Below are positions 1 through 64,000 of a stretch of DNA of 64,000 nucleotides, one piece after another. Origin of the DNA: Nitrosophilus alvini (GTDB taxonomy: Bacteria > Campylobacterota > Campylobacteria > Campylobacterales > Nitratiruptoraceae); contig NZ_AP022847.1 in assembly GCF_015100395.1 (NCBI RefSeq), positions 1,056,501 through 1,120,500 on the forward strand, given 5' to 3'. Under the pieces are notes generated by a model. The model saw only the letters and a list, made by a program, of their open reading frames with translations, made no database searches and had not been told where the DNA came from. A program made the position numbers and the translations under genes. How positions within the stretch are numbered: the stretch's first letter is position 1; the number at the start of each line of letters is the position of its first letter.

Positions 1-143
1 CTCTCTATAAGATCAACGAGCCTCTTATGAGCAGCGTCTCTTGCTGTATAAATTGTTCCGGTAAGATAGACAATATCACCGGCCTTCAGTTTTGTTACAT
101 CATCTTCACTTAACGGTGTTTTCATATAATATACGTTACTCAT
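1..143 (-). CDS. fumarate hydratase class I, beta subunit (partial, runs off the left edge)
   Basis: Only the first 47 codons are inside the window. The reading frame opens MSNVYYMKTPLSEDDV and continues with KAGDIVYLTGTIYTARDAAH, which is the N-terminal signature of the beta (swivelling C-terminal) subunit of two-subunit class I iron-sulfur fumarases and tartrate dehydratases. It begins 10 bases after the stop of the alpha subunit, in the same operon. With the alpha subunit it would interconvert fumarate and malate in the TCA cycle, probably in the reductive direction here. The 3' end is not visible, so completeness cannot be judged. Confidence 0.9.
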   Translation of the reverse strand, partial: MSNVYYMKTPLSEDDVTKLKAGDIVYLTGTIYTARDAAHKRLVDLIE

Positions 144-153
144 ACAACCAACC

Positions 154-1005
154 TTAAATAACAATATGTGTATGCCTGCTGCTATGGCACTGAACATTGA
201 CACTTACAGGCAGACTGGCAATATGACATGGGTTTTTTTCTATGTGAACCGCTAAAACAGTCTGGGTACCGCCCATACCCATAGCCCCAATTCCTAGTTT
301 GTTAAGTTCATAAAGAATCTCTTTTTCAAATTCTCTCATATCCGGATCGGGGTTTTCCGTGCCAACTTCCCTGAAAAGTGCATGTTTGCTCGATATAGCG
401 GCTTTTTCAAAAGTTCCTCCTATACCTATACCTACAATTATAGGAGGGCATGGATTTGGACCTGCATCAGATATGACTTTTTTAACAAAGTCGATTACTC
501 CCTCTTTACCCTGGGCAGGTGCCAATACTGTCGCACGACTTACATTTTCGCTGCCACCACCTTTTGCAGCATACTCTATCTCTATTTTATCGCCTTCAAC
601 AAGATCAAAATGTATAACTGCAGGAAGATTGTAACCGATTTTATCTTTTAGATTTTCTCTTGTAAAACAGTCGCAAGTCGAAGCTCTCAAATACCCCTCT
701 TTGTACCCTTTCTGCGTACCTTCATTTATAGCATCTTTAAGAGTTCCGCCAACAACTTTTACATCTTCTCCGACTTTAACGAAAAATACTGCTAAACCGG
801 TATCCTGGCAAAGAGGTTTCTCTTCTGTTTTAGCAATCTCAGCATTTAGTAGTATCTGCTCAAGAACTTTTTTCGCCACAGGACTTTTTTCTTCTTCTTT
901 TGCCTTTTTCAAAGCTTTTAACGCATCTTCGGGAAGATTTGTAGCAGTATGTATAATCATGTTTTTTATAGCATTCACTACATCTTCATATAAAACTTCT
1001 CTCAT
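154..1005 (-). CDS. fumarate hydratase class I, alpha subunit
   Basis: This is a 283-residue protein of the class I [4Fe-4S] fumarase alpha family, the N-terminal half of FumA-type enzymes encoded as a separate gene. Visible motifs are CQDTGLAVFF near residue 66, GGGSENVSR near 150, NPCPPIIVGIGIGGT near 185 and NPCHIASLPVSVN near 258. The three cysteines in CQDTG, NPCPP and NPCH are the likely cluster ligands. It pairs with the beta subunit starting at 143. Its ATG overlaps the mdh stop codon (ATGA, 4 bases), so the order mdh-fumA(alpha)-fumB(beta) looks like a translationally coupled malate/fumarate operon. The alternative, tartrate dehydratase (TtdA), is less likely next to mdh. Confidence 0.93.
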   Translation of the reverse strand: MREVLYEDVVNAIKNMIIHTATNLPEDALKALKKAKEEEKSPVAKKVLEQILLNAEIAKTEEKPLCQDTGLAVFFVKVGEDVKVVGGTLKDAINEGTQKGYKEGYLRASTCDCFTRENLKDKIGYNLPAVIHFDLVEGDKIEIEYAAKGGGSENVSRATVLAPAQGKEGVIDFVKKVISDAGPNPCPPIIVGIGIGGTFEKAAISSKHALFREVGTENPDPDMREFEKEILYELNKLGIGAMGMGGTQTVLAVHIEKNPCHIASLPVSVNVQCHSSRHTHIVI

Positions 1006-1961
1006 TTCGTATCCTCGAAAAAGTTATTCTTCTTTAGTGTCTCTATCAATCTCGCAACAGAGTCAATACTTTTTGCAAACATCTCTTTCTCTTTTTCGTT
1101 GAGAGTCACCTCGATAATCTTCTCAACACCCTCTTTTCCAAGCATTACGGGAACTCCGTTTACAATATCTCTATAGCCGTATTCTCCGTCAAGATAGACT
1201 GCACAAGGATATATCTGTTTTGTATCCTTTAAAATTGCCTCCACCATTATTGCTGTAGATTTTCCAGGTGCGTAAAATGCAGAGCCTGTTTTTAGATATC
1301 CAACTATTTCCGCTCCTCCGTGTCTGGTTCTTTCCACAACATCATCGATATCTTTTTCTGAAAGAAGGTCTGTCAGAGGTATTCCAGCTACTGTGGAGTA
1401 TCTGGGAAGAGGAACCATATCGTCTCCATGTCCACCTATGACACTTGCTCTGATCTGTCCTGCACCAAATCCCAGTTTTTCATGAATAAAGTGTGCCATT
1501 CTGGCGCTATCGAGTATTCCCGCCATTCCAACAACCTGTTTTGTAGAAAAACCGGCTGTTTTCAATGCAACATAAGTCATAGCATCAAGGGGATTTGATA
1601 CCATAACCAATATTGCATCAGGAGCAACTTTTTTTACCTCTGTTGCTACTTCCTTGGTTATTTCCGCATTAATCATCAGCAGATCATCTCTGCTCATTCC
1701 AGGTTTTCTAGGACTCCCTGCTGTTATCACAACAACTCTGGAATCTCTGATATCTTCATATGAGTCCGCCGATTTTACAACCGTATGACTTCTGATTGCG
1801 GCTGCAGCCTGACTCATGTCAAGAGCTTTCCCTTTTGCTCTCTCTTTGTCTCTGTCTAGCAATACTATTTCATGGCATACACCTTGCACCGCTAATGAAT
1901 ATGCAACGGTACTTCCCACATTGCCGGCTCCGATAATCGCAACTTTACTTTGCTCTATCAT
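1002..1961 (-). CDS. mdh: malate dehydrogenase (LDH-like family)
   Basis: This NAD(P)-dependent enzyme interconverts malate and oxaloacetate. The Rossmann motif GAGNVGS lies near residue 11, SPRKPGMSRDDL near 83 has the arginine expected for malate rather than lactate specificity, SNPLDAMTY follows, and GGHGDDMVP carries the catalytic histidine. At 319 residues it has normal length. I place the start at the ATG at 1961 because AAAGGAG lies four bases upstream; a GTG one codon earlier is also possible. It lies just downstream of the icd terminator hairpin and overlaps the fumarase alpha gene by 4 bases. Confidence 0.93.
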   Translation of the reverse strand: MIEQSKVAIIGAGNVGSTVAYSLAVQGVCHEIVLLDRDKERAKGKALDMSQAAAAIRSHTVVKSADSYEDIRDSRVVVITAGSPRKPGMSRDDLLMINAEITKEVATEVKKVAPDAILVMVSNPLDAMTYVALKTAGFSTKQVVGMAGILDSARMAHFIHEKLGFGAGQIRASVIGGHGDDMVPLPRYSTVAGIPLTDLLSEKDIDDVVERTRHGGAEIVGYLKTGSAFYAPGKSTAIMVEAILKDTKQIYPCAVYLDGEYGYRDIVNGVPVMLGKEGVEKIIEVTLNEKEKEMFAKSIDSVARLIETLKKNNFFEDTK

Positions 1962-1986
1962 CACACTCCTTTCTTTAATATTTTAT

Positions 1987-2008
1987 AGAGGAGGAGAAGA
2001 CCTCCTCT
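1987..2008 (-). terminator. terminator-like hairpin after icd
   Basis: A perfect 8-bp stem AGAGGAGG/CCTCCTCT (1987-1994 and 2001-2008) has a 6-base loop and lies in the 75-bp gap between the icd stop and the mdh start. On the minus strand it is followed by an AT-rich run rather than a clean U-tract, so it may only attenuate read-through into mdh. Confidence 0.6.
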
Positions 2009-2036
2009 TTATTTAACAAAGTTTAGGATATTAAAA

Positions 2037-4256
2037 CTATATTGAGTCTATAATCGCATTGAATGTGGCACTTGGACGCATTGCTTTTTCAGCTTTCTCG
2101 TCATCTGGATGGAAATATCCGCCAACATCCTGAGGTTTCCCTTCTGCTGCTCTTATCTCGTCGAGAATTTTTTGCTCATTCTCTTTTAAAGACTTGGCAA
2201 CAGGTGCAAAAATCGCTTCTAATTCGCTATCACCGCATTTGGCCAGTTCTTCTGCCCAGAAAGTGGCAAGATAGTAGTGGCTTCCTCTGTTATCCAGCTC
2301 ACCAACTTTTCTTTTCGGAGTCATGTCTTTATCAAGATACTGGCCAACGGCTCTATCAAGTGCATCGGCTATTATTACCGCTTTATCGCTTGCGCCCTGT
2401 TTATTTGCAAGTTTGAATGATTCGACAAGTGCCATAAACTCTCCAAGGCTATCCCATCTTAGGTGTCCCTCTTTCAAGAACTGCTCCACATGTTTTGGAG
2501 CCGAGCCGCCTGCACCTGTTTCAAACACACCACCACCGTTTAGCAACGGAACGATAGATAGTGTTCTTGCACTTGTTCCAACTTCAATTATCGGGAAAAG
2601 GTCAGTGAGGTAGTCTCTTAAAACGTTACCTGTAGCAGCAATTGTTCCAAGTCCGCTTCTAAATCTTTTCAATGTAAACTTCATAGCCTGTTCTGGAGCC
2701 ATTACATGATATTCTACTCCATTGAGATCTTCGCCCTTAAGTACATCAACAACTTTTTTGATCAAGTTCGCATCATGTGCTCTGTTGCTGTCAAGCCAGA
2801 ATACGATTGGATATCCGCTCTCTTTAGATCTTCTTACCGCAAGTTTTACCCAGTCAACGATAGCATCATCTTTAGCACTGTATCCTCTATAGATGTCTCC
2901 TTCGTGTACGCTGTGGCAAAGTAGTGTATTACCTTCCTCATCTACGACTTTGATAACTCCGTCGCTTGGAGGGAAGAAAGTTTTGTCATGGCTTCCGTAC
3001 TCTTCAGCCTTTTTGGCCATAAGACCGATATTTTGTACTGTTCCTACTTTTGCAGGATCAAACTGTCCGTTTTTAACGATATCAGAAACTATCTCTTTAT
3101 ACATTCTTGCATATGTTCTGTCCGGAACTGTAATTACACAATCTTCTACTTCACCGCTTGGTCCCCATCCTTTAAGTCCGTTTTTGATAACTGCCGGAAT
3201 AGAGGCGTCTATGATAACGTCGTTTGGCGCATGAAGGTTTGTAATACCTGCATCTGAATCAACCATATACATTCTTGGCTGTTTTTTATAGATTTCATTG
3301 ATGCACTCTTTGATCTCGTTTTGAACACCTTCAGGAAGTTTGGACATTTTGTTTTCAAGATCGACAAGACCGTTGTTTGGATCAAATCCTATCTCTTCAA
3401 GCTCTTTTCCGAATTTATCAAAAAGCTCTTTATAGTAGACTCTTATAGCATCTCCGATATAAACAGGGTCAGAGATTTTCATCATGGTAGCTTTCACGTG
3501 TAGCGAGAAAAGAATATCTTTCTTTTTAGCATCATCTATAACGTTTTGATAAAACTCTTTTAGTTCACATCTGTTAAGAGATGCTGCACTAAATACTTCA
3601 CCTTCAAGAAGATCAATCTCTTTAAGCTCTTCTACCTTTCCGTCATTGCCTTCAAAAACCATTTTGATTTTCATATCTTTCGGAGCTATGAAAGATTGCT
3701 CATTTTGGTAAAAATCGTTTTTATCCATATGAGCTACATAACTTTTACTGTCAGGGCTTACATCTCTCATTTTATGAGGATGCTTTTTCGCATACTGCTT
3801 AACAGCTTCAGAAAGTCTTCTGTCTGAGTTACCTTGTCTTAGAACAGGGTTAACAGCACTTCCTAGAAGCTTTGAAAATCTCTCCCTAAGAGCAACCTCT
3901 TCAGCAGTTTTTGGCTCTTCAGGGAAATCGGGTATATCATATCCCTGAGACTGTAACTCTTTAATTGCCGCTACCAACTGAGGAATTGATGCTGAGATAT
4001 TTGGAAGTTTTACAATATTGGCTTCCGGCTTCAAAACTAGCTCACCCAGATAAGCAAGTTCGTCAGACTGTTTTTTATCTTCCGGAAGTTTATCGGAAAA
4101 TTCTGCTATGATTCTTCCGGCCAAAGAGATATCCCTTAGTTCGATATCTACTCCCGCTTCCTTGACAAAAGCCTTTACCACAGGTAAAAGCGAATATGTC
4201 GCCAATGCTGGAGCTTCATCTATTTTTGTCCAGACTATTTTTGGTGTTTGTGCCAT
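2037..4256 (-). CDS. icd: isocitrate dehydrogenase, NADP-dependent, monomeric type
   Basis: The 739-residue length and motifs match the monomeric (about 80 kDa) NADP-isocitrate dehydrogenase family, not the 45-kDa dimeric one. Visible family stretches include KIVWTKIDEAPALATYSLLP at the start, GNSDRR near 140, HVKATMMKISDP near 255, DSDAGITNLHAPNDVIIDAS near 348, WLDSNRAHDANLI near 495, GTIAATGNVLRDYLTD near 550 and LDNRGSHYYLA near 660. It converts isocitrate to 2-oxoglutarate, or the reverse carboxylation in the reductive TCA cycle. The neighbours mdh and fumarase share the pathway. A SD-like AGAGGAG lies directly upstream of its ATG. Confidence 0.95.
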   Translation of the reverse strand: MAQTPKIVWTKIDEAPALATYSLLPVVKAFVKEAGVDIELRDISLAGRIIAEFSDKLPEDKKQSDELAYLGELVLKPEANIVKLPNISASIPQLVAAIKELQSQGYDIPDFPEEPKTAEEVALRERFSKLLGSAVNPVLRQGNSDRRLSEAVKQYAKKHPHKMRDVSPDSKSYVAHMDKNDFYQNEQSFIAPKDMKIKMVFEGNDGKVEELKEIDLLEGEVFSAASLNRCELKEFYQNVIDDAKKKDILFSLHVKATMMKISDPVYIGDAIRVYYKELFDKFGKELEEIGFDPNNGLVDLENKMSKLPEGVQNEIKECINEIYKKQPRMYMVDSDAGITNLHAPNDVIIDASIPAVIKNGLKGWGPSGEVEDCVITVPDRTYARMYKEIVSDIVKNGQFDPAKVGTVQNIGLMAKKAEEYGSHDKTFFPPSDGVIKVVDEEGNTLLCHSVHEGDIYRGYSAKDDAIVDWVKLAVRRSKESGYPIVFWLDSNRAHDANLIKKVVDVLKGEDLNGVEYHVMAPEQAMKFTLKRFRSGLGTIAATGNVLRDYLTDLFPIIEVGTSARTLSIVPLLNGGGVFETGAGGSAPKHVEQFLKEGHLRWDSLGEFMALVESFKLANKQGASDKAVIIADALDRAVGQYLDKDMTPKRKVGELDNRGSHYYLATFWAEELAKCGDSELEAIFAPVAKSLKENEQKILDEIRAAEGKPQDVGGYFHPDDEKAEKAMRPSATFNAIIDSI

Positions 4257-4320
4257 GTTTTCTCCTCTTTCTATTTTCTTTAATAACTTTGAATCTACTA
4301 GGATATACCTTATAGACTAT

Positions 4321-4363
4321 AGCCTGTTAATGACCCTTTAAAGGTCTTGTCTCTTAACAGGCT
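4321..4363. repeat. nested inverted repeat between mltG and icd
   Basis: Outer arms AGCCTGTTAA (4321-4330) and TTAACAGGCT (4354-4363) are perfectly complementary over 10 bp. Inside them a second small dyad centres on CCTTTAAAGG (4335-4344). The element sits in the 208-bp gap downstream of mltG and upstream of icd. No strong U-tract follows on either strand, so it is not a textbook terminator. It could be a 5'-leader structure of icd, an operator or a repeat unit. Confidence 0.6.
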
Positions 4364-4464
4364 TTACCCTTTCACTACCTGAATTAACATTCTAATAGTA
4401 ACACTCTATAAGTTTATTTTTTCTCAAACTTTACAGAACTTTCTTTCGATTGTCGAAATATGTT

Positions 4465-5412
4465 TCATTTTTTCACAGATTTTATGTTATTGATATGATT
4501 TTTATAAGTTTTACTAAACTTGTGTCTCTTTTTTCCGGACTTTACAAAATATAGATATTCGGTTTTTGCGGGGAAAACAGCCGCCTTTATAGCGCTCAAA
4601 CTCACATTGCATACAGGATACGGTGGCAGTCCTTTGAATTTGTAGGTATTGAATCTTGTCAAATCGGATTGTATCCTCTTTCTTGTTATTTTAGTATGCG
4701 AATAGTCACCATAATTCAATGCCCCGTCCATTTGCAGAGGCATTCCTTTTTTCAGACGATTATAAATTACGGAGGAGATCAGCGGCATCTCCTTTTCGTT
4801 TGCAGCCTCTTTCTGAATAATAGAAGCAATAGTTATATACTTTCCAAACCATTTATCCTGTTCATATCTGCCAAATATTTTGTTCGCTATCTCTTTATGT
4901 CTTTTCAGTGAATTGTTTACAAGGTAGTATATTAGATGTTTCTCATCTATACCTTTTGGTATATGATATGTTTCGGGCAGTATCACACCCTCTTTGAAAG
5001 GAGACTGGATAAAAAATTCGTTTTTTAGTTTTTCATATGAAAGACCGAGTTTTTCGGCAACCTCTTTTAAAAAAAGAGTTGTTGTCTCACCTGGAATAAG
5101 CGTTATCTCTATCAACGGAGCTTTTGCAGTTGTAAGCTTGTAGAGAAAATCTCCACGAGAAAGCTTCTTTTGCCCGATATCTATCCAGCCAGACTGAGGT
5201 TTTCCTATAAATCTAACTATATATGAATCTATACCGCTAAGCGAAAAACTTTTATCCTCAAGGTATGATATAATCTTGTTAATAGGGCCTTTCGGAATAT
5301 AGACAACTTTTGAAGAATTTATAGGATTTGCCAAATAATAGACGAGAACTGTAATGATAACTAAAACGATTTCTGCAATAAATAAGATAATATTAAGTTT
5401 TTTTATAGCCAT
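4465..5412 (-). CDS. mltG: endolytic peptidoglycan transglycosylase MltG (YceG family)
   Basis: This 315-residue inner-membrane protein cuts nascent glycan strands. It has an N-terminal membrane anchor (LNIILFIAEIVLVIITVLVYYL, residues about 6-27), a LysM-like middle part with LIPGETTTLFLKEVAEKLG, and the YceG catalytic core ASIIQKEAANEKEMPLISSVIYNRL near 200, where the glutamate of KEAA is the expected catalytic residue. PLQMDGALNYG and FNTYKFKGLPPYPVCNVS are further family motifs. Its first 59 bases are antisense to the first codons of the divergent AsmA-like gene. It is well separated from icd downstream. Confidence 0.92.
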   Translation of the reverse strand: MAIKKLNIILFIAEIVLVIITVLVYYLANPINSSKVVYIPKGPINKIISYLEDKSFSLSGIDSYIVRFIGKPQSGWIDIGQKKLSRGDFLYKLTTAKAPLIEITLIPGETTTLFLKEVAEKLGLSYEKLKNEFFIQSPFKEGVILPETYHIPKGIDEKHLIYYLVNNSLKRHKEIANKIFGRYEQDKWFGKYITIASIIQKEAANEKEMPLISSVIYNRLKKGMPLQMDGALNYGDYSHTKITRKRIQSDLTRFNTYKFKGLPPYPVCNVSLSAIKAAVFPAKTEYLYFVKSGKKRHKFSKTYKNHINNIKSVKK

Positions 5413-7906
5413 TTTGCTGCTTTTCGGGTTTTTCTATTTCCTTCTAACAGAAGGTATAAAAATCGACGAAATAAAATTACCTTTTATTAACGCAAAGCAA
5501 TTGTATCTGAAACTAGATAAAAAACTAATTGTCAATATCAAAGAACTCAATATTAAAAAAGAGAAACATGCGAAAAGAGAAAAAGATATAGAAAAATTTA
5601 TCGACTCTTTTCATTATCTGCCGCTTATTTTTCAAAAAATAGAGATAGAACGTGTCAATTTCCTAAATTATCATGTTACTTTTCTATACAAAGATGACGT
5701 TTTTTATATAGATACCGACAAATACCGTTTCGCCGCAAAACTTAATATTGTTGACCATACTCTCTTTGCAGATATTCCTCAACTGGAAATAAAAGGATTT
5801 GATCTTTTTTTCGAAGGTCTACTGAAACTCGACCTAAAAACGGAAAACGCTAAATTCAAAGGAAAATATTTTATATACGGTATAGAAGGAAAGATTTTAG
5901 CAAAAAAAAGAGGAAATAAAATCTTCACCAAAATCGATAGCGGCTATTTTAAAAATGAGGATTTGAAAAAAGTGGTAGAAAAGTTCGATCTAGAAGAGAT
6001 TATAAAAAGTTGGATTTATAAAAATATCGTTGCAAAAAAATATAGACTAAAATATCTAAGTGCGATTATAGACCTGAAACTCAAATATCTTGTAGTTCCT
6101 GACTCTATCGAAGGTATAGCTTACGGATACAATACAAAAATATTTTTCAATGAAAAAACACCCCCCGTTATATGTAAAAAAGTTACTGCAACGTACCAAA
6201 AGAGTACTCTCTCTTTTGATATAGAAAAACCCAGATACCTGAATAAAAATCTCGACGGAAGCCGTGTCAAGATAAACGATATCATTTATCGCAATGCAAA
6301 TATTGATATCATTATAAAAACCGAAAGCCCTCTTGATGATGAAATACTCTCATTGCTGAAAACCTACGATGTGGATCTTCCTCTCTATCAGAAAAAAGGG
6401 AAGATAAAAGCTGTATTAAAAATACATATTCTGTTTAGAGAACCCAAACCCGAAATAAAAGGCGTTTTTGTAACCCGAAATTCTGTTTTGAGTATAAAAG
6501 GTATCGATTTTTATATGGAAGATGCTACGGTTAAGCTTGATGGAACAAAAGTTACCGTTGAGCCTTCAAAAATCGCTTTGGATGATATACTGAAAAGTTC
6601 AATCAAAGGTGCTATAGATACAGATAACAAAAAAGCCGAATTTCATTTGGGAATAGACGAGATAAAAATCTCTTCTTTGAAAAGAGATATTCTTTATGCA
6701 AAAAATATAAAAGAAAATCTGCTGATAGATTTTAAAGATCAAAACACTACAACTTTGCTATTTAAAAATATGGGAATAAAAATGGTTATGAAGCCGGAAA
6801 AAAAATATATTTATATTAAAGAACTGAAAAAACTAGAGCAGTATTCTGATTTTCTCAAAAACATAAAAATAGACAGAGGCCATCTAAATATCATTACCCA
6901 AAATTTCAAAAGTTTTGATATCGATGGTTTTGTGGTCAAAAAAAACGAAATCCTTACTTTTAAAGGAGCCTATGTTAGTGATTTCTATTTTAAAGGTAAA
7001 ATCCTAGAAAAAAGCGCAACTGTAGATATAAACGAAAAAATAAAAATCTTTTATAAAGATATATTGGATATTTCACTTAAAGATTATGATATCCACATAA
7101 AATCTGATATGTTTGATCAAAACGATACCGGTTCTGACTCAGCCCTTAAAAATATAAGATTAAACGGAAAAAATTCAAACATCATTATAGACAATCATCT
7201 TCTTCTATGTGAAAACTATATTCTTGTAAAAAAGGGAAGTCTTATAGATTTTCTTTCAACCTACAAAAGCGGTAAAGTTATTTTGACAGGAACAACAAAA
7301 AATTTCAAAATAACAGGTTCAAATCTCAAAGAAGAGCTTGTCAGTAGATTTATTGACTTTTATGGTATAAACGGTGGACTATACAATTTACAGGCAAATG
7401 GCAACACAAAAAATCTAACCGGAAAAATAACTTTTTACAATGCGGTTTTGAAAGATTTTGCCCTTTTAAATAATATTCTTGCATTTCTAAATACCGTACC
7501 TGCACTCATAACTTTTTCTGATCCCGGATATAGTCAACACGGTTTCAAGGTAAAAAAGGGGGTTATGAACTTCAGGTTAGTCAACAAAGTCTTATATATA
7601 GATTCTTTGAAATTTGAAGGTTCAAGTACCAATATCGAAGGTTCCGGAATTTTAGATCTTAACAGAAACACTATCGATATGCGATTAAAATTGAAAACTT
7701 TTAAAAGAATTAGTACAGTTGTAAGCAAAATCCCTCTTGCCGGTTATATACTTTTGGGAGAAGATGGCTCTATCAGCACGGTTCTAAAAATCAGAGGCGA
7801 TCTTATGAAACCGAAAATCGAGTCGAAACTTCCTGAAGAGACTATAAAAGCCCCATTGAATATCATCAAAAGGACTCTTGAACTTCCCTTCAAACTTTTT
7901 AAATAG
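5354..7906 (+). CDS. AsmA/YhdP-like large envelope protein (DUF3971-type)
   Basis: This is an 850-residue protein with a single N-terminal membrane segment (KIILSFFIAILLLFGFFYFLL, about residues 11-31), followed by a long periplasmic region of alternating beta-strand character and no obvious active site. The C-terminal part, with LNTVPALITFSDPGYSQHGF near 715, LKFEGSSTNIEGSGILDLNRNTIDMRL near 755 and the final PKIESKLPEETIKAPLNIIKRTLELP, is typical of AsmA-like C-terminal domains of YhdP/TamB-type lipid-transport bridges. The likely role is phospholipid movement or outer-membrane homeostasis, by family inference only. It is transcribed divergently from mltG with overlapping starts; a TTG at 5414 would avoid overlap but would cut the membrane helix. 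Confidence 0.75.
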   Translation: MITKTISAINKIILSFFIAILLLFGFFYFLLTEGIKIDEIKLPFINAKQLYLKLDKKLIVNIKELNIKKEKHAKREKDIEKFIDSFHYLPLIFQKIEIERVNFLNYHVTFLYKDDVFYIDTDKYRFAAKLNIVDHTLFADIPQLEIKGFDLFFEGLLKLDLKTENAKFKGKYFIYGIEGKILAKKRGNKIFTKIDSGYFKNEDLKKVVEKFDLEEIIKSWIYKNIVAKKYRLKYLSAIIDLKLKYLVVPDSIEGIAYGYNTKIFFNEKTPPVICKKVTATYQKSTLSFDIEKPRYLNKNLDGSRVKINDIIYRNANIDIIIKTESPLDDEILSLLKTYDVDLPLYQKKGKIKAVLKIHILFREPKPEIKGVFVTRNSVLSIKGIDFYMEDATVKLDGTKVTVEPSKIALDDILKSSIKGAIDTDNKKAEFHLGIDEIKISSLKRDILYAKNIKENLLIDFKDQNTTTLLFKNMGIKMVMKPEKKYIYIKELKKLEQYSDFLKNIKIDRGHLNIITQNFKSFDIDGFVVKKNEILTFKGAYVSDFYFKGKILEKSATVDINEKIKIFYKDILDISLKDYDIHIKSDMFDQNDTGSDSALKNIRLNGKNSNIIIDNHLLLCENYILVKKGSLIDFLSTYKSGKVILTGTTKNFKITGSNLKEELVSRFIDFYGINGGLYNLQANGNTKNLTGKITFYNAVLKDFALLNNILAFLNTVPALITFSDPGYSQHGFKVKKGVMNFRLVNKVLYIDSLKFEGSSTNIEGSGILDLNRNTIDMRLKLKTFKRISTVVSKIPLAGYILLGEDGSISTVLKIRGDLMKPKIESKLPEETIKAPLNIIKRTLELPFKLFK

Positions 7907-7935
7907 ATTACGGTTTTAGTATACTTTTTAAAGTT

Positions 7936-9138
7936 TTACTCGTTTCTTAAAACATCTATCACATTTACTTCTGTAGCTTTTTTTGCCGGATAGTACGAAG
8001 AGAGGAGTGTAATAACTATCGCTCCCGTTACTATAGACCAAAAGTCGATTATGCTCAGTTCAAGCGGAAGTTTGGAAGTACCGTACACATCTGCCGGCAA
8101 AGAGACTATATCAAACGTTCCTAGCAGATATATACCAAAAAGTCCGAGAGCAACTCCAGCCGCTACACCAAATCCTCCTATGATGAAACCCAGATAGAAA
8201 AATATATGTTTCACCTCTTTACGGGACGCACCGAGAGAAAGAAGAAGTGCTATCTCTTTTCTTCTGTTCATAACTGTCATTAAAAGCGAACTGACTATGT
8301 TCAGCGAAGCTATCAAAATAATTAGCATCAAAACAATAAAAAGTGCTCTTTTTTCCATCTGCAATGCTGCAAAAAAGTTTCCGTTTTGCTGCCACCAGCC
8401 GACAATTCCTACACTTGAAGGAACAAAGTTTTTAAGTTTCTCTATATCTTTTTGAGGAGTTTTGGAATATATATGTATTCCACTAAATTCCCCCTCTGCT
8501 GTCCTCAAAATCGGTTTGAGTGAATCTATAGTAGTATATATATATGCTTTATCGTATGCTATAAGTCCTGATTTGAAAAATCCCTTTATTGTAAACCTTT
8601 TTATCATAGGAGTTAAGACAAGCCCGCCCGGCTCACTTTTCGTGAATATAAAAATGACTTTTTCATTCTCTTCAAGCATCATATTTTTATAAAGTTCCGC
8701 TCCTACTATAGCTTCAAATTTGCCAACTTTTTTGTTTTTGACAGCCTTTTGCAAAACATCGTTTATCTCCACCTCTTTTTCAAAATCGACACCAAAAAGT
8801 ATCCCTCCCTCCATAGAATCACCTTTTTTAACAATAACCTGGGATGAGAGATAGGGACTGAATTTAAGATTAGGAAAACTTTTTTCCAGTTTTTGCAAAA
8901 GCTCACTATTTACAGCACCGGGAAGTTTTGGATAAATTGTCAGAGGATAATTCATAGTAAAGAGTTTTTTCTCAAACTCTTTGTCAAAACCGTTCATTAT
9001 AGCCATAGCGACTATAAGAACCATAACGCCCACAGCTATACCCAAAAATGCGAGTAGAGCGGAAAGAAATATAAACGGCTGCTCTTTGTCAAATCTAAGA
9101 TAGCGTTTTACAATATAAAAAATAAAATTTTTATCCAT
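7936..9138 (-). CDS. LolC/LolE-type lipoprotein-releasing ABC transporter permease
   Basis: This is a 400-residue FtsX/MacB-fold permease. It has an N-terminal helix (FIFLSALLAFLGIAVGVMVLIVAMAIMNGF, about 23-52), a large periplasmic domain, and three C-terminal helices around 270-295, 315-345 and 365-390. The strings MNGFDKEFEKKL near 49, MTVMNRRKEIALLLSLGAS near 287 and the end SYYPAKKATEVNVIDVLRNE are characteristic of LolC/E. Its ATPase (LolD) is not in this window. With lolA at 11884 and secA next door this region serves envelope export. Two consecutive ATGs occur at the start (9141 and 9138). Confidence 0.87.
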   Translation of the reverse strand: MDKNFIFYIVKRYLRFDKEQPFIFLSALLAFLGIAVGVMVLIVAMAIMNGFDKEFEKKLFTMNYPLTIYPKLPGAVNSELLQKLEKSFPNLKFSPYLSSQVIVKKGDSMEGGILFGVDFEKEVEINDVLQKAVKNKKVGKFEAIVGAELYKNMMLEENEKVIFIFTKSEPGGLVLTPMIKRFTIKGFFKSGLIAYDKAYIYTTIDSLKPILRTAEGEFSGIHIYSKTPQKDIEKLKNFVPSSVGIVGWWQQNGNFFAALQMEKRALFIVLMLIILIASLNIVSSLLMTVMNRRKEIALLLSLGASRKEVKHIFFYLGFIIGGFGVAAGVALGLFGIYLLGTFDIVSLPADVYGTSKLPLELSIIDFWSIVTGAIVITLLSSYYPAKKATEVNVIDVLRNE

Positions 9139-9188
9139 CATTTATCTTGCTTCACAAAGACTAGCCAACTTCTCACCAGCTGCACTCT

Positions 9189-11771
9189 TTAACTAGCCAA
9201 TATACCTTTCTTAGGTCCGCTCTTGCCGCAGCAATGTTTGTATTTTTTACCGCTACCGCATGGGCAAGGTTCATTTCTGGCCGGTTTTTTCTTCTTTACG
9301 CCCGATACGGTTTTCTGTTCTTCTCCATGACTTAAAACTGCCTGGCTTTTTATCTCCTCATCCATCTTGGCAAGCTGCTCTTCCAGAGCTTTTATCTCAG
9401 CTTCTTCTTCCTCGCTTCTAAGCTGAATTGTATGAAGAGTTTTGAGTGTTTCAAATTTTATACTGTTTACAAGCTCCATAAAAAGGTTATAACTCTCTTT
9501 TTTATACTCTACCAGAGGATCTTTTTGGTTGTAACCTCTGAGTCCGATTCCTGTCTTTAAAATATCCATCTGATAAAGATGATCTCTCCAGGCACTGTCA
9601 AGAACCTGAAGATATAGTATCCTCTCTATCTCACGTCTCTGTTTTTCATCTACTACGGACATCTTTTTATCGTACTCTTCGGTAAGTTTTTTTAGTATAT
9701 ACTCTTTGATATCTTCATAATCTTTATCTTTTAGTTCATCCTGAGAAAAAATAGAGTGCATCTCTTCTCTGAGTATAGAGATCACTTTTTCAAGATTGTA
9801 GTCCTCTTTTGGCATTCCCGGGAATATCTCGCATCTTGCGAGAAGATTTTCTACATACTCCTCTCTGTTGGCTCTGATTTTACTGTCGATATCAAACTCT
9901 GGGTTTAAAAGCTCCTGTCTAAAAGTGTATATAGTCTTTCTCTGTTCATTTGCCACATCGTCATATTCAAGTATATGTTTTCTCGATTCAAAATGGAGAT
10001 TTTCCACTTTTTTCTGAGCTTTTTCAACGGCTCTTGTCACCATTTTGGATTCGATATGTTCACCCTCTTCGATTCCAAGCCTGTTCATAATGTTTTTTAT
10101 CCTGTCACCGCCGAATATCCTGAGCAAGTTGTCTTCAAGGCTCAGGAAAAACTGACTGGCACCTGGATCTCCCTGTCTTCCGGCACGGCCCCTTAGCTGA
10201 TTGTCTATCCTTCTGGATTCATGTCTCTCGGTTCCCAGTATAAAAAGACCGCCAAGAGCTTTTACTTCCTCATCTATTTTTATATCTACACCGCGTCCCG
10301 CCATGTTTGTTGCAACGGTCACAGCTCCTTTTTTACCGGCATTTTTAATGATCTCTGCCTCTTTTTCATGCTGTTTTGCATTAAGAACAGAATGAGGAAT
10401 CTTCTCTTTTTTTAGAAGTTTGTGAAGCAGTTCGTTTTTTTCTATAGAAGTTGTTCCAACAAGAACAGGCTGCCCTTTCTTGTGAAGTTCTTTTATCTTC
10501 CTAACTACCGCTTCATATTTCTCTTTTTCCGTTTTATATATAAGATCATCCATATCTTTTCTGATAACAGGTCTGTTTGTAGGGATAGATATAACATCAA
10601 GGTTGTATATCTGAGCAAATTCTGTAGCTTCAGTCTGAGCGGTACCCGTCATACCGGCAAGTTTTTTGTAAAGCCTGAAATAGTTCTGGAATGTAATATC
10701 GGCTAGTGTCTGGGACTCCTCTTTTATCTCCACACCCTCTTTTGCCTCGAGAGCCTGATGAAGTCCTTCGCTGAAACGTCTTCCTTCACTGAGTCTTCCG
10801 GTAAATTCGTCAACTATGACGATTTCACCGTCTTTTACCACATAATCAACATCTTTCTGAAATAGATAGTTTGCTTTAAGAGCCTGATCAAGATGGTGCG
10901 CAAGTATTGCATTTTCAAGTTTGTACAAATTGTCTACACCAAAAAGTTTCTCGGCTTTTTCTATACCTTTTTCGGTAATCATAATTACCCGGTTTTTTTC
11001 ATCAACTGTAAAATCCTCATCTTTTATCAACTGTTTGGCAACTTCATTGGCTTTTATATAGTTATCCAGTTTTCTGTTTGTAGGACCTGAAATTACCAGA
11101 GGTGTTCTCGCTTCATCTATAAGTATAGAGTCCACTTCATCTACTATCGCATAGTTGTGTCCTCTTTGCACGATCTCTTCGAGAGAATATTTCATATTGT
11201 CTCTTAGATAGTCAAATCCGAACTCATTATTGGTACCGTATGTGATATCTGCCGCATACTGCTTCTTTCTTTCAAAATCATCATGAATATCACTTGTAAC
11301 AACACCTACGCTATATCCTAAAAAGTTATAAAGTTTTCCCATATCATGAGCGTCACGCCTGGCAAGATAGTCGTTGACCGTTACCACATGAACACCCTTA
11401 CCAGTCATAGCATTCAGCACAACAGCCAGAGTTGCAACAAGTGTTTTACCCTCCCCTGTTTTCATCTCTGCTATCTTCCCTTCATGAAGGACCATACCTC
11501 CAATCAGCTGCACATCGTAATGCCTCATACCGAGAACTCTTTTGCTCGCCTCTCTCGTAATTGCAAAAGAGTCTTTTAAAACATCATCCATTTTGGCTTC
11601 GCCGTTTTTTACCTTTTCTCTCAATTCAGAAAAAGCCTGTTTTAACTCTTCATCCGTCAGTTTTTCATATTTTGGTTCCAGGGCGTTGATCTGATTTACA
11701 ACTTTTTGGTATCTTTTTAGCTCTCTTTCGTTTTTCGTACCGAAAACTTTTTGCAAAACGCCTTTGATCAT
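9189..11771 (-). CDS. secA: preprotein translocase ATPase SecA
   Basis: The 860-residue motor of the Sec pathway pushes unfolded preproteins through SecYEG. It shows Walker [13 protein letters not shown] near 103, DEVDS near 210, the AGMTGTA segment near 373, and the helicase motif [20 protein letters not shown] near 527. The C-terminus carries the zinc-binding SEC-C motif [14 protein letters not shown], used in SecB/ribosome contact in other bacteria. Length and domain order are complete. The Lol permease gene follows after 47 bases on the same strand, and lolA diverges from the start side. Confidence 0.98.
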
Positions 11772-11883
11772 AAAATTCCTTTGACTATGTAAATACTGGA
11801 TGAGATTTTATCACAATTTTAATCCATCTTTAATAAAATTCATTTATGATTTGAATTATCTAAACAATTATAAAGGCAAAAAT

Positions 11884-12399
11884 ATGAAATATTTTCTATT
11901 TATTATACTCTTTGCGAATTTTCTCTTCGCTTCACTTAATATTTTTACTTTCAAAAGCGACTTTTCTCAAAAGGTAAAAGATGAAAGCGGAAAAATAATA
12001 GAATATAAAGGAAAACTCTATTTCAAAAAACCTATGAAAGTTCTATGGATATACAAACAGCCTCTGAAAAAAGAGATTTATATACTTAGAAATGAAGTTG
12101 TAATTATAGAACCGGAACTGGAACAGGTTACAATAAGCAGACTCAGAGAAGCTATCAATATTATAGAGATTTTACAAAACGCCAAGAAAATCGACAAAAA
12201 CAGATATCAAGCCAGTTATAATGAACAGAAATTTGAAATCTTTACCGATGAGAGCGGCAATCTTAAAAAAATAGAGTTTGAAGACAAGCTGGGAAACAGT
12301 GTTGAAATAGTCTTCTTAAATCCCAAAAAAAACATTGATATAGATGAAAAAATTTTCGAATACAGAATCGATCCGACGTTTGATGTGATATATCAATAA
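11884..12399 (+). CDS. lolA: outer-membrane lipoprotein carrier protein LolA
   Basis: I start the gene at the ATG at 11884, preceded by AAAGGC, because it gives a clean signal peptide (MKYFLFIILFANFLFA, cleaved before SLNIF). An upstream in-frame start would bury the signal peptide. The mature part begins FTFKSDFSQKVKDESGKIIEYKGKLYFKKP, the LolA beta-barrel start, and continues KVLWIYKQPLKKEIYILRNEVVIIEPELEQ. At 171 residues it is as short as other Campylobacterota LolA proteins. It carries lipoproteins from LolCDE to the outer membrane, consistent with the LolC/E gene nearby. It is convergent with acnB. Confidence 0.88.
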   Translation: MKYFLFIILFANFLFASLNIFTFKSDFSQKVKDESGKIIEYKGKLYFKKPMKVLWIYKQPLKKEIYILRNEVVIIEPELEQVTISRLREAINIIEILQNAKKIDKNRYQASYNEQKFEIFTDESGNLKKIEFEDKLGNSVEIVFLNPKKNIDIDEKIFEYRIDPTFDVIYQ

Positions 12400-12421
12400 T
12401 CTCCCGCGAATGCGGGAGATT
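12398..12421. terminator. bidirectional hairpin terminator between lolA and acnB
   Basis: A perfect 10-bp stem AATCTCCCGC/GCGGGAGATT (12398-12407, 12412-12421) with loop GAAT lies between two convergent stop codons and partly overlaps the lolA stop. Flanks are AT-rich, so it can act for both genes. Confidence 0.8.
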
Positions 12422-12424
12422 ATA

Positions 12425-15004
12425 TTATAGATATTTGTGAATCATTTCATCAAGAAGCTCTTTTTCAAGCTCATTGAAATTAAGGTATGAATAGACCTCT
12501 TCTTCTTTGCCTGCAAGCTTTTTCGGAACAATATCAAGATACTCTTCTTTAGTCGGTATCCTTCCAAGCATAGCCGTAACAGCAGCAAGCTCTGCACTTC
12601 CTAGATAGACTTTTGCACCGGTTCCAAGTCTGTTGTCAAAGTTTCTTGTAGAAGTAGAGAAGACTATTGCACCGTCTCTCACTCTTGCCTGGTTACCCAT
12701 ACAGAGGCTACATCCTGGCAACTCCATTCTCGCTCCTGCAGCCGCAAAAACAGAGTAATACCCCTCTTCTCTGAGTTTCTCTTCATCCATTTTTGTAGGA
12801 GGTGCTATCCAGAGTCTTGTTGGAACCTGTCCTTCTCCTTTAAGAACTTCGGCAAGCGCTCTGTAGTGACCGATATTTGTCATACAGCTACCTACAAACA
12901 CTTCATCGATTTTATGCGGTCTGTTAGGATCGGCAAGCACCTCACTAAGTGTTGCAACATCATCCGGATCATTCGGACACGCAACTATAGGTTCTGTAAT
13001 TTCATTTAGATCTATCTCAATAACCGCAGCATATTCCGCATTTTCATCCGGCTCAAGAAGTACAGGATTTTCAAGCCACTGTTCCATCTTCTCTTTTCTT
13101 CTTTGAAGTGTTCTTTTATCTTCATATCCGGCTTCTATCATCTTTTCTATAAGCGTAATGTTCGATTTGAGATATTCAATAACAGGCTCTTTGTCAAGTC
13201 TTACGGTACATGCCGCCGCACTTCTTTCCGCAGACGCATCGGAGAGCTCAAATGCCTGCTCACATTTTAGAAAAGGCAGCCCTTCTATCTCTAAAACACG
13301 TCCAGCAAATATATTTTTCTTCCCTTTTTTCTCAACAGTCAAAAGTCCCTGTTTAATAGCAAAATATGGAATTGCGTTAACAAGGTCTCTAAGGGTAATT
13401 CCGGGCTGAAGTTCTCCTTTGAATTTTACAAGAACAGATTCAGGCATATTAAGAGGCATCGTTCCTGTAACCGCAGCGAAGGCAACAAGTCCGGACCCTG
13501 CAGGGAAAGAGATACCTATAGGAAATCTAGTATGAGAATCGGCACCGGTACCTACAGTATCAGGCAAAACAAATCTGTTTAACCATGAGTGTATAACCCC
13601 GTCACCCGGTTTCAAACTCACACCGCCTCTTGAAGTTATGAATTCCGGTAAAGTATGTTGAAGTTTTATATCGGCAGGTTTTGGATAAGCTGCTGTGTGA
13701 CAAAAAGACTGCAGAACGAAGTCTGCACCGAAACTCAATGCCGCAAGCTCTTTTATCTCGTCTCTTGTCATAGCCCCTGTAGTGTCTTGGCTACCGACAG
13801 TCAGAGTTTCAGGCTCTATATACATACCTGGTCTAACACCTTCCATACCGCATGCACGTCCTACCATTTTCTGTGCAAGAGTATAGCCTACACCCTCTTT
13901 TCCTTCTGGCTGTTCAGGTCTTGCAAAAATGTTTTCTTCAGGAAGTCCCAAAGCGGCTCTGGCTTTTCTTGTTAAACCTCTTCCTATAATAAGAGGTATT
14001 CTACCGCCTGCTCTATACTCATCCGGCAGTGTATTCGGTTTTAACTTAAACTCGCTTACAACTTCACCGTTTTTAACAATTTTACCCTCATACGGATAAA
14101 TTTCTATCACATCTCCTGTTTCAAGATTTTCAACAGGAGCTTCTATAGGAAGCGCTCCGCTGTCTTCTGCAGTATTGAAGAAAATAGGAGCTATGATACC
14201 ACCTATGATAACCCCGCCCGTTCTTTTATTCGGAACGTGAGGAATATCTTCGCCTATCCACCACTGAACAGAGTTGATTCCGGATTTTCTGGAACTTCCT
14301 GTTCCCACTACATCACCAACAAATGCAACAGGATGTCCTTTTTTCTTCAACTCTTCGATGGTTTGCTGAGCATCCGGCATTTTAGCTTTTAGCATACTCT
14401 GAGCATGCAGTGGTATATCGCTTCTTGTAAAAGCTTCACTTGCAGGAGAAAGATCGTCTGTGTTTGTCTCTCCCGGAACTTTGAAAACCGTTACTACAAG
14501 TTTTTCAGGAAGCGGTTCTCTGTTCAGGAACCATTCGGCATTTGCCCAGGACTCTAAAACCTCTTTGGCAAACTTGTTTGATTTTGCAAGTTCAACAACA
14601 TCATTAAATGCATCATAAACAAGTAAGATATTTTTAAGCATATTCGCAGCCGTCTGTGCTACTTCCTCATCTTTATGGTTCAAAGCGTCAATAAGAGGTT
14701 TTACGTTAAAACCTCCAAGCATAGTACCCAAAATCTCTACTGCACGCTTCGGGCTTATCGCAGCCGATTCGGCTTTGCCCTGAACAATATCATTCAAAAA
14801 TGCAGCTTTTACATACGCAGCATCATCAACGCCGGGCGGTACTCTGTTTAAAAGAAGATCCATCAACAACTCTTCTTCTATAATTGGTATCTGCTTTAAA
14901 AGTTCAATCACTTCTGCTACCTGCTCGGCATTCAAAGGAAGTGGCGGAACTCCCAGCTTTTTTCTCTCTTCCACATGTTTTTTATACTCTTCTATAAATC
15001 CCAT
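12425..15004 (-). CDS. acnB: aconitate hydratase B
   Basis: The 859-residue enzyme interconverts citrate and isocitrate using a [4Fe-4S] cluster. It has the AcnB order: N-terminal HEAT-like helical domain (1-160), swivel domain with [11 protein letters not shown] near 175 and [20 protein letters not shown] near 230, then the catalytic domains with [13 protein letters not shown] near 405, [21 protein letters not shown] near 495, [13 protein letters not shown] near 708 and [12 protein letters not shown] near 768. The cysteines in GSCMT and CSLCM are the cluster ligands. It fits the reductive TCA set with icd, mdh and fumarase. Two dyads just upstream (15026-15049, 15095-15109) may control it. 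Confidence 0.97.
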
Positions 15005-15025
15005 TTAAACTCCTTATGAGGTTTT

Positions 15026-15109
15026 GTTACTGCAAAAAGCTACAGTAACCGATATATGAATTTTATCAAAAGAGCCCTTTGCATACACAAAACAGTTACT
15101 TTAAGTAAC
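15026..15109. promoter_or_regulatory. two GTTAC/GTAAC dyads upstream of acnB
   Basis: GTTACTG (15026-15032) pairs with CAGTAAC (15043-15049). Further upstream GTTACTT and AAGTAAC (15095-15101, 15103-15109) form an almost continuous palindrome. Both share the half-site GTTAC and lie 22 and 91 bases before the acnB start codon, as expected for operators. The regulator is unknown. Confidence 0.45.
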
Positions 15110-15149
15110 GGTAAATTTAGCTTATGTGTAATAAGGTTACATAAATGTT

Positions 15150-16409
15150 TCAAAAGAAATTGTTTAAAAAAAGTAATAGAACCAAAACGGCAAGAGATAA
15201 TATATAAAATCCGGCCATATATAGCCCAAGTTTTCTGCCTCCAAGAAAGTAGACTATAAAGAGCTTTGTCAAAGAGTTTGAAACTGATGCTAGTATGATT
15301 CCCAGTGATGCGGCATACTCCGTCAGGTTTTCAGATCTGCTCATACTTGCAAGAGAAAGTGTTATAGCATCCACATCTGTCAAACCGGATATAACAGATA
15401 GTGCATAAATACCTGTTTCGCCAAATTTTTCATAAACAACATGTATAGCCCCGAAAACTATGCCGAATAAAACACCTACTTTTACGGCCTCTTTGAGTTC
15501 AAGCGGATTTTTAAATCCAAAATCGGCAGGAACAGTGACAACGGAGCTGCTCTTTTTATATACAACAAAAAGATAGATATACCCCGCTATTGTAGCTCCA
15601 ATAAAAGGCATCAATACATGTTTTAAAAGAGCCTCATTTACAAAAAGAACTTCGATTACTACTCTAAAAAACATTGTACTTGACGCAAGACCTATGGCAA
15701 CAGTAAGATACTTTAAGATATTTTCGTCAGCTACTGCTTTCTTTGAAAGTGTTATTGCTACAGCTGTTGAGGATACAATGCCGCCGAAAAATCCTGTAAC
15801 CAGCAATCCTTTTTGCAAACCGATACTTTTAACACTTATATATCCGGCAAAAGATATCCCCACAATCAAAACAACCATAAGCCAGATTTTATACAGATTT
15901 ATTACACCGAACGGATCAACAGGTCTGTTTGGCAAAACCGGCAAAACAACGAAGGTCATTATAAAAAACAGAACGGCAGCATCTATATCTTTTCTGCTTA
16001 TTCGCCCTTTTACTACTCTTACTCTGGCTTTCAGTTCCAGAAGAAAAAGAAGTAAAATTCCTGCAAAAACACCCATCTCATAATTTTTAAAATAGATAAG
16101 TGCTGCTATTAGGAAAGTAGCCACTGCTGCAAATTCGGTAGTTGTACCAATATCTTTTGTAATTTTTATATTTTTTATATACCCCAAAGCAAGAAATATG
16201 ACAAATCCGAAAAGAAGAAGAGGCATAAGCCACTGGGAGTATTGAGTCAGATAGGCACTAAGATATCCTATCAAAGCGATTATTGCAAAAGTTCTGGCTC
16301 CTGCAAATTCCTGCGACTTTTCGTGATATACCTGTACTTCCCTTTGAAGACCGATCATAAATCCAAGAAGAACAGAAATGCTCAGACCTTTTGCAAACTC
16401 CAGTTCCAT
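15150..16409 (-). CDS. MgtC/SapB-DUF4010 family membrane protein
   Basis: This 419-residue protein has about a dozen hydrophobic helices. It opens with the MgtC-type N-terminus GLSISVLLGFMIGLQREVQVYHEKSQEFAGARTFAIIALIG, and the C-terminal half matches DUF4010 with FGGIVSSTAVAITLSKKA near 210 and SGLTDVDAITLSLASMSR near 340. Proteins of this type are inner-membrane and of uncertain function; MgtC itself is linked to magnesium homeostasis and ATP synthase control in other bacteria. It lies between acnB and ftsK on the same strand, with no obvious functional link to either. Confidence 0.82.
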   Translation of the reverse strand: MELEFAKGLSISVLLGFMIGLQREVQVYHEKSQEFAGARTFAIIALIGYLSAYLTQYSQWLMPLLLFGFVIFLALGYIKNIKITKDIGTTTEFAAVATFLIAALIYFKNYEMGVFAGILLLFLLELKARVRVVKGRISRKDIDAAVLFFIMTFVVLPVLPNRPVDPFGVINLYKIWLMVVLIVGISFAGYISVKSIGLQKGLLVTGFFGGIVSSTAVAITLSKKAVADENILKYLTVAIGLASSTMFFRVVIEVLFVNEALLKHVLMPFIGATIAGYIYLFVVYKKSSSVVTVPADFGFKNPLELKEAVKVGVLFGIVFGAIHVVYEKFGETGIYALSVISGLTDVDAITLSLASMSRSENLTEYAASLGIILASVSNSLTKLFIVYFLGGRKLGLYMAGFYILSLAVLVLLLFLNNFF

Positions 16410-16474
16410 GGCGATTTTTCAGGGCTCCCGTTAATCAAAATTTCTCTTCTGCCCTATTATACCACCAATACCCA

Positions 16475-18640
16475 TCAAACAAGAATATCTCTGTTTCCTT
16501 TGGCATTTGGAGGAGAAAGAACGCCGATCTGTTCAAGCTGTTCGACTATTCTAGCAGCTCTGTTGTAGCCTATTTGCAGTCTTCTTTGCAGATAGCTTAT
16601 AGATGTTTTTCTCTCTTTTAGTACTATATCTCTCGCCTCTTCAAAAAGCTCGTCAAGCTCTTCGCCACCTGCACCTTCAACAGAACCTGATGTACTGTTC
16701 TCTTCTAATAGAAATTTTTCATCATATTCTGGTGCTTTTTGGGATTTTAGAAATTCTACGACCTTTTCAACTTCATTTTCACTAATCCAAGGGGCATGAA
16801 GCCTGATAAGGCCTGTGGCTCCCGGAGGCGTAAAGAGCATATCTCCGCGTCCAAGCAGACTTTCGGCTCCGATACTGTCAAGGATAACTTTCGAGTCGAT
16901 TTTCTGTCCGACTTTGAAACTTATTCTCGAAGGAAGATTTGCTTTGATAAGCCCGGTAACAACATCAACACTTGGCCTCTGAGTAGCAACTATGAGATGT
17001 ATTCCCGCAGCTCTTGCCATCTGGGCAAGTCTTGCAATGGAGAATTCCACCTCTTTTCCGCTGGTCATCATCAAATCTGCCAGCTCATCAATAGTTACAA
17101 TTATATACGGAAGTATGGGCATCCCCTCTTTTTTTGCCTTTTTGTTATACCCTTCTATATTTTTCGTCTTTGTCTGGCTCATCATATGGTATCGCCTCTC
17201 CATTTCCGATACCATATTGTTAAGTGCAACAACTGCCTGCTTCGACTTAGTAATCACTGGTGTTAATAGATGCGGAATATCGTTATATATGGAAAACTCC
17301 AGCATTTTCGGATCTATCATCAGTAGTCTCAGATTCTCGGGTGAATTTCTATAAAGAAGACTGACAATTATAGAGTTTATCCCTACACTCTTTCCGCTTC
17401 CGGTAGTTCCAGCTATAAGCAGATGCGGGAGTTTTTTCAGGTCAGTTACAAACGGTTTGCCCACTATATCTTTACCAAGAGCAATAGTAAGAGGTGAAGC
17501 CGCTTTTGCAAAAAGTTCGTCTTCTAGTATCTCTCTTAAATATATGGTTTCAAATTTCTTGTTCGGTATCTCTATACCGACCACATCTTTGCCGGGTACC
17601 GGAGCCTGTATCCTGATAGTCTGGGCTTTTAGAGCCATTGCAAGGTCATCTTGGAGATTTAATATTTTGGATACTTTTATATGTGGTGCAGGCTTGAACT
17701 CAAAAGTCGTTACTACGGGACCGGTGTATGTTCTGACCACATCTCCTTCTATTTTAAACTTCTGGAGTTTTTCGATAAGCTCTTTTATCTTTTCATCAAT
17801 TTCCGATTCATTTATTTCATTTTTTCTTTTTGGAGGTCTCTGCAGCAAGGAAGTTGAGGGAAGTCTGAAATCTTTAGGTTTTTCAAGTTCACCTTTTTCT
17901 ATGGTTTCCAAAAGCTTTTTATTCTCTTCCAACTCATCCACTATTTCTGTTATAAGCGACCTTTTTTGCTCTTTTTTTGATGATTCGTCAAGCGTAACAG
18001 GTTCGTCGAGATTTTGATTCTCCTGAGCTTTTTCAGTTTCTTTTGTCTCCATTCGGGTGCTATGCAAATTTTCCGGGGCAACACTTTCTTGCGGGATTCT
18101 TACACTTTCTTCATATGACAAAACCTCTTTAGCAGGCAAAGAAGTTTTCTCTTTTTTTACTTTTTTAGATGGTCTTAAAAGTAAAGGATTGCTTTTTGAA
18201 AATTTATCTTTAAAAAACTCTTCAAGCCTCTTATCGAAAAAGATTGCCAGTGAGATAATGAAAGTCACAAGCCAAAATATCCATACTCCCGCACTTCCCA
18301 GATACGGTTTTAAAAAAACAACCACACTGCTGCCGATTTTCCCGGCAAACTCACCGTCTACAAGAAGTGCCTGTAAAATCAGAAGAGAAAGCAGAAGCAG
18401 CATAGATGAAAGGGCGGTCTCAAATACCTCTTTCACTTCTTTGGAGTTTGAATATATTTTATAAAGAGGCAGCAACAGGGCAAAAAGATATACAAAAGAG
18501 ATATATCCGAAATATTCTCTGTTTACACGGGCAAATTCATATCCTACACTGCCTATATATTCGGGATTGTAAATAATCGTTGAAAGGCCAAGATATATAA
18601 AGACTGCAGCCAGTATAATAAATACGATATCTTTTAAAAT
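16475..18640 (-). CDS. ftsK: DNA translocase FtsK, apparent ATT start
   Basis: This is the divisome-linked DNA pump. It has about four N-terminal membrane helices, a charged linker (residues about 180-310), the alpha/beta motor with Walker A GTTGSGKSVG near 411 and Walker B LRLLMIDPKMLEFS near 440, and a C-terminal winged-helix gamma domain (ISYLQRRLQIGYNRAARIVEQLEQIG). The first ordinary start codon, TTG at 18475, would remove the first helix. The frame continues upstream for 55 codons without a stop and encodes LKDIVFIILAAVFIYLGLS at its beginning. No ATG, GTG or TTG is in frame there. An ATT at 18640 follows the SD sequence AAGAGG at six bases and is the best start (721 residues). Confidence 0.85.
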   Translation of the reverse strand: MLKDIVFIILAAVFIYLGLSTIIYNPEYIGSVGYEFARVNREYFGYISFVYLFALLLPLYKIYSNSKEVKEVFETALSSMLLLLSLLILQALLVDGEFAGKIGSSVVVFLKPYLGSAGVWIFWLVTFIISLAIFFDKRLEEFFKDKFSKSNPLLLRPSKKVKKEKTSLPAKEVLSYEESVRIPQESVAPENLHSTRMETKETEKAQENQNLDEPVTLDESSKKEQKRSLITEIVDELEENKKLLETIEKGELEKPKDFRLPSTSLLQRPPKRKNEINESEIDEKIKELIEKLQKFKIEGDVVRTYTGPVVTTFEFKPAPHIKVSKILNLQDDLAMALKAQTIRIQAPVPGKDVVGIEIPNKKFETIYLREILEDELFAKAASPLTIALGKDIVGKPFVTDLKKLPHLLIAGTTGSGKSVGINSIIVSLLYRNSPENLRLLMIDPKMLEFSIYNDIPHLLTPVITKSKQAVVALNNMVSEMERRYHMMSQTKTKNIEGYNKKAKKEGMPILPYIIVTIDELADLMMTSGKEVEFSIARLAQMARAAGIHLIVATQRPSVDVVTGLIKANLPSRISFKVGQKIDSKVILDSIGAESLLGRGDMLFTPPGATGLIRLHAPWISENEVEKVVEFLKSQKAPEYDEKFLLEENSTSGSVEGAGGEELDELFEEARDIVLKERKTSISYLQRRLQIGYNRAARIVEQLEQIGVLSPPNAKGNRDILV

Positions 18641-18976
18641 GGGACACCTCTTAAAAATATTGCGCTCTGCATTTTTGATAAGTTAATTTTAACATATTTA
18701 AAATCAAGAAAGATTTCAGTCGTGTAATTTCAGATTATTCTTAAATTGAATCCTCATATTATCTTTTTAGACTGAAAAAACTGTATTCTCTTTATCATAA
18801 CAATAAATAAAAATTGTTATAAAGATTGCAAATATATAATTTATAGACATAGTTTATAGAATAAGGAATATTAAGACTCAATATTTAAATTTTTTAAAAT
18901 ACTAAAACGCTACAATTTTCTAATAATCATTAGTTTAAACCTATAATTTTACGGTTTAAATCTCCAGGGAGACGTT
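18641..18976. promoter_or_regulatory. divergent AT-rich intergenic region between ftsK and the GGDEF/EAL gene
   Basis: These 336 bases hold no convincing gene. At the right end a dyad TTTAAACC (18934-18941)/GGTTTAAA (18953-18960) brackets TATAAT (18942-18947), a candidate -10 box for the gene starting at 18977. The arrangement suggests a repressor or activator site overlapping the promoter. Near the left end, the SD for ftsK lies directly beside the candidate ATT start. Confidence 0.5.
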
Positions 18977-21667
18977 GTGATTATGAAAGAGTTGAAAATC
19001 GACAGTGCAGAGATACAGAGACGACTTGAAGCATTACATATCGGAGAAAAGGAAAAAGATCTTTTAAAAGAGATTTTTTCAGTATATGACAAAATTAGAG
19101 ATAAAGTAAAATACTCATTTTTAGACACACTCAAATTGATGATATCTTCTAAAACTTACGATCGTATAAAAAAAGAGCTAAATGTTAAACAAGAAGATTA
19201 TTTTGCTCGTATGCTCAAAGGTCCATACGATATAGAATACGCCAAAAGCCGTGTGGAAATCGGATATATATTTTATCATGCAGATATAAAACCAAAATGT
19301 TATATAGCTGCATTCGCCGAATATTACAGTACGCTTGTTTCGGCAATAGAGCCATATTTTAAAGGTCGCATGGGTGCGGTAACGGCTGTTTTGAACAAAA
19401 TGCTTCTGTTAGATACAAATCTTTTTATGGAAACATATTTTCATGAAGACAAAAAAAGATTCGAAAAACTTTATCGCAAATACAGTACCGTTATTGATGC
19501 TATGCGTGACGGCGTTGTCGTTATAGACGCTGATACTTTCAAAATAGTTGAAGTTAATCACCGAATAGAAGAGTTTACCGCTAGAAAGCGTAAAAATCTG
19601 ATAGGAAAAGATATATTTACACTTCATCCGGCCGAATTTCAAAAAATTATTAAAACATCCCTTGAAAAAGCTAAAAAAGAGCGGTATGGACTGATTCCGG
19701 AACTATATATTGTCAATCAAGAAAGTGGCGAATATCAACCGGTTGAAGTAACTTACGCAAAGTTTGAACTAGATGATGAAAACTATATAGTTAAAATAGT
19801 GCGAGATATAAAAGATCGTCTATCCATACAGAAAAAGCTCTCCCGTTTAAATCGATTATATCGTGTTTTAAGCGCTGTTAACGAACAGATAATCCGTTCT
19901 ACCAAAAAAGATGAGCTCTATCAGGCAATATGTCGCATAATAGTCGAAGAGGGAGGATTTAAATTTGCCTGGCTTGCGGAGATAGAAGATGAAGAGTTTA
20001 TCAATCCTGTTGCCTACTCAAAAATGGCTTTTTTTTATGAAGAGAGCGGAACTGAGAGTGAATTGTCCGAAGAAGAAAACATTAAAGAGATTATTGAAAA
20101 GCTCAAAACTAAAGGCTATGATACAAAAACACAAACAGGAAACGGTAAATTCGTCCATGAAAAGCTGACTATACCTATATGGCATGAAAAAGAACAGGTT
20201 GGAATTCCTCTCTATAAGGGTACAGAAATTCGCGCTATCCTCAAAATCTATTCAAATGAAGTGGACTCCTTCGGTAATGAAGAGATACACCTGTTTAAAG
20301 AGATAGCCGATGATATATCTTATGCAATTACAACAATAGAAAATAGAAAACATTTAGAATTTCTTACAAATTTCGATCTTTTAACCCGCTTGCCAAACCG
20401 CCATTTTTATGAAGAGAGACTTGAAACTGCAGTCTATAGCGCAAATTTTCAAAAAGAGGTATTTGCAGTAGTATTAATTGATATCGATCAGTTTAAACTG
20501 ATAAACGACACTTACGGCTACGGTTTTGGCGACAAAGTTATTTTAAAAGTTGCGGAACATCTAAAACAGATTATCCGTCCACAAGATATTCTTTCACGTT
20601 ACGGTAGCGATGAGTTTGCACTTATCTTTTTCAATATAAAAAACAAAGAGGAGATAATCCGTTTTATCAAAAAAATCAACAAACTATCATCAACCCCTAT
20701 TGAAATAAACGGTGAAGAACTTTTTATAACTTTAAGCATCGGCGTCTCGCTTTTTCCCAAAGATGCACATAATGCCGATGATCTAAGAACAATAGCCGAA
20801 ACTGCACTCAATGCAGCCAAAAATCATGGCGGAAATACTTATATCTTCTATTCCGAAGAGATGAATACAATGGCACAATCTAAAATAAGATTTCAAAATG
20901 AGTTGAAAAAGGCTATCAAAAACCGTGAATTTGAACTATTTTATCAGCCTCAAATCGATCTGGTAAAAATGAAAATTTGCTGTGCAGAGGCATTAATAAG
21001 ATGGAGACATCCAAAAAAAGGTCTAGTGAGTCCTGCTCAGTTTATTCCGATTCTAGAAGAGTCCTATCTAATAGAAGAGATAGGTCTTTGGGTAATAGAG
21101 GAGGCGTGTAGACAAATTCTTGTTTGGCAAAAACAAAAACTTGAAATTCCTATCGCAGTTTCAATAAATATTTCTGCCAAGCAGATTTCCAGAAATAACA
21201 ATTTCTTTTCAGACTTGATAGAAATAGTTGCAAAAAACAGAATCAATCCAAAACTTTTACACGTTGAAATAACAGAGTCACTAATTATGGAGAATATAGA
21301 TAAGGTTGAAAAAGGTCTTCAACTTTTAAAAGAATACGGAATAAAATCCGCCATTGACGATTTCGGTACAGGTTATTCGTCACTCTATTATCTCAAAAAA
21401 CTGCCCGTACATGCACTTAAGATTGATCAAACTTTTATCAAACATCTCCCTACAGATGAAGATGATACAAGCATAACTAAAGCGATAATATCGCTCTCCA
21501 AAAGTCTGGGAAAGAAAACCATAGCAGAAGGAGTGGAAACAAAAGAACAGTTTGATTTTTTAAAAGAGATAAACTGCGATATAGCGCAAGGATATTTTTT
21601 TTCCAGACCTCTGCCTGCAAAACAGTTCGAGGAGTTTTATAAAGAGTACAACAACTCAATAAAATAG
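18977..21667 (+). CDS. sensor protein with globin-like, PAS, GAF-like, GGDEF and EAL domains
   Basis: This 896-residue cyclic-di-GMP protein has an N-terminal region (about 15-155) resembling protoglobin sensors, with GYIFYHADIKPKCYIAAFAEYY containing a possible haem histidine. It continues with a PAS domain (about 165-285, DAMRDGVVVIDADTFKIVEVN), a GAF-like part (300-455), GGDEF (460-620) and EAL (640-885). The cyclase signature reads RYGSDEF, i.e. GSDEF instead of GGDEF, with an I-site RPQD five residues upstream. The EAL part looks intact (AEALIRWRHP, ITESLIMEN, DDFGTGYSSLYYL, IAEGVET). Net phosphodiesterase or dual activity is likely. GTG at 18977 and ATG at 18983 are both possible starts after AGGGAG. 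Confidence 0.85.
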   Translation: MIMKELKIDSAEIQRRLEALHIGEKEKDLLKEIFSVYDKIRDKVKYSFLDTLKLMISSKTYDRIKKELNVKQEDYFARMLKGPYDIEYAKSRVEIGYIFYHADIKPKCYIAAFAEYYSTLVSAIEPYFKGRMGAVTAVLNKMLLLDTNLFMETYFHEDKKRFEKLYRKYSTVIDAMRDGVVVIDADTFKIVEVNHRIEEFTARKRKNLIGKDIFTLHPAEFQKIIKTSLEKAKKERYGLIPELYIVNQESGEYQPVEVTYAKFELDDENYIVKIVRDIKDRLSIQKKLSRLNRLYRVLSAVNEQIIRSTKKDELYQAICRIIVEEGGFKFAWLAEIEDEEFINPVAYSKMAFFYEESGTESELSEEENIKEIIEKLKTKGYDTKTQTGNGKFVHEKLTIPIWHEKEQVGIPLYKGTEIRAILKIYSNEVDSFGNEEIHLFKEIADDISYAITTIENRKHLEFLTNFDLLTRLPNRHFYEERLETAVYSANFQKEVFAVVLIDIDQFKLINDTYGYGFGDKVILKVAEHLKQIIRPQDILSRYGSDEFALIFFNIKNKEEIIRFIKKINKLSSTPIEINGEELFITLSIGVSLFPKDAHNADDLRTIAETALNAAKNHGGNTYIFYSEEMNTMAQSKIRFQNELKKAIKNREFELFYQPQIDLVKMKICCAEALIRWRHPKKGLVSPAQFIPILEESYLIEEIGLWVIEEACRQILVWQKQKLEIPIAVSINISAKQISRNNNFFSDLIEIVAKNRINPKLLHVEITESLIMENIDKVEKGLQLLKEYGIKSAIDDFGTGYSSLYYLKKLPVHALKIDQTFIKHLPTDEDDTSITKAIISLSKSLGKKTIAEGVETKEQFDFLKEINCDIAQGYFFSRPLPAKQFEEFYKEYNNSIK

Positions 21668-21672
21668 ACCGG

Positions 21673-22533
21673 TTATGAAACATATACCAAAACATCTGTA
21701 GGTGATTCTCGCATTATATAAAGCGCCATACTGCCTAAAAGTTTATTTATACCCGCCGTCCCTTTTGAACCTATTACCGTAAGATCATTACCGCATTTGG
21801 TTATATAATCTATAAGCACCTTCTTTGGGGTATTGTTTCCGTCAATCACTTCTCCTTGTTCCAAGCCAACCTCTTTTAAAAACTTTTCCATCTCATTTTT
21901 TGCATAATGTGCCACCAGTTTGTTGTACTCTTCAATCTCTTTGTCTTTTAGAGAGTAAAAGTGCAAAGCTATCTCACTTAATGTCTCATAAACATGAAGG
22001 AGTTTTATATCGGCATCAGGAAAAATCTCTTTGGCAAACAGTATACTTTTTTTTGATTCCTCTTCAAAATCAGTCGGTGCAAGAATATTTTTATATTTTT
22101 TATCAGCGTTATTTTTCACAATTAAAACAGGAAGCCTGCTTTTGTGAACAACCTTTTGCACAGTGCTTCCTATTATATTTTTTGAAACTTTATACTCCCT
22201 GTTAGTTCCCATAATAATCATATCTGCACTCTCCTGCACTGCTGCATGCAGTATCACCTCATCCGGATTGCCCTCTTCTACTACAATGGCAGATGTGATT
22301 TCGGCACTATTTTCAAGTTTTTCCAGTCTCTCTTCAACTTCTTGTTTCAGAATCTCTTTGTTGAGTATCTCTTTATTCTCAAATATCGGCAATTCCAACC
22401 AGGGAACTTTAACTGCACATACAATATACAGAACAGCTCCATTACTTTTTGCGATCATGAGAGCCCTTTTTAATATATCTTCATAATCCGAAAAGGGATC
22501 TATTCCTACAAGCACTCTTTTTAAAGCTCTCAT
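21673..22533 (-). CDS. universal stress protein, tandem UspA domains
   Basis: This 286-residue cytoplasmic protein is made of two Usp folds (about 1-140 and 147-286). The first ends in GTNREYKVSKNIIGSTVQKVV and the second in GSKGTAGINKLLGSMALYI; the second matches the ATP-binding G-x2-G-x9-G-S/T pattern, while in the first the second glycine is replaced. Such proteins bind ATP and are induced by stress. It is convergent with the GGDEF/EAL gene (5-base gap) and divergent from the barrel gene at 22723. The substrate and trigger cannot be read from sequence. Confidence 0.87.
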   Translation of the reverse strand: MRALKRVLVGIDPFSDYEDILKRALMIAKSNGAVLYIVCAVKVPWLELPIFENKEILNKEILKQEVEERLEKLENSAEITSAIVVEEGNPDEVILHAAVQESADMIIMGTNREYKVSKNIIGSTVQKVVHKSRLPVLIVKNNADKKYKNILAPTDFEEESKKSILFAKEIFPDADIKLLHVYETLSEIALHFYSLKDKEIEEYNKLVAHYAKNEMEKFLKEVGLEQGEVIDGNNTPKKVLIDYITKCGNDLTVIGSKGTAGINKLLGSMALYIMRESPTDVLVYVS

Positions 22534-22722
22534 CTCTTCTCCTTTAATTTATATAACACAATAATAAAATATTTTAGCATATAAATAGCAACTACTAAAC
22601 AATAATAATTGATCTTAAACAAATTTTTTTGTTTTCTTTACATTATAATTTTTTCTTAAGTAAACTGCTCCTATAATCTTGTAATAAAAGTGTGACAAAC
22701 CAAATATTTTTAAAGGATTACC

Positions 22723-23406
22723 ATGAGAAAAAAACTAATATCTATAGCATTAATTGCCGCTACAGCCAATCTTGCTGTAGCCGAAGAGTGGTTGACAAAA
22801 GATACTTCTGTCGGTATACAGGCCGGCACTATGGGAGTGGTACTCGACTATCAAAAGAAAGTGGGCGAAAAGATTTCAGTTAAATTGAGTGCAGGCGGAT
22901 TTAAATACGACTACTCCACAACCGTTGACAATGTAGATTATGATGTCGATTTAAGACTTCTGGGAGTCGGATTAACACTCGATTATCATCCCTTTTCAGG
23001 AGGTTTTTACTTAAGTGGGGGCGGATATTATAATGGTAACAAATTCAAATTTGACGCTACGCCAAGTGCAGGAACATACACCTTTAACGGAAATACATAC
23101 AACGCTTCAGATATTGGTTACGTAAACGGAGAAAGCGACCTAAACAAATTCGCTCCTTATATAGGGATAGGGTATGATAGCTCTTTATTTAAAGAGGGAA
23201 ATATATTTTTTACGGCAAAAGCAGGCGCTATGTATCAGGGCAAACCAAAAGTCAATCTAACCGCAGTCTGCGGACCGGGACTCACCTCGGCAGAGTGTGC
23301 ACAGCTTCAATATGACGTGAGTGTTGAAGAATCCAGGCTTAACGACGATATAGAAGATTACAGATGGTGGCCTGTTCTCTCTGTGGGACTTGCATATAGA
23401 TTTTAA
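22723..23406 (+). CDS. outer-membrane beta-barrel protein
   Basis: This is a 227-residue protein with a clear signal peptide (MRKKLISIALIAATANLAVA, then EEWLTKD), alternating-strand composition and the C-terminal aromatic signature YRF used for BAM recognition, so it is an outer-membrane barrel. Strands such as KISVKLSAGGFKYDYSTTV and VGLTLDYHPFSGGFYLSGGGYY recall small OmpW/OmpA-like barrels, perhaps of 8-10 strands. Two cysteines in a loop (VCGPGLTSAEC) could form a disulfide. Function unknown. It ends at a strong bidirectional terminator shared with the operon on the other strand. Confidence 0.78.
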   Translation: MRKKLISIALIAATANLAVAEEWLTKDTSVGIQAGTMGVVLDYQKKVGEKISVKLSAGGFKYDYSTTVDNVDYDVDLRLLGVGLTLDYHPFSGGFYLSGGGYYNGNKFKFDATPSAGTYTFNGNTYNASDIGYVNGESDLNKFAPYIGIGYDSSLFKEGNIFFTAKAGAMYQGKPKVNLTAVCGPGLTSAECAQLQYDVSVEESRLNDDIEDYRWWPVLSVGLAYRF

Positions 23407-23431
23407 AAACAGCACCTGTTCGGTGCTGTTT
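23407..23431. terminator. bidirectional terminator
   Basis: AAACAGCACC (23407-23416) and GGTGCTGTTT (23422-23431) form a perfect 10-bp stem with loop TGTTC, directly after the barrel-gene stop and touching the stop codon of the convergent activator gene. The A/T ends give a short U-tract in both directions. It marks the downstream boundary of the 23-kb minus-strand island. Confidence 0.85.
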
Positions 23432-24249
23432 CAAACTGCATCTGCATTTTTCAACTCATATTCCCAAGCCTCTTTCGCAAGCAGTGCGGCACCTAAAGCA
23501 GTGGTTATCTGAGGATAACGTGGAATAGCAAGCTCACGCCCAAGCTCATCTTCTATGGCAGAAACCAGCCCTTTGTTTAAAGCGGGACCTCCGTCAAAAT
23601 AGATAACTTCATTCAGCCCCACCCGTTTTGCCAGACGTATGATTCTTTTCGCAATAGAGAAATGGATACCGGCAACAATATCTTCTTTTGTATGTTCATT
23701 TCCCAAAAGTCCTATTATTTCCGACTCTGCAAATACAGCACATGTACTGTTTATGGAGAGTGGTGTCCCGATGGATCTGAAATGATAATCGCCCAACTCT
23801 TCTACATCAATTTCAAGTTTTGCAGCGGCAACATCCAAAAACTTGCCCGTTCCGGCAGCACATCTGTCGTTCATTGCAAAATTGACAACGTTTCCGTGTT
23901 CATCAAGAGCAATGGCTTTTGAGTCCTGACCGCCGATATTGATTATTGTTCTGATAGTTCCGAACTCTTCCCCGGCTTTTCTGGCACCGACTGCATTTGC
24001 GGTAATCTCGCTTATTGTCTCATCAGCTTCCTTAAAAAGTTTTCTTCCGTATCCCGTCGAAGTTATATATGCCACATCCTGGGAAGAGATTCCTATATCT
24101 TTGAGAAGCAGTTCAAAACTCTCTTTTGCATATTTGTAAAACATACTTCCGCTGCCTGATACTTTATACCCTTTTATGATCTCATTTTCATCTATTACAA
24201 CTATCTTTATGGCAGTCGATCCTATATCAATTCCTGCAAAATAGACCAT
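23431..24249 (-). CDS. ATP-dependent activator of 2-hydroxyacyl-CoA-dehydratase-family protein (BadF/HgdC type)
   Basis: This 272-residue ASKHA-fold ATPase would transfer electrons from a subunit-bridging [4Fe-4S] cluster to its partner on ATP hydrolysis. The phosphate loop GIDIGSTAIKIVVID is at the N-terminus, IGGQDSKAI lies near 107, and the cluster cysteines sit in NDRCAAGTGKFLD near 129 and NSTCAVFAESEIIGLLG near 167; the nucleotide motif FDGGPALNKGL follows near 219. It overlaps the upstream partner gene by one base (TAATG), showing a dedicated pair. It is the last gene of the TonB-receptor operon. Acyl-CoA chemistry is not implied by the context. Confidence 0.9.
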   Translation of the reverse strand: MVYFAGIDIGSTAIKIVVIDENEIIKGYKVSGSGSMFYKYAKESFELLLKDIGISSQDVAYITSTGYGRKLFKEADETISEITANAVGARKAGEEFGTIRTIINIGGQDSKAIALDEHGNVVNFAMNDRCAAGTGKFLDVAAAKLEIDVEELGDYHFRSIGTPLSINSTCAVFAESEIIGLLGNEHTKEDIVAGIHFSIAKRIIRLAKRVGLNEVIYFDGGPALNKGLVSAIEDELGRELAIPRYPQITTALGAALLAKEAWEYELKNADAV

Positions 24250-25553
24250 TATCTTTTTCTCCTTCTGACTTTCAAAGATTCTATGAATGCTTCTACTCTC
24301 GTTGAAAGTTGCCCGCCCTGCCCGGGGCTGTAGTCGGTTTCCACATAAAGCATCGGTATGTTGATTTTTTCCATCTCCTGCATAATGCTTCTTTGTTCCA
24401 TCTCATATACCTGACATCCGGCAAAAGACTGATATACCACCCCGTCAACGCAATACTCTTCAATAAGCTCTCTGAGTCTTCTTTTTCTATCTTCATTTTT
24501 TGTAAATATGGGGCATGTACAACCCTTGAGATACCTATCTGCAATGGCATCAACCATATCATACATAAACCACTCGTCAACCGAAACCATATCATTTAAA
24601 AGCCTGTTTGCTGAGCAGCTCTCATCAGCCACTATTATGCCGTCAGCCTCCTCTATCATTACCGGAAGTTTGAGATTTGGGAAAATGGGAGGAGAACCGG
24701 TATACAAAATCCTGGGCGACCTTTTTCCGGCTGCATTAAAACCGCTTTGAACTCTCTTTTTGACCTCCTCGTAGACATTTTCCACCGCCTCTGTCCAGCG
24801 CTCTATCTCATCGAAGAAAAATGCATTGGTTATAAGAAACATATCTTTTCCGAGTATCGGAGATGGAGTGACTCTTCTTAGCTCATTCAGCTTATGATAA
24901 GCCATCTGGGCTCTTCCAACTTTTCTGATAGCCTCTTTCAAAGATCTCCTGCTCACTTTTCTGCCAAGCTCTTTTGAGATATCTTTTGTAAACTTTCTGA
25001 CTGTCCTCCTCCAATACTCTCTGCTCTCTTCGCTCTCTTTTACTCTTGGAAACTCCATATGATACATATCGTAACTCATATCCTCTATAATGGATATAGC
25101 CTTTGTTTTCTGATCGCAAGTGGTAGGATGAACAATGATATCGAGTTTGTCAGCAGCAGGAATATCTCTGCTCTGAAGCATTCCAAGCGTAGCTTTGACC
25201 AGTGAACAGGACTTGGTGGGCATAAATTCTCCACCAAGCTGCTCGTCGGTATGAAACCCGTTACAAAGTCTCACCGGCACAGCATCCATTGCATAGATAA
25301 TCTCATAGGGAACCTGTATACATAAAGTACCTACAAGCGGCTTATCGCTGTGAATCTTTTCACCTTTGCAGTAGACCCTCTCGTAAAGATCGTAAAAATA
25401 TTTCATAGATTCCAAAGAGTGTGGAAAATCGTATTTCAGCTTATCCAGCATCTGGACGGCTTCCATAGCCTCATGCCTACTATGCCTTTTTTGCGGATCT
25501 TCGATCTCTCTTTTTCTTTGAACAGCAGTATTTGTTTCAATTTTTCTCATCAT
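24249..25553 (-). CDS. 2-hydroxyacyl-CoA dehydratase family, single-subunit double-cubane (DCCP/YjiM)-like protein
   Basis: This 434-residue iron-sulfur protein carries the family cysteines in VGTLCIQVPYEI near 78, VRLCNGFHTDE near 97, MPTKSCSLVKATLG near 115, HPTTCDQKTKA near 146, ADESCSANRL near 314, LKGCTCPIF near 345, EYCVDGVV and SFAGCQVYEME near 375. It has no separate alpha/beta partner, and its C-terminus has ETDYSPGQGGQLSTRVEAFIESL. This pattern resembles single-subunit proteins such as E. coli YjiM and the double-cubane cluster protein of Carboxydothermus, which reduce small molecules with their ATP-driven activator. No CoA-pathway gene is nearby. The gene overlaps the polyferredoxin gene upstream by 17 bases. 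Confidence 0.82.
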   Translation of the reverse strand: MMRKIETNTAVQRKREIEDPQKRHSRHEAMEAVQMLDKLKYDFPHSLESMKYFYDLYERVYCKGEKIHSDKPLVGTLCIQVPYEIIYAMDAVPVRLCNGFHTDEQLGGEFMPTKSCSLVKATLGMLQSRDIPAADKLDIIVHPTTCDQKTKAISIIEDMSYDMYHMEFPRVKESEESREYWRRTVRKFTKDISKELGRKVSRRSLKEAIRKVGRAQMAYHKLNELRRVTPSPILGKDMFLITNAFFFDEIERWTEAVENVYEEVKKRVQSGFNAAGKRSPRILYTGSPPIFPNLKLPVMIEEADGIIVADESCSANRLLNDMVSVDEWFMYDMVDAIADRYLKGCTCPIFTKNEDRKRRLRELIEEYCVDGVVYQSFAGCQVYEMEQRSIMQEMEKINIPMLYVETDYSPGQGGQLSTRVEAFIESLKVRRRKR

Positions 25554-26508
25554 CTATCCCCATTCTTTTGGCAAAGCCCCCTTTTGTAGATTTGAAAATC
25601 GTCCATTTTACAATATCCACCTTCAAAGCATCCTCCTCGGGACATGCCGCAACGCATTTCATACAGAATATGCAGTCATCTCTCAAAATATTTCTGCTAT
25701 CCACATCATCGGCTATATCTTTTATCTGCATATCGCAGACCCTGTAACAGTCCCCGCACCTGGTACACTTTTCACCATCTTTTTTCAGTTTCAGAAACGC
25801 AAACGGACTGAAAATATAGTGCATCGCACTCATCGGACAAAAAAAGCAGAAAAATCTCTTTTTTATAAATGAGCCCACAAAAAACAGTGCAGTAAAAACG
25901 ATACCGAAAGCGGTGAGGAAAACAGCCGTTTTGGATGAAAAATCGATAGCCCACTGGCTAAAATCACCAACAAACATCGGCGTTATGATCCTTCCGGGAC
26001 ACATCTTGCAAAAAGCGGCTCTCCATTCCGTATCAAGAAGACCCGCACCTATCAGTAACGGAAAAATTATCACAATAACAAGAAATATATATTTTATTTT
26101 CTTCAGAGATTCAAACTGCGTTTGGCTGTATCTTCCATAAGGTATAGCCAACTTTTTTCTTATAGCGGTTATCCAGTCCTGCATAGTACCAAGGGGACAT
26201 ACATATCCGCACCAGGCCTTGTTGAATATGATAAACCAGAGCAAAAAGACTAGAAAACTTGTCAAAACACCTATACTTGCAGCACTGAAAAGCCTCTCCC
26301 AAGGTCTTGCCAACTGATGCTGAAGAGGCATAAAATAGCACATTCCACCTGTTTTATCATTGTAGCCGCAAGAAAAGACCGGTATCTCTCTGCCAAGGTC
26401 TATAGCCAGATATCCGCCGTAAATAAAGAGTACAAACGTAAGCAGTTGTATCCAGAACCTGAATTTGCGGATATCCGACCGATTTATGAAATATTTAATC
26501 CTGCTCAT
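25537..26508 (-). CDS. NapH/CcoG-like membrane polyferredoxin
   Basis: This 323-residue inner-membrane electron-transfer protein has about five helices. It carries two membrane-linked cysteine motifs of the NapH/NosR/FixG family (CGYVCPLGTMQDW near 117 and FFCFFCPMSAMHYIF near 226) and two classical 4Fe-4S ferredoxin motifs at the C-terminus (CTRCGDCYRVCDMQ near 250 and CIFCMKCVAACPEEDA near 280). A periplasmic loop contains FSCGYNDKTGGMCYF. It overlaps both neighbours (the large polyferredoxin by 14 bases, the double-cubane-like gene by 17), so the four proteins are probably made together. Likely role: passing electrons from the quinone pool or the larger polyferredoxin toward the cytoplasmic activator; this is inference. 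Confidence 0.85.
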   Translation of the reverse strand: MSRIKYFINRSDIRKFRFWIQLLTFVLFIYGGYLAIDLGREIPVFSCGYNDKTGGMCYFMPLQHQLARPWERLFSAASIGVLTSFLVFLLWFIIFNKAWCGYVCPLGTMQDWITAIRKKLAIPYGRYSQTQFESLKKIKYIFLVIVIIFPLLIGAGLLDTEWRAAFCKMCPGRIITPMFVGDFSQWAIDFSSKTAVFLTAFGIVFTALFFVGSFIKKRFFCFFCPMSAMHYIFSPFAFLKLKKDGEKCTRCGDCYRVCDMQIKDIADDVDSRNILRDDCIFCMKCVAACPEEDALKVDIVKWTIFKSTKGGFAKRMGIDDEKN

Positions 26509-28804
26509 CTATTTTTACCTCTTTGAACGGCTTTTGGGTTCTGTATCTGTATACAAAAATCCCGGCACTTGCTGCGATTAGAATTATGATAGCTGTCAAA
26601 AGCCCGTAGGCATATGACTGATACTCATTTCTTGAGGGAGAATATGTACCTATATAGGTTGTCTCATACTCTTTTCCCTCTTCCTCAAAACTCGCAACTA
26701 CAATAAATTTTTCCCTGAATCTTTTATTGTATTTTTCCCAATCGGGGTAGTAATCTTTTATGAGTTTGAACTTCGCTATACCGTTTTCGTCACTCTTTTG
26801 GCTTTTTTGCCAGCCAAACTGCGTCACGAGTACCACTTTGGCCCCTTCAAGCGGTCTGCCATCTTTCAAAACCATGAATTTCACCTCTTCGCCGGTATGA
26901 AGTCTGGAATAAAAAGTTTCATTTTCTGGGCGCAGCCTCAAAATATCAAAGGGAACCTCTTTTATCGTTTTTGCCGCCATCTTTTTCTTGTCGTAAACCG
27001 CGTGTGAGCTGTGATCGAATCTTTTAAATTCGTATTTGGCTACTTTTATATACTCTTTTCGAGGAGTTTTTATATCCTGCAGATAATAGACGCTGTAGTA
27101 ACCGCTTTTAGGCATTTCAAAACTGACACTTATGCATCCTCTTTTTTTCGGCTCCACCTCTTTTACGACACCTTCGGTATCTACAGTATAGAAAGTCCCT
27201 TTAGGATTGATTACGCATTTTGGCTTGCCAAGCTCACCTGTAACAAGCCAGACTCTTCTTTTGGGAACCGCGTTTGGAACACGTCTGCCCATCATACCCA
27301 TTCTTCTGCTACCGGGCAGTCTGTCTTTAAACCAGACGCTCTGCTCGGGTAAAACGGCCACTTTCTCAATGTTTTTGGAGTTTTTCTTCATCATCATTGC
27401 CGCACTGCCCGTGTGATGACCGCGCGGCTTTCTGCCATATGTCTCTATAACATAGTCTCTGTATAGATTTACACCCACAAAGAAGATTATAAGAAGTGCC
27501 GCGAAAGGATATGCAATGACTTTTCTGACTTTGTCTGTTTCAATAAAAGCCATTCTTTTATAAAGTATAAAAAGAGCCCAAAAAACAGCAATCCATCTAA
27601 ACAGATGAAAAATCTGCAGCCATCTATCTCCTCTTTTCGCCAAAGGCTCCACATCTACATCGAACCCAAATCCCCAAGCAAGCCCTTCAACTATTCTTTC
27701 ATAATTGCCTGTAAAGAAAAACTCAAGAGCATGACCCATGGAAGCAAAGATAAAAAGAGGCGCAAATGCGTATCCCAGTGTATAAAAGACACTGCCGAAA
27801 TCTTTTTTCACTATTTTGGAGGCTATCCACATACCGATCACTGCTGCTGCGATGGTAAAAAGCGCAGCATATAAAAAGGCAAACATACCTGTGGCATCAA
27901 GTTTGCCAAAATCCACAAACTGTTTGAAAAATTCGGCCGTCTTTGCCCATATAAAATGATCGGAAATATTGCTTCTGCCAAGACCGTGATGAAATGCCAT
28001 GGAGATAGGAATAGCTGCCAAAATAAGTATATATACCCAGACTTCAGCTTTGAGAGTTTTGAATCTGTTATAAAGAGAAAATCCCGGTTTTACAAATCTG
28101 AAATTGATAGCTTCGCAAGAATGCGTACACTCCATACAGAGAGTACAATCGCTTATAGAGTTTTTTTTGTCGAAATTGAAAGGACTCAGACCATAAGGGC
28201 AAGTTTTTGCACAATCGAACGTTTTACACGATTTGCAGGCACTCTCATACGAACCGAACCATGTAAAAGAGAGCTTGCCGAAAGCTCTGAGTGCCGTACC
28301 GATAGGACATATGTATTTGCAATAACTCATATCTTTATAGAGAAAATAGATGAAAAACGCCAAAACAGTCATTACACTAAAGAGTATCGCGCTTCCAAGA
28401 GGAGTTCTGTAGACTCCCGGAAACATGTAGTAAACTCCCCACCATCCCAAAAAAAGCAGCATAATACCGATAAATCTGTTTTCAAGCCATTTTGGCATCT
28501 TTTTTTTGAGCCCTGCTTTAGTGATATATTTTCCCAAAAAACCGTGTGGGCATATACCGCAGAATATTCTGCCGAAAGTCGGCAGAGTGGTAACTATAAA
28601 AAGAGGCCAAAAAATCCCCCAAAACACGGCAGTGGTAAAAATATTGTTTTTTGAAGAGTCTGCATATCCCATATAGATTGCGTAGAAAAAAAGCGCAGCA
28701 ACAGATATACGCAAAACCAAAAGGAATTTTTGATTTTTAAATAAAAACCTTAAAATCGGCATTTTGAAGATATCGTTATTGTCGCGTTTAATAAATCTGA
28801 CCAT
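26495..28804 (-). CDS. large NosR-like polyferredoxin fused to a C-terminal Ig-like (DUF4198-type) domain
   Basis: This is a 769-residue membrane protein. Residues about 20-470 hold around ten helices with FixG/NosR motifs FCGICPHGFLGKY near 81 and YCKYICPIGTALR near 162. A cytoplasmic cluster region follows: CKSCKTFDCAKTCPYGL near 190 and CTLCMECTHSCEAINF near 220. It lacks the N-terminal FMN domain of NosR. Instead a C-terminal periplasmic part (about 480-735) includes GRKPRGHHTGSAAMMMKK and RRMGMMGRR, rich in His and Met, then GEEVKFMVLKDGRPLEGAKV, a DUF4198/carboxypeptidase-regulatory-like beta domain seen in metal-uptake proteins, and a last helix. A metal-reducing or metal-handling role is a reasonable guess. 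Confidence 0.8.
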   Translation of the reverse strand: MVRFIKRDNNDIFKMPILRFLFKNQKFLLVLRISVAALFFYAIYMGYADSSKNNIFTTAVFWGIFWPLFIVTTLPTFGRIFCGICPHGFLGKYITKAGLKKKMPKWLENRFIGIMLLFLGWWGVYYMFPGVYRTPLGSAILFSVMTVLAFFIYFLYKDMSYCKYICPIGTALRAFGKLSFTWFGSYESACKSCKTFDCAKTCPYGLSPFNFDKKNSISDCTLCMECTHSCEAINFRFVKPGFSLYNRFKTLKAEVWVYILILAAIPISMAFHHGLGRSNISDHFIWAKTAEFFKQFVDFGKLDATGMFAFLYAALFTIAAAVIGMWIASKIVKKDFGSVFYTLGYAFAPLFIFASMGHALEFFFTGNYERIVEGLAWGFGFDVDVEPLAKRGDRWLQIFHLFRWIAVFWALFILYKRMAFIETDKVRKVIAYPFAALLIIFFVGVNLYRDYVIETYGRKPRGHHTGSAAMMMKKNSKNIEKVAVLPEQSVWFKDRLPGSRRMGMMGRRVPNAVPKRRVWLVTGELGKPKCVINPKGTFYTVDTEGVVKEVEPKKRGCISVSFEMPKSGYYSVYYLQDIKTPRKEYIKVAKYEFKRFDHSSHAVYDKKKMAAKTIKEVPFDILRLRPENETFYSRLHTGEEVKFMVLKDGRPLEGAKVVLVTQFGWQKSQKSDENGIAKFKLIKDYYPDWEKYNKRFREKFIVVASFEEEGKEYETTYIGTYSPSRNEYQSYAYGLLTAIIILIAASAGIFVYRYRTQKPFKEVKIDEQD

Positions 28805-28815
28805 AATTTAGCCTT

Positions 28816-29478
28816 TTATAGTTTCAATATGCCAAGCAGCACCATAACGCCTCCCGCAAAAAGCAGAGCCGAAGCAGCTGTTTCTATCCACTTTTTCTGT
28901 CTGGAAAATTGAAAAAGAAGCTCTTTGGTTATAGACGAGAGAATAAATCCGTAAAAAATAAAAGAGACCATAACAGCGCCTATCCCGAACAAAAATCCGT
29001 AAAAAAGAGAAACTACCTTTGAAGAACTGCCGGCACTGAACGCAGCAAGACTTAAAACTGGCGCACAAAAATTAAAAGAGAGTGCTGCACCCATAAAAAA
29101 ATATCCGCCTTTTCCAAGCCTGTTTATACCTTTTGAAAAGTTCCGTGCAACACAACAGCTTTTTTCTCTTTGAAACTGTGTATAAAAGAGATATAAAGCC
29201 GTTAAGATCATAAGCACTCCCATAACTCTCCCCCAAAGCAGCGGCTCATTCAAAATCTCCTTGACGGTAAGCGAGGCATAAGAGGCACTGAGTGCTATCA
29301 TCGAATATGAAAATACTCGGCCTGCACTGAATATCCCTACAGTCGTCATAGATTGTTTCAAGGTTGATGAATTACTCACAAGCAGAGGACTCAAAAGCGG
29401 CGCGCAGGACAACATACAAGCCGTCGAACCGTATGAAAGTCCCATAAGAAAAACTGTTATATACGCAGCCGCTTCCAA
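28816..29478 (-). CDS. SafE/UreH-CcdA-like membrane protein
   Basis: This 220-residue protein has about six helices in two inverted halves. Each half begins with a Cys-Ala-Pro motif: ACMLSCAPLLSPL (near 25) and NFCAPVLSLAAFSAG (near 137). This matches the DsbD/CcdA-like superfamily (often labelled sulfite exporter TauE/SafE or UreH-like), where two membrane cysteines relay reducing equivalents across the membrane. A further pair, SCCVARN, lies in the central loop. It sits 11 bases upstream of the large polyferredoxin and 14 bases after the TonB receptor, so it belongs to the same operon and may supply thiol-based reductant to a periplasmic partner. Confidence 0.75.
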   Translation of the reverse strand: MEAAAYITVFLMGLSYGSTACMLSCAPLLSPLLVSNSSTLKQSMTTVGIFSAGRVFSYSMIALSASYASLTVKEILNEPLLWGRVMGVLMILTALYLFYTQFQREKSCCVARNFSKGINRLGKGGYFFMGAALSFNFCAPVLSLAAFSAGSSSKVVSLFYGFLFGIGAVMVSFIFYGFILSSITKELLFQFSRQKKWIETAASALLFAGGVMVLLGILKL

Positions 29479-29492
29479 TCAAATCCTTTTAT

Positions 29493-31673
29493 TTAAAATC
29501 TGTATTTCATACCTACATAATAGACCCTTCCCGGATCAACCGTAATGGATGCGTCTTCCGCATCCAATCTGCCGTCACCACTTTTGTCACTATAAAGGTA
29601 GACTGTTCTGTAATATTGATTGTCAAAGAAGTTATCCACTCTTGCAAAAAACTCAAAATCGTTTCCATTGATTTTTGTATTGTATCTTGCCTGAAGATTC
29701 AAGACACCGTATGAAGGCATTTTTACAAAATTTGTTTCATCTGCATAATAGCTTGACTGCCAATACCATTCGGGAATCAACGTCCACTTAGGCGACATCT
29801 TTATATAGGTAAAAAGATCGATTTTATGATGTGGTGTTCTTGGAAGCTGGTTTCCGTCAATATCATACGTTTCATCTCCTGTTGATCTATATATAGGATC
29901 CAAGTCTACTGTAAAAGGCAGATGTGACGTATAGTATGCATCCAGGTATGTATATGCCAGATCAAAGGCGAGCTTTTTGCTTCTATCACTCTTTACAGAG
30001 AATTCCAGCCCTCTGCTTCTTGCGTCACCCACATTGTCAAAATATACATTCGAACCGTTTGAATAGTAGGTACCTCCGTTTCTGGCTATAATATCTTTGG
30101 TATCAAGCTGATACAATGTAACCTCATATTCAAATTTGTTATTTTTCAGGTGGCGTGTGCCTCTGATACCTATTTCATAGTTTATCGTAGTTTCGGTATC
30201 GATATCAGGATTGTTTTGAGAATATCTGTCTGGATCAAAATCGTACGCATACAACTCATATATACGAGGATTTCTGAAACCGGTGGAAATATTTGTATAA
30301 AGAGTGTTGTCAGCATTCAACTGATAAGTTGCACCTACTCTGTATGAAACGTTTCTAAAAGAATCATCCCTAGTTATATTTGAAAGCGTCCACACAGTCC
30401 CGTCAAAATCGTAACTCTCTGATGCATATTCATATTTGTCATAATCATATCTGGCATTGGCTACAATTGTCCATTTCGGGTTTAGTTTATACTTAACTTC
30501 TCCGTACAATCCATATCTGTCTTCTGTACTGTCAGAATCGGTCCATTCACCAGTATAATATGTCTTACCTCTGCTTGTATAAGTTTTTGTAGTTAAATCA
30601 TAAGATTTCAGTTCTCTTTGACCGATATCTAACCCTACCATATAGGCAAGATTGTCTATATTGGCTCTATATTCGCTTTTTATACCTTTTTGATATATAT
30701 CGTCACTGCTGTCTCTCGTATATGTATCTTCAAATCCGTCGCCGTTGAGATCCTGAGGAGAAGCTTCAAAATCGTACAGGTCCACATAATAGTAGGTATT
30801 TACCATCAAATTTGCGCCGTTGTCGAAGTCTTTGTTGTAAGTTATAAAATATTTGTCTATGTCGGAATAGTAGTCATGGTTCCATGGCAGATCTGCATCA
30901 TCTTTGCCGGTAGGATTTGTTTCGGCAGCCGTTACTCCGGTAACACTTCCTCTTGAACTCTCCTCATATTTTCTTGTAACATCTACGCCGACTGTTATGT
31001 CACTCATCTCATCAATAAAATATGTAAATTTTCCACTTGCGGATTTTGTCCAGTTTTCACTCATATCCCAGTATCCACCGGTATATCTGTAACTTGCTAT
31101 CACATTTGCAGCGTATTGATCCGTACTTTTATATGCAGTAGCTTTATAGTTTTGATACGCATAACTTCCGTATTCGGCTTCTACAGATACTTCATTTCTG
31201 TTTTTCGGTTTTTTGGTTGTAATGATTACAGCACCTGCCAATGCATTGGGACCGTACAGATATGAAGCTCCCCCTTTTATCACTTTGATGCTCTCAATCT
31301 CATCAAGATTAAACTTAACCTTACCTCCGTTTTGAAGTACAGGTACGCCATCAATAACTATCGCAACACCGGTATCTTCCCACATAAACTCCTGCTGTGC
31401 AACGCCTCTCATATGGATCTCAACAACATCGCCATTTCTTACATCCGCTGTAATACCTGGAACGGTACGCAAAATTTCATTGATGTTTTTCGCATCTATT
31501 ATCTCTATCTTTTTCTCATCTATAACATTTACAGTCGAAACTTCCGTTTTCGGATCAGTAAATATATCCTCAATGGTAGAAGACTCGACCACTACACTGT
31601 CCAAAACTATCTCCTCTGCTGCCGCAAGCGAAGAGAACAGTGCCAAACCTGCTAGTAAAAGAGTTCTTTTCAT
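29493..31673 (-). CDS. TonB-dependent outer-membrane receptor
   Basis: This is a 726-residue receptor with signal peptide MKRTLLLAGLALFSSLAAA, a TonB-box-like start EEIVLDSVVVES, a plug domain (about 40-155, INEILRTVPGITADVRNGDVVEIHMRG and IESIKVIKGGASYLYGPNALAGAVIITTKK), and a 22-strand barrel ending MKYRF. Two short Ca-binding-like loops, DLNGDGFEDT near 320 and DKSGDGRLDAED near 700, lie in the barrel. It imports a ligand too large for porins using TonB energy; ligand unknown. It is the first gene of the operon leading to the polyferredoxins and double-cubane-like reductase. A GTTAA-N6-GTTAA box lies 43 bases upstream of the start. Confidence 0.92.
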   Translation of the reverse strand: MKRTLLLAGLALFSSLAAAEEIVLDSVVVESSTIEDIFTDPKTEVSTVNVIDEKKIEIIDAKNINEILRTVPGITADVRNGDVVEIHMRGVAQQEFMWEDTGVAIVIDGVPVLQNGGKVKFNLDEIESIKVIKGGASYLYGPNALAGAVIITTKKPKNRNEVSVEAEYGSYAYQNYKATAYKSTDQYAANVIASYRYTGGYWDMSENWTKSASGKFTYFIDEMSDITVGVDVTRKYEESSRGSVTGVTAAETNPTGKDDADLPWNHDYYSDIDKYFITYNKDFDNGANLMVNTYYYVDLYDFEASPQDLNGDGFEDTYTRDSSDDIYQKGIKSEYRANIDNLAYMVGLDIGQRELKSYDLTTKTYTSRGKTYYTGEWTDSDSTEDRYGLYGEVKYKLNPKWTIVANARYDYDKYEYASESYDFDGTVWTLSNITRDDSFRNVSYRVGATYQLNADNTLYTNISTGFRNPRIYELYAYDFDPDRYSQNNPDIDTETTINYEIGIRGTRHLKNNKFEYEVTLYQLDTKDIIARNGGTYYSNGSNVYFDNVGDARSRGLEFSVKSDRSKKLAFDLAYTYLDAYYTSHLPFTVDLDPIYRSTGDETYDIDGNQLPRTPHHKIDLFTYIKMSPKWTLIPEWYWQSSYYADETNFVKMPSYGVLNLQARYNTKINGNDFEFFARVDNFFDNQYYRTVYLYSDKSGDGRLDAEDASITVDPGRVYYVGMKYRF

Positions 31674-31699
31674 TCACTACTCCTATCTGATTTTTTGGT

Positions 31700-31731
31700 A
31701 GTGTAGCAAAGGAGTGTTAAATATGTGTTAA
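31700..31731 (-). promoter_or_regulatory. direct-repeat regulator box A and -10 for the TonB-receptor operon
   Basis: On the + strand GTTAA occurs at 31716-31720 and 31727-31731, an 11-base period. On the minus (coding) strand the proximal TTAAC is followed 15 bases later by TACACT (31705-31700), a plausible -10. There is no good -35, so the box occupies the -35 region as for activators of the OmpR/PhoB family. The same geometry occurs at 38280 and 44587. Confidence 0.6.
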
Positions 31732-31883
31732 ACATTTCTTACTTTTTTATATAAATTATTTTTTTAATTTTTGAGTCATGCAGTTGTCACTTTATTTTTA
31801 CAAAAGCCGAAGTAGTAGGATATTTATGCAGATTTTTTACTTAAGAATAAATATTTTCAGAAAAGGCACTATGCCATTTAGTT

Positions 31884-34800
31884 TTAATTAAAATCAATTA
31901 TCTCTTTTTTCCGATAAATCCACACAAACAGAATAGGTATAAATACAAGCGTCAAAAACGTTCCTACCATAAGCCCGCCGATAGCTACAGCACCCAGTGG
32001 TGCGAGACGCTCTAACCCTATTGCCCATCCAAGCGCTACCGGAAGCATACCTGCTGTTGTAGCAAATGCGGTCATAAGAACAGGCCTAGTTCTTATTTTT
32101 ATGCTCTCGAGCATAGCTTCTTTTGCACTCAGTCCCTTTTTAATACCAAGAAGTGCAAATTCTATAAGAAGTATTGCATTGTTTACAATAATACCGCTAA
32201 GCAGTATAAAACCCATCATTGCAGGCATAGAAGTATGATAATCCATACTCAACAATATCCAGCTTGCTCCAACAAGCGTCAGGGGAATAGAAAAGATTAT
32301 AAGCAGCGGTGCCCTTACAGAGTTAAACATAGGAACCAATGTAAAAAATATCAGACCAATGCCAAACGCTACCGCTTTTATCATCCTTTTAGCGGAATCT
32401 TGAAACTGGGCGATATCTCCTGTTTGCGTCATCTCTACCCCATCAGGAAGTTTTACGCCCTGATATGCCTCATCAAAATTTTGCATAATATGAGATATGG
32501 CTGCCTTTTCCCTGAATCCATATATATCTATCGTGTATTCCAGCCCCTCTCTTGTAATCTGGCTTGGCTCTTTTGCCTTTTCAAGTTTCGAAAAAGCTGA
32601 TAGCGGAATTTTCCCTTTAGGTGTATCAATCAAAATTGTATCAAGATACAATAAAGCTTTATCTCTATCGTCTCCCCTGATTCTTATCAGTATATCGTTG
32701 GAATTTCTGACAGGTTTCAGCGCTGCAGGTGCACCTTTTAGATAAAGTCCCACCTGTTTTGATATCTCTTCTGAGTTCACCCCGTAGTATGCTGCTTTTG
32801 CCTCATCGATGAAAAGTCTGTAGACTGTTTTATCCAAATCCCAAGTTTTTGCAACATTAACTAATCCTTGGGTATTTTCCAAAACTTTAAAAAGATTTTC
32901 CGAGGCGATTTGGAGCTTCTCAAAACTGTCGCTGCTAAGCATAACATCCACATTTCCTCTGATACTGGAGAGTGCGGTAGCTCCATAGTCGAATACAGAA
33001 AAATATTTTATATTGGGGATTTCCTGAAGTCTTTTTCTGATTTTTCTTTCTATATCCCAAATACTTTCACCTCTTTCAAATCTATTTACATACGCAGCAG
33101 TAATAGCCATATAGTCTATCCCCCCGCCGCTGCCGATACTTAAAACTCCGGCTTCACTTCCTACACTGGCCGACACTCTGAGTACCTCTCCGCTTCCATA
33201 TACGGCTTTGTTGACTTTTTCAAGAACTTCGGCACTTTTTTCAATTGGAAGATTTGGATCCATAGTGATATTTATCTTCACAATACCGGTATCCATAGGC
33301 GGCATAAGCTCCTGACCGACTATCGGCATAACCACTCTGACACTTATCACAAAAAGAATCAGCAAAAGGGAAAAATAAAGAACCGATAAAGCTCTGCTCT
33401 CCATAGCCGCTTTTGCAAGCTTTATGAAAAAATTTCTGGCCCAGCTGTTAAAACTATCCGTAACTTTGCCAAATACTGCCTCAGCTTTTAGTATCCACTG
33501 ACTGTTTATAGCCAAAAATTTCAGACTCAGAAGCGGAACAGTGGTGATGGATATGATATATGAAGCAGCAAGTGCTATAAGAAGCGTGGAAACAAGAGGT
33601 CTGAATATCGTCTGCGGATAATCTCCCACAAACATAATAGGAAAAAGTGCGGCCATAGTTGTAACAGTGCCCGACAGATCAGCAAACATTATCTCTTTGG
33701 TACCATCCAAAACCGCTTTTTTTATCGGTTTTTTACGCTCTTTGTAGTGACGTTCTATATTTTCCATGACAACAACGGCATCATCTAGCAATAAACCAAG
33801 AGCCAAAATAATAGCCGTCAGGGTAACTACACTGAACTCTATGCCAAAAAGATACATCATAGCTACTGTAGCAGCATATACAAGCGGTATGGTAAACAGA
33901 ACAACCAAAACCTGTCTGAGCGAAGCCAAAAAGAAAAATGCTACGATTGTTGACATGATGATGGCATCACGCAAAGACTCAAACATATTGGCAATGCTTT
34001 GTTCAATAGTATCCTTCTGCGTATCGGTAATCTCAAAATGAAGCCCCGGATAAGTAGCTTTTATCTCAACCAATTTAGCCTCAACATTTTCTATCGTCTT
34101 CACTACATCTGCATCAATTGAACGTTGAACCGATAGAGCTATGGCAGGTTTGCCGTTACCGTAATAAAGAGCGCTGTTGTCATAATGGCCATAGTAAATA
34201 TGTGCTATATCTTCAAGACGGATAGTATCTGTTATAGCCAGTTTTTTTATCTGTTCAAGTCTTTCTCTTTTTCCTTTTGATTTAAGCAGAAACCTCCCTC
34301 TTGGAATATCCAAAAATCCGATAGCATAGTCTCTGTCGTTTTTTGAAAGAACACCCAAAACCTGCCCCATGCTCAAAGCATATCTATCCAGAGCCTCTTT
34401 ATCAATCTCAACCAAAATCTCTTTTTTGTAACCGCCAAAAATCTCTACGTTTGAAACTCCTTCTGTTTTTAGAAGTTCATTTTTTATCTCGTTTTCACAA
34501 ATCTCTCTTACCTCTATCAAAGAAGCTCTAACAGATGAGACTCCTATCGTAACTACAGGAGGAGTAGCCGCGGTAATTTTGTGGATTTGAGGCTCCTTGA
34601 TACCATCTGGCAAAGAAGAACGGATTTTCGATATTGCATTTGCTACATCACTTGCCGCACTGTCTATCTCTTTTTCGTATTCAAACTCTGCTCTGATTAC
34701 ACTAACTTCATCTATAGTAGTAGAATAAACTCTTCTTACCTTATCCAGCGTGTAGAGCTCTTTTTCAACTACTACCGCCACGTTCGAAGCGATATCTTTC

Positions 34801-34973
34801 GCTCCCGCTCCCGGCCAGATAATAACAGTTGCAATTTCCGGCCTGTTAGAATCCGGAAAAAGCTTTCTATCAATCGAGTTGTATCCGTACAACCCGAGAA
34901 ATAGAAAAAGCCCTAAAAAGGAGATGATATAATAAGGTCTTTTTAGTATCGTATCCAGCCAGCCGCTATTCAT
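31884..34973 (-). CDS. RND-family efflux transporter (inner-membrane pump)
   Basis: This 1029-residue pump has the RND topology: helix 1 (residues about 12-29), a large periplasmic loop, six helices (340-540), a second loop and six more helices (855-1020). The proton-relay helix reads LALGLLLDDAVVVMENIERHYKERK near 405, with the two adjacent aspartates of the drug/solute (HAE1) group rather than the metal-specific CusA type. TM1 is followed by the family motif DRKLFPDSNRPEIATVIIWPGAGAKDI. It overlaps the adaptor gene by 8 bases and forms a tripartite exporter with the adaptor and TolC-like genes. The substrate is unknown; context suggests a product of the same regulon. Confidence 0.93.
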   Translation of the reverse strand: MNSGWLDTILKRPYYIISFLGLFLFLGLYGYNSIDRKLFPDSNRPEIATVIIWPGAGAKDIASNVAVVVEKELYTLDKVRRVYSTTIDEVSVIRAEFEYEKEIDSAASDVANAISKIRSSLPDGIKEPQIHKITAATPPVVTIGVSSVRASLIEVREICENEIKNELLKTEGVSNVEIFGGYKKEILVEIDKEALDRYALSMGQVLGVLSKNDRDYAIGFLDIPRGRFLLKSKGKRERLEQIKKLAITDTIRLEDIAHIYYGHYDNSALYYGNGKPAIALSVQRSIDADVVKTIENVEAKLVEIKATYPGLHFEITDTQKDTIEQSIANMFESLRDAIIMSTIVAFFFLASLRQVLVVLFTIPLVYAATVAMMYLFGIEFSVVTLTAIILALGLLLDDAVVVMENIERHYKERKKPIKKAVLDGTKEIMFADLSGTVTTMAALFPIMFVGDYPQTIFRPLVSTLLIALAASYIISITTVPLLSLKFLAINSQWILKAEAVFGKVTDSFNSWARNFFIKLAKAAMESRALSVLYFSLLLILFVISVRVVMPIVGQELMPPMDTGIVKINITMDPNLPIEKSAEVLEKVNKAVYGSGEVLRVSASVGSEAGVLSIGSGGGIDYMAITAAYVNRFERGESIWDIERKIRKRLQEIPNIKYFSVFDYGATALSSIRGNVDVMLSSDSFEKLQIASENLFKVLENTQGLVNVAKTWDLDKTVYRLFIDEAKAAYYGVNSEEISKQVGLYLKGAPAALKPVRNSNDILIRIRGDDRDKALLYLDTILIDTPKGKIPLSAFSKLEKAKEPSQITREGLEYTIDIYGFREKAAISHIMQNFDEAYQGVKLPDGVEMTQTGDIAQFQDSAKRMIKAVAFGIGLIFFTLVPMFNSVRAPLLIIFSIPLTLVGASWILLSMDYHTSMPAMMGFILLSGIIVNNAILLIEFALLGIKKGLSAKEAMLESIKIRTRPVLMTAFATTAGMLPVALGWAIGLERLAPLGAVAIGGLMVGTFLTLVFIPILFVWIYRKKEIIDFN

Positions 34974-36111
34974 CGTTTAGAGCCCTGCCATTTTTCAAAA
35001 CAAATAGTTTTGAGAGTTTATCGCTACTGCCTACTGCTACCGGATGAGCAATATAGCAAATAGGAATAGCATATTTTTCATTTTGAGCCATAATAGTCAC
35101 TTTTTTTGGCAAAAAGGAGCCGTCTACATGCTCAAAAACATAAGTTCCTTCCTCTTTTTCAAGGAGCGCATTAACGGGTACTGCCATTCCAAACGCTTCT
35201 CTTTCTACAACTTCAACCTTTACATTGCTGTTTTCAGGGACTCCAAGAGAGGTTTGAAGATCTATCCTGGCAACAAATAAAGCTTTTTCACTATCCGGTA
35301 AAATTTCAGAAATTTTTGCTTCAACCCCGTCAACATAAACCTTTTTACCGTTTCTAATAGTCTTTGCTAATGCTGCTGGAAACAGAAATTCCACTCTTTT
35401 TTTGTCTCCAAAAAGTTTTATCAGAGGTTTTCCGGCAGTTGCAAGATCTCCCACTCTAAGAAATATCTTTCCTACCGTCCCGTCAATTGGCGATCGTATT
35501 ATGGCGTAGCGCAGTTGATTGATTTTTGCTTTAAGTTGTTCTTTTAAAGAATTAAGCTCTTCATATTTTGCCTCGACGCTTTTCTTTGTAGATTCATATT
35601 TGGATAATTTGAGCTTCATTGCAACCTCGGACTGGTCGAGCTTCTCTTTTGATACTGCATCGGCTTCGAAAAGTACAAGATTTCTCTCATACACTTTTTT
35701 GGCATACTGATAGTCGCTTTTTAAAGAATCAAGACTGACTTCTATAGACTCAATTGAACGCTCCAGAGCTTTGATAGATGACTTTTGTGCTTCAACAGCT
35801 GCTTTGAGTTCTCTATCATCGATAGAGATGAGAATATCGCCTTTTTTTATCTGGTCTCCTTCCTCCACATATACTTTTTGTATAAAACCGCTTATTTTGG
35901 AGGCAATTTGCGGATGATTGAGAGAATAGTATCTACCTATAAACTCTCTTTTTTGTTCTATTTTCATCTTTTTTGGATTAACTGTTTCAATAGATATCGA
36001 TTTTGCAGCAGGAACAGGAAGAGAGTCTATCTGCTCTTTTTTCTTTTTAACAATAATTACACCGCCGGCAATAAGTAAAATAAGTATCAATATTCCAAAG
36101 AGTTTTTTCAT
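34966..36111 (-). CDS. RND periplasmic adaptor (membrane fusion protein)
   Basis: This 381-residue HlyD/AcrA-type adaptor has an N-terminal membrane anchor (LFGILILILLIAGGVIIVKKKK). It has a split lipoyl domain (ISGFIQKVYVEEGDQIKKGDILISIDD near 73 and LRYAIIRSPIDGTVGKIFLRVGD near 200), a coiled-coil hairpin between them (about 105-195), then the beta-barrel and membrane-proximal domains. It bridges the RND pump with the outer-membrane channel. Its start overlaps the TolC-like stop by 4 bases, and its stop overlaps the pump start by 8 bases. Confidence 0.93.
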   Translation of the reverse strand: MKKLFGILILILLIAGGVIIVKKKKEQIDSLPVPAAKSISIETVNPKKMKIEQKREFIGRYYSLNHPQIASKISGFIQKVYVEEGDQIKKGDILISIDDRELKAAVEAQKSSIKALERSIESIEVSLDSLKSDYQYAKKVYERNLVLFEADAVSKEKLDQSEVAMKLKLSKYESTKKSVEAKYEELNSLKEQLKAKINQLRYAIIRSPIDGTVGKIFLRVGDLATAGKPLIKLFGDKKRVEFLFPAALAKTIRNGKKVYVDGVEAKISEILPDSEKALFVARIDLQTSLGVPENSNVKVEVVEREAFGMAVPVNALLEKEEGTYVFEHVDGSFLPKKVTIMAQNEKYAIPICYIAHPVAVGSSDKLSKLFVLKNGRALNDE

Positions 36112-37385
36112 TTTTCACCTGCCGTTATATAGTTTAGATAAGCTTTTTGCATTTTCAGATCGTACATAGCTTCTATAAAAGAGCTTTGGGCATTCTGATA
36201 TTTCGCTATGGCATAGAGAAGATCGTACATATCAGATATACCTTTTTCATATTTGATATATTCGGTATCTTTTATCTTTTTTAAAAGAATAAGCTGTTTT
36301 TTGGCGGATTGAACTTTCGCAATCGCGGTAGATATACGGTTGTTGGCATCTATAATATCGCTTTTTAATTTCAATTCTGTATTTTTGAGTCTGAGTTTTG
36401 AAACCATATGAGCAATTTTTGCCTTTTGAAGCTGTGCATCTTTGTAGCCGAAATCATACAGTCTCCAGTTTATATTTATACCGGCCTGCCACAACTCTTC
36501 CTGGATTCCCTTTGCAAAGTTGCTTCCATAATAGGTATTCAGACCGATTTTTGGAAAATAAAGTGACTTGGCTTTTCTTATCGCTTTTTTGCTTTTTTGG
36601 GCTTCGAACTTCGCTTTTTTGTAGGTATAGGAGTTTCTTAGATCCACATTGGCGGAAAACTTTTCATCATCGTTCACACTCTCCACGTCATCGATTTCAT
36701 CTACACCGATAATGGAAGCCAATTTGGCTTTTAGGGTTTTTATGGAATTTTCTATACTTTTTACATTAAAAGAGGCGTTTTCCAGCTCCGAAGAGACTTT
36801 TAAAAGATCGATTTTCGCTTTTTTGCCAACTTCTACCTCTTTTTTGACATCTTTATACAGTTTCTCCAACGCTCTTTGATATGAGATTGCTGAAGTTTTT
36901 TGGTTCTTCAGAGAAACTATCTTAAAATAGAGGGATTTTATGTTGTATATGAGCTGTTCTTTGGTGAGACTGAGATTTATATTTGATATCTTTTTGCCAA
37001 GCTCCGCGATATCCACAGAACTCACATCAGCAAAACCGTTAAAAAGTAAAACCTCATATATCAGACCTGCACTGCTTATCTCCCTGCTAGAAACCACATC
37101 TGGCGTGATTGGAGGAACTATCGGAGTGAGTGTTCTTGGAATATTGTAGCGTGTGTAACTTCCTACCGCATTTATTTTGCCGAAATTTTGAGCTTTTTTA
37201 ACTCTTTTTTCCTGATGGGCTTCCAAAAGTTTCTGTTTTTGTATCAAAATTTCAGGGCTTTTTTTAAGTGCTGTTTCTATAGCTTCATCAAGTGTAATCG
37301 CATTTATATTTACAGTAATTACACTCACACATATAAGCACAATGAAGTTAATTTTTTTACTAACCATCAGATTAACTTTCACCAT
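36108..37385 (-). CDS. TolC-family outer-membrane efflux channel
   Basis: The protein has up to 425 residues with an N-terminal signal (KKINFIVLICVSVITVNINA), then ITLDEAIETALKKSPEILIQKQKL, the classic TolC-family opening repeat. Two long coiled-coil repeats follow, the second including LRNSYTYKKAKFEAQKSKKAI and LYDFGYKDAQLQKAKIAH. It forms the outer-membrane tunnel for the adaptor and RND pump downstream. The start is uncertain: ATG at 37385 or ATG at 37367. The latter lies four bases after the stop of a possible 25-codon upstream ORF and lacks its own clear SD, which hints at translational coupling. Confidence 0.92.
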   Translation of the reverse strand: MVKVNLMVSKKINFIVLICVSVITVNINAITLDEAIETALKKSPEILIQKQKLLEAHQEKRVKKAQNFGKINAVGSYTRYNIPRTLTPIVPPITPDVVSSREISSAGLIYEVLLFNGFADVSSVDIAELGKKISNINLSLTKEQLIYNIKSLYFKIVSLKNQKTSAISYQRALEKLYKDVKKEVEVGKKAKIDLLKVSSELENASFNVKSIENSIKTLKAKLASIIGVDEIDDVESVNDDEKFSANVDLRNSYTYKKAKFEAQKSKKAIRKAKSLYFPKIGLNTYYGSNFAKGIQEELWQAGININWRLYDFGYKDAQLQKAKIAHMVSKLRLKNTELKLKSDIIDANNRISTAIAKVQSAKKQLILLKKIKDTEYIKYEKGISDMYDLLYAIAKYQNAQSSFIEAMYDLKMQKAYLNYITAGEK

Positions 37386-37449
37386 TAAAGGTGTTTAAAA
37401 AAAGCTGCAAAATATACACTCTTTTTTTATAAGACTCTTTTTTATTCAT
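37372..37449 (-). CDS. possible 25-residue upstream peptide of the RND operon
   Basis: An ATG at 37449 preceded by GGGGAG at four bases opens a 25-codon frame (MNKKESYKKR... to ...NTFNGES) that stops at 37372, just before the second possible TolC-gene start. The frame lies in the loop of an inverted repeat, AAAGCTGC (37401-37408)/GCAGCTTT (37467-37474), whose minus-strand end runs into a seven-T tract, as in an attenuator. It is too short to assign by homology, and it may be chance. Confidence 0.25.
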   Translation of the reverse strand: MNKKESYKKRVYILQLFLNTFNGES

Positions 37450-37493
37450 TTTACTCCCCATATGCAGCAGCTTTACAATAAATCCTGACTTCC

Positions 37494-38240
37494 CTATTCC
37501 CCTTTCTGTAACATTGGAGGTTTCAACGATACTATCCATTCGGCAATAGCTATTCTATCTTCTTCATGCATAGTCAGATAAGCCGGCATAACTATCTTTT
37601 TAAATCTGGGCCATCTACCTTTACTTCCATTTTTTATAACATCGGCAAGTTTACCGACTGCACCTTCACCATACTCTCTTTTATACCTTAACGAAATTCC
37701 TATAAAGCCGGGACCTTTTTTTGCTCCCATTACATTGTGACATGCAAAACATCCATTCTCTTGTGCGAGTTTTTCTCCCGGTAGATAATTTTTACCACTT
37801 TTCGAACTAGCACTATTACAATTGTTATCGCAACTTCCCATACCATTTGCACTGTGAGTAAACTCATTTGGAGGAAAGTTGTCATACATATATTTGGCTA
37901 TGACTATAAGCTCATCTTTTGAGACGTTTCCTTTCATAGAAGGCATTACCCCAAATCTTTTTATAGTTTTAGACATACAAACCGCTTTATCCTTGGAAGG
38001 ATTTAATACATAATCGACGATAAAATCTACAGCCTCTTGTTTTGTCTTATAGTTCTCTTTTACATGAAACATAATACCTGCTGCGGGAGGCGCAACCATT
38101 TTCCTTTTCTGTTCTAATGCAGGCATACCGGTAATATGGCAGACAGAACACTTCTTTTCAAACAGAGTTCTTCCATCTTCAGCATTTACTGCCCCTGTAA
38201 ACAGAAACAGAAAACCTACCACAAAAACAAATCTCTTCAT
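37494..38240 (-). CDS. periplasmic dihaem cytochrome c
   Basis: This 248-residue protein has a signal peptide (MKRFVFVVGFLFLFTGAVNA, then EDGRTLF) and two class I cytochrome c domains. The first has haem site CSVCH near residue 31 and later FGVMPSMKGNVS with a methionine ligand candidate. The second has CFACH near 171 and IVMPAYLTMHEEDRIAIAEWI. A Cys-containing linker (GSCDNNCNSASSKSG) joins them. I start it at the ATG at 38240 because AAGGAG ends five bases upstream; the GTG six bases earlier overlaps that SD. It lies just upstream of the RND exporter genes. Role unknown; electron transfer in the periplasm is the obvious possibility. Confidence 0.9.
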   Translation of the reverse strand: MKRFVFVVGFLFLFTGAVNAEDGRTLFEKKCSVCHITGMPALEQKRKMVAPPAAGIMFHVKENYKTKQEAVDFIVDYVLNPSKDKAVCMSKTIKRFGVMPSMKGNVSKDELIVIAKYMYDNFPPNEFTHSANGMGSCDNNCNSASSKSGKNYLPGEKLAQENGCFACHNVMGAKKGPGFIGISLRYKREYGEGAVGKLADVIKNGSKGRWPRFKKIVMPAYLTMHEEDRIAIAEWIVSLKPPMLQKGE

Positions 38241-38263
38241 AAACACTCCTTCGATATTTCGTT

Positions 38264-38295
38264 ATCTTATACTTTCAATGTTAATAAAACGTTAA
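38264..38295 (-). promoter_or_regulatory. direct-repeat regulator box B and -10 for the cytochrome c/RND unit
   Basis: GTTAA at 38280-38284 and 38291-38295 on the + strand is an 11-base direct repeat, 40 bases upstream of the cytochrome start codon. On the minus strand TAAGAT (38269-38264) lies 15 bases after the proximal TTAAC, matching the spacing at boxes A and C. Confidence 0.6.
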
Positions 38296-38299
38296 CACT

Positions 38300-38920
38300 C
38301 TATTTTGCTTTTCCGTTACGCTGAAAAAACTCGTTGGCAGCAATATTTTTCGGGTCAAGAATCAAAATATCTTCATAAATTTTTGCCGCCTCCTCTTTTC
38401 TGTTTTCATGTTCAAATATACTGGCGAGTTTTTCTAAAAATAAAACCTCAGAGGGGTATAAAGAAAGCATTTTATATATTACGGCCTTAGCATTGGAAAA
38501 CTCCTTTTTATATATAAGAATCTGTGCAAAATAGAGATTTGCATAATAATTATAATAGTCCATCTTTAAAATATCATTGCACAACTTTATAGCATCCTCA
38601 TATTTTTGCTGTAACATATAGATATTTATAATTCCCAGTTTCGGTTTTATAGCACTTTTTACGGCCAATGCGGCTTTTTCATAATGGAAAAGGGCATTTG
38701 AGTATTTTTTTTCCAGATAAAAAAGCCATCCCAGCCGCAGATTTGGAGTATAGGCATTCGGATACTGTTTATATACAGGCATAAGAGACTTTATCGCATC
38801 CTCAAAATCCCCCATCTTTTCATAATTGTACGAGTCATAATACGCCTTTTTTATAAAGTCGTCATACCCATACAGTGACACTATAAGTAAAAAAATTGGC
38901 CAAATTTTTTTAAGTTTCAT
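38300..38920 (-). CDS. tetratricopeptide-repeat protein, exported
   Basis: This 206-residue protein has an N-terminal signal (MKLKKIWPIFLLIVSLYG) followed by about five TPR units (YNYEKMGDFEDAIKSLMPVYKQYPNAY, LRLGWLFYLEKKYSNALFHYEKAALAV, and so on to EEAAKIYEDILILDPKNIAANEFF). TPR proteins act as scaffolds, so it may organise a complex at the envelope. It lies 8 bases after the barrel gene at 38929 and is the last gene of the PqqD-headed unit. No enzymatic motif is visible. Confidence 0.85.
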   Translation of the reverse strand: MKLKKIWPIFLLIVSLYGYDDFIKKAYYDSYNYEKMGDFEDAIKSLMPVYKQYPNAYTPNLRLGWLFYLEKKYSNALFHYEKAALAVKSAIKPKLGIINIYMLQQKYEDAIKLCNDILKMDYYNYYANLYFAQILIYKKEFSNAKAVIYKMLSLYPSEVLFLEKLASIFEHENRKEEAAKIYEDILILDPKNIAANEFFQRNGKAK

Positions 38921-38928
38921 ATATACTC

Positions 38929-39843
38929 CTAAAATCTATAGTCCAAAGAGGCCCCGAGAGTTGTCATATATGAATCTTCACCGTTTTCGGTATCGGTAAA
39001 TTTTTCATAATATATACCCGCACTCAACCCCAGCTCTTTTGAGTATGAGTATCTTGTTTGCAGCGCCGCACCGCCTTTATGAATTTCTGCAAGATTGTAA
39101 ACAGTAAATCCGCCGTCTCTAACGCCAAATGCCTGCTTCCCAATCCAAACGGAAGCTTTTGTGGTAAATTTGCCGTAGTAGTTGGCCAAATTGAATTCAA
39201 AAGAGTTATAACTGTCTGTATACTCTTCAGACCTCTGAATAATATGTGTCGATTTTTTGCCCATTGCACTCATACCCGAACTTTGATTTACAACGGTCTG
39301 AGTTATTTTGCTGCTTTTGAATGTAATATAGTTATATTTTCCTTCAACATAAAAGTCACCGTAACTACACCCTTTTATATATTTGCCAAAACTCGGTGAA
39401 AACTGCCATACACCCAAAGATGGATCGAAGTTGTCGTAGTGAGTATAGAAAACATCTATTCCCGCATCAAAATCAAATGCCTGAAAATATTTTAAACCGC
39501 CAAACAGTATATAACCGCCATCTGTAAGATAATCATCCGAATCGATAAAATGTAGTCCCGCTCTTGCAAGATAGTTATCATCAAAATAGTTTGTATAAAC
39601 TGCGGTAAAATCATTTTGTTCCAAATCAGGCTCATCATTTTTATATTTGACTTTCAGATATTCATACTGAAGTTCAACTTTTTGCAAATCAAACTCTTTG
39701 CTTACATATACTCCACCAAAATATCCATTATCTTTGACACTTTTGCTGCCATAATCAAGATATCCTGCAAAAGGAACTACACTTATATTTTCCCCTGCTA
39801 ATGCAGCTATTGCTATGAGGGACAAACTTGCAATTTTTTTCAT
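38929..39843 (-). CDS. outer-membrane beta-barrel protein in the PqqD/ATP-grasp operon
   Basis: This 304-residue protein has a signal peptide (MKKIASLSLIAIAALA, then GENISVVPFAGYLDYG), many amphipathic strands ending in aromatic residues, and the C-terminal BAM signature ending LDYRF. It is therefore a barrel of perhaps 12-14 strands. No known porin family could be recognised. Its start overlaps the stop of the urea-transporter/M23 gene by 4 bases, so the two are probably co-translated. It could be the outer-membrane gate for whatever this operon handles. Confidence 0.75.
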   Translation of the reverse strand: MKKIASLSLIAIAALAGENISVVPFAGYLDYGSKSVKDNGYFGGVYVSKEFDLQKVELQYEYLKVKYKNDEPDLEQNDFTAVYTNYFDDNYLARAGLHFIDSDDYLTDGGYILFGGLKYFQAFDFDAGIDVFYTHYDNFDPSLGVWQFSPSFGKYIKGCSYGDFYVEGKYNYITFKSSKITQTVVNQSSGMSAMGKKSTHIIQRSEEYTDSYNSFEFNLANYYGKFTTKASVWIGKQAFGVRDGGFTVYNLAEIHKGGAALQTRYSYSKELGLSAGIYYEKFTDTENGEDSYMTTLGASLDYRF

Positions 39844-41933
39844 TTTTTTCTCCTTATAATCAAGTTTTCAACTTTTATGGTATCAAACCCGTGTGTTTTA
39901 TCTATAACAGTGAGTACTGATATTTGTCTGTTTCCTATATTTATTGTTCCTTTTATATCATCACCGTTTTTTTCCCATACTCCCTTATAAAGAAAAGGTT
40001 TGCTACAAATTGAAGCCAAGAACATCAAAAAATCTTTTTTAAATCCTTCATAAACTATACGAGGCGTCAAAAAGTCTTCCCATTTAACCCTCTCTTTTCC
40101 TATAAGAGCAATTCTTGGAATCGCCATAAAAAATTTCTTCAGATAGCTTCTATCTTTGCCAGTATAATCATAAAAATAGAAAATACCGTACTCTTTGGCA
40201 AAAAATAGCTTGTTTTTTTCCGGATCTTCAAAAAAGAATCTGCCGCTAAATCTATCCATAGCCACTCTCAAAGTAAACTCATCTATCTTTTTTTCATCTT
40301 TAAAAACTTCATAACTGCATCTGCTTTCCAAAACAAAACTAAATCTAGTATCCAAAGATTTATCAGCAGCAAAACTAGAAATCTCGTCACCTTTGAGAGG
40401 TCTTTGATAAAAACATACCTCATCTTTTTTTAAATAAGCTACAAAGTTGAAAGGAATTGTTTTGCTTCCTAGATACATATTTTCCTGAACCTGAATATGT
40501 ATATGCGGTTCTGGAGAGTATCCGCTGTTGCCGCAAAGACCAATTATCTGTCCTGCTTCTACAAAATCTCCTTTTTTAACCTTGAGAGAATCTTTCGCAA
40601 GATGAGAAATTTCCACATAAACCCCTGAAGGTGTAGATAATATCAGATAGTTTCCCCAGTTATTTATGTTGTCTACCTCTCCTATAGGCTGATCAGGAAA
40701 ATCATCTGCGGCCTCAACTACATATCCGCTTACAGGGGACAATACAGGCTTTTTGAAAGCATAATAATCATCAAGTCGCAACCCTTCATTCTTATATGTT
40801 TTCCCATCTTTATCACGTATAACAAAGTCATAGGCGTATTTCCACTTTCCCTGATGTGTCCATACATCATCAAAAGCCTGATATACACTCCATTTTCCGG
40901 AAAAAGGCAAAAATATGCTTTTTTCGTTTGATTTGAATCTGAATAGACTTAAAAGAAAATAGCTGAGACTGTTTTCCGGTGTCTTTTTAATAACATACGC
41001 AAACTCTCTAAATCTCACTAGCCTCAGTACAAACAGAAAACTTATAACGGTAATGTTAAAAGGAAGCGTAAATACCGGTATCTTGTAAAGTGTCCAGAAT
41101 ATTGCCGTTGCATCTACCAGTAAAACAGAAATACTTACTCCAAGAAGCGCCAACAAATAGCTTCTAATCCCGGGAATCAAAAAAATCGAACCCAGTGCCA
41201 CGGCAACTAAAATATAATTGAACGCGTAAGGGTTTAAGAGAGACTGTATATACGAACCGCTTAGCTGGCTGTGGACAAAAACTCCGAAATAAAAGCCCGC
41301 TATTGTCATAATAGCCATAATTCTAGAGTGCAAAACAATCAGTAAAAAGATAAAAATTCCAGCCCAGATATTTGGCATAAACAAAATAGTACCTAGGGAT
41401 TTAAAATAGGCTTCACACCATACCGGTATATTTAATCCAGAGTTCAGTAAAAAAGAGTGACTGTAAAGCGTTTCGACAAAAAGATTTGAGTAATTAAGCG
41501 TCGAAAGATAAACAATAGAGCTGACTATCGCAAAAGGAAAAGAGAGAATCGGTATCAGATATATTGAAAAAAGTGTATGCAAAATGATAGTGATAAGAAA
41601 AGTTAGAACCGATGCCACAGCTATCAAAAACAGAGACATAAAGGTCAGTTTAAATAAAAATCCTATACTCATACCGACTAAAAGAGGATTGTATATATAA
41701 AAACCGCTTTCAAGATAATCGGGATCCATCCTTATAAGTGCCGCAAAAAAAAGAGCGAAAAGAACACCCAAAAGACCGCTCAATGCTACATTGGGATTTA
41801 TAAACGAAGCTATCAACAAAAGCAGACCGACTTTTTTGCTCTCTATAAACAGAACTTCTGCATAGCTTGATATTACAGATGATATATAAGGCTTCAGTAT
41901 TTCAAAAGTTTGATTCGCTTTTTTAACTGCCAA
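39840..41933 (-). CDS. urea-transporter-like membrane domain fused to an M23 (LytM-like) peptidase domain
   Basis: This is a 697-residue two-part protein. Residues about 1-320 hold around ten helices with urea-transporter features (VLFIESKKVGLLLLIASFINPNVALSGLLG near 27, YIYNPLLVGMSIGFLF near 78, NIPVWCEAYFKSLG near 172). Residues about 345-510 form an M23 metallopeptidase fold: THQGKWKYAYDFVI carries the first His/Asp, PVLSPVSGYVVEA is the core strand, SHLAKDSLKVKKGDFVEAGQIIGLCGNSG is the lipoyl-like part, and PHIHIQV is the HxH motif. The remaining 185 residues are beta-rich and unassigned. If the zinc residues are used, it would cut a peptide or peptidoglycan bond. It follows the PLP decarboxylase by 10 bases. 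Confidence 0.85.
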   Translation of the reverse strand: MAVKKANQTFEILKPYISSVISSYAEVLFIESKKVGLLLLIASFINPNVALSGLLGVLFALFFAALIRMDPDYLESGFYIYNPLLVGMSIGFLFKLTFMSLFLIAVASVLTFLITIILHTLFSIYLIPILSFPFAIVSSIVYLSTLNYSNLFVETLYSHSFLLNSGLNIPVWCEAYFKSLGTILFMPNIWAGIFIFLLIVLHSRIMAIMTIAGFYFGVFVHSQLSGSYIQSLLNPYAFNYILVAVALGSIFLIPGIRSYLLALLGVSISVLLVDATAIFWTLYKIPVFTLPFNITVISFLFVLRLVRFREFAYVIKKTPENSLSYFLLSLFRFKSNEKSIFLPFSGKWSVYQAFDDVWTHQGKWKYAYDFVIRDKDGKTYKNEGLRLDDYYAFKKPVLSPVSGYVVEAADDFPDQPIGEVDNINNWGNYLILSTPSGVYVEISHLAKDSLKVKKGDFVEAGQIIGLCGNSGYSPEPHIHIQVQENMYLGSKTIPFNFVAYLKKDEVCFYQRPLKGDEISSFAADKSLDTRFSFVLESRCSYEVFKDEKKIDEFTLRVAMDRFSGRFFFEDPEKNKLFFAKEYGIFYFYDYTGKDRSYLKKFFMAIPRIALIGKERVKWEDFLTPRIVYEGFKKDFLMFLASICSKPFLYKGVWEKNGDDIKGTINIGNRQISVLTVIDKTHGFDTIKVENLIIRRKK

Positions 41934-41943
41934 ACAAAAATCC

Positions 41944-43293
41944 TTATTTGAGTTCCAGTTTTTTTGGCAATATTTCTCTTCTTTCTATATCACTCAAATC
42001 CTCTTTTTCTCTTATTATCTCCACACTCCCGTTCTCCATTACCATCAAAACTCTGGGTCTGTATCTGATAAACTGCATCCACTGGGTCACATTATATGCA
42101 CCGACAGGTGATATAACCAGTTTGTCGCCTCGTTTGAGTCTCGGCAAAAGTATGGAATCCTCTATAATGTCTATATTCATACAAAGCGGCCCGTTGATAG
42201 TGGCAGGCTCGCTTATTCCGCTGATTTCACGGGTCAGTTCAATATTGAATTTATACCAAAAATAGGTATATAGAAGATTTACGCCGGCATCGACTATATA
42301 GCTTCTTCTCGAATCAGGAAGTGTTTTGCTGGCAACTACGGAAGTTACCAAAAAACCTGCTTCATCTATCAAATGCCTGCCGGTTTCAAGATATAGCTTC
42401 GGATAACTGCTGCCTTTTATATTTTCATACAGAGCCGAGGTTATAGCTTCTGCATAGTCGTCTATGGAAGGAACAACAACTTCGGGAGGCTGATAGATGC
42501 CTTTCAAATGGTTTTTGGATGCAAACCCACCTCCTACATCGATATACTCGATGGAAAAACCCACCTTCTCCTCTATCTCGTTCATGAGTTGTACCATTTT
42601 GGCGGTTTCTACTTTATAGGCATTGGCATCCAGCATAAAGGTACCTATATGTGCATGAAGTCCATTGAGCCTTAGTTTTCCGCCAGCTTTTATACGCTTG
42701 ACCGCATCCATCGCCTGGCCGCTTTCAATATTGAAACCGAATCTGCTCCATTGCGGGTAGATACCTGTATCCATATTTAATCTAATTGCTACTGGTATCT
42801 CCATACCAAGTTCAACCGCCACTTTTTCAAGATCATTGATCTCATCAAATGTATCTATATGAATTTTTGCACCCTCTTTTGCGGCGGTTATCAGAGAGTC
42901 ATAAGGCTTATATGGTCCGTTGTAGATAATGTCTTTGCCTTCAATTCCAAGTTCCCTGGCTTTTTCATATTCAAACTCGCTGACAACTTCGGCTATAGCG
43001 CCTTCCTGATGAAAAACGGCACATATGGCTTTGAGATAATTTGTTTTGTAACTCCATCCAAATTGCACATTGGGATATCTACTCGAAAAAGCTTCATAAG
43101 CCCCGCGATATTTTTCTCTGATGGCTTTCTCATCAAAAATAAAAAGAGGAGAGCCAAATTTTTCTACCATCTCATCAATACTCACACCGCCTATCGTTTT
43201 TCTTATCTTCTGTTTGGGCATAGGAACACCAGCTTTACTAAAACCGCTTTCGATTTTTATAATAGTTGGTTTTTCATACGGTTTTTTAGCCAT
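41944..43293 (-). CDS. PLP-dependent fold-type III decarboxylase (ornithine/diaminopimelate family)
   Basis: This 449-residue alanine-racemase-fold enzyme has the PLP lysine in FGWSYKTNYL near 84 and HAHIGTF near 214. The phosphate-binding glycine loop DVGGGFASKN lies near 250. ETGRHLIDEAGFL falls near 304, and GPLCMNIDIIEDS near 370 supplies the second-subunit cysteine. GAYNVTQWMQF comes later. It probably decarboxylates an amino acid or an amino-acid conjugate, but substrate cannot be told; the genuine arginine decarboxylase speA is elsewhere in the window. AAGGAG at six bases supports the ATG at 43293 rather than an upstream TTG. It overlaps the ATP-grasp stop by 8 bases. Confidence 0.88.
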   Translation of the reverse strand: MAKKPYEKPTIIKIESGFSKAGVPMPKQKIRKTIGGVSIDEMVEKFGSPLFIFDEKAIREKYRGAYEAFSSRYPNVQFGWSYKTNYLKAICAVFHQEGAIAEVVSEFEYEKARELGIEGKDIIYNGPYKPYDSLITAAKEGAKIHIDTFDEINDLEKVAVELGMEIPVAIRLNMDTGIYPQWSRFGFNIESGQAMDAVKRIKAGGKLRLNGLHAHIGTFMLDANAYKVETAKMVQLMNEIEEKVGFSIEYIDVGGGFASKNHLKGIYQPPEVVVPSIDDYAEAITSALYENIKGSSYPKLYLETGRHLIDEAGFLVTSVVASKTLPDSRRSYIVDAGVNLLYTYFWYKFNIELTREISGISEPATINGPLCMNIDIIEDSILLPRLKRGDKLVISPVGAYNVTQWMQFIRYRPRVLMVMENGSVEIIREKEDLSDIERREILPKKLELK

Positions 43294-44317
43294 CACTCTC
43301 TCCTTTTGTCGCAAGGGTGCTCAGTTTTTCTATATCCGTTATCATCTCATATGTATATCTCACCATCATCTTTCCTGCTTTGTAGTCGCTGTTTGTATCC
43401 GTACTTTTATCAAACATCTCTTCTAGTACCCTTTTTGGAAGATTCACACCAACAGCTGTAGCAAAATAGACCCATGCAGGAAATCTAGGATTTATCTCTA
43501 TCATTATTATTTCATCACCATCCACTATGCATTCAAGTTCGAACGGTCCTTTCCATTTGTATTGCTTTACGAAATTCTCAGCAGTTTTTAAAAGTTTATC
43601 ATGCTTTATAGTTACACCGTTCCATATTTTTCCGAGATTTGTGGTTGTCATCTTTTTTATGGCCACAAGTCCAAGGACTCCACCCTTACCGTCACCTGCA
43701 CCTATAACATTTAGTTCTTCGCCGCTTACAATCTCCTGAACAAGTATAGGAAACCCCCATTCGTTTGAGATTTCGGTAAAGTAGTAGACCGCTTCGGGTA
43801 GTGACTTTGCTTTGTATGCTTTGTAATAGTTGCCTTTTACAATACAGGGAAGCCCTATCTCTTTTACAGCCTTCGTTAACTGATCGACAGTAAAGACTTT
43901 TTTCGTTTCAGGATAGGTTATAGAAATTTTTTTGCTAACCTCTTGCAAATTCTCTTTGCTTCTAAGCTCAAACTGTTCGAGTGAGGGGAGAAAAGTTTTG
44001 ATACCGGCCTCTTCCAGATCATTTTGGTATTTGATATACTGTGGAAGCTCTGCATCAAGCGTGGGTATAACGACATCGAGTCCGTAACTTTCCTTTATAT
44101 AAAGAAGCCTGTTGAATATCGGCTCCCACCCCTGTGTGGGAAATGATAAAATGTAGCTTTTGTCTATCACAAAATCCATATAGTTTCCCGGATCTTGCAC
44201 ATCATAACTTAGTCCCACCGTCTTTATAGAAGGATCGGCTTCTTTGAGACTTCTGGCGACACCTATACCGGGACCAGGATTATCCGTATCGTTAATACCG
44301 CTTACAGCTACAATCAT
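43286..44317 (-). CDS. ATP-grasp ligase, carbamoyl-phosphate-synthetase-like
   Basis: This 343-residue enzyme has an N-terminal pre-ATP-grasp Rossmann part (MIVAVSGINDTDNPGPGIGVARSL), a central ATP-binding region (GLPCIVKGNYYKAYKAKS near 155, FPILVQEIVSGEELNVIGAGDG near 190) and the metal-binding tail FELECIVDGDEIIMIEINPRFPAW near 268. ATP-grasp enzymes join a carboxylate to an amine or thiol through an acyl-phosphate. It overlaps the PqqD-like gene upstream by 4 bases and the PLP decarboxylase downstream by 8, so a three-enzyme biosynthetic unit is likely. Product unknown; peptide-like or siderophore-like condensation is possible. Confidence 0.88.
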   Translation of the reverse strand: MIVAVSGINDTDNPGPGIGVARSLKEADPSIKTVGLSYDVQDPGNYMDFVIDKSYILSFPTQGWEPIFNRLLYIKESYGLDVVIPTLDAELPQYIKYQNDLEEAGIKTFLPSLEQFELRSKENLQEVSKKISITYPETKKVFTVDQLTKAVKEIGLPCIVKGNYYKAYKAKSLPEAVYYFTEISNEWGFPILVQEIVSGEELNVIGAGDGKGGVLGLVAIKKMTTTNLGKIWNGVTIKHDKLLKTAENFVKQYKWKGPFELECIVDGDEIIMIEINPRFPAWVYFATAVGVNLPKRVLEEMFDKSTDTNSDYKAGKMMVRYTYEMITDIEKLSTLATKGESDG

Positions 44318-44550
44318 GACAAAAGTCCGTAAAGTTTCAGTTTCTCTTTAAAATCCAGAACATCATTGAAGGCCTCTTCTTCACTCACATCGTACTCACG
44401 GGCAATTTTGTCTGCTATAGATTTTTCGTCCATTCCCTTGGACAGAGACTCTATTATCTCTTTTGCGGTTTCATTGACAGTAAAACTCTCTCCCGTAGTA
44501 GGGTCGAAAGCGAAACCGTTTTGATTTATTGCCAGATTTTGCACTCTCAT
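44314..44550 (-). CDS. PqqD-like small protein (possible peptide-recognition element)
   Basis: This is a 78-residue protein with the PqqD/RRE pattern: short N-terminal strands (GFAFDPTTGESFTVNETAKEI), then three helices (IIESLSKGMDEKSIADKIAREYD, SEEEAFNDVLDFKEKLKLYGLL). In RiPP pathways this fold binds a leader peptide and presents it to a modifying enzyme; other PqqD-like proteins have no known peptide. Its stop overlaps the ATP-grasp start by 4 bases. A SD-like AGAAGGAGG lies just upstream of the ATG, and a direct-repeat box lies 37 bases upstream. Being first in the operon next to an ATP-grasp enzyme makes a peptide or carrier substrate worth considering. Confidence 0.8.
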   Translation of the reverse strand: MRVQNLAINQNGFAFDPTTGESFTVNETAKEIIESLSKGMDEKSIADKIAREYDVSEEEAFNDVLDFKEKLKLYGLLS

Positions 44551-44570
44551 TATCGCCTCCTTCTAATAAA

Positions 44571-44608
44571 ATAATAGCTATAATTTGTTAACATACTGTT
44601 AAGTATGT
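44571..44608 (-). promoter_or_regulatory. direct-repeat regulator box C and -10 for the PqqD-headed operon
   Basis: GTTAA at 44587-44591 and 44598-44602 repeats at 11 bases. On the minus strand TATTAT (44576-44571) follows the proximal TTAAC by 15 bases. An overlapping perfect dyad ACATACT (44591-44597)/AGTATGT (44602-44608) lies in the same 83-bp divergent promoter, so the 68-residue gene on the + strand may share control. Confidence 0.6.
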
Positions 44609-44633
44609 AATAATTATAAAAAAGGAGTAGAGT

Positions 44634-44840
44634 ATGGGAAAAGAGCATACAGAAAAAATAGAGAAAATTATTGAAGCGGTCAAAAAGTCTAACAGAATGG
44701 ATGAGGAAGAGAAAAAAAGAATAATAGCCAGGCTTGAAGAGTGGAGAGAGGATAAAAATGCCGTTAGAGATATTGCGGCAAAAGCAGAAGAGATATCGGC
44801 CAGTCTTATGCCTATACTTGCCGAACTGGGCTTTTTATAA
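44634..44840 (+). CDS. small charged helical protein, divergent from the PqqD operon
   Basis: This is a 68-residue protein with SD AAAGGAG eight bases before the ATG. It is predicted wholly helical and highly charged (MGKEHTEKIEKIIEAVKK, MDEEEKKRIIARLEEWRED), with a more hydrophobic C-terminus, SASLMPILAELGFL. No signal peptide and no cysteine are present. I do not recognise the family. It shares the divergent promoter with the PqqD-like gene. It could be a regulatory or chaperone-like protein, or a leader-bearing substrate for the PqqD/ATP-grasp pair, but nothing in the sequence decides this. Confidence 0.65.
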   Translation: MGKEHTEKIEKIIEAVKKSNRMDEEEKKRIIARLEEWREDKNAVRDIAAKAEEISASLMPILAELGFL

Positions 44841-44852
44841 TAAAAGGTTCAA

Positions 44853-45917
44853 TTAGGGAAAAGAGAGCATAACAACGGTACCAAAATTTTTTTTGGATTC
44901 CGCCTCGATTTCTATATCCATTGCATCACATAAAGTTTTGACTATATGCAGTCCTATCCCACTGCCGCTTTTTTGCTCTTTATAATACCTTTTAAATATC
45001 AAATCGACATTTTCAATACCTTTGCCTGTATCCTTGATATAAAGAGTTCTGTTTTTTGTCCAGATTTTTACAGAACCGCCCTCTACATTATATTTACAGG
45101 CATTTGTAAGTAAATTGTGAAGTATCTGTTTTATAGCGGCACTGTTTACTTTCACTTCAAAACTTTTGCACTCTACACTTATTTTTATATTCCTGAATTT
45201 CAATGAATACTCTTCTGCCATCTCTTTTATCAAAGGGCATATATCTATTTTTTCCATTTTGAATGTTTTTTCTTCCAGCAAAATATTTAAATTTTTATAT
45301 AAAGATGCTATCTCCTTTGTGCTTGTCTCAATTCTTGAGAGCTCCTTTTTACCCTTGCACAAAGGATCTTTTTTCAAAAGTTTTATATTTAAAAGAATCG
45401 ACGTTACAGGAGTGTTCAGATCATGTATAAGATCTTTTGCAAACCAGTCCAGACGTTTTATGGTCTCTTGCATAGGCTTTAATGAGAGTTTTGAAAGGTA
45501 GAAACTTATCACACCAAAAAGAAAAAGCAAAGAAAATTCGACGACAATTATCTTTAATAGAAGCTTTTTTATGTTTTCGTCAAACTCTTTTCTATCTTTT
45601 TTTATCAAAAGATACCCCAAATTGTTTCTGTTGGGTACAATTTTTTCAAAACAGCACTCTGTCAGTTTCAGATTTTGAGGATTGAAATTTTTTATCTCTT
45701 TTTTCAATATTTCATATGTAAACCCTTCTCTTTTATAGTTGAAGTTTGAAGTTTTCAACATTCTCGCATATAATATCATCGAAAACTGCTCTTTTGAAAT
45801 AAACGTCTCTTTTTGTTGTTGAAAATAAAAATATCCGGAAACGGTTATAAGTATCGCAACAGATGCAAAATAGATAGCAAAAAACTTCCAGAAAGCTTTT
45901 TTTTCATATGTTTTCAA
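44853..45917 (-). CDS. sensor histidine kinase
   Basis: This 354-residue inner-membrane kinase has two helices (about 10-29 and 120-140) enclosing a periplasmic sensor of roughly 90 residues that contains an adjacent cysteine pair (LTECCFEKIV). The kinase core has H-box DLIHDLNTPVTS near 168, N-box LHNLLTNACKYN near 270, G1 DTGKGIE near 298 and G2 GSGIGLHIVKTL near 320. Its ATG overlaps the stop of the response-regulator gene (4 bases). It lies directly upstream of the PqqD-headed operon, on the same strand. The stimulus is unknown; the cysteine pair makes metal or redox sensing conceivable. Confidence 0.92.
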   Translation of the reverse strand: MKTYEKKAFWKFFAIYFASVAILITVSGYFYFQQQKETFISKEQFSMILYARMLKTSNFNYKREGFTYEILKKEIKNFNPQNLKLTECCFEKIVPNRNNLGYLLIKKDRKEFDENIKKLLLKIIVVEFSLLFLFGVISFYLSKLSLKPMQETIKRLDWFAKDLIHDLNTPVTSILLNIKLLKKDPLCKGKKELSRIETSTKEIASLYKNLNILLEEKTFKMEKIDICPLIKEMAEEYSLKFRNIKISVECKSFEVKVNSAAIKQILHNLLTNACKYNVEGGSVKIWTKNRTLYIKDTGKGIENVDLIFKRYYKEQKSGSGIGLHIVKTLCDAMDIEIEAESKKNFGTVVMLSFP

Positions 45918-46570
45918 GCTTCCTCCTCAAGTCTGTATCCGATTCCTCTCATATTTTTTATATCAAACCCCGCTTTTCTCAGCTTGTTTATATGAACACG
46001 CAAAGCTTTTTCGCTTATCTCTTCACCTTCGGATATCTTCAAAGCAATCTCCTCTTTACTGATAGTTTTTCCTATATTTTGCAAAAAAACTTTCAACAGC
46101 TTCTTTTCGAATGGTGGCAGATGTATCGTTTCACCGTCTCTTTTAATCTCCTCTTTTTCTATATCGTAACTGATATTTCTGTATTTAATAATATTGCTGT
46201 GAGAATTGAAACTTTTTTTTATAAGAGCTTTGATTCTTATCAAAAGTTCATCAAAATCGAAAGGCTTTTTTATATAATCATCTGCTCCGGACTCAAATCC
46301 CTGCGATAAAGAGTTTATATCAGTAAGAGCCGTTATAAAAATAGCCGGCGTGCTGTTTCCGCTCTCTCTTAAATCTTTTAAAAGTTCGAAACCGTTGATA
46401 AAAGGCACTTTCACATCTAAAAGAAGCAGATCATACTCTTTTGCAAATGTCTCATCCAGCGCTTTTTCACCGTCTTTAACCCATGTAACATCAAAATTGT
46501 CCGCTTCCAGAAGCTCTTTTAGAGTCTCTCCCAGCGTCACATCATCTTCCACTAAAAGAAGTCTTTTCAT
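45914..46570 (-). CDS. OmpR/PhoB-family response regulator
   Basis: This 218-residue regulator has a receiver domain with acidic pocket VEDD near 8, phosphorylation site LLLLDVKVP (Asp near 51), FITA near 79 and IKKPF near 101. A winged-helix DNA-binding domain (about 125-218) follows, with LPPFEKKLLKVFLQNIGKTISKEEI and KALRVHINKLRKAGFDIKNMRGIGYRL. This class usually binds tandem direct repeats with a 10-11 bp period, which is what boxes A, B and C show. It is the natural candidate regulator for the island downstream. The kinase gene overlaps its stop. Confidence 0.93.
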   Translation of the reverse strand: MKRLLLVEDDVTLGETLKELLEADNFDVTWVKDGEKALDETFAKEYDLLLLDVKVPFINGFELLKDLRESGNSTPAIFITALTDINSLSQGFESGADDYIKKPFDFDELLIRIKALIKKSFNSHSNIIKYRNISYDIEKEEIKRDGETIHLPPFEKKLLKVFLQNIGKTISKEEIALKISEGEEISEKALRVHINKLRKAGFDIKNMRGIGYRLEEEA

Positions 46571-46894
46571 GTAGGCTCCACCAAAATTTATTATAAATAT
46601 AACAAAAAAATAGATATTAAAAGTTAAATTATCAACTTAATAATCAGTCGGAATTTTTAAAAATAAAAAGACTCTTTTTTTTAAATATAATTTTATGATT
46701 TCCATTTCTACTCGTTATAATGGGAAATACTGTTCTTTTAAAATTTTTATAAAAATAAAAGCAAAAATTTGTCTTTTTTATCTATTAATACACCTTTTGC
46801 ACCATTTTAAGGCAAAAAATAGCCAAAATTACTTGAATTTTTTAAAAAAACTCTGTACAATTGAAATGTAAATTTTTTTCATAAAGGATGTACG
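46571..46894. other. intergenic region between response regulator and HU gene
   Basis: About 324 bases of AT-rich sequence contain no supported gene. The right end holds the HU promoter (separate entry). The left end must contain the promoter of the regulator/kinase operon, but I see no convincing copy of the 11-base direct repeat found at the three target units. Confidence 0.6.
46833..46861 (+). promoter_or_regulatory. sigma-70-type promoter of the HU gene
   Basis: TTGAAT (46833-46838), a 17-base spacer and TACAAT (46856-46861) lie 34 bases upstream of the HU start codon, with AAAGGA as ribosome binding site. Confidence 0.7.
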
Positions 46895-47170
46895 ATGAAA
46901 AAAGCCGATTTTATCGCAGCTGTTGCAGAAAAAACAGGGCTATCTAAAAAAGATACCCAAAGAGTTATCGATGCGGCTCTTGAGACAATCACGGAGGCAT
47001 TGAAGAGTGGCGAAGATGTGTCTTTCATAGGTTTCGGAACATTTACAACTGCTAAAAGAGCGGCAAGAGAAGCAAAAGTTCCGGGTACAAACAAAGTTGT
47101 TAAAGTTCCTGCTACAACAGTAGTAAAATTCAGAGTAGGAAAAAAACTAAAAGAAGCGGTTGCAAAATAA
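46895..47170 (+). CDS. hup: HU family DNA-binding protein
   Basis: This 91-residue histone-like protein bends and compacts DNA. It has the full HU fold: MKKADFIAAVAEKTGLSKKD, the hinge VSFIGFGTFTTAKRAAREAKVPGTNK (the arm with its conserved Pro replaced by a shifted motif), and the end VKFRVGKKLKEAVAK. It has its own promoter and a terminator hairpin at 47197-47219. It forms the boundary between the minus-strand island and the plus-strand housekeeping genes. Confidence 0.96.
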   Translation: MKKADFIAAVAEKTGLSKKDTQRVIDAALETITEALKSGEDVSFIGFGTFTTAKRAAREAKVPGTNKVVKVPATTVVKFRVGKKLKEAVAK

Positions 47171-47196
47171 ACTGACTGCCTGAAACTCATAACTTT

Positions 47197-47219
47197 CCGG
47201 GTCTTTCTTAAAGGCCCGG
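47197..47219 (+). terminator. hairpin terminator after HU
   Basis: CCGGGTCTTT (47197-47206) and AAAGGCCCGG (47210-47219) form a 10-bp stem with one G-T pair and a 3-base loop. A T-rich stretch follows within 20 bases. Confidence 0.7.
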
Positions 47220-47265
47220 GTTAACTCTCCTTTAAGTTTTTATATTATAGAATTCCGCTATTCAA

Positions 47266-47352
47266 GCCGAGGTGGTGAAACTGGTAGACACGCGAGACTC
47301 AAAATCTCGTGGGGGCAACCCCGTGCGGGTTCGAGTCCCGCCCTCGGTACCA
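47266..47352 (+). tRNA. tRNA-Leu (anticodon CAA)
   Basis: The acceptor stem GCCGAGG pairs with CCTCGGT (closing pair G-U), followed by discriminator A and encoded CCA. The anticodon arm CGAGA-CTCAAAA-TCTCG gives anticodon CAA (reads UUG). A long variable arm (GTGGGGGCAACCCCGTGC) marks a class II tRNA, and the T arm GCGGGTTCGAGTCCCGC is normal. Confidence 0.97.
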
Positions 47353-47359
47353 TGCGGAT

Positions 47360-47434
47360 GCGGGAGTAGCTCAGGGGTAGAGCACAACCTTGCCAAGGTT
47401 GGGGTCGCGGGTTCGAATCCCGTCTCCCGCTCCA
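47360..47434 (+). tRNA. tRNA-Gly (anticodon GCC)
   Basis: The acceptor stem GCGGGAG pairs with CTCCCGC, with discriminator T and encoded CCA. The anticodon arm CAACC-TTGCCAA-GGTTG gives GCC. The T arm GCGGGTTCGAATCCCGT closes with one G-T pair. It lies seven bases after tRNA-Leu, so the two are probably cotranscribed. Confidence 0.97.
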
Positions 47435-47524
47435 TATATTCTTCCTTTTCTTCCGATTTTTTTGATTTATTTCAGTCATATATTAGTATAATAAAACCTT
47501 CCAAATATCATAAAAAGGCTTCTA

Positions 47525-48046
47525 TTGAAAGTAGCGGTAGCTATAAGCGGTGCAAGCGGCGTTAGACTCGGTATCAAAACATATGAAAAAATTCCCGAAA
47601 CATATGAAAAATATCTTATCGTAAACGAAAATGCCGTTAAAGTGGCCCAAAAAGAGGAGAAAGAGAAGATTTTTAACAACTCACATATATGGGAAAAACC
47701 TGCTAGCGGAAGTTTCGGCCTTGACGCCTTGATGATAGTGCCCTGTTCTATGAATACACTGGCAAAAATATCCGTAGGAATATCAGACGATCTAACGACA
47801 AGAACAGCTTCCGTAATGATAAAAGAGCGAAAAAAACTGCTTCTTGCTCCAAGAGAATTGCCCTTTAGCCCAATAGCGCTTGAAAATATGCATAAACTCT
47901 CTATGTTAAATGTTATAATAGCGCCTCCGGTTCTGGGTTATTACAGTGAACCGAAAAATCTTGAAGATATGGAAAATTTTATAATCGGAAAATGGTTCGA
48001 TTTACTTGGAATCAAAAATTCGCTGTTTAAAAGATGGGAAGGGTAA
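47525..48046 (+). CDS. ubiX: UbiX-like flavin prenyltransferase family protein
   Basis: This 173-residue protein makes, by family knowledge, the prenylated FMN cofactor used by UbiD decarboxylases. It shows the flavoprotein start KVAVAISGASGVRLG, MIVPCSMNTLAKISVGISDDLTTRTASVMIKERKKLLLAPRELPFS near 75-120, and IAPPVLGYY near 138. It is slightly shorter than usual (about 185-190). The start is a TTG at 47525 with AAAAAGG upstream. It heads the plus-strand run coaD-tmk-hisS. Confidence 0.88.
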   Translation: MKVAVAISGASGVRLGIKTYEKIPETYEKYLIVNENAVKVAQKEEKEKIFNNSHIWEKPASGSFGLDALMIVPCSMNTLAKISVGISDDLTTRTASVMIKERKKLLLAPRELPFSPIALENMHKLSMLNVIIAPPVLGYYSEPKNLEDMENFIIGKWFDLLGIKNSLFKRWEG

Positions 48047-48101
48047 GAGAGTATTGATTGTAAATCTGAAAGCTTTCATTTTAGCAGCAAAAGGTTTTTG
48101 A

Positions 48102-48581
48102 ATGAAAAAAGTTGTATATCCCGGTACTTTTGACCCTATAACAAAGGGGCATATGGATATCATCAAAAGAGCGGCAACTCTTTTTGAGAGCGTCATAGTC
48201 GCCGTTGCTGTTTCAAGTGAAAAGAAACCTATGTTTGATATCGAAACAAGAATCATGATGGCAAAAAAAGCGATCAAATCATACAAAAATGTTGAAGTGG
48301 TCAGTTTCGATACTCTTTTGGTGGATTTCTGCGAAAAAGTGGATGCAAATGTCATCATAAGAGGACTAAGAGCCGTAAGCGACTTTGAGTATGAGTTGCA
48401 GATGGGGTATGCCAACCAGTCTTTGAAAGAGGATCTAGAAACCGTATATCTGATGCCAAGTCTCAAAAACGCATTCATCAGCTCTTCCGTCGTCAGGACT
48501 ATTTTGAAATACGGAGGAGACATATCTCATCTGGTACCCAAAGAGGTATTGGAAGTGTTGGAGGAAATAGATAGAAAGTAG
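48102..48581 (+). CDS. coaD: phosphopantetheine adenylyltransferase
   Basis: This 159-residue enzyme of CoA synthesis joins 4'-phosphopantetheine to AMP. It has the nucleotidyltransferase motif YPGTFDPITKGHMDII (TxGH at residues 15-18), NVIIRGLRAVSDFEYELQMGYAN near 86, and the ISSS motif in NAFISSSVVRTI near 125. Length is standard. It lies between ubiX and tmk. Confidence 0.96.
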   Translation: MKKVVYPGTFDPITKGHMDIIKRAATLFESVIVAVAVSSEKKPMFDIETRIMMAKKAIKSYKNVEVVSFDTLLVDFCEKVDANVIIRGLRAVSDFEYELQMGYANQSLKEDLETVYLMPSLKNAFISSSVVRTILKYGGDISHLVPKEVLEVLEEIDRK

Positions 48582-48620
48582 AAAAGCTTTCAAATCTCCA
48601 GTTATAAAACAAGGCAAACT

Positions 48621-49202
48621 ATGTATGTTATTTTGGAAGGAATAGACAGAGCGGGTAAAAGCACCCAGATAGAGCTTTTGAAAAAAAGATATCCCAAAGC
48701 TCTCTTTACTAAAGAGCCTGGTGGAACGCCATTTGGACAAAAGATAAGAGATATAGTACTAAATACAAAAAATATCAGCCCAAGAGCGGAAGCACTGCTG
48801 TTTCTTGCCGACAGAAACGAACATATTCAAAAGGTTATAAAACCAAATATCGAAAAACTGATCATCAGTGATAGAGGTTTTGTATCAGGGGTGGCATACG
48901 CTCATGTAAAAGAAAATATAGATCTTGAGACCCTGCTCTGGCTGAACAGTTTCGCTATGGAAAATATAGAGCCGGACAAAATCGTCCTGATAGAGATATC
49001 CAAAGATGCGCTGCTAAAAAGAATGCACACAGAAAAACTCGATACCATAGAAGCGAGAGGCGTAGAGTATCTTTTGAAAGTTCAGGAAATCATGAAAAAA
49101 ACCATACTCAAAACAGGTATCGAACATCTTTTTATAGACGCTTCTTTGGATAAAGAGACAATAAACCACAAAATTTCCGACTTTATCGAAAAGGGAAGAT
49201 AA
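48621..49202 (+). CDS. tmk: dTMP kinase
   Basis: This 193-residue thymidylate kinase phosphorylates dTMP to dTDP. The P-loop is EGIDRAGKSTQIE near 6, with the DR motif in ISDRGFVSGVAYAH near 84 and a lid region around 135-145. Its TAA stop shares a base with the hisS ATG (TAATG), so the two are coupled. Confidence 0.95.
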   Translation: MYVILEGIDRAGKSTQIELLKKRYPKALFTKEPGGTPFGQKIRDIVLNTKNISPRAEALLFLADRNEHIQKVIKPNIEKLIISDRGFVSGVAYAHVKENIDLETLLWLNSFAMENIEPDKIVLIEISKDALLKRMHTEKLDTIEARGVEYLLKVQEIMKKTILKTGIEHLFIDASLDKETINHKISDFIEKGR

Positions 49203-50416
49203 TGACTATAAAAGCTTTAAGGGGTATGAAAGATATTCTTCCGCCGCAGAGCGATAAATTTTTATATTTTATAGAAAACGCCACAAAAATAGCCGAAAGG
49301 TACGGATTCAGATATATAGAAACGCCTCTTCTTGAAGAGACCGCTCTTTTTAAAAGAAGTGTGGGAGAAAGCAGCGACATTGTGGGCAAAGAGATGTATC
49401 AGTTTATAGACAAAGGGGGAAACGACGTATGTCTTCGCCCGGAAGGCACGGCCGGAATCGTCAGAAGTTTCATAGAACACAAACTGGACCGTATGCAGCA
49501 GACATACAGATTTTTCTATTACGGCCCTATGTTCAGATACGAAAGACCGCAAAAGGGAAGACTCAGAGAGTTTCATCAGTTCGGCTGCGAAACTTTCGGC
49601 GAAGGAAGCGTATATGAAGATGCGAATATGATTTTGCTTATAAAAGATATACTGGACTTTTTCAAAATAAAATATTCGCTCAAAATAAACTCCCTAGGTT
49701 GTCCAAACTGTATGCCTCTGTACAGAAAAAAACTGGTTGATTATCTAGAAGGGCTCGAAAACAGACTCTGTGTCGATTGTATACGAAGAACTGACACCAA
49801 TCCGATAAGAGTTCTTGACTGCAAGATAGAAAACTGCCAAAAAGAGCTCAAAGAGGCGCCAAAACTTCTGGACAACCTTTGTGAAGAGTGCAAAAACGAC
49901 TTTGAAAAGCTAAAACAGCTTCTAAAAAAGAACAGCGTCTCATTCGAGGTAGACCCCAATCTTGTAAGAGGTCTCGACTACTACACTAAAACCGCATTCG
50001 AATTTGTCAGTGCCGAGATAGGTGCCCAAAGCGCGGTAGCCGGTGGGGGAAGATTCGATAGACTTGTAGAGTTTTTGGGCGGCAAACCCACTCCGGCCAT
50101 AGGTTTTGCCATCGGAATGGAGAGGATTCTGGATCTGATAGAGATGCCGGAAACAAAAAGAGAAGGGATCTATCTTGGCGCTTTGAGCGAAAATGCTATA
50201 GACACTATTTTCACTCTGGCACATAAGAAAAGAGAAAAAGAAAAAGTCTTTATGGAATATAGAAAGAAAAGCCTGAAAGCCCATCTCAAAGCTGCAGACA
50301 AGGCAAATGCAAAATATGCGGCTATAATCGGAGAGGAAGAGATCAAAAACGGAACAATATGGGTAAAAGATCTTGAAAACAAGAAAGAAAAAGTTATAGA
50401 TCTGGAACAGTTCTGA
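49202..50416 (+). CDS. hisS: histidyl-tRNA synthetase
   Basis: This 404-residue class II synthetase has motif 1 around GMKDILPPQSDKF and ETPLLEE, motif 2 FYYGPMFRYERPQKGRLREFHQFG near 103, the histidine-A loop LVRGLDYYTKTAFEF near 258 and motif 3 GGRFDRLVEFLGGKPTPAIGFAIGMER near 283. Four cysteine-containing segments around residues 160-225 (CPNC, CVDC, CKIENC, CEEC) suggest a zinc-binding insertion, as in some bacterial HisRS. A C-terminal anticodon-binding domain follows. Confidence 0.96.
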   Translation: MTIKALRGMKDILPPQSDKFLYFIENATKIAERYGFRYIETPLLEETALFKRSVGESSDIVGKEMYQFIDKGGNDVCLRPEGTAGIVRSFIEHKLDRMQQTYRFFYYGPMFRYERPQKGRLREFHQFGCETFGEGSVYEDANMILLIKDILDFFKIKYSLKINSLGCPNCMPLYRKKLVDYLEGLENRLCVDCIRRTDTNPIRVLDCKIENCQKELKEAPKLLDNLCEECKNDFEKLKQLLKKNSVSFEVDPNLVRGLDYYTKTAFEFVSAEIGAQSAVAGGGRFDRLVEFLGGKPTPAIGFAIGMERILDLIEMPETKREGIYLGALSENAIDTIFTLAHKKREKEKVFMEYRKKSLKAHLKAADKANAKYAAIIGEEEIKNGTIWVKDLENKKEKVIDLEQF

Positions 50417-50428
50417 TTTGGAGAGCAA

Positions 50429-52270
50429 ATGTTTGACTACGGCATAAAACAGTGGGCAAAAGATGACTTTATCATCGAAAACGGACTGGTAAAGGTAAAC
50501 CATTCCGTCAAGCCCTCTTTGATAGAAATTACAAAAAAAATCAGAGACACAGGTGTAAGAGGACCTATACTCATAAGATTTCCACACCTTATAAAAAAAC
50601 AGATAGATTCTCTTTATACGCAATTTAACAGAGCGATCGACACTTTTGACTACAGAGGGGGGTTCAATGCCGTTTTTCCGCTGAAAGTAAATCAGTTTCC
50701 AAACTTCATAAAATCTCTTGTGGATATTGCACAGGAGTACAACTATGGACTTGAAGCGGGAAGTAAAGCCGAACTTATCATAGCGATGGCCTACAATAAC
50801 AAAAACGCCCCCATCACGGTAAACGGCTTCAAAGATAAAGGCATGATAAGCCTCGGTTTTATCGCGGCAAAAATGGGATATGACATAACTTTGACCATAG
50901 AAGGTCTAAACGAACTCGAAACCATACTCGAAGTTGCAAAAGAGCTAGGAGAACCTCTCCCCAATATAGGTCTGAGGATTCGTCTGCACAGCTCCGGTAT
51001 AGGTATATGGGCAAAAAGCGGCGGCATCAATTCCAAATTTGGACTCACTTCTACGGAGCTTCTCGAAGCGGTTGATCTTTTAAAATCGAACAATCTTCTT
51101 GAGAAGTTCAGAATGATACATTTTCATATAGGATCCCAGATAAGCGAAATAGCCCCTGTAAAAAAAGCCCTTAGAGAAGCGGGAAACATATATGCCGAAC
51201 TTAGAAAAATGGGTGCGAAAAACCTCGACGCCATCAACCTTGGCGGGGGTCTTGCCGTTGAATACTCCCAGCATGAAAATATTCACAACAGAAACTATAC
51301 CCTTACTGAGTTTACAAACGATGTGGTCTATCTGCTAAAAGAGATTTCAGCGCAAAAAGGCGTTGCAGAGCCTATGATATATACAGAATCCGGAAGGTTC
51401 ATAGCGGCAAGCCATGCAGTACTTATCGCACCGGTACTGGAGCTCTTTTCACAGGAATACACCGAAAAGGGCCTGAAACTAAAAAAAGAGAACCCTCCTT
51501 TGATAGAAGAGCTATACGATCTTTATAAAACGATAAACAGTGCAAACGCCATAGAGTACCTTCACGACAGCCTCGATCATATGGAGTCTTTGCTGACTCT
51601 TTTCGATCTTGGATATATAGACCTTCAGGACAGGTCAAACACCGAAATTCTCGTACATCTCATCATCAAAAAAGCGATTGAGCTGACAACCTCCTCTAAT
51701 TCGCAGGAACTTAAAAGAATACAGGACAGGGTTCAAGAGCGATATCTTCTGAACTTCTCTCTTTTTCAAAGCCTGCCAGATTTCTGGGGATTAAAACAGC
51801 GTTTCCCGGTGATGCCGCTAAGCCATCTGGACAAAACCCCTACTAGAAGCGCATCGCTCTGGGACATAACATGTGACAGTGACGGTGAGATCGATTTTAA
51901 TATAGACTATCCTCTATATCTGCACGATATCGATGTAAAAAAAGAGGAGTATTTTTTAGCCTTCTTTCTTGTAGGCGCCTATCAGGAGACGTTAGGCATG
52001 AAACACAACCTTTTCACCCACCCTACCGAAGTGACTGTAGAGTTCGAAGAAGAGGGATACACTCTTGAAAATATCGTAGAAGCTCAGAGTATTCTCGATA
52101 TTTTATATGATCTTGATTATGATATAAATGATCTGCAAAGCAGACTAAAAACAAACATCGCAGAATCTGATAAAATTAAAATAGATGAAAAAGAGAAGAT
52201 ATTGGAACAGCTGGCTTTTCATCTGCATGAAAACAGTTATCTGAAAATGGTTACCAAAAAGGAAGGCTGA
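50429..52270 (+). CDS. speA: biosynthetic arginine decarboxylase
   Basis: This 613-residue SpeA-family enzyme is a PLP-dependent fold-type III decarboxylase making agmatine for polyamines. It has the PLP lysine in [18 protein letters not shown] near 85, the catalytic-barrel motifs [21 protein letters not shown] near 230 and [11 protein letters not shown] near 270, [14 protein letters not shown] near 315, and the late [13 protein letters not shown] near 478 with the conserved cysteine. A helical insert specific to SpeA sits around 350-450. It overlaps cysE by one base. Confidence 0.95.
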
Positions 52271-52980
52271 TGAAAAAAGCATCTTTGTGGCAGATAATAA
52301 AAGAGGATTTTTCCGTAGTTTCTCAAAAAGACCCTGCAATACACTCTAAATTTGAACTTTTGACAAACTATCCGGGCGTTTGGGCGCTTTTCTGGTACAG
52401 GATAGCAAACGCCCTTCACAAAAAGGGTCTTAAACTACTTGCAAGAATGATAATGGGCATAAACCAGATTTTTACCGGAATAGATATCCATCCAGCGGCA
52501 ACGATAGGAAGACGCGTATTCATTGACCACGGTATAGGTCTTGTTATAGGAGAGACGGCGGTAGTTGAAGATGATGTTCTGATATATCAGCAGGTTACCC
52601 TAGGAGGAGTGAGTCTACTCAAAGGCAAAAGACATCCTACCGTAAAAAGCGGAGCCGTCATAGGAGCCGGCGCAAAGGTACTTGGAAACATAACGGTAGG
52701 CAAAAATGCAAAAATAGGCGCCAATTCGGTAGTTGTAAAAGATGTGCCTGACGATTCCACCGCAGTTGGCATACCTGCAAAAATCATCGTAAAAGGAAGA
52801 GACAAATCGCCTCTAAGCCACAACAAACTGCCGGATATAAATAAAGAGATCTTCGAATATCTTGTAAAAAGAGTGGCTGTTCTCGAACATGCGATCTTAA
52901 CCGGCGACAAAAACATACTGGAAAAAGACAAAGAGCTAGATCACATCTATGAAGCGTTCATAAAAGCTATGAAAGATTGA
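52270..52980 (+). CDS. cysE: serine O-acetyltransferase
   Basis: This 236-residue enzyme makes O-acetylserine for cysteine synthesis. It has the left-handed hexapeptide repeat core: [40 protein letters not shown] (about 76-115), with catalytic His and Asp in DHG and HPAA, then [25 protein letters not shown] helical N-terminus and tail follow the short-form CysE plan. TGATG couples it to speA. Confidence 0.95.
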
Positions 52981-52982
52981 TT

Positions 52983-53159
52983 ATGAGATACATCTACCTT
53001 AAAACAGAAGTGGAATCTGAAAAAAAAGAGTACAAACCTCCCAGATTTATAGGCTCCATGGTCAGGGGTACAATGGGCGTAGCTCTAAAAAGAGTCGTCT
53101 GCATCAACCCTTCATACGATTGCGAAGAGTGTTTTGCAATAAAAAGAACAAAATATTGA
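52983..53159 (+). pseudogene. truncated Cas6-like gene fragment (5' end only)
   Basis: This 58-residue frame, starting just after the cysE stop, reads KPPRFIGSMVRGTMGVALKRVVCINPSYDCEECFA. The G-S-M-x-R-G-x-x-G-x-A-L-K-R-x-x-C pattern followed by a CxxCF pair resembles the N-terminal end of Cas6/RAMP-type CRISPR proteins, which are normally 200-280 residues. The frame stops at 53157 and no continuation is visible before the toxin-antitoxin genes. No CRISPR array or other cas gene occurs in the window. I read it as a relic, but a small intact protein with a two-cysteine knuckle cannot be excluded. Confidence 0.55.
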
Positions 53160-53214
53160 TATTAGAAAAAATCGACAGCCACTTGTAAAAATCTATTACA
53201 AATAAACTATCTCC

Positions 53215-53262
53215 TTGACAACTACTCTAATTTTACTTAAAATGGTAATACGTAAATAAGTA
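53215..53262 (+). promoter_or_regulatory. promoter and possible operator of the toxin-antitoxin pair
   Basis: TTGACA (53215-53220), a 17-base spacer and TAAAAT (53238-53243) make a strong promoter. TACTTA (53234-53239) and TAAGTA (53257-53262) form a dyad over the -10 and start region, as expected for autoregulation by a ribbon-helix-helix antitoxin. The SD AGGAG follows. Confidence 0.6.
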
Positions 53263-53271
53263 GGAGAAAAC

Positions 53272-53514
53272 ATGAAAACGATAACATTAAAAACAGATGA
53301 TAATTTTTTTGAAAAGATATCAAAGTTAGCCAAAAATCTTCATATTTCCAAAAGCGAGCTCATAAGAGAAGCTGTAAGAGAGTATGAAAAAAATCTGTAT
53401 AAAAAAAATTTGAAGAAAAAAGTTCAAGAAGCTTCGTTTAAAGTCAGAAGCAGTCTGTCTGAGGAGATAAATGAGTTCGAGGAAACAAATCTTGACGGAT
53501 TGAGAGATGATTAA
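53272..53514 (+). CDS. ribbon-helix-helix antitoxin
   Basis: This 80-residue protein opens with the RHH pattern MKTITLKTDDNFFEKISKLAKNLHISKSELIREAVREYEK (strand-helix-helix), then a charged C-terminal tail ending NEFEETNLDGLRDD that would wrap the toxin. It overlaps the toxin gene by 8 bases. Such antitoxins bind DNA as dimers and repress their operon. The partner is a MazF-type RNase. Confidence 0.87.
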   Translation: MKTITLKTDDNFFEKISKLAKNLHISKSELIREAVREYEKNLYKKNLKKKVQEASFKVRSSLSEEINEFEETNLDGLRDD

Positions 53515-53854
53515 AAGAGGCGAGATATATCTTGCAAATCTCAATCCTAAAAAAGGCAATGAAGTTGGGAAGCTCCGTCCTGTCCTTGTTTTGCAGACAG
53601 ATATGTTAAACGAGATATCTCATCCCACTGTTATAATACTACCTCTTTCTACAAAACTTGTAGATGAAGCATATCCTTTGAGATTCAGAATAAACAAAAG
53701 AGACAGATTGGAAAAAGATTCAGATATTTTATGCGATCAAATTAGAGCCATAGATATAAATAGACTGAAATCAGTTCCTTTGACACTTCTGACGGAAGAA
53801 GAGATTGTCGATATCGAACATAGACTTGAAATTATTTTGGGATTTATTCAATAA
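53507..53854 (+). CDS. MazF/PemK-type endoribonuclease toxin
   Basis: This 115-residue toxin has the MazF core: MIKRGEIYLANLNPKKGNEVGKLRPVLVLQTD (with the catalytic RP pair), HPTVIILPLSTKL near 43, DSDILCDQIRAIDINRL near 72 and a closing EEIVDIEHRLEIILGF. It is complete in length. It cuts mRNA at short motifs unless bound by the antitoxin, whose gene overlaps its start. It sits in a patch with a Cas6-like fragment and repeats, suggesting acquired DNA. Confidence 0.9.
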   Translation: MIKRGEIYLANLNPKKGNEVGKLRPVLVLQTDMLNEISHPTVIILPLSTKLVDEAYPLRFRINKRDRLEKDSDILCDQIRAIDINRLKSVPLTLLTEEEIVDIEHRLEIILGFIQ

Positions 53855-53861
53855 CGGATAT

Positions 53862-53932
53862 AAAAATCTCTTCTCTCTGTAAAAACTAAACAAATCTATA
53901 TTCTTGTAAAAAGGACAACGAAAGAGATTTTT
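53862..53932. repeat. 11-bp inverted repeat downstream of the toxin gene
   Basis: AAAAATCTCTT (53862-53872) and AAGAGATTTTT (53922-53932) are perfect complements separated by 49 bases. A 10-base direct repeat CTTGTAAAAA occurs upstream of the antitoxin (53182-53191) and inside this element (53903-53912). It could be a weak terminator or the footprint of the insertion that brought the toxin-antitoxin pair. Confidence 0.45.
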
Positions 53933-54017
53933 AAATGGCCTACTAAAAGGACTTACAACGAAAAATGATCACAACACAATACATCATATATAGAATCATT
54001 TGTGCTAAAATATTCAT

Positions 54018-54233
54018 ATGATCAAATATCTCAACGAAATGATTGATTCGATTATAGTTATCGTGCTTCTCTTTCCTGTCATACTCATTCTAAATATTCT
54101 TTTTATAGCGCTTCTCTATTTTGCAGGCGTAAAGTTGGACAACGTATCTGTCTTTATAATCGCTCTTTCTGCGATTGCTCTATACTACTTAGCTGCTATA
54201 AAGTACATGTTTTCCAAAAAAAACGACAAATAG
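54018..54233 (+). CDS. small two-helix membrane protein
   Basis: This 71-residue protein has two hydrophobic segments (IIVIVLLFPVILILNILFIALLYF and VFIIALSAIALYYLAAIKY) and a lysine-rich tail. The family is not recognised. It has no convincing SD. It stands alone between the toxin-antitoxin pair and aspC. Confidence 0.55.
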   Translation: MIKYLNEMIDSIIVIVLLFPVILILNILFIALLYFAGVKLDNVSVFIIALSAIALYYLAAIKYMFSKKNDK

Positions 54234-54330
54234 CTACTTTACTATACACATTCTGGTCACTGCTCGCTTTTCAATTATTTGTTCATCAAAATTTAGCTAT
54301 AATTTCATAAAATTTTTAGAAGGAAGTGGA

Positions 54331-55503
54331 ATGTTTTCAAAAAGAATAGAAACATTGTCCGAATCTTTGACTATAGCGATATCTTCTCTTGCGAGAGAGC
54401 TAAAAGCTGCCGGAAAAGATGTGCTGGGTTTTTCGGCGGGAGAGCCGGATTTTGATACACCTGAACTTATCAAAAAAGCGGCTATCGAGGCGATAAACGA
54501 AGGTTTTACAAAATATACGGCCGTTGAAGGAATTCCGGAGCTTCTCGACGCTATAAGTGAAAAACTGAAACGTGACAACAATCTTGATTATAAAAGAAAC
54601 CAGATCATCGTAAGCAACGGAGCAAAACACTCTCTTTTCAATCTTTTTCAAACACTTATAGATGAAGGTGACGAGGTTATCATCCCGGCTCCGTATTGGG
54701 TAACATATCCTGAACTTGTAAAGTATTCCGGTGGAAAACCTGTTTTCGTTGACACGGATGAAAACAGCCAATTCAAGATAACAGCAGAGCAGTTGAAAAA
54801 CGCTATAACACCAAAAACAAAAATGCTTGTTCTAACCACCCCTTCGAACCCGACCGGAGCGGTGTACTCGCAAGAGGAACTGGAAGAGATAGCGGAAGTT
54901 CTAAAAGGTACCGACATATATATAGCAAGCGACGAGATGTATGAAAAACTGGTATATGATGCAAAATTTGTCTCCGCAGCGTCTATAAACGAAGATATGT
55001 ATAACAGAACTATAACCATAAACGGCCTCAGCAAATCTGTAGCGATGACCGGATGGAGATTTGGCTATCTTGCGGCGGCAGATCCGGAGCTTATAAAAGC
55101 AATGAAAAAGCTTCAGAGCCAAAGCACATCAAATATAAACTCCATAACTCAAAAAGCCGCCATAGTCGGACTTGACGGAAGTGTAGACGGTGATATAGAG
55201 TATATGAGAGAAGAGTTCAAAAAAAGAAGGGACGAAGCTGTTCAACTCTTCAACGATATAGAAGGGCTTAGCGTACTACCTCCCCAGGGTGCCTTTTATC
55301 TGTTCGTTAACACCAAAGAGATAGAACCTGACTCCATGAAATTTTGTAAAGAGCTTCTTGAGAGGGAAGGCGTAGCGGTCGTTCCGGGCATAGGTTTTGG
55401 AAAAGACGGTTATTTTAGATTTAGTTTCGCAACCGATATCGAAAGTATCAGACACGGTATCGAAAGAATCAAAAGATTTGTGGAAACACAAAAAAACAGC
55501 TAA
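54331..55503 (+). CDS. aspC: aspartate aminotransferase (class I/II PLP)
   Basis: This 390-residue fold-type I aminotransferase shows GFSAGEPDFDTPELIKKAA near 34, SNGAKHSLFNLFQTLIDEGDEVI near 94, TTPSNPTGAVYSQEEL near 172, SDEMYEKLVY near 200, the PLP lysine in TINGLSKSVAMTGWRFGYLAA near 230, and the substrate arginine in DGYFRFSFAT near 365. It makes aspartate/oxaloacetate and glutamate/2-oxoglutarate exchanges. SD AGAAGGAAG precedes the ATG. Confidence 0.93.
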   Translation: MFSKRIETLSESLTIAISSLARELKAAGKDVLGFSAGEPDFDTPELIKKAAIEAINEGFTKYTAVEGIPELLDAISEKLKRDNNLDYKRNQIIVSNGAKHSLFNLFQTLIDEGDEVIIPAPYWVTYPELVKYSGGKPVFVDTDENSQFKITAEQLKNAITPKTKMLVLTTPSNPTGAVYSQEELEEIAEVLKGTDIYIASDEMYEKLVYDAKFVSAASINEDMYNRTITINGLSKSVAMTGWRFGYLAAADPELIKAMKKLQSQSTSNINSITQKAAIVGLDGSVDGDIEYMREEFKKRRDEAVQLFNDIEGLSVLPPQGAFYLFVNTKEIEPDSMKFCKELLEREGVAVVPGIGFGKDGYFRFSFATDIESIRHGIERIKRFVETQKNS

Positions 55504-55577
55504 AAAATTTTTTATTTTTTCTTTCATACTTAATACAGCTGATGGTATAATAAATTACTTATGCCAAAGGCTGTATT

Positions 55578-57527
55578 ATGTTTGTGAAAGAGCGTTTCAA
55601 ACTTTCCAAAAAAACAGTTGAAAAACTAAAAGGAAAAAAGCCAAATTTCGGTTTCGGCGCTTTTTCGGAAGCCACCTACTACCGTACCTATAGCCGTAAA
55701 AAACCGGATGGCTCCCAGGAACACTGGGTAGATACTATCATCCGTGTCATTGAAGGCGTCATCTCTATCAGAAAAAACCACTACATCATTAACGGACTTG
55801 AATGGGATGAAAAAAAATGGCAGGAATTTGCACATGACTTTGCTATTACCTGCTTCGATATGAAGTGGCTTCCCCCCGGTCGAGGTCTCTGGATCATGGG
55901 AACCCCGTATATTTACGAAAGAGGAAGTGCCGCCCTCTACAACTGCGGTGCGGTAGATACCGAAGATCTTGCACTCTCAGCCGACTGGGCTATGGATATG
56001 CTTATGTGCGGAGTGGGAGTGGGATTTAATATGTCGTGGGACGGTTTTGCAAAAAAACCGGATAGAAAAAATCCTAAACTATACGTTATCGACGACAGTA
56101 GAGAGGGATGGGTAAAATCTGTCAGACTGCTGCTTGACAGCTATGTAAGTGACGGACCTTTCTATAGATTCGACTACTCGAAAATAAGACCGGCAGGTTC
56201 TCCAATAAGGGGATTTGGCGGAACTGCATCCGGTCCGGAACCTCTAAAAGAACTTCATAAAAGACTTGAAGCCGTAATGGATAGCTATATCGAAGGAAAA
56301 ATAAACAAAACAAGATGCATAGCGGACGTTTTCAATTCTATAGGAGTCTGCGTTGTAGCTGGAAACGTGAGACGTTCTGCTGAAATAGCTATAGGCTCGC
56401 CCCATGACGAAACTTTTCTGAATCTGAAAAATTACGATATTTTTCCTGACAGAAAAGATATAGGATGGATGTCCAACAATACAGTAGTTTTTGAAAAAAC
56501 GGAAGATTTCAAAAAACTTCCTGAAATTGCCGAACTTGTGAGAAAAAACGGTGAACCAGGAATTTTAAACCTTATAAACGTAAGAAAATATGCAAGATTC
56601 GGTGACATCGAGTATGACAGAGCATGGCTTTCCAATCCCTGTGCGGAAATTGCCCTTGAAAGCTATGAGTTGTGTAATCTTGCTGAAGTTTTTCCAACAA
56701 GGTGCGAAAACGAAGATGAGTTTTACAAAGCTTTGAGATATGCAACTTTTTACGCATCTACCGTCTCTTTGCTTCCAACCCATAGACATGAAACGAACAA
56801 GATAGTAGCAAGAAACAGAAGAGTTGGAGTAAGTATATCGGGTATTGCGGACCTACTGGATGAGATAGGTGCAACTGAGCTGACACGCAGACTCAGATAC
56901 GGTTATAAAATAGTAAAAGATACAAACAAAATGCTTGCAGAACAGGCGGGCATTCCGGTTTCTATCAGAGTTACAGCCATAAAACCGTCGGGTACGATCA
57001 GCATACTTGCAGGCACAAGTCCCGGCATTCACTTTCCGCCTTTCAGATATGCCATAAGAAGAATCAGAGTAGGAAACAACACTCCCATATGTAAATTTTT
57101 AATAAAAGCAGGTGTTCCAAACGAACCCGATATCTATTCTGAAAACACTACTGTCTTTGAATTTCCTATAGAGTATAAAAAAACAAGACCTATCACTTCC
57201 GTATCTGCCTGGGAACAGTTCTCTTTGCTTGCAATGCTTCAAAGAGAGTGGTCTGACAATATGGTCTCATGCACTATACATTTTGACGAAGAGAAAGAGG
57301 GTAAGCAGGTAGAGCACATGCTGGCGATGTACGCACCTGTAATCAAATCTGTATCGATGCTTCCGCATAAAAGAGGCAAAGTATACAAACAGATGCCGTT
57401 TACGAAAATAACAAAAGAAGAGTATGAAAAAAGAGTCAAAGAGATGCCGAAAATCGACTGGTCGAAATTCGGCGGAAGCGAGGGAGCCGGAGAGGGCTAC
57501 TGCACTATCCTGGCCTGTAACATTTAG
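55578..57527 (+). CDS. ribonucleoside-triphosphate reductase, adenosylcobalamin-dependent (class II, monomeric)
   Basis: This 649-residue enzyme makes deoxynucleotides using a B12-derived radical. It matches the monomeric class II form (Lactobacillus RTPR type): YYRTYSRKKPDGSQEHWVDTIIRVIEG near 35, RGLWIMGTPYIYERGSAALYNCGAV near 95 with the first redox cysteine, IRGFGGTASGPEPLKELHKRLEAV near 212, NVRRSAEIAIGS near 255, SNPCAEIALESYELCNLAEVFP near 350 carrying the thiyl-radical cysteine, catalytic glutamate and second redox cysteine, and the C-terminal pair YCTILACNI. It is about 90 residues shorter than the Lactobacillus enzyme. A B12 riboswitch is not evident upstream. It ends abutting the convergent small gene at 57528. 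Confidence 0.9.
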   Translation: MFVKERFKLSKKTVEKLKGKKPNFGFGAFSEATYYRTYSRKKPDGSQEHWVDTIIRVIEGVISIRKNHYIINGLEWDEKKWQEFAHDFAITCFDMKWLPPGRGLWIMGTPYIYERGSAALYNCGAVDTEDLALSADWAMDMLMCGVGVGFNMSWDGFAKKPDRKNPKLYVIDDSREGWVKSVRLLLDSYVSDGPFYRFDYSKIRPAGSPIRGFGGTASGPEPLKELHKRLEAVMDSYIEGKINKTRCIADVFNSIGVCVVAGNVRRSAEIAIGSPHDETFLNLKNYDIFPDRKDIGWMSNNTVVFEKTEDFKKLPEIAELVRKNGEPGILNLINVRKYARFGDIEYDRAWLSNPCAEIALESYELCNLAEVFPTRCENEDEFYKALRYATFYASTVSLLPTHRHETNKIVARNRRVGVSISGIADLLDEIGATELTRRLRYGYKIVKDTNKMLAEQAGIPVSIRVTAIKPSGTISILAGTSPGIHFPPFRYAIRRIRVGNNTPICKFLIKAGVPNEPDIYSENTTVFEFPIEYKKTRPITSVSAWEQFSLLAMLQREWSDNMVSCTIHFDEEKEGKQVEHMLAMYAPVIKSVSMLPHKRGKVYKQMPFTKITKEEYEKRVKEMPKIDWSKFGGSEGAGEGYCTILACNI

Positions 57528-57815
57528 TTATCCGGTTATTCCCTCATCAACATCTTTTGGAGTCTCTTCAGGGATATAGTCTTTTCCGAACTCATTTTTT
57601 GCAATATTTAATGCATCTATAAGGTCATCTATATTTTCATATGGTATATGAACTTTCCACTCAGGCTCTTCAAGATTTCCGTTTAGAGATATTCCGATAC
57701 TTACAACAGGTTCACTGTTTTTACCGTAAGGTTCAGTCAGATGAGTTACAGTAACGACTCCGTCCTTTGTTCCGTAAAGATTGAAGAACTTTATCATATG
57801 GGCATTTTTTGGCAT
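57528..57815 (-). CDS. conserved-looking small protein of unknown function
   Basis: This 95-residue protein, MPKNAHMIKFFNLYGTKDGVV..., is beta-rich in the middle (VTVTHLTEPYGKNSEPVVSIGISLNG, WKVHIPYENIDDLIDALNIAKNEFG) with an acidic tail. It has a clear SD AAAGGAG before the ATG at 57815. No signal peptide, membrane segment or cysteine is visible. It is convergent with the ribonucleotide reductase, with no gap between stop codons. I do not recognise a family. Confidence 0.7.
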   Translation of the reverse strand: MPKNAHMIKFFNLYGTKDGVVTVTHLTEPYGKNSEPVVSIGISLNGNLEEPEWKVHIPYENIDDLIDALNIAKNEFGKDYIPEETPKDVDEGITG

Positions 57816-57917
57816 AATCGACTCCTTTTTTGAAGTTTAATTTCATTTTAACATCACTTCTAATATAAAGTATATCAAACAATTATAAGACCAAACTAAA
57901 AGGTTTTTCCTATAGCA

Positions 57918-58868
57918 CTACTCTTTTAGAAGTTTTGAAAGTTTCGCCTGTAGTCTAAGCCACTCTTTGTGAGGCATAAGAGGAAAACCGGAATATACTT
58001 TTGAGCCCTCGATCGATTTTGTAACTCCCCCTCTTGCGGCTATAGTTGCAAAATCACCTATCTTCAGATGCCCTGCCGTAGCACTCTGCCCTCCCATAAC
58101 AACATTTCGTCCAAGGATTGTTGAACCCGATATGCCTACCTGTGATACTATTATAGAGTACTCGCCTATTTCACAATTATGTCCAATCTGAACGAGATTA
58201 TCTATCTTGACACCTTTTTTGATAACAGTTGAACCAAAAACTGCCCTGTCTATCGTTGTATTGGCTCCTATCTCAACATCATCTTCTATAACCACATTTC
58301 CGTTTTGATATATCTTTACATGCGTGCCGTCTTTTTTATGTGCAAAACCAAAACCGTCGCTTCCTATAACGGCTCCTGCATGTATGATGCAGTTTTTGCC
58401 TATCTTACAGTCACGATAAACGGTAACATTCGGATATATAAGTGTGCCCTTTTCTATCGTTACATTATCCCCCACGAACACACCCGGCATCAGAGTCACT
58501 CCCTTTTTGATAACAGCACCTTTTCCGATATATACGTTTGGAGCGATAGTAACGTTCTCTTCAATTTCAGGCTCTTTTCCATCTTTTTCAAAAGGGGGCT
58601 TCGCAAAAAACTTTGTGGCATAAGCAAGGCTTAGATAAGGCTCCTCACTGATTAGTGCAGATACGTTTTCAGGCAGCTCTTTTAGATATTTCTTATTCAA
58701 AATTACCGCAGCGGCTTTTGTATCTTTCAACAATTTGAGATATTTGGGATTTTCAAGAAAAGATAGTTGAGAAGAATCGGCCTTGTCCAAACTCTCAATA
58801 CCCCTTATCTCTCTATCCTCTCCCACAAGTTCCAATTCCAGAGATTTGGCCAATTCACTCAACAACAT
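57918..58868 (-). CDS. lpxD: UDP-3-O-acylglucosamine N-acyltransferase
   Basis: This 316-residue enzyme of lipid A synthesis has an N-terminal uridine-binding domain ([36 protein letters not shown]), then a long hexapeptide-repeat beta-helix ([36 protein letters not shown]-like [12 protein letters not shown]), with the catalytic histidine region [10 protein letters not shown] and a C-terminal helix. The ATG at 58868 with GAGAGG seven bases upstream is preferred over an upstream TTG. It starts four bases after the ilvH stop. Confidence 0.94.
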
Positions 58869-58872
58869 AGGA

Positions 58873-59343
58873 TTACCTCTCAATTGCAACGACGCCGCTT
58901 CTTATAATCTCTTTGGGATTGAAATTTTTAAGAGCGTATATAAAATGGGCTACTCTGGTAGGCTCATCTGCAATCATAACAATAATTCCGTCTTTTCCCA
59001 CATTTACGATACTTCCGTTATATGCCCTGCATAGAGCCTCCACATCACTCAGTCTCTCTTCAAGAGGGACTTTTGCAAGTACCATCTCTTTTTCTATAAG
59101 CTCTTCGTGCTCTATAACCTTCAAAACAGGTATCAGTTTGTTCAGCTGTTTTATAATCTGCTCTATCACTCTGTGACTTCCCGAAGTGACTATAGTAAGC
59201 CTTGAGAGCGAAGAGTTGGGTATGGGAGCAACGGTCAAAGTCTCTATATTGTAGCCTCTGCCGGCAAAAAGTCCGGAAATTCTTGAAAGAACTCCATGTT
59301 CATTTTTGACGATTACAGATATAACTCTTCTTTCTTTATGCAT
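58873..59343 (-). CDS. ilvH: acetolactate synthase small (regulatory) subunit
   Basis: This 156-residue protein has an N-terminal ACT domain ([36 protein letters not shown]) that binds valine in this family, and a C-terminal domain ([36 protein letters not shown]). It lies 3 bases after ilvB. Confidence 0.96.
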
Positions 59344-59346
59344 CTT

Positions 59347-61047
59347 TTATCCCTCGTCTTTATATTCTAACATCATATTGTAAAGCGAGCCCCCGGCAGG
59401 TACCATCGGCAAAACATTCTCATATCTGTCTATTACAACATCTATAAGGGCAACAACTCCTTTGCTTATCGCGTCATCAAGTGCTTCGTCAAACTCCTCT
59501 TTTGTTTTTACCCTGTATCCTATCCCTCCGAAACTTTCAGCCAACTTTACGAAATCGGGCTGCATAGAGAGGTCGGTCTCCGCATATCTCTTTTCATAAA
59601 AGAAAGTTTGCCACTGTCTGACCATTCCCAGATAGTTGTTATTAAGTATTATATTTATAACGGGCAATCTATATTCCACAGCGGTCATAAGTTCCTGAAT
59701 ATTCATAAGGATCGAGCCGTCTCCGGTAAAGTTTATCGATATCTCTTCCTGAACTCCTCTTTTAACACCTATCGCCGCAGGGAAACCAAAGCCCATAGTG
59801 CCTAGCCCACCGCTTGTAATAAGTTCATTCGGTCTGGTAAACGGATAATATTGCGCCGTCCACATCTGATGCTGTCCAACATCTGTGGATATTCTCGCTT
59901 TGCCTTTTAGTTTTTCTCCGACTCTTTGTATAACCCACTCCGGTTTTAAAACTTTGTCACTGTCTTCATATTTCAATGGGTGAAGTTCTCCGTACCTTTT
60001 CAGTATCTCTCTCCAGCTTTCATATCTGTCGGGATTTATCTGCTCCTTTGCCAGAGGAACCATCTCTTCCAAAACTTTTTTCAAATCACCCACAATAGGA
60101 TAGTCAACATGAACGAGTTTTCCTATACTACTAGGATCAATATCCACATGAATGATTTTTGCGTATTTTGCAAATTCGGAAAGTTTACCTGTAACCCTGT
60201 CGTCAAATCTGGGCCCCAAAGCAATAAGCAGATCAGCTTCGCTCATCGCCATGTTTGCGGCGTATGTTCCGTGCATTCCGACCATACCAAGCAGCATAGG
60301 ATCATCGTATCTCAATGTACCTCTCGCCATCAGAGTCTCAACCGCAGGTATCTTGGCAGCCGCTACAAACTCTCTTACAAGTTCCGCCGCACCGCTTCTG
60401 ATAATTCCGCCACCAAGATAAAATACCGGTTTTTTAGCTTCAGCAATAGCCGCAACAGCCTTTTTTATCTGTCTAGGATTGCCTTTGTATGTAGGTTTAT
60501 AAGTCTCCAATCTTATCTCATCAGGATAATCAAATGGCGCTATCTGAGCCGTTACATCTTTTGGTATATCAACATGTATAGGCCCGGGTCTGCCGCTTTT
60601 CGCAAGATAAAAGGCCTCTTTCAATATAAAGGGAAGCTCTTTTGCGTCTTTAACCAAGAAGTTGTGTTTTGTACACGGCCTACTGATTCCCACCGCATCA
60701 ATTTCCTGAAAAGCGTCTGTGCCTATCATGGAAATGGGAACCTGTCCGCTTATGACAACAAGAGGTATAGAGTCTGTATAGGCAGTTGCAAGACCCGTTA
60801 CCGCATTTGTAAATCCAGGACCGGATGTAACAAACGCTACACCTGTTTTACCCGTAGCTCTTGCATAGCCGTCTGCTGCATGAACCGCTGCCTGCTCATG
60901 CCTTGTCAAAATATGCTGGAAATATTTATGCTTGTATATCTCATCGTAAACATTCATTATCGCACCGCCGGGATATCCGAAAACAACTTCGACTCCCTCC
61001 TTGCGCATTGCTTCAACAACCATCTGTGCGCCGCTGATCTGCTGCAT
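59347..61047 (-). CDS. ilvB: acetolactate synthase large (catalytic) subunit
   Basis: This 566-residue ThDP-dependent enzyme starts valine, leucine and isoleucine synthesis. It shows VFGYPGGAIMNVYDEIYKH with the ThDP-activating glutamate in LTRHEQAAVHAADGYARATGK near 50, VTSGPGFTNAVTGLATAYTDS near 73, FAD-binding region around 245-320, and the ThDP/Mg motif NFTGDGSILMNIQELMTAVEYRLPVINIILNN near 435. Complete length. Confidence 0.97.
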   Translation of the reverse strand: MQQISGAQMVVEAMRKEGVEVVFGYPGGAIMNVYDEIYKHKYFQHILTRHEQAAVHAADGYARATGKTGVAFVTSGPGFTNAVTGLATAYTDSIPLVVISGQVPISMIGTDAFQEIDAVGISRPCTKHNFLVKDAKELPFILKEAFYLAKSGRPGPIHVDIPKDVTAQIAPFDYPDEIRLETYKPTYKGNPRQIKKAVAAIAEAKKPVFYLGGGIIRSGAAELVREFVAAAKIPAVETLMARGTLRYDDPMLLGMVGMHGTYAANMAMSEADLLIALGPRFDDRVTGKLSEFAKYAKIIHVDIDPSSIGKLVHVDYPIVGDLKKVLEEMVPLAKEQINPDRYESWREILKRYGELHPLKYEDSDKVLKPEWVIQRVGEKLKGKARISTDVGQHQMWTAQYYPFTRPNELITSGGLGTMGFGFPAAIGVKRGVQEEISINFTGDGSILMNIQELMTAVEYRLPVINIILNNNYLGMVRQWQTFFYEKRYAETDLSMQPDFVKLAESFGGIGYRVKTKEEFDEALDDAISKGVVALIDVVIDRYENVLPMVPAGGSLYNMMLEYKDEG

Positions 61048-61104
61048 CTTGTCTCCTAAAGTTAAACATTATCAATTAGCCGTAATTTTACCTAAAAAAA
61101 CCCT

Positions 61105-62010
61105 TTAACCCAACTTTTTTTGGCAATTAATTAGAGCAACTCCCTCTCTTAAACCGTCGTCACATACAGTAACTTCATCAAATCCGCTGACTTTCAGCAG
61201 CTCTTTAAGTATATGAATTCCTGCCGTTATCAGGTCCGCTCTGCCCTCTCCTACTATCTCTTCTCTCTTTTTAAACGAAAGTGACTCCAATTTTCGTAAA
61301 GCTTCATCAAGATCGACCGGATAAAGAACGGTTCCGTTGATTTTTTCGGGATCATACGTATCATATGTCAATCCCAGTTTTAATGCGGCCAAAGTAGTAG
61401 GTGTTCCGCCTGTTGCCACAAACTCTTTCGGAATGCCGAAAAGCTCGTATATATCATCAATAAAAATTCTCATTGAGGATATCTTTCTTCTGATTCCAAT
61501 GAGCATACTCTCTTTTGATTTGTACTGCTGTGCCGTTGTAACGATACCTATATCAAAACTTTCGGTAACTACTCCCTCCTTGTGATACATAATAAGTTCC
61601 GTAGAGGCACCGCCTATATCCGCAACCAGAAATTTTTCCGCTTTTTTGCCAAGCTGAATCAATCTGTGCTTTACCGCATATACCGTAAAAACGGCCTCTT
61701 CATCAGAAGAGATTATCTTAAATTCTATTCCTGTTTTTGTTTTTATCTCTTCTATAACAGATTTGGCGTTTTCGGCTTTTCTAAATGCAGCGGTGGCAAC
61801 CGCCTCTATATCGTCATCGAAATCGATTTTCTCTTTTGCTTCAATTATGGCGTCGATTATCCTTTGTGTAGCTTCTTTGGATATGATACCTGTTAAATAA
61901 AGCTTATCAGCCGTTCTTACGGTTTTTTCAAATTCATCAGTTTTTTTAAGTGTTTCACAGTCAAACTTTACAATACGCAGGGTATTAGAACCAAGATCAA
62001 TTGCTATCAA
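61105..62010 (-). CDS. Ppx/GppA-family exopolyphosphatase/guanosine pentaphosphatase
   Basis: This 301-residue ASKHA-fold phosphatase has the phosphate loop MIAIDLGSNTLRIVKFD, ATAAFRKAENA near 87, VADIGGASTELIMY near 145 and ATGGTPTTLAALKLGL near 214. It is a short form without the C-terminal HD domain. It cuts polyphosphate or pppGpp. It lies between ilvA and ilvB, with 3 bases to ilvA upstream. Confidence 0.9.
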   Translation of the reverse strand: MIAIDLGSNTLRIVKFDCETLKKTDEFEKTVRTADKLYLTGIISKEATQRIIDAIIEAKEKIDFDDDIEAVATAAFRKAENAKSVIEEIKTKTGIEFKIISSDEEAVFTVYAVKHRLIQLGKKAEKFLVADIGGASTELIMYHKEGVVTESFDIGIVTTAQQYKSKESMLIGIRRKISSMRIFIDDIYELFGIPKEFVATGGTPTTLAALKLGLTYDTYDPEKINGTVLYPVDLDEALRKLESLSFKKREEIVGEGRADLITAGIHILKELLKVSGFDEVTVCDDGLREGVALINCQKKLG

Positions 62011-62013
62011 TTT

Positions 62014-63225
62014 CTACTTCTCCTCATAAAATCTATACCCCTGTTTTGTCAAAAGTTCTCTGATCTCCTCTTGATGCTCTTTTCCTTTTGTCTCAAGGGC
62101 GATACTCACATTCGCATCACCGTAAGCCAGTGAGGCGGAAGTTCTATCGTATCCTATCTGTACAATATTTGCACTTACACTTGCCAAAATTTCAGTAAGT
62201 TTCATCAGCGAGCCCGGTTTGTCAACAAGAGTAACTATCAATTTCATTTTTCTGTATGATTTTATAAGACCTTTTTCTATAATGACCGAAAGCATTGTCA
62301 CATCGATATTGCCGCCGCTTAAAATTACTGCAACCCTGCTCTCAGGAGGTAAGTTCAGTTTTTGGTACAAAACAGCGGCGACGCCCGCCGCCCCCGCTCC
62401 TTCAACAACCAATTTTCTTGTCTCAAGCAAAAAGAGTATCGCATCGGCAATCTCCTCATCATCCACTTCTACAATCTCATCTACACATTCAAGAAGAATA
62501 TCAAGGGTAACAGATGATGTATCTCGTACAGCAATACCGTCCGCTATGGTTCTTACATCAATGCTGTCTATAGGTTTGCCTGCGTAAAAGGAGTTTTTCA
62601 TTGCCGGTGCTCCCGCAGCAGTAACGCCTATGACTTTCGTCTTTGGATTCATCTGTTTTATAGCACTTCCTATACCGGCTATAAGCCCGCCACCGCCGAC
62701 AGGGACAACTATAGCATCCAAACTCTCTATATCTTCAAATATCTCAAGAACTATAGTACCCTGACCGGCCATTACATCTTCATCAGCAAAAGGATGGATA
62801 AAAGCCAGATTTTTCTCTTCTGCATATTTGCGTGCAAAAAGATAAGCCTCATCATAATTTGCCCCGCTTAAAATCACTTCCGCACCGTATGACTTGACTC
62901 CGTTCACTTTAGTAAGCGGCGTATTTTCCGGCATAACTATAGTTGCAGGAATATTGAAATATTTTGCACTCAAAGCCACACCCTGAGCGTGATTGCCTGC
63001 ACTCGCAGCTACAACCCCTCTCTCTTTGGCTTCGTCACTTAATCTTGATATTTTGTAAAAAGCACCTCTGATTTTAAATGCTCCGGTAACCTGAAGATTT
63101 TCTTTTTTTAAAAATATTTCATAGCCGCTTTTTACGCTGAGCTGGGGAGCATATGCGAAAGGCGTTTTTACCGCAATTTTTGAAACTATATTTCTTGCAT
63201 CTTCAATCTTTTTCAAATCTATCAT
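62014..63225 (-). CDS. ilvA: threonine ammonia-lyase (biosynthetic threonine deaminase)
   Basis: This 403-residue fold-type II PLP enzyme makes 2-oxobutyrate for isoleucine. It has the PLP lysine in LQVTGAFKIRGAFYKI near 52, SAGNHAQGVALSA near 80, the phosphate loop VVPVGGGGLIAGIGSA near 180 and LSGGNIDVTML near 305. A C-terminal ACT domain (MKLIVTLVDKPGSLMKLTEILASVSANI) gives allosteric control. The ATG at 63225 with AAAGG is preferred to a TTG at 63243. It overlaps none of its neighbours. Confidence 0.95.
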   Translation of the reverse strand: MIDLKKIEDARNIVSKIAVKTPFAYAPQLSVKSGYEIFLKKENLQVTGAFKIRGAFYKISRLSDEAKERGVVAASAGNHAQGVALSAKYFNIPATIVMPENTPLTKVNGVKSYGAEVILSGANYDEAYLFARKYAEEKNLAFIHPFADEDVMAGQGTIVLEIFEDIESLDAIVVPVGGGGLIAGIGSAIKQMNPKTKVIGVTAAGAPAMKNSFYAGKPIDSIDVRTIADGIAVRDTSSVTLDILLECVDEIVEVDDEEIADAILFLLETRKLVVEGAGAAGVAAVLYQKLNLPPESRVAVILSGGNIDVTMLSVIIEKGLIKSYRKMKLIVTLVDKPGSLMKLTEILASVSANIVQIGYDRTSASLAYGDANVSIALETKGKEHQEEIRELLTKQGYRFYEEK

Positions 63226-63235
63226 CAAAAACCTT

Positions 63236-63667
63236 TCAGGCAAAAAGAATTTTATGTTCTATCATGGCACACATATTCTGCACGGCTTCTATACCGGCAT
63301 TTTTAGCTTTTGCGGCAGCTTCATTGTTCACTATCTCTTTTTGCATCCAGACAACTTTTACATCACCTCTTTTGATTGCGCTTTCCACTATTGCCGTAAC
63401 GGCTTCGGATTTTCGGAAAATATCTATCATATCGATACGCTCTGGAATCTCTTCAAGAGATCGGTAAACTTTTTCTCCCAAAATCTCACCGCCTTTTGGA
63501 TATACGGGAATTATTTTATATCCTTGCTCCTGCAGGTATTTCGCAACTCTGTGGCTATCTTTTAGAGGATTTGGGGACAATCCTACAACAGCAATAGTTT
63601 CAACATCTTCAAATATCTTTTTGATAGTTTTTTTATCTGCATTTATACTCGGAATTTCACATTCCAT
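63236..63667 (-). CDS. CoA-binding domain protein (YccU-like)
   Basis: This 143-residue Rossmann-like protein, of the CoA_binding_2 family, shows KIFEDVETIAVVGLSPNPLKDSHRVAKYLQEQGYKIIPVYPKG, VDIFRKSEAVTAIVESAIKRGDVKVVWMQKEIVNNEAAAKAKNAGI and MCAMIEHKILF. Proteins of this type bind CoA; the role is not known. The ATG at 63667 has AAGGA upstream. It likely heads the ilvA-ppx-ilvBH-lpxD strand run. Confidence 0.87.
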   Translation of the reverse strand: MECEIPSINADKKTIKKIFEDVETIAVVGLSPNPLKDSHRVAKYLQEQGYKIIPVYPKGGEILGEKVYRSLEEIPERIDMIDIFRKSEAVTAIVESAIKRGDVKVVWMQKEIVNNEAAAKAKNAGIEAVQNMCAMIEHKILFA

Positions 63668-63764
63668 ATACAATCCTTCTTAAATGCTTTATATAAAATT
63701 GGGTAAGTATATCAAATATAGCGTAAAGAGCCAATTAAGGTAGAAAGGAATATAATATTTTATT

Positions 63765-64000
63765 ATGATTACTTATAACAGAAGAAGAGTCGAAAGTGAA
63801 ATAAAAGAGCTCTTCAAAAACAGATTCGCCATACTTATTATTCTGATAATTGCTATATTTTTTTTCATATACACTTTTATATACGGTATAAAAAAACAGG
63901 AAGTTGAACGTATTCTTTCAAAAGAACTGAGAAGCGAAAAAGAGAAAATCACACTTCAGATAAATACTCTGTATGCCAGTACACGAATGCTTTATGAGCT
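63765..64000 (+). CDS. membrane-anchored protein, N-terminal part only (probable sensor)
   Basis: The frame runs off the right edge after 78 codons. It opens MITYNRRRVESEIKELFKNR, then one hydrophobic helix (FAILIILIIAIFFFIYTFIYG), then a charged coiled segment KKQEVERILSKELRSEKEKI and NTLYASTRMLYE. This cytoplasm-helix-periplasm start is typical of sensor kinases, cyclases or chemoreceptors, but no catalytic domain is in view. Confidence 0.6.
   Translation, partial: MITYNRRRVESEIKELFKNRFAILIILIIAIFFFIYTFIYGIKKQEVERILSKELRSEKEKITLQINTLYASTRMLYE

Follow-up and report, generated by a model that had tools for sequence, protein, structure and literature searches.

A conserved operon joining a TonB-dependent receptor to a double-cubane-cluster enzyme, in a 23-kb region of Nitrosophilus alvini that carries a shared operator class

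The window analysed here is a stretch of 64,000 nucleotides of the Nitrosophilus alvini genome. Within it, 18 genes, from an activase gene (23431-24249) to a response regulator gene (45914-46570), are all encoded on the minus strand, in runs whose neighbouring genes overlap or lie close together. The initial annotation, made from the sequence alone, had described the interval 23431-46570 as three units on a single strand; this layout and the gene content were borne out by the coordinates and by domain identities checked with Pfam and NCBIfam. Unit A starts with a TonB-dependent outer-membrane receptor, TBDR (29493-31673; PF00593, PF07715), followed by CCDA, a CcdA/DsbD_2-like thiol electron carrier (28816-29478; PF13386, 63 bits), and PFD, a membrane polyferredoxin (26495-28804; Fer4_5, DUF4198) for which topology and fold matching predict iron-sulfur motifs on the cytoplasmic side and a periplasmic DUF4198 domain. 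The next gene encodes a second membrane polyferredoxin, NAPH (25537-26508; Fer4_5, Fer4_10), which scored 78.7 bits against the NapH/MauN model (TIGR02163), below its cut-off of 213, and is NapH-like only. The unit ends with a double-cubane-cluster reductase, DCCP (24249-25553; NF040772, 370.2 bits for a cut-off of 350), and its BadF/BcrAD-type ATP-dependent activase, ACT (23431-24249; PF01869, 190 bits; TIGR00241, 244 bits, over cut-off).

Unit B is headed by a di-haem cytochrome c, CYTC (37494-38246; two CxxCH motifs; PF00034, PF13442), and encodes a TolC-type outer-membrane efflux protein (36108-37385; PF02321, 155 bits), an MFP adaptor (34966-36111; TIGR01730, 113 bits, over cut-off) and an HAE/MdtB-like RND permease (31884-34973; PF00873, 613 bits), the nearest solved structure of which is MdtB. 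Unit C comprises a PqqD-like peptide-binding small protein (44314-44550; PF05402, 52.7 bits; alignment of 20), a carbamoyl-phosphate-synthase-like ATP-grasp ligase recognised by domain models and a conserved EINPR motif (43286-44317), a fold-III PLP decarboxylase (41944-43314), a fusion of a urea-transporter-fold channel with an M23 zinc peptidase and a C-terminal beta domain, UT-M23 (39840-41933; PF03253, PF01551), a predicted outer-membrane beta-barrel (38929-39843) and a TPR protein identified by domain match (38300-38920). The barrel, which has no Pfam match, is a conserved member of unit C, and its signal-like start and terminal F suggest an outer-membrane location; the TPR gene is kept in unit C of other families. 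Upstream of unit C lie genes for a sensor histidine kinase (44853-45917) and an OmpR-type response regulator (45914-46570), both assigned by domain match and adjoining unit C in three relatives.

A direct repeat, TTAACA-N5-TTAACA, is found in exact form at the head of unit A (31715-31731, minus strand, 41 nt before the TBDR start) and of unit C (44586-44602, minus strand, 35 nt before the PqqD start), and a copy with one mismatch, TTAACG-N5-TTAACA, was located by sequence match at the head of unit B (38279-38295, minus strand, 38 nt before the CYTC ATG). One copy thus lies in each of the gaps that delimit the units: 210 bp between RND and TBDR, 53 bp between TPR and CYTC, and 302 bp between the kinase gene and PqqD. 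Only four exact copies are present in 1.8 Mb, and the same box is found at an ExbB-ExbD operon at 1348.6 kb of the genome. In relatives, the box before TBDR is conserved and its distance from the gene is constant: it was present in 15 of 30 cases, versus 2 of 1076 in the background, and in 26 of 60 versus 1 of 337 in a second, partly overlapping set. Degenerate copies precede PqqD in other families. As the same operator class lies 35-41 nt before the start codon in all three units, the co-regulation proposed earlier is supported, and the response regulator encoded at 45914-46570 is a candidate reader of the box. Between unit A and units B and C the boxes show slight differences. Each set may accordingly have a regulator of its own, the two paralogues being encoded at 45914-46570 and about 1349 kb. 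The promoter region of TBDR contained no Fur-box match, and Fur control of the receptor was rejected on this ground. In a promoter/terminator scan, terminator-like sites were no commoner than in shuffled sequences and promoter-like sites were only about 1.5 sd commoner.

The box also heads, elsewhere in the genome, genes for a Spy/CpxP-like periplasmic protein and a Met-rich protein. These targets, and a hexamer-N5-hexamer layout similar to that of the PmrA box, would fit a two-component system for envelope or metal stress, to which units A, B and C would answer as unrelated genes with no common pathway. We regard this as a serious possibility, short of an even chance; it leaves unexplained why the genes within unit A keep a fixed order. 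For units B and C, such a stress regulon is compatible with the reading that we favour.

Unit A unites an outer-membrane receptor and the ATP-driven iron-sulfur enzyme DCCP in one conserved bacterial uptake operon. The cassette, found at 63 loci of many genera, occurs in numerous Campylobacterota genera, and two Bacteroidota MAGs have a reduced version of it; its gene order is TBDR-(ExbB-ExbD)-CcdA-polyferredoxin/DUF4198-NapH-DCCP-activase-(RND-TonB). TBDR, NapH, CcdA and ACT each accompany DCCP in 36 of the 38 long loci, and four loci (L121, L122, L125, L173) carry the full co-directional operon TBDR-ExbB-ExbD-CcdA-PFD-NapH-DCCP-ACT-RND-TonB. PepSY_TM reductase-family genes lie within or beside the cassette in two others (L153, L155). 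DCCP of the unit A type is present in 17 of 200 genomes, always in the cassette setting, one short contig (G058) showing only ACT, RND and ExbB. These DCCPs form a separate, strongly supported clade in the tree. Residues C78, C97, C116, C146, C313 and C380 align with cysteines of the solved DCCP 7yyl, and the six cluster cysteines are invariant among 13 homologues in the clade; together with the model score and the adjacent activase, this places the protein in the DCCP family. The distant Campylobacterota DCCPs that we examined are located elsewhere, without a TonB cassette. Because unit A, like unit C, is conserved in relatives, the gene order of the region is more than chance. A search of the open-access literature gave no paper describing a DCCP-TonB cassette.

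In TBDR, the plug and the barrel were recognised by general family models alone; the siderophore-receptor model TIGR01783 was the best specific one, yet its score, 153.6 bits, is below the cut-off of 223.5. A PqqU-type receptor was considered, as YncD/PqqU are the nearest solved structures, and rejected, since the similarity is weak and higher scores came from other models. PFD has a CcoG-like architecture, but the fold matches of its periplasmic domain are Zcp (with Zn, Co and Cu bound) and a DUF4198 protein that carries Ni, rather than CcoG. This fold of Zn-, Co-, Cu- and Ni-binding proteins suggests a domain of metal-binding type. PFD has invariant cysteines, a NosL domain is inserted in relatives, in about 14 of 48 PFDs, and NosL-like genes neighbour the cassette in loci L017 and L147.

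We propose that unit A serves the TonB-dependent uptake of a transition-metal complex, followed by reductive release of the metal with reductant supplied or boosted by DCCP, and that units B and C are separate members of the regulon; we put the probability of this reading at roughly 50%. The three functional units would share a single class of two-component operator, and unit A would act as follows. Powered by the ExbB-ExbD operon with the box at 1348.6 kb, TBDR would bring the complex into the periplasm, where the DUF4198 domain of PFD, with the NosL domain in relatives, would bind the metal, iron or copper. PFD and the NapH-like protein, with their cytoplasm-facing iron-sulfur motifs, would move electrons across the inner membrane, CcdA providing a thiol branch of the path; the metal would be reduced and so released. 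DCCP and its ATP-driven activase would supply or boost low-potential electrons, and relatives would use a dedicated RND pump to remove the emptied ligand. Unit B, a tripartite RND pump with a cytochrome c, would be a separate regulon member.

Several observations sit uneasily with this proposal: NosL points to copper while siderophore-type receptor models remain below cut-off, Cu(II) could be reduced without electrons driven by ATP, and DCCP, a cytosolic protein by homology, may have a substrate of its own. The missing Fur-box match before TBDR, the slight differences between the boxes and the remote position of the A-type RND gene in N. alvini also count against it. An alternative is that unit A serves copper acquisition or homeostasis, with PFD as a CcoG-like cupric reductase and NosL and DUF4198 as copper sites. 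The NosL insertions and neighbours, the fold match to Cu-bound Zcp and the precedent of CcoG (PMC7558416) are in its favour, but DUF4198 binds several metals, the receptor is unmatched to a copper-receptor model, and cupric reduction requires no such low-potential electrons; we consider it rather unlikely.

Within our preferred reading, a more specific role for the unit A clade of DCCP, which we hold to be less likely than not, is that of an ATP-driven electron injector; it would energise cytosolic electrons and pass them through the membrane polyferredoxins for the periplasmic reduction of TonB-imported metal complexes. The opposite direction, in which the polyferredoxins feed electrons inward and DCCP is the terminal enzyme reducing an imported compound or organic ligand in the cytoplasm, appears improbable. 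The potential of quinol is too high to reduce DCCP, no ABC-kind inner-membrane importer was recognised in the conserved cassette, and PFD has a periplasmic metal-type domain. It would nonetheless agree with the action of DCCPs on small molecules in vitro, namely azide, hydrazine and acetylene (PMC11971306).

We then considered how the units are distributed. Outside families f1 and f4 (168 genomes), unit A occurs without unit C in 7 genomes, unit C without unit A in 21, and both in none; seven genomes carry unit B by itself. In one genome of two contigs (G077), the positions of units A, C and B are 541, 852 and 1913 kb. The RND exporter that accompanies unit A differs from that of unit B, and its counterpart in N. 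alvini lies about 107 kb away. Unit C is not needed by unit A, and the 23-kb stretch is three separate gene sets under the same kind of control sequence, not one machine. Judged by the test that the initial annotation had itself set, the units occur independently, and its single biosynthesis, export and re-import system fails; its link between import and reduction holds within the conserved cassette of unit A, not across the island.

Unit C, conserved in more than 20 genomes, is a second biosynthetic locus, apparently not described before, with an operator of similar kind, and its product is probably a small peptide or an amino-acid-derived compound. The decarboxylase falls on the N-citrylornithine-decarboxylase side (NF041039, 241 bits; TIGR01048, 230 bits; best PDB match 7kh2), below the 500-bit cut-off of the FslC model NF041039. 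No IucA/IucC NIS synthetase (PF04183) was detected in the genome, control genomes being positive, which makes the vibrioferrin-type path suggested earlier for the ATP-grasp/decarboxylase pair unlikely; a vibrioferrin-like siderophore was rejected. A LysW-fashion carrier role for PqqD was also rejected, because its C-terminus is not conserved (YGLLS, YGLIQ, YGLI, YGLIDESGN), and inspection of the sequence before PqqD gave no candidate precursor peptide gene. The predicted structure of UT-M23 (pLDDT 87) confirmed the UT and M23 folds; the zinc ligands H360, D369, H477 and H479 are invariant, and the polar E of the solved urea transporter (GEVMF) aligns with a T. No paper on this fusion or on the PqqD/ATP-grasp/decarboxylase set was found in a search of the open-access literature. 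A pathway in which a metallophore or redox compound made by unit C is exported by B, then re-imported and reduced by A, is very improbable: the units are adjacent and share a box, the decarboxylase is of the conjugate type resembling N-citrylornithine decarboxylase, and A, B and C co-occur in excess over all 200 genomes, but that excess comes wholly from f1 and f4, A and C being never together elsewhere, relatives have the units at distant positions, C and B are also found where A is missing, A comes with an RND of its own, and the genome is without NIS synthetase.

The biological function of archetypal DCCPs was stated to be unknown in 2025 (PMC11971306), and the cassette context offers a first testable idea of their natural job. 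A DCCP clade tied by a conserved operon to polyferredoxins, domains of metal-binding type, a TonB receptor and a defined operator suggests substrates, partners and growth conditions to test. If the injector role is true, it would give this class a biological role in a new kind of reductive nutrient uptake, and would open up complexes whose stability defeats NAD(P)H- or quinol-driven reductases.

Several known systems can be set beside units A and C. Unit C shares with rhizoferrin FslC and butirosin BtrK a fold-III decarboxylase of the kind acting on conjugated or carrier-bound amino acids, but has no NIS synthetase, its partners being a PqqD-like protein and UT-M23. The Carboxydothermus-type DCCP and reductase belong to the same enzyme and activase families, with conserved cluster cysteines, whereas the unit A DCCP forms a separate clade and sits in a TonB uptake cassette. 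In Caulobacter, DUF4198 genes are Fur-repressed and one adjoins a TonB-dependent receptor gene (PMC3751524), the same pairing as in unit A; no DCCP or polyferredoxin is named in those clusters, and unit A has an OmpR-type box rather than a Fur box. CcoG/RdxA is likewise a membrane polyferredoxin, a cupric reductase whose periplasmic domain is Ig-like (PMC7558416), but PFD carries a DUF4198/Zcp-type domain in place of the CcoG C-domain and is associated with TBDR and DCCP instead of cbb3 oxidase. Finally, pyoverdine uptake by FpvA/FpvGHJK/PvdRT-OpmQ combines a TonB receptor, periplasmic reduction by an inner-membrane reductase and a tripartite pump for recycling (PMC6954188). By analogy, the logic of unit A resembles FpvG-dependent release of pyoverdine iron and PvdRT-OpmQ recycling with a different redox engine, polyferredoxins and DCCP standing in for FpvG and RND for PvdRT.

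The initial annotation had described the genes at 23431-46570 of the window as an apparently co-regulated island that may form a single system. Its gene content stood: every one of these genes lies in that interval on the minus strand, and domain analysis bore out the assignments. In this genome, a single contig of 1.81 Mb, they form three units within which neighbouring genes overlap or are separated by short gaps: unit A (TonB receptor (TBDR), CcdA, a polyferredoxin with a DUF4198 domain (PFD), a NapH-like protein, the double-cubane reductase (DCCP) and its activase (ACT)), unit B (31884-38246; di-haem cytochrome c (CYTC), TolC, MFP adaptor and RND) and unit C (PqqD-like, ATP-grasp, fold-III PLP decarboxylase, a urea transporter-M23 fusion (UT-M23), barrel and TPR). 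On the plus strand, 22723-23406 encodes a 227-aa predicted outer-membrane protein with no Pfam match, convergent with the activase gene and 24 bp from it.

We searched 200 genomes of the order with the unit A PFD, the unit C UT-M23, the unit B adaptor and DCCP, and about 75 regions were retrieved and mapped, many of the loci compared being MAG contigs. The orders TBDR-CcdA-PFD-NapH-DCCP-ACT in unit A and PqqD-ATP-grasp-decarboxylase-UT/M23-TPR-barrel in unit C were conserved, the latter frequently including a gene for an atypical response regulator. However, the proposal that the three units form one pathway was rejected, because they are unlinked in G077, a genome of two contigs (A at 541 kb, C at 852 kb, B at 1913 kb), because outside two families (f1 and f4), from which all A/C co-occurrence stems, A was found in 7 genomes, C in 21 and both in none, and because B adjoins C only in the window genome and G184 (L051) among the genomes examined. 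UT-M23 is 70-74% identical between f1 and f4, versus about 45% elsewhere, which suggests that unit C was exchanged between these families. In G077 alone (L054, L018), the kinase, decarboxylase, UT-M23 and TBDR genes are all interrupted by stops or frameshifts, which may reflect decay or assembly error.

What the units share is a promoter element. The direct repeat TTAACA-N5-TTAACA was found in both the TBDR (31715) and PqqD (44586) promoters, with a one-mismatch copy in the gap before CYTC (38279). The annotation had deduced co-regulation from strand and spacing only, and this common box bears out its outcome. Only four exact copies occur in the window genome (about one is expected by chance, as estimated from base composition), all correctly oriented and 35-46 nt upstream of a plausible start codon; they head TBDR, PqqD, ExbB-ExbD, directly behind a second response regulator-kinase pair (1348.6-1350.1 kb), and a Spy/CpxP-like periplasmic protein (~643.1-643.6 kb; L095). 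Copies with a single mismatch, ahead of CYTC and of the gene for a Met-rich 103-aa protein (1341.8 kb; L113), show the same spacing; as the genome-wide total is near chance (26, versus 18 for a reversed control pattern), their weight rests on position. A weakly NosL-like protein is encoded convergently to the Met-rich one.

In relatives, the box stood at the fixed distance before 15/30 TBDR and 4/14 ExbB genes and, allowing up to two mismatches, before 9/19 PqqD and 3/4 CYTC genes, against a background of 2/1076 (one mismatch) or 10/1076 (two mismatches) for other genes; the p-values of this set are too optimistic because related sequences are not independent. A second set, overlapping the first in some genomes, gave 26/60 for TBDR, 8/22 for ExbB, 3/11 for a response regulator and 1/337 for others. 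Unit A boxes are in the main TTAACA-CWWWW-TTAACA, whereas those of unit C more often read TTAAC[G/T]-TTTYR-TTAAC[C/T]; two related regulators are therefore possible.

The ATP-grasp of unit C, present in 15/298 high-quality genomes of the phylum, has an EINPR motif; the unit's decarboxylase is closest to N-citrylornithine decarboxylase (7kh2) and also matched BtrK, whose substrate is a carrier-bound amino acid. In UT-M23 the urea-transporter fold is complete and is joined to an M23 domain with invariant zinc ligands; judging by the topology of known urea transporters and a positive stretch after residue 303, the peptidase would lie in the cytoplasm, an unusual placement. The reading favoured here, with low confidence, is that ligation and decarboxylation would yield a product derived from a peptide or an amino acid, which the peptidase would trim. 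In other families, unit C operons (L056:11812-12420, L067:11674-12252 and similar) contain an OmpR-type regulator whose receiver domain is degenerate or missing and which has no kinase gene beside it.

The discovery to come out of this analysis is unit A. Scanning named genomes with a DCCP alignment yielded 63 loci, nearly all in Campylobacterota (Hydrogenimonas, Sulfurimonas, Sulfurovum, Sulfuricurvum, Nitratifractor, Arcobacteraceae), plus two Bacteroidota MAGs. Of the 38 loci spanning 15 kb or more, 36 contained ACT, and NapH, CcdA and TBDR were likewise each present in 36; PFD was present in 32, and 11 encoded a stand-alone DUF4198-type protein. The fullest operons run in one direction as TBDR-ExbB-ExbD-CcdA-PFD-NapH-DCCP-ACT-RND-TonB (L121, L122, L125, L173). 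Many loci have an RND gene after ACT (TolC-MFP-RND in close relatives, L018 and L025); in the window genome the closest relative of this RND (64%) lies ~107 kb away, and the unit B pump is therefore a different one. Operons of TBDR-PFD(-ExbB-ExbD-TonB) with a shorter PFD lacking DUF4198, also boxed and without DCCP (L032, L035-L037), are a simpler form of the system. Duplicated cassettes (L046-L048, L142, L145, L151) carry TBDR-DUF4198-NapH followed by a second TBDR-DUF4198-NapH-DCCP-ACT, with paired boxes ahead of each TBDR in L046-L048. Bacteroidota MAGs L171 and L174 carry TBDR-PFD-like-NapH-DCCP-ACT, which in L171 comes immediately after genes resembling alternative complex III.

The cassette DCCPs form one clade (support 100/100) that is clearly separated from the order's other DCCPs, to which they are 29-33% identical and which have different gene surroundings; a contig named as Bacteroidota within the Campylobacterota DCCPs (L152, Petrimonas MAG) is probably mis-binned. 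The signatures expected of DCCP and activase are present; the function of DCCP is described as unknown in the literature (PMC11971306). PFD has ten predicted transmembrane helices; in the predicted topology its invariant FeS motif cysteines (C82, C85, C162, C166, C190-C202, C220-C230) are cytoplasmic, H273 and H358 lie close to the periplasmic side and residues 448-732 are periplasmic. The periplasmic part of its AlphaFold model (moderate confidence, pLDDT 77) matches Zcp carrying Zn, Co or Cu as well as a DUF4198 protein with bound Ni. About 14 of 48 PFDs have a NosL domain inserted immediately ahead of this part (11 by motif, L121 by Pfam, L159 and L163 from length only), and in L153 and L155 PepSY_TM genes lie within the cassette or next to it.

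From the gene parts, the PFD domains and the literature on DUF4198, CcoG and pyoverdine, we propose that TBDR would take up a metal complex, whose metal would be bound in the periplasm and reduced through PFD/NapH and CcdA, the presumed direction of electron flow; ATP-driven DCCP would supply low-potential electrons, and RND would remove the ligand. None of the cassette genes was recognised as an inner-membrane importer, consistent with the metal being released in the periplasm and the free ion then being taken up; genes resembling FeoAB, read by eye, lie at about 1.122 Mb of the window genome. Among known systems, Caulobacter DUF4198 genes, one next to a TBDR, are Fur-repressed (PMC3751524), reduction of pyoverdine-iron takes place in the periplasm, with the ligand probably recycled by a pump (PMC6954188), and the cupric reductase CcoG (PMC7558416) has a build like that of PFD.
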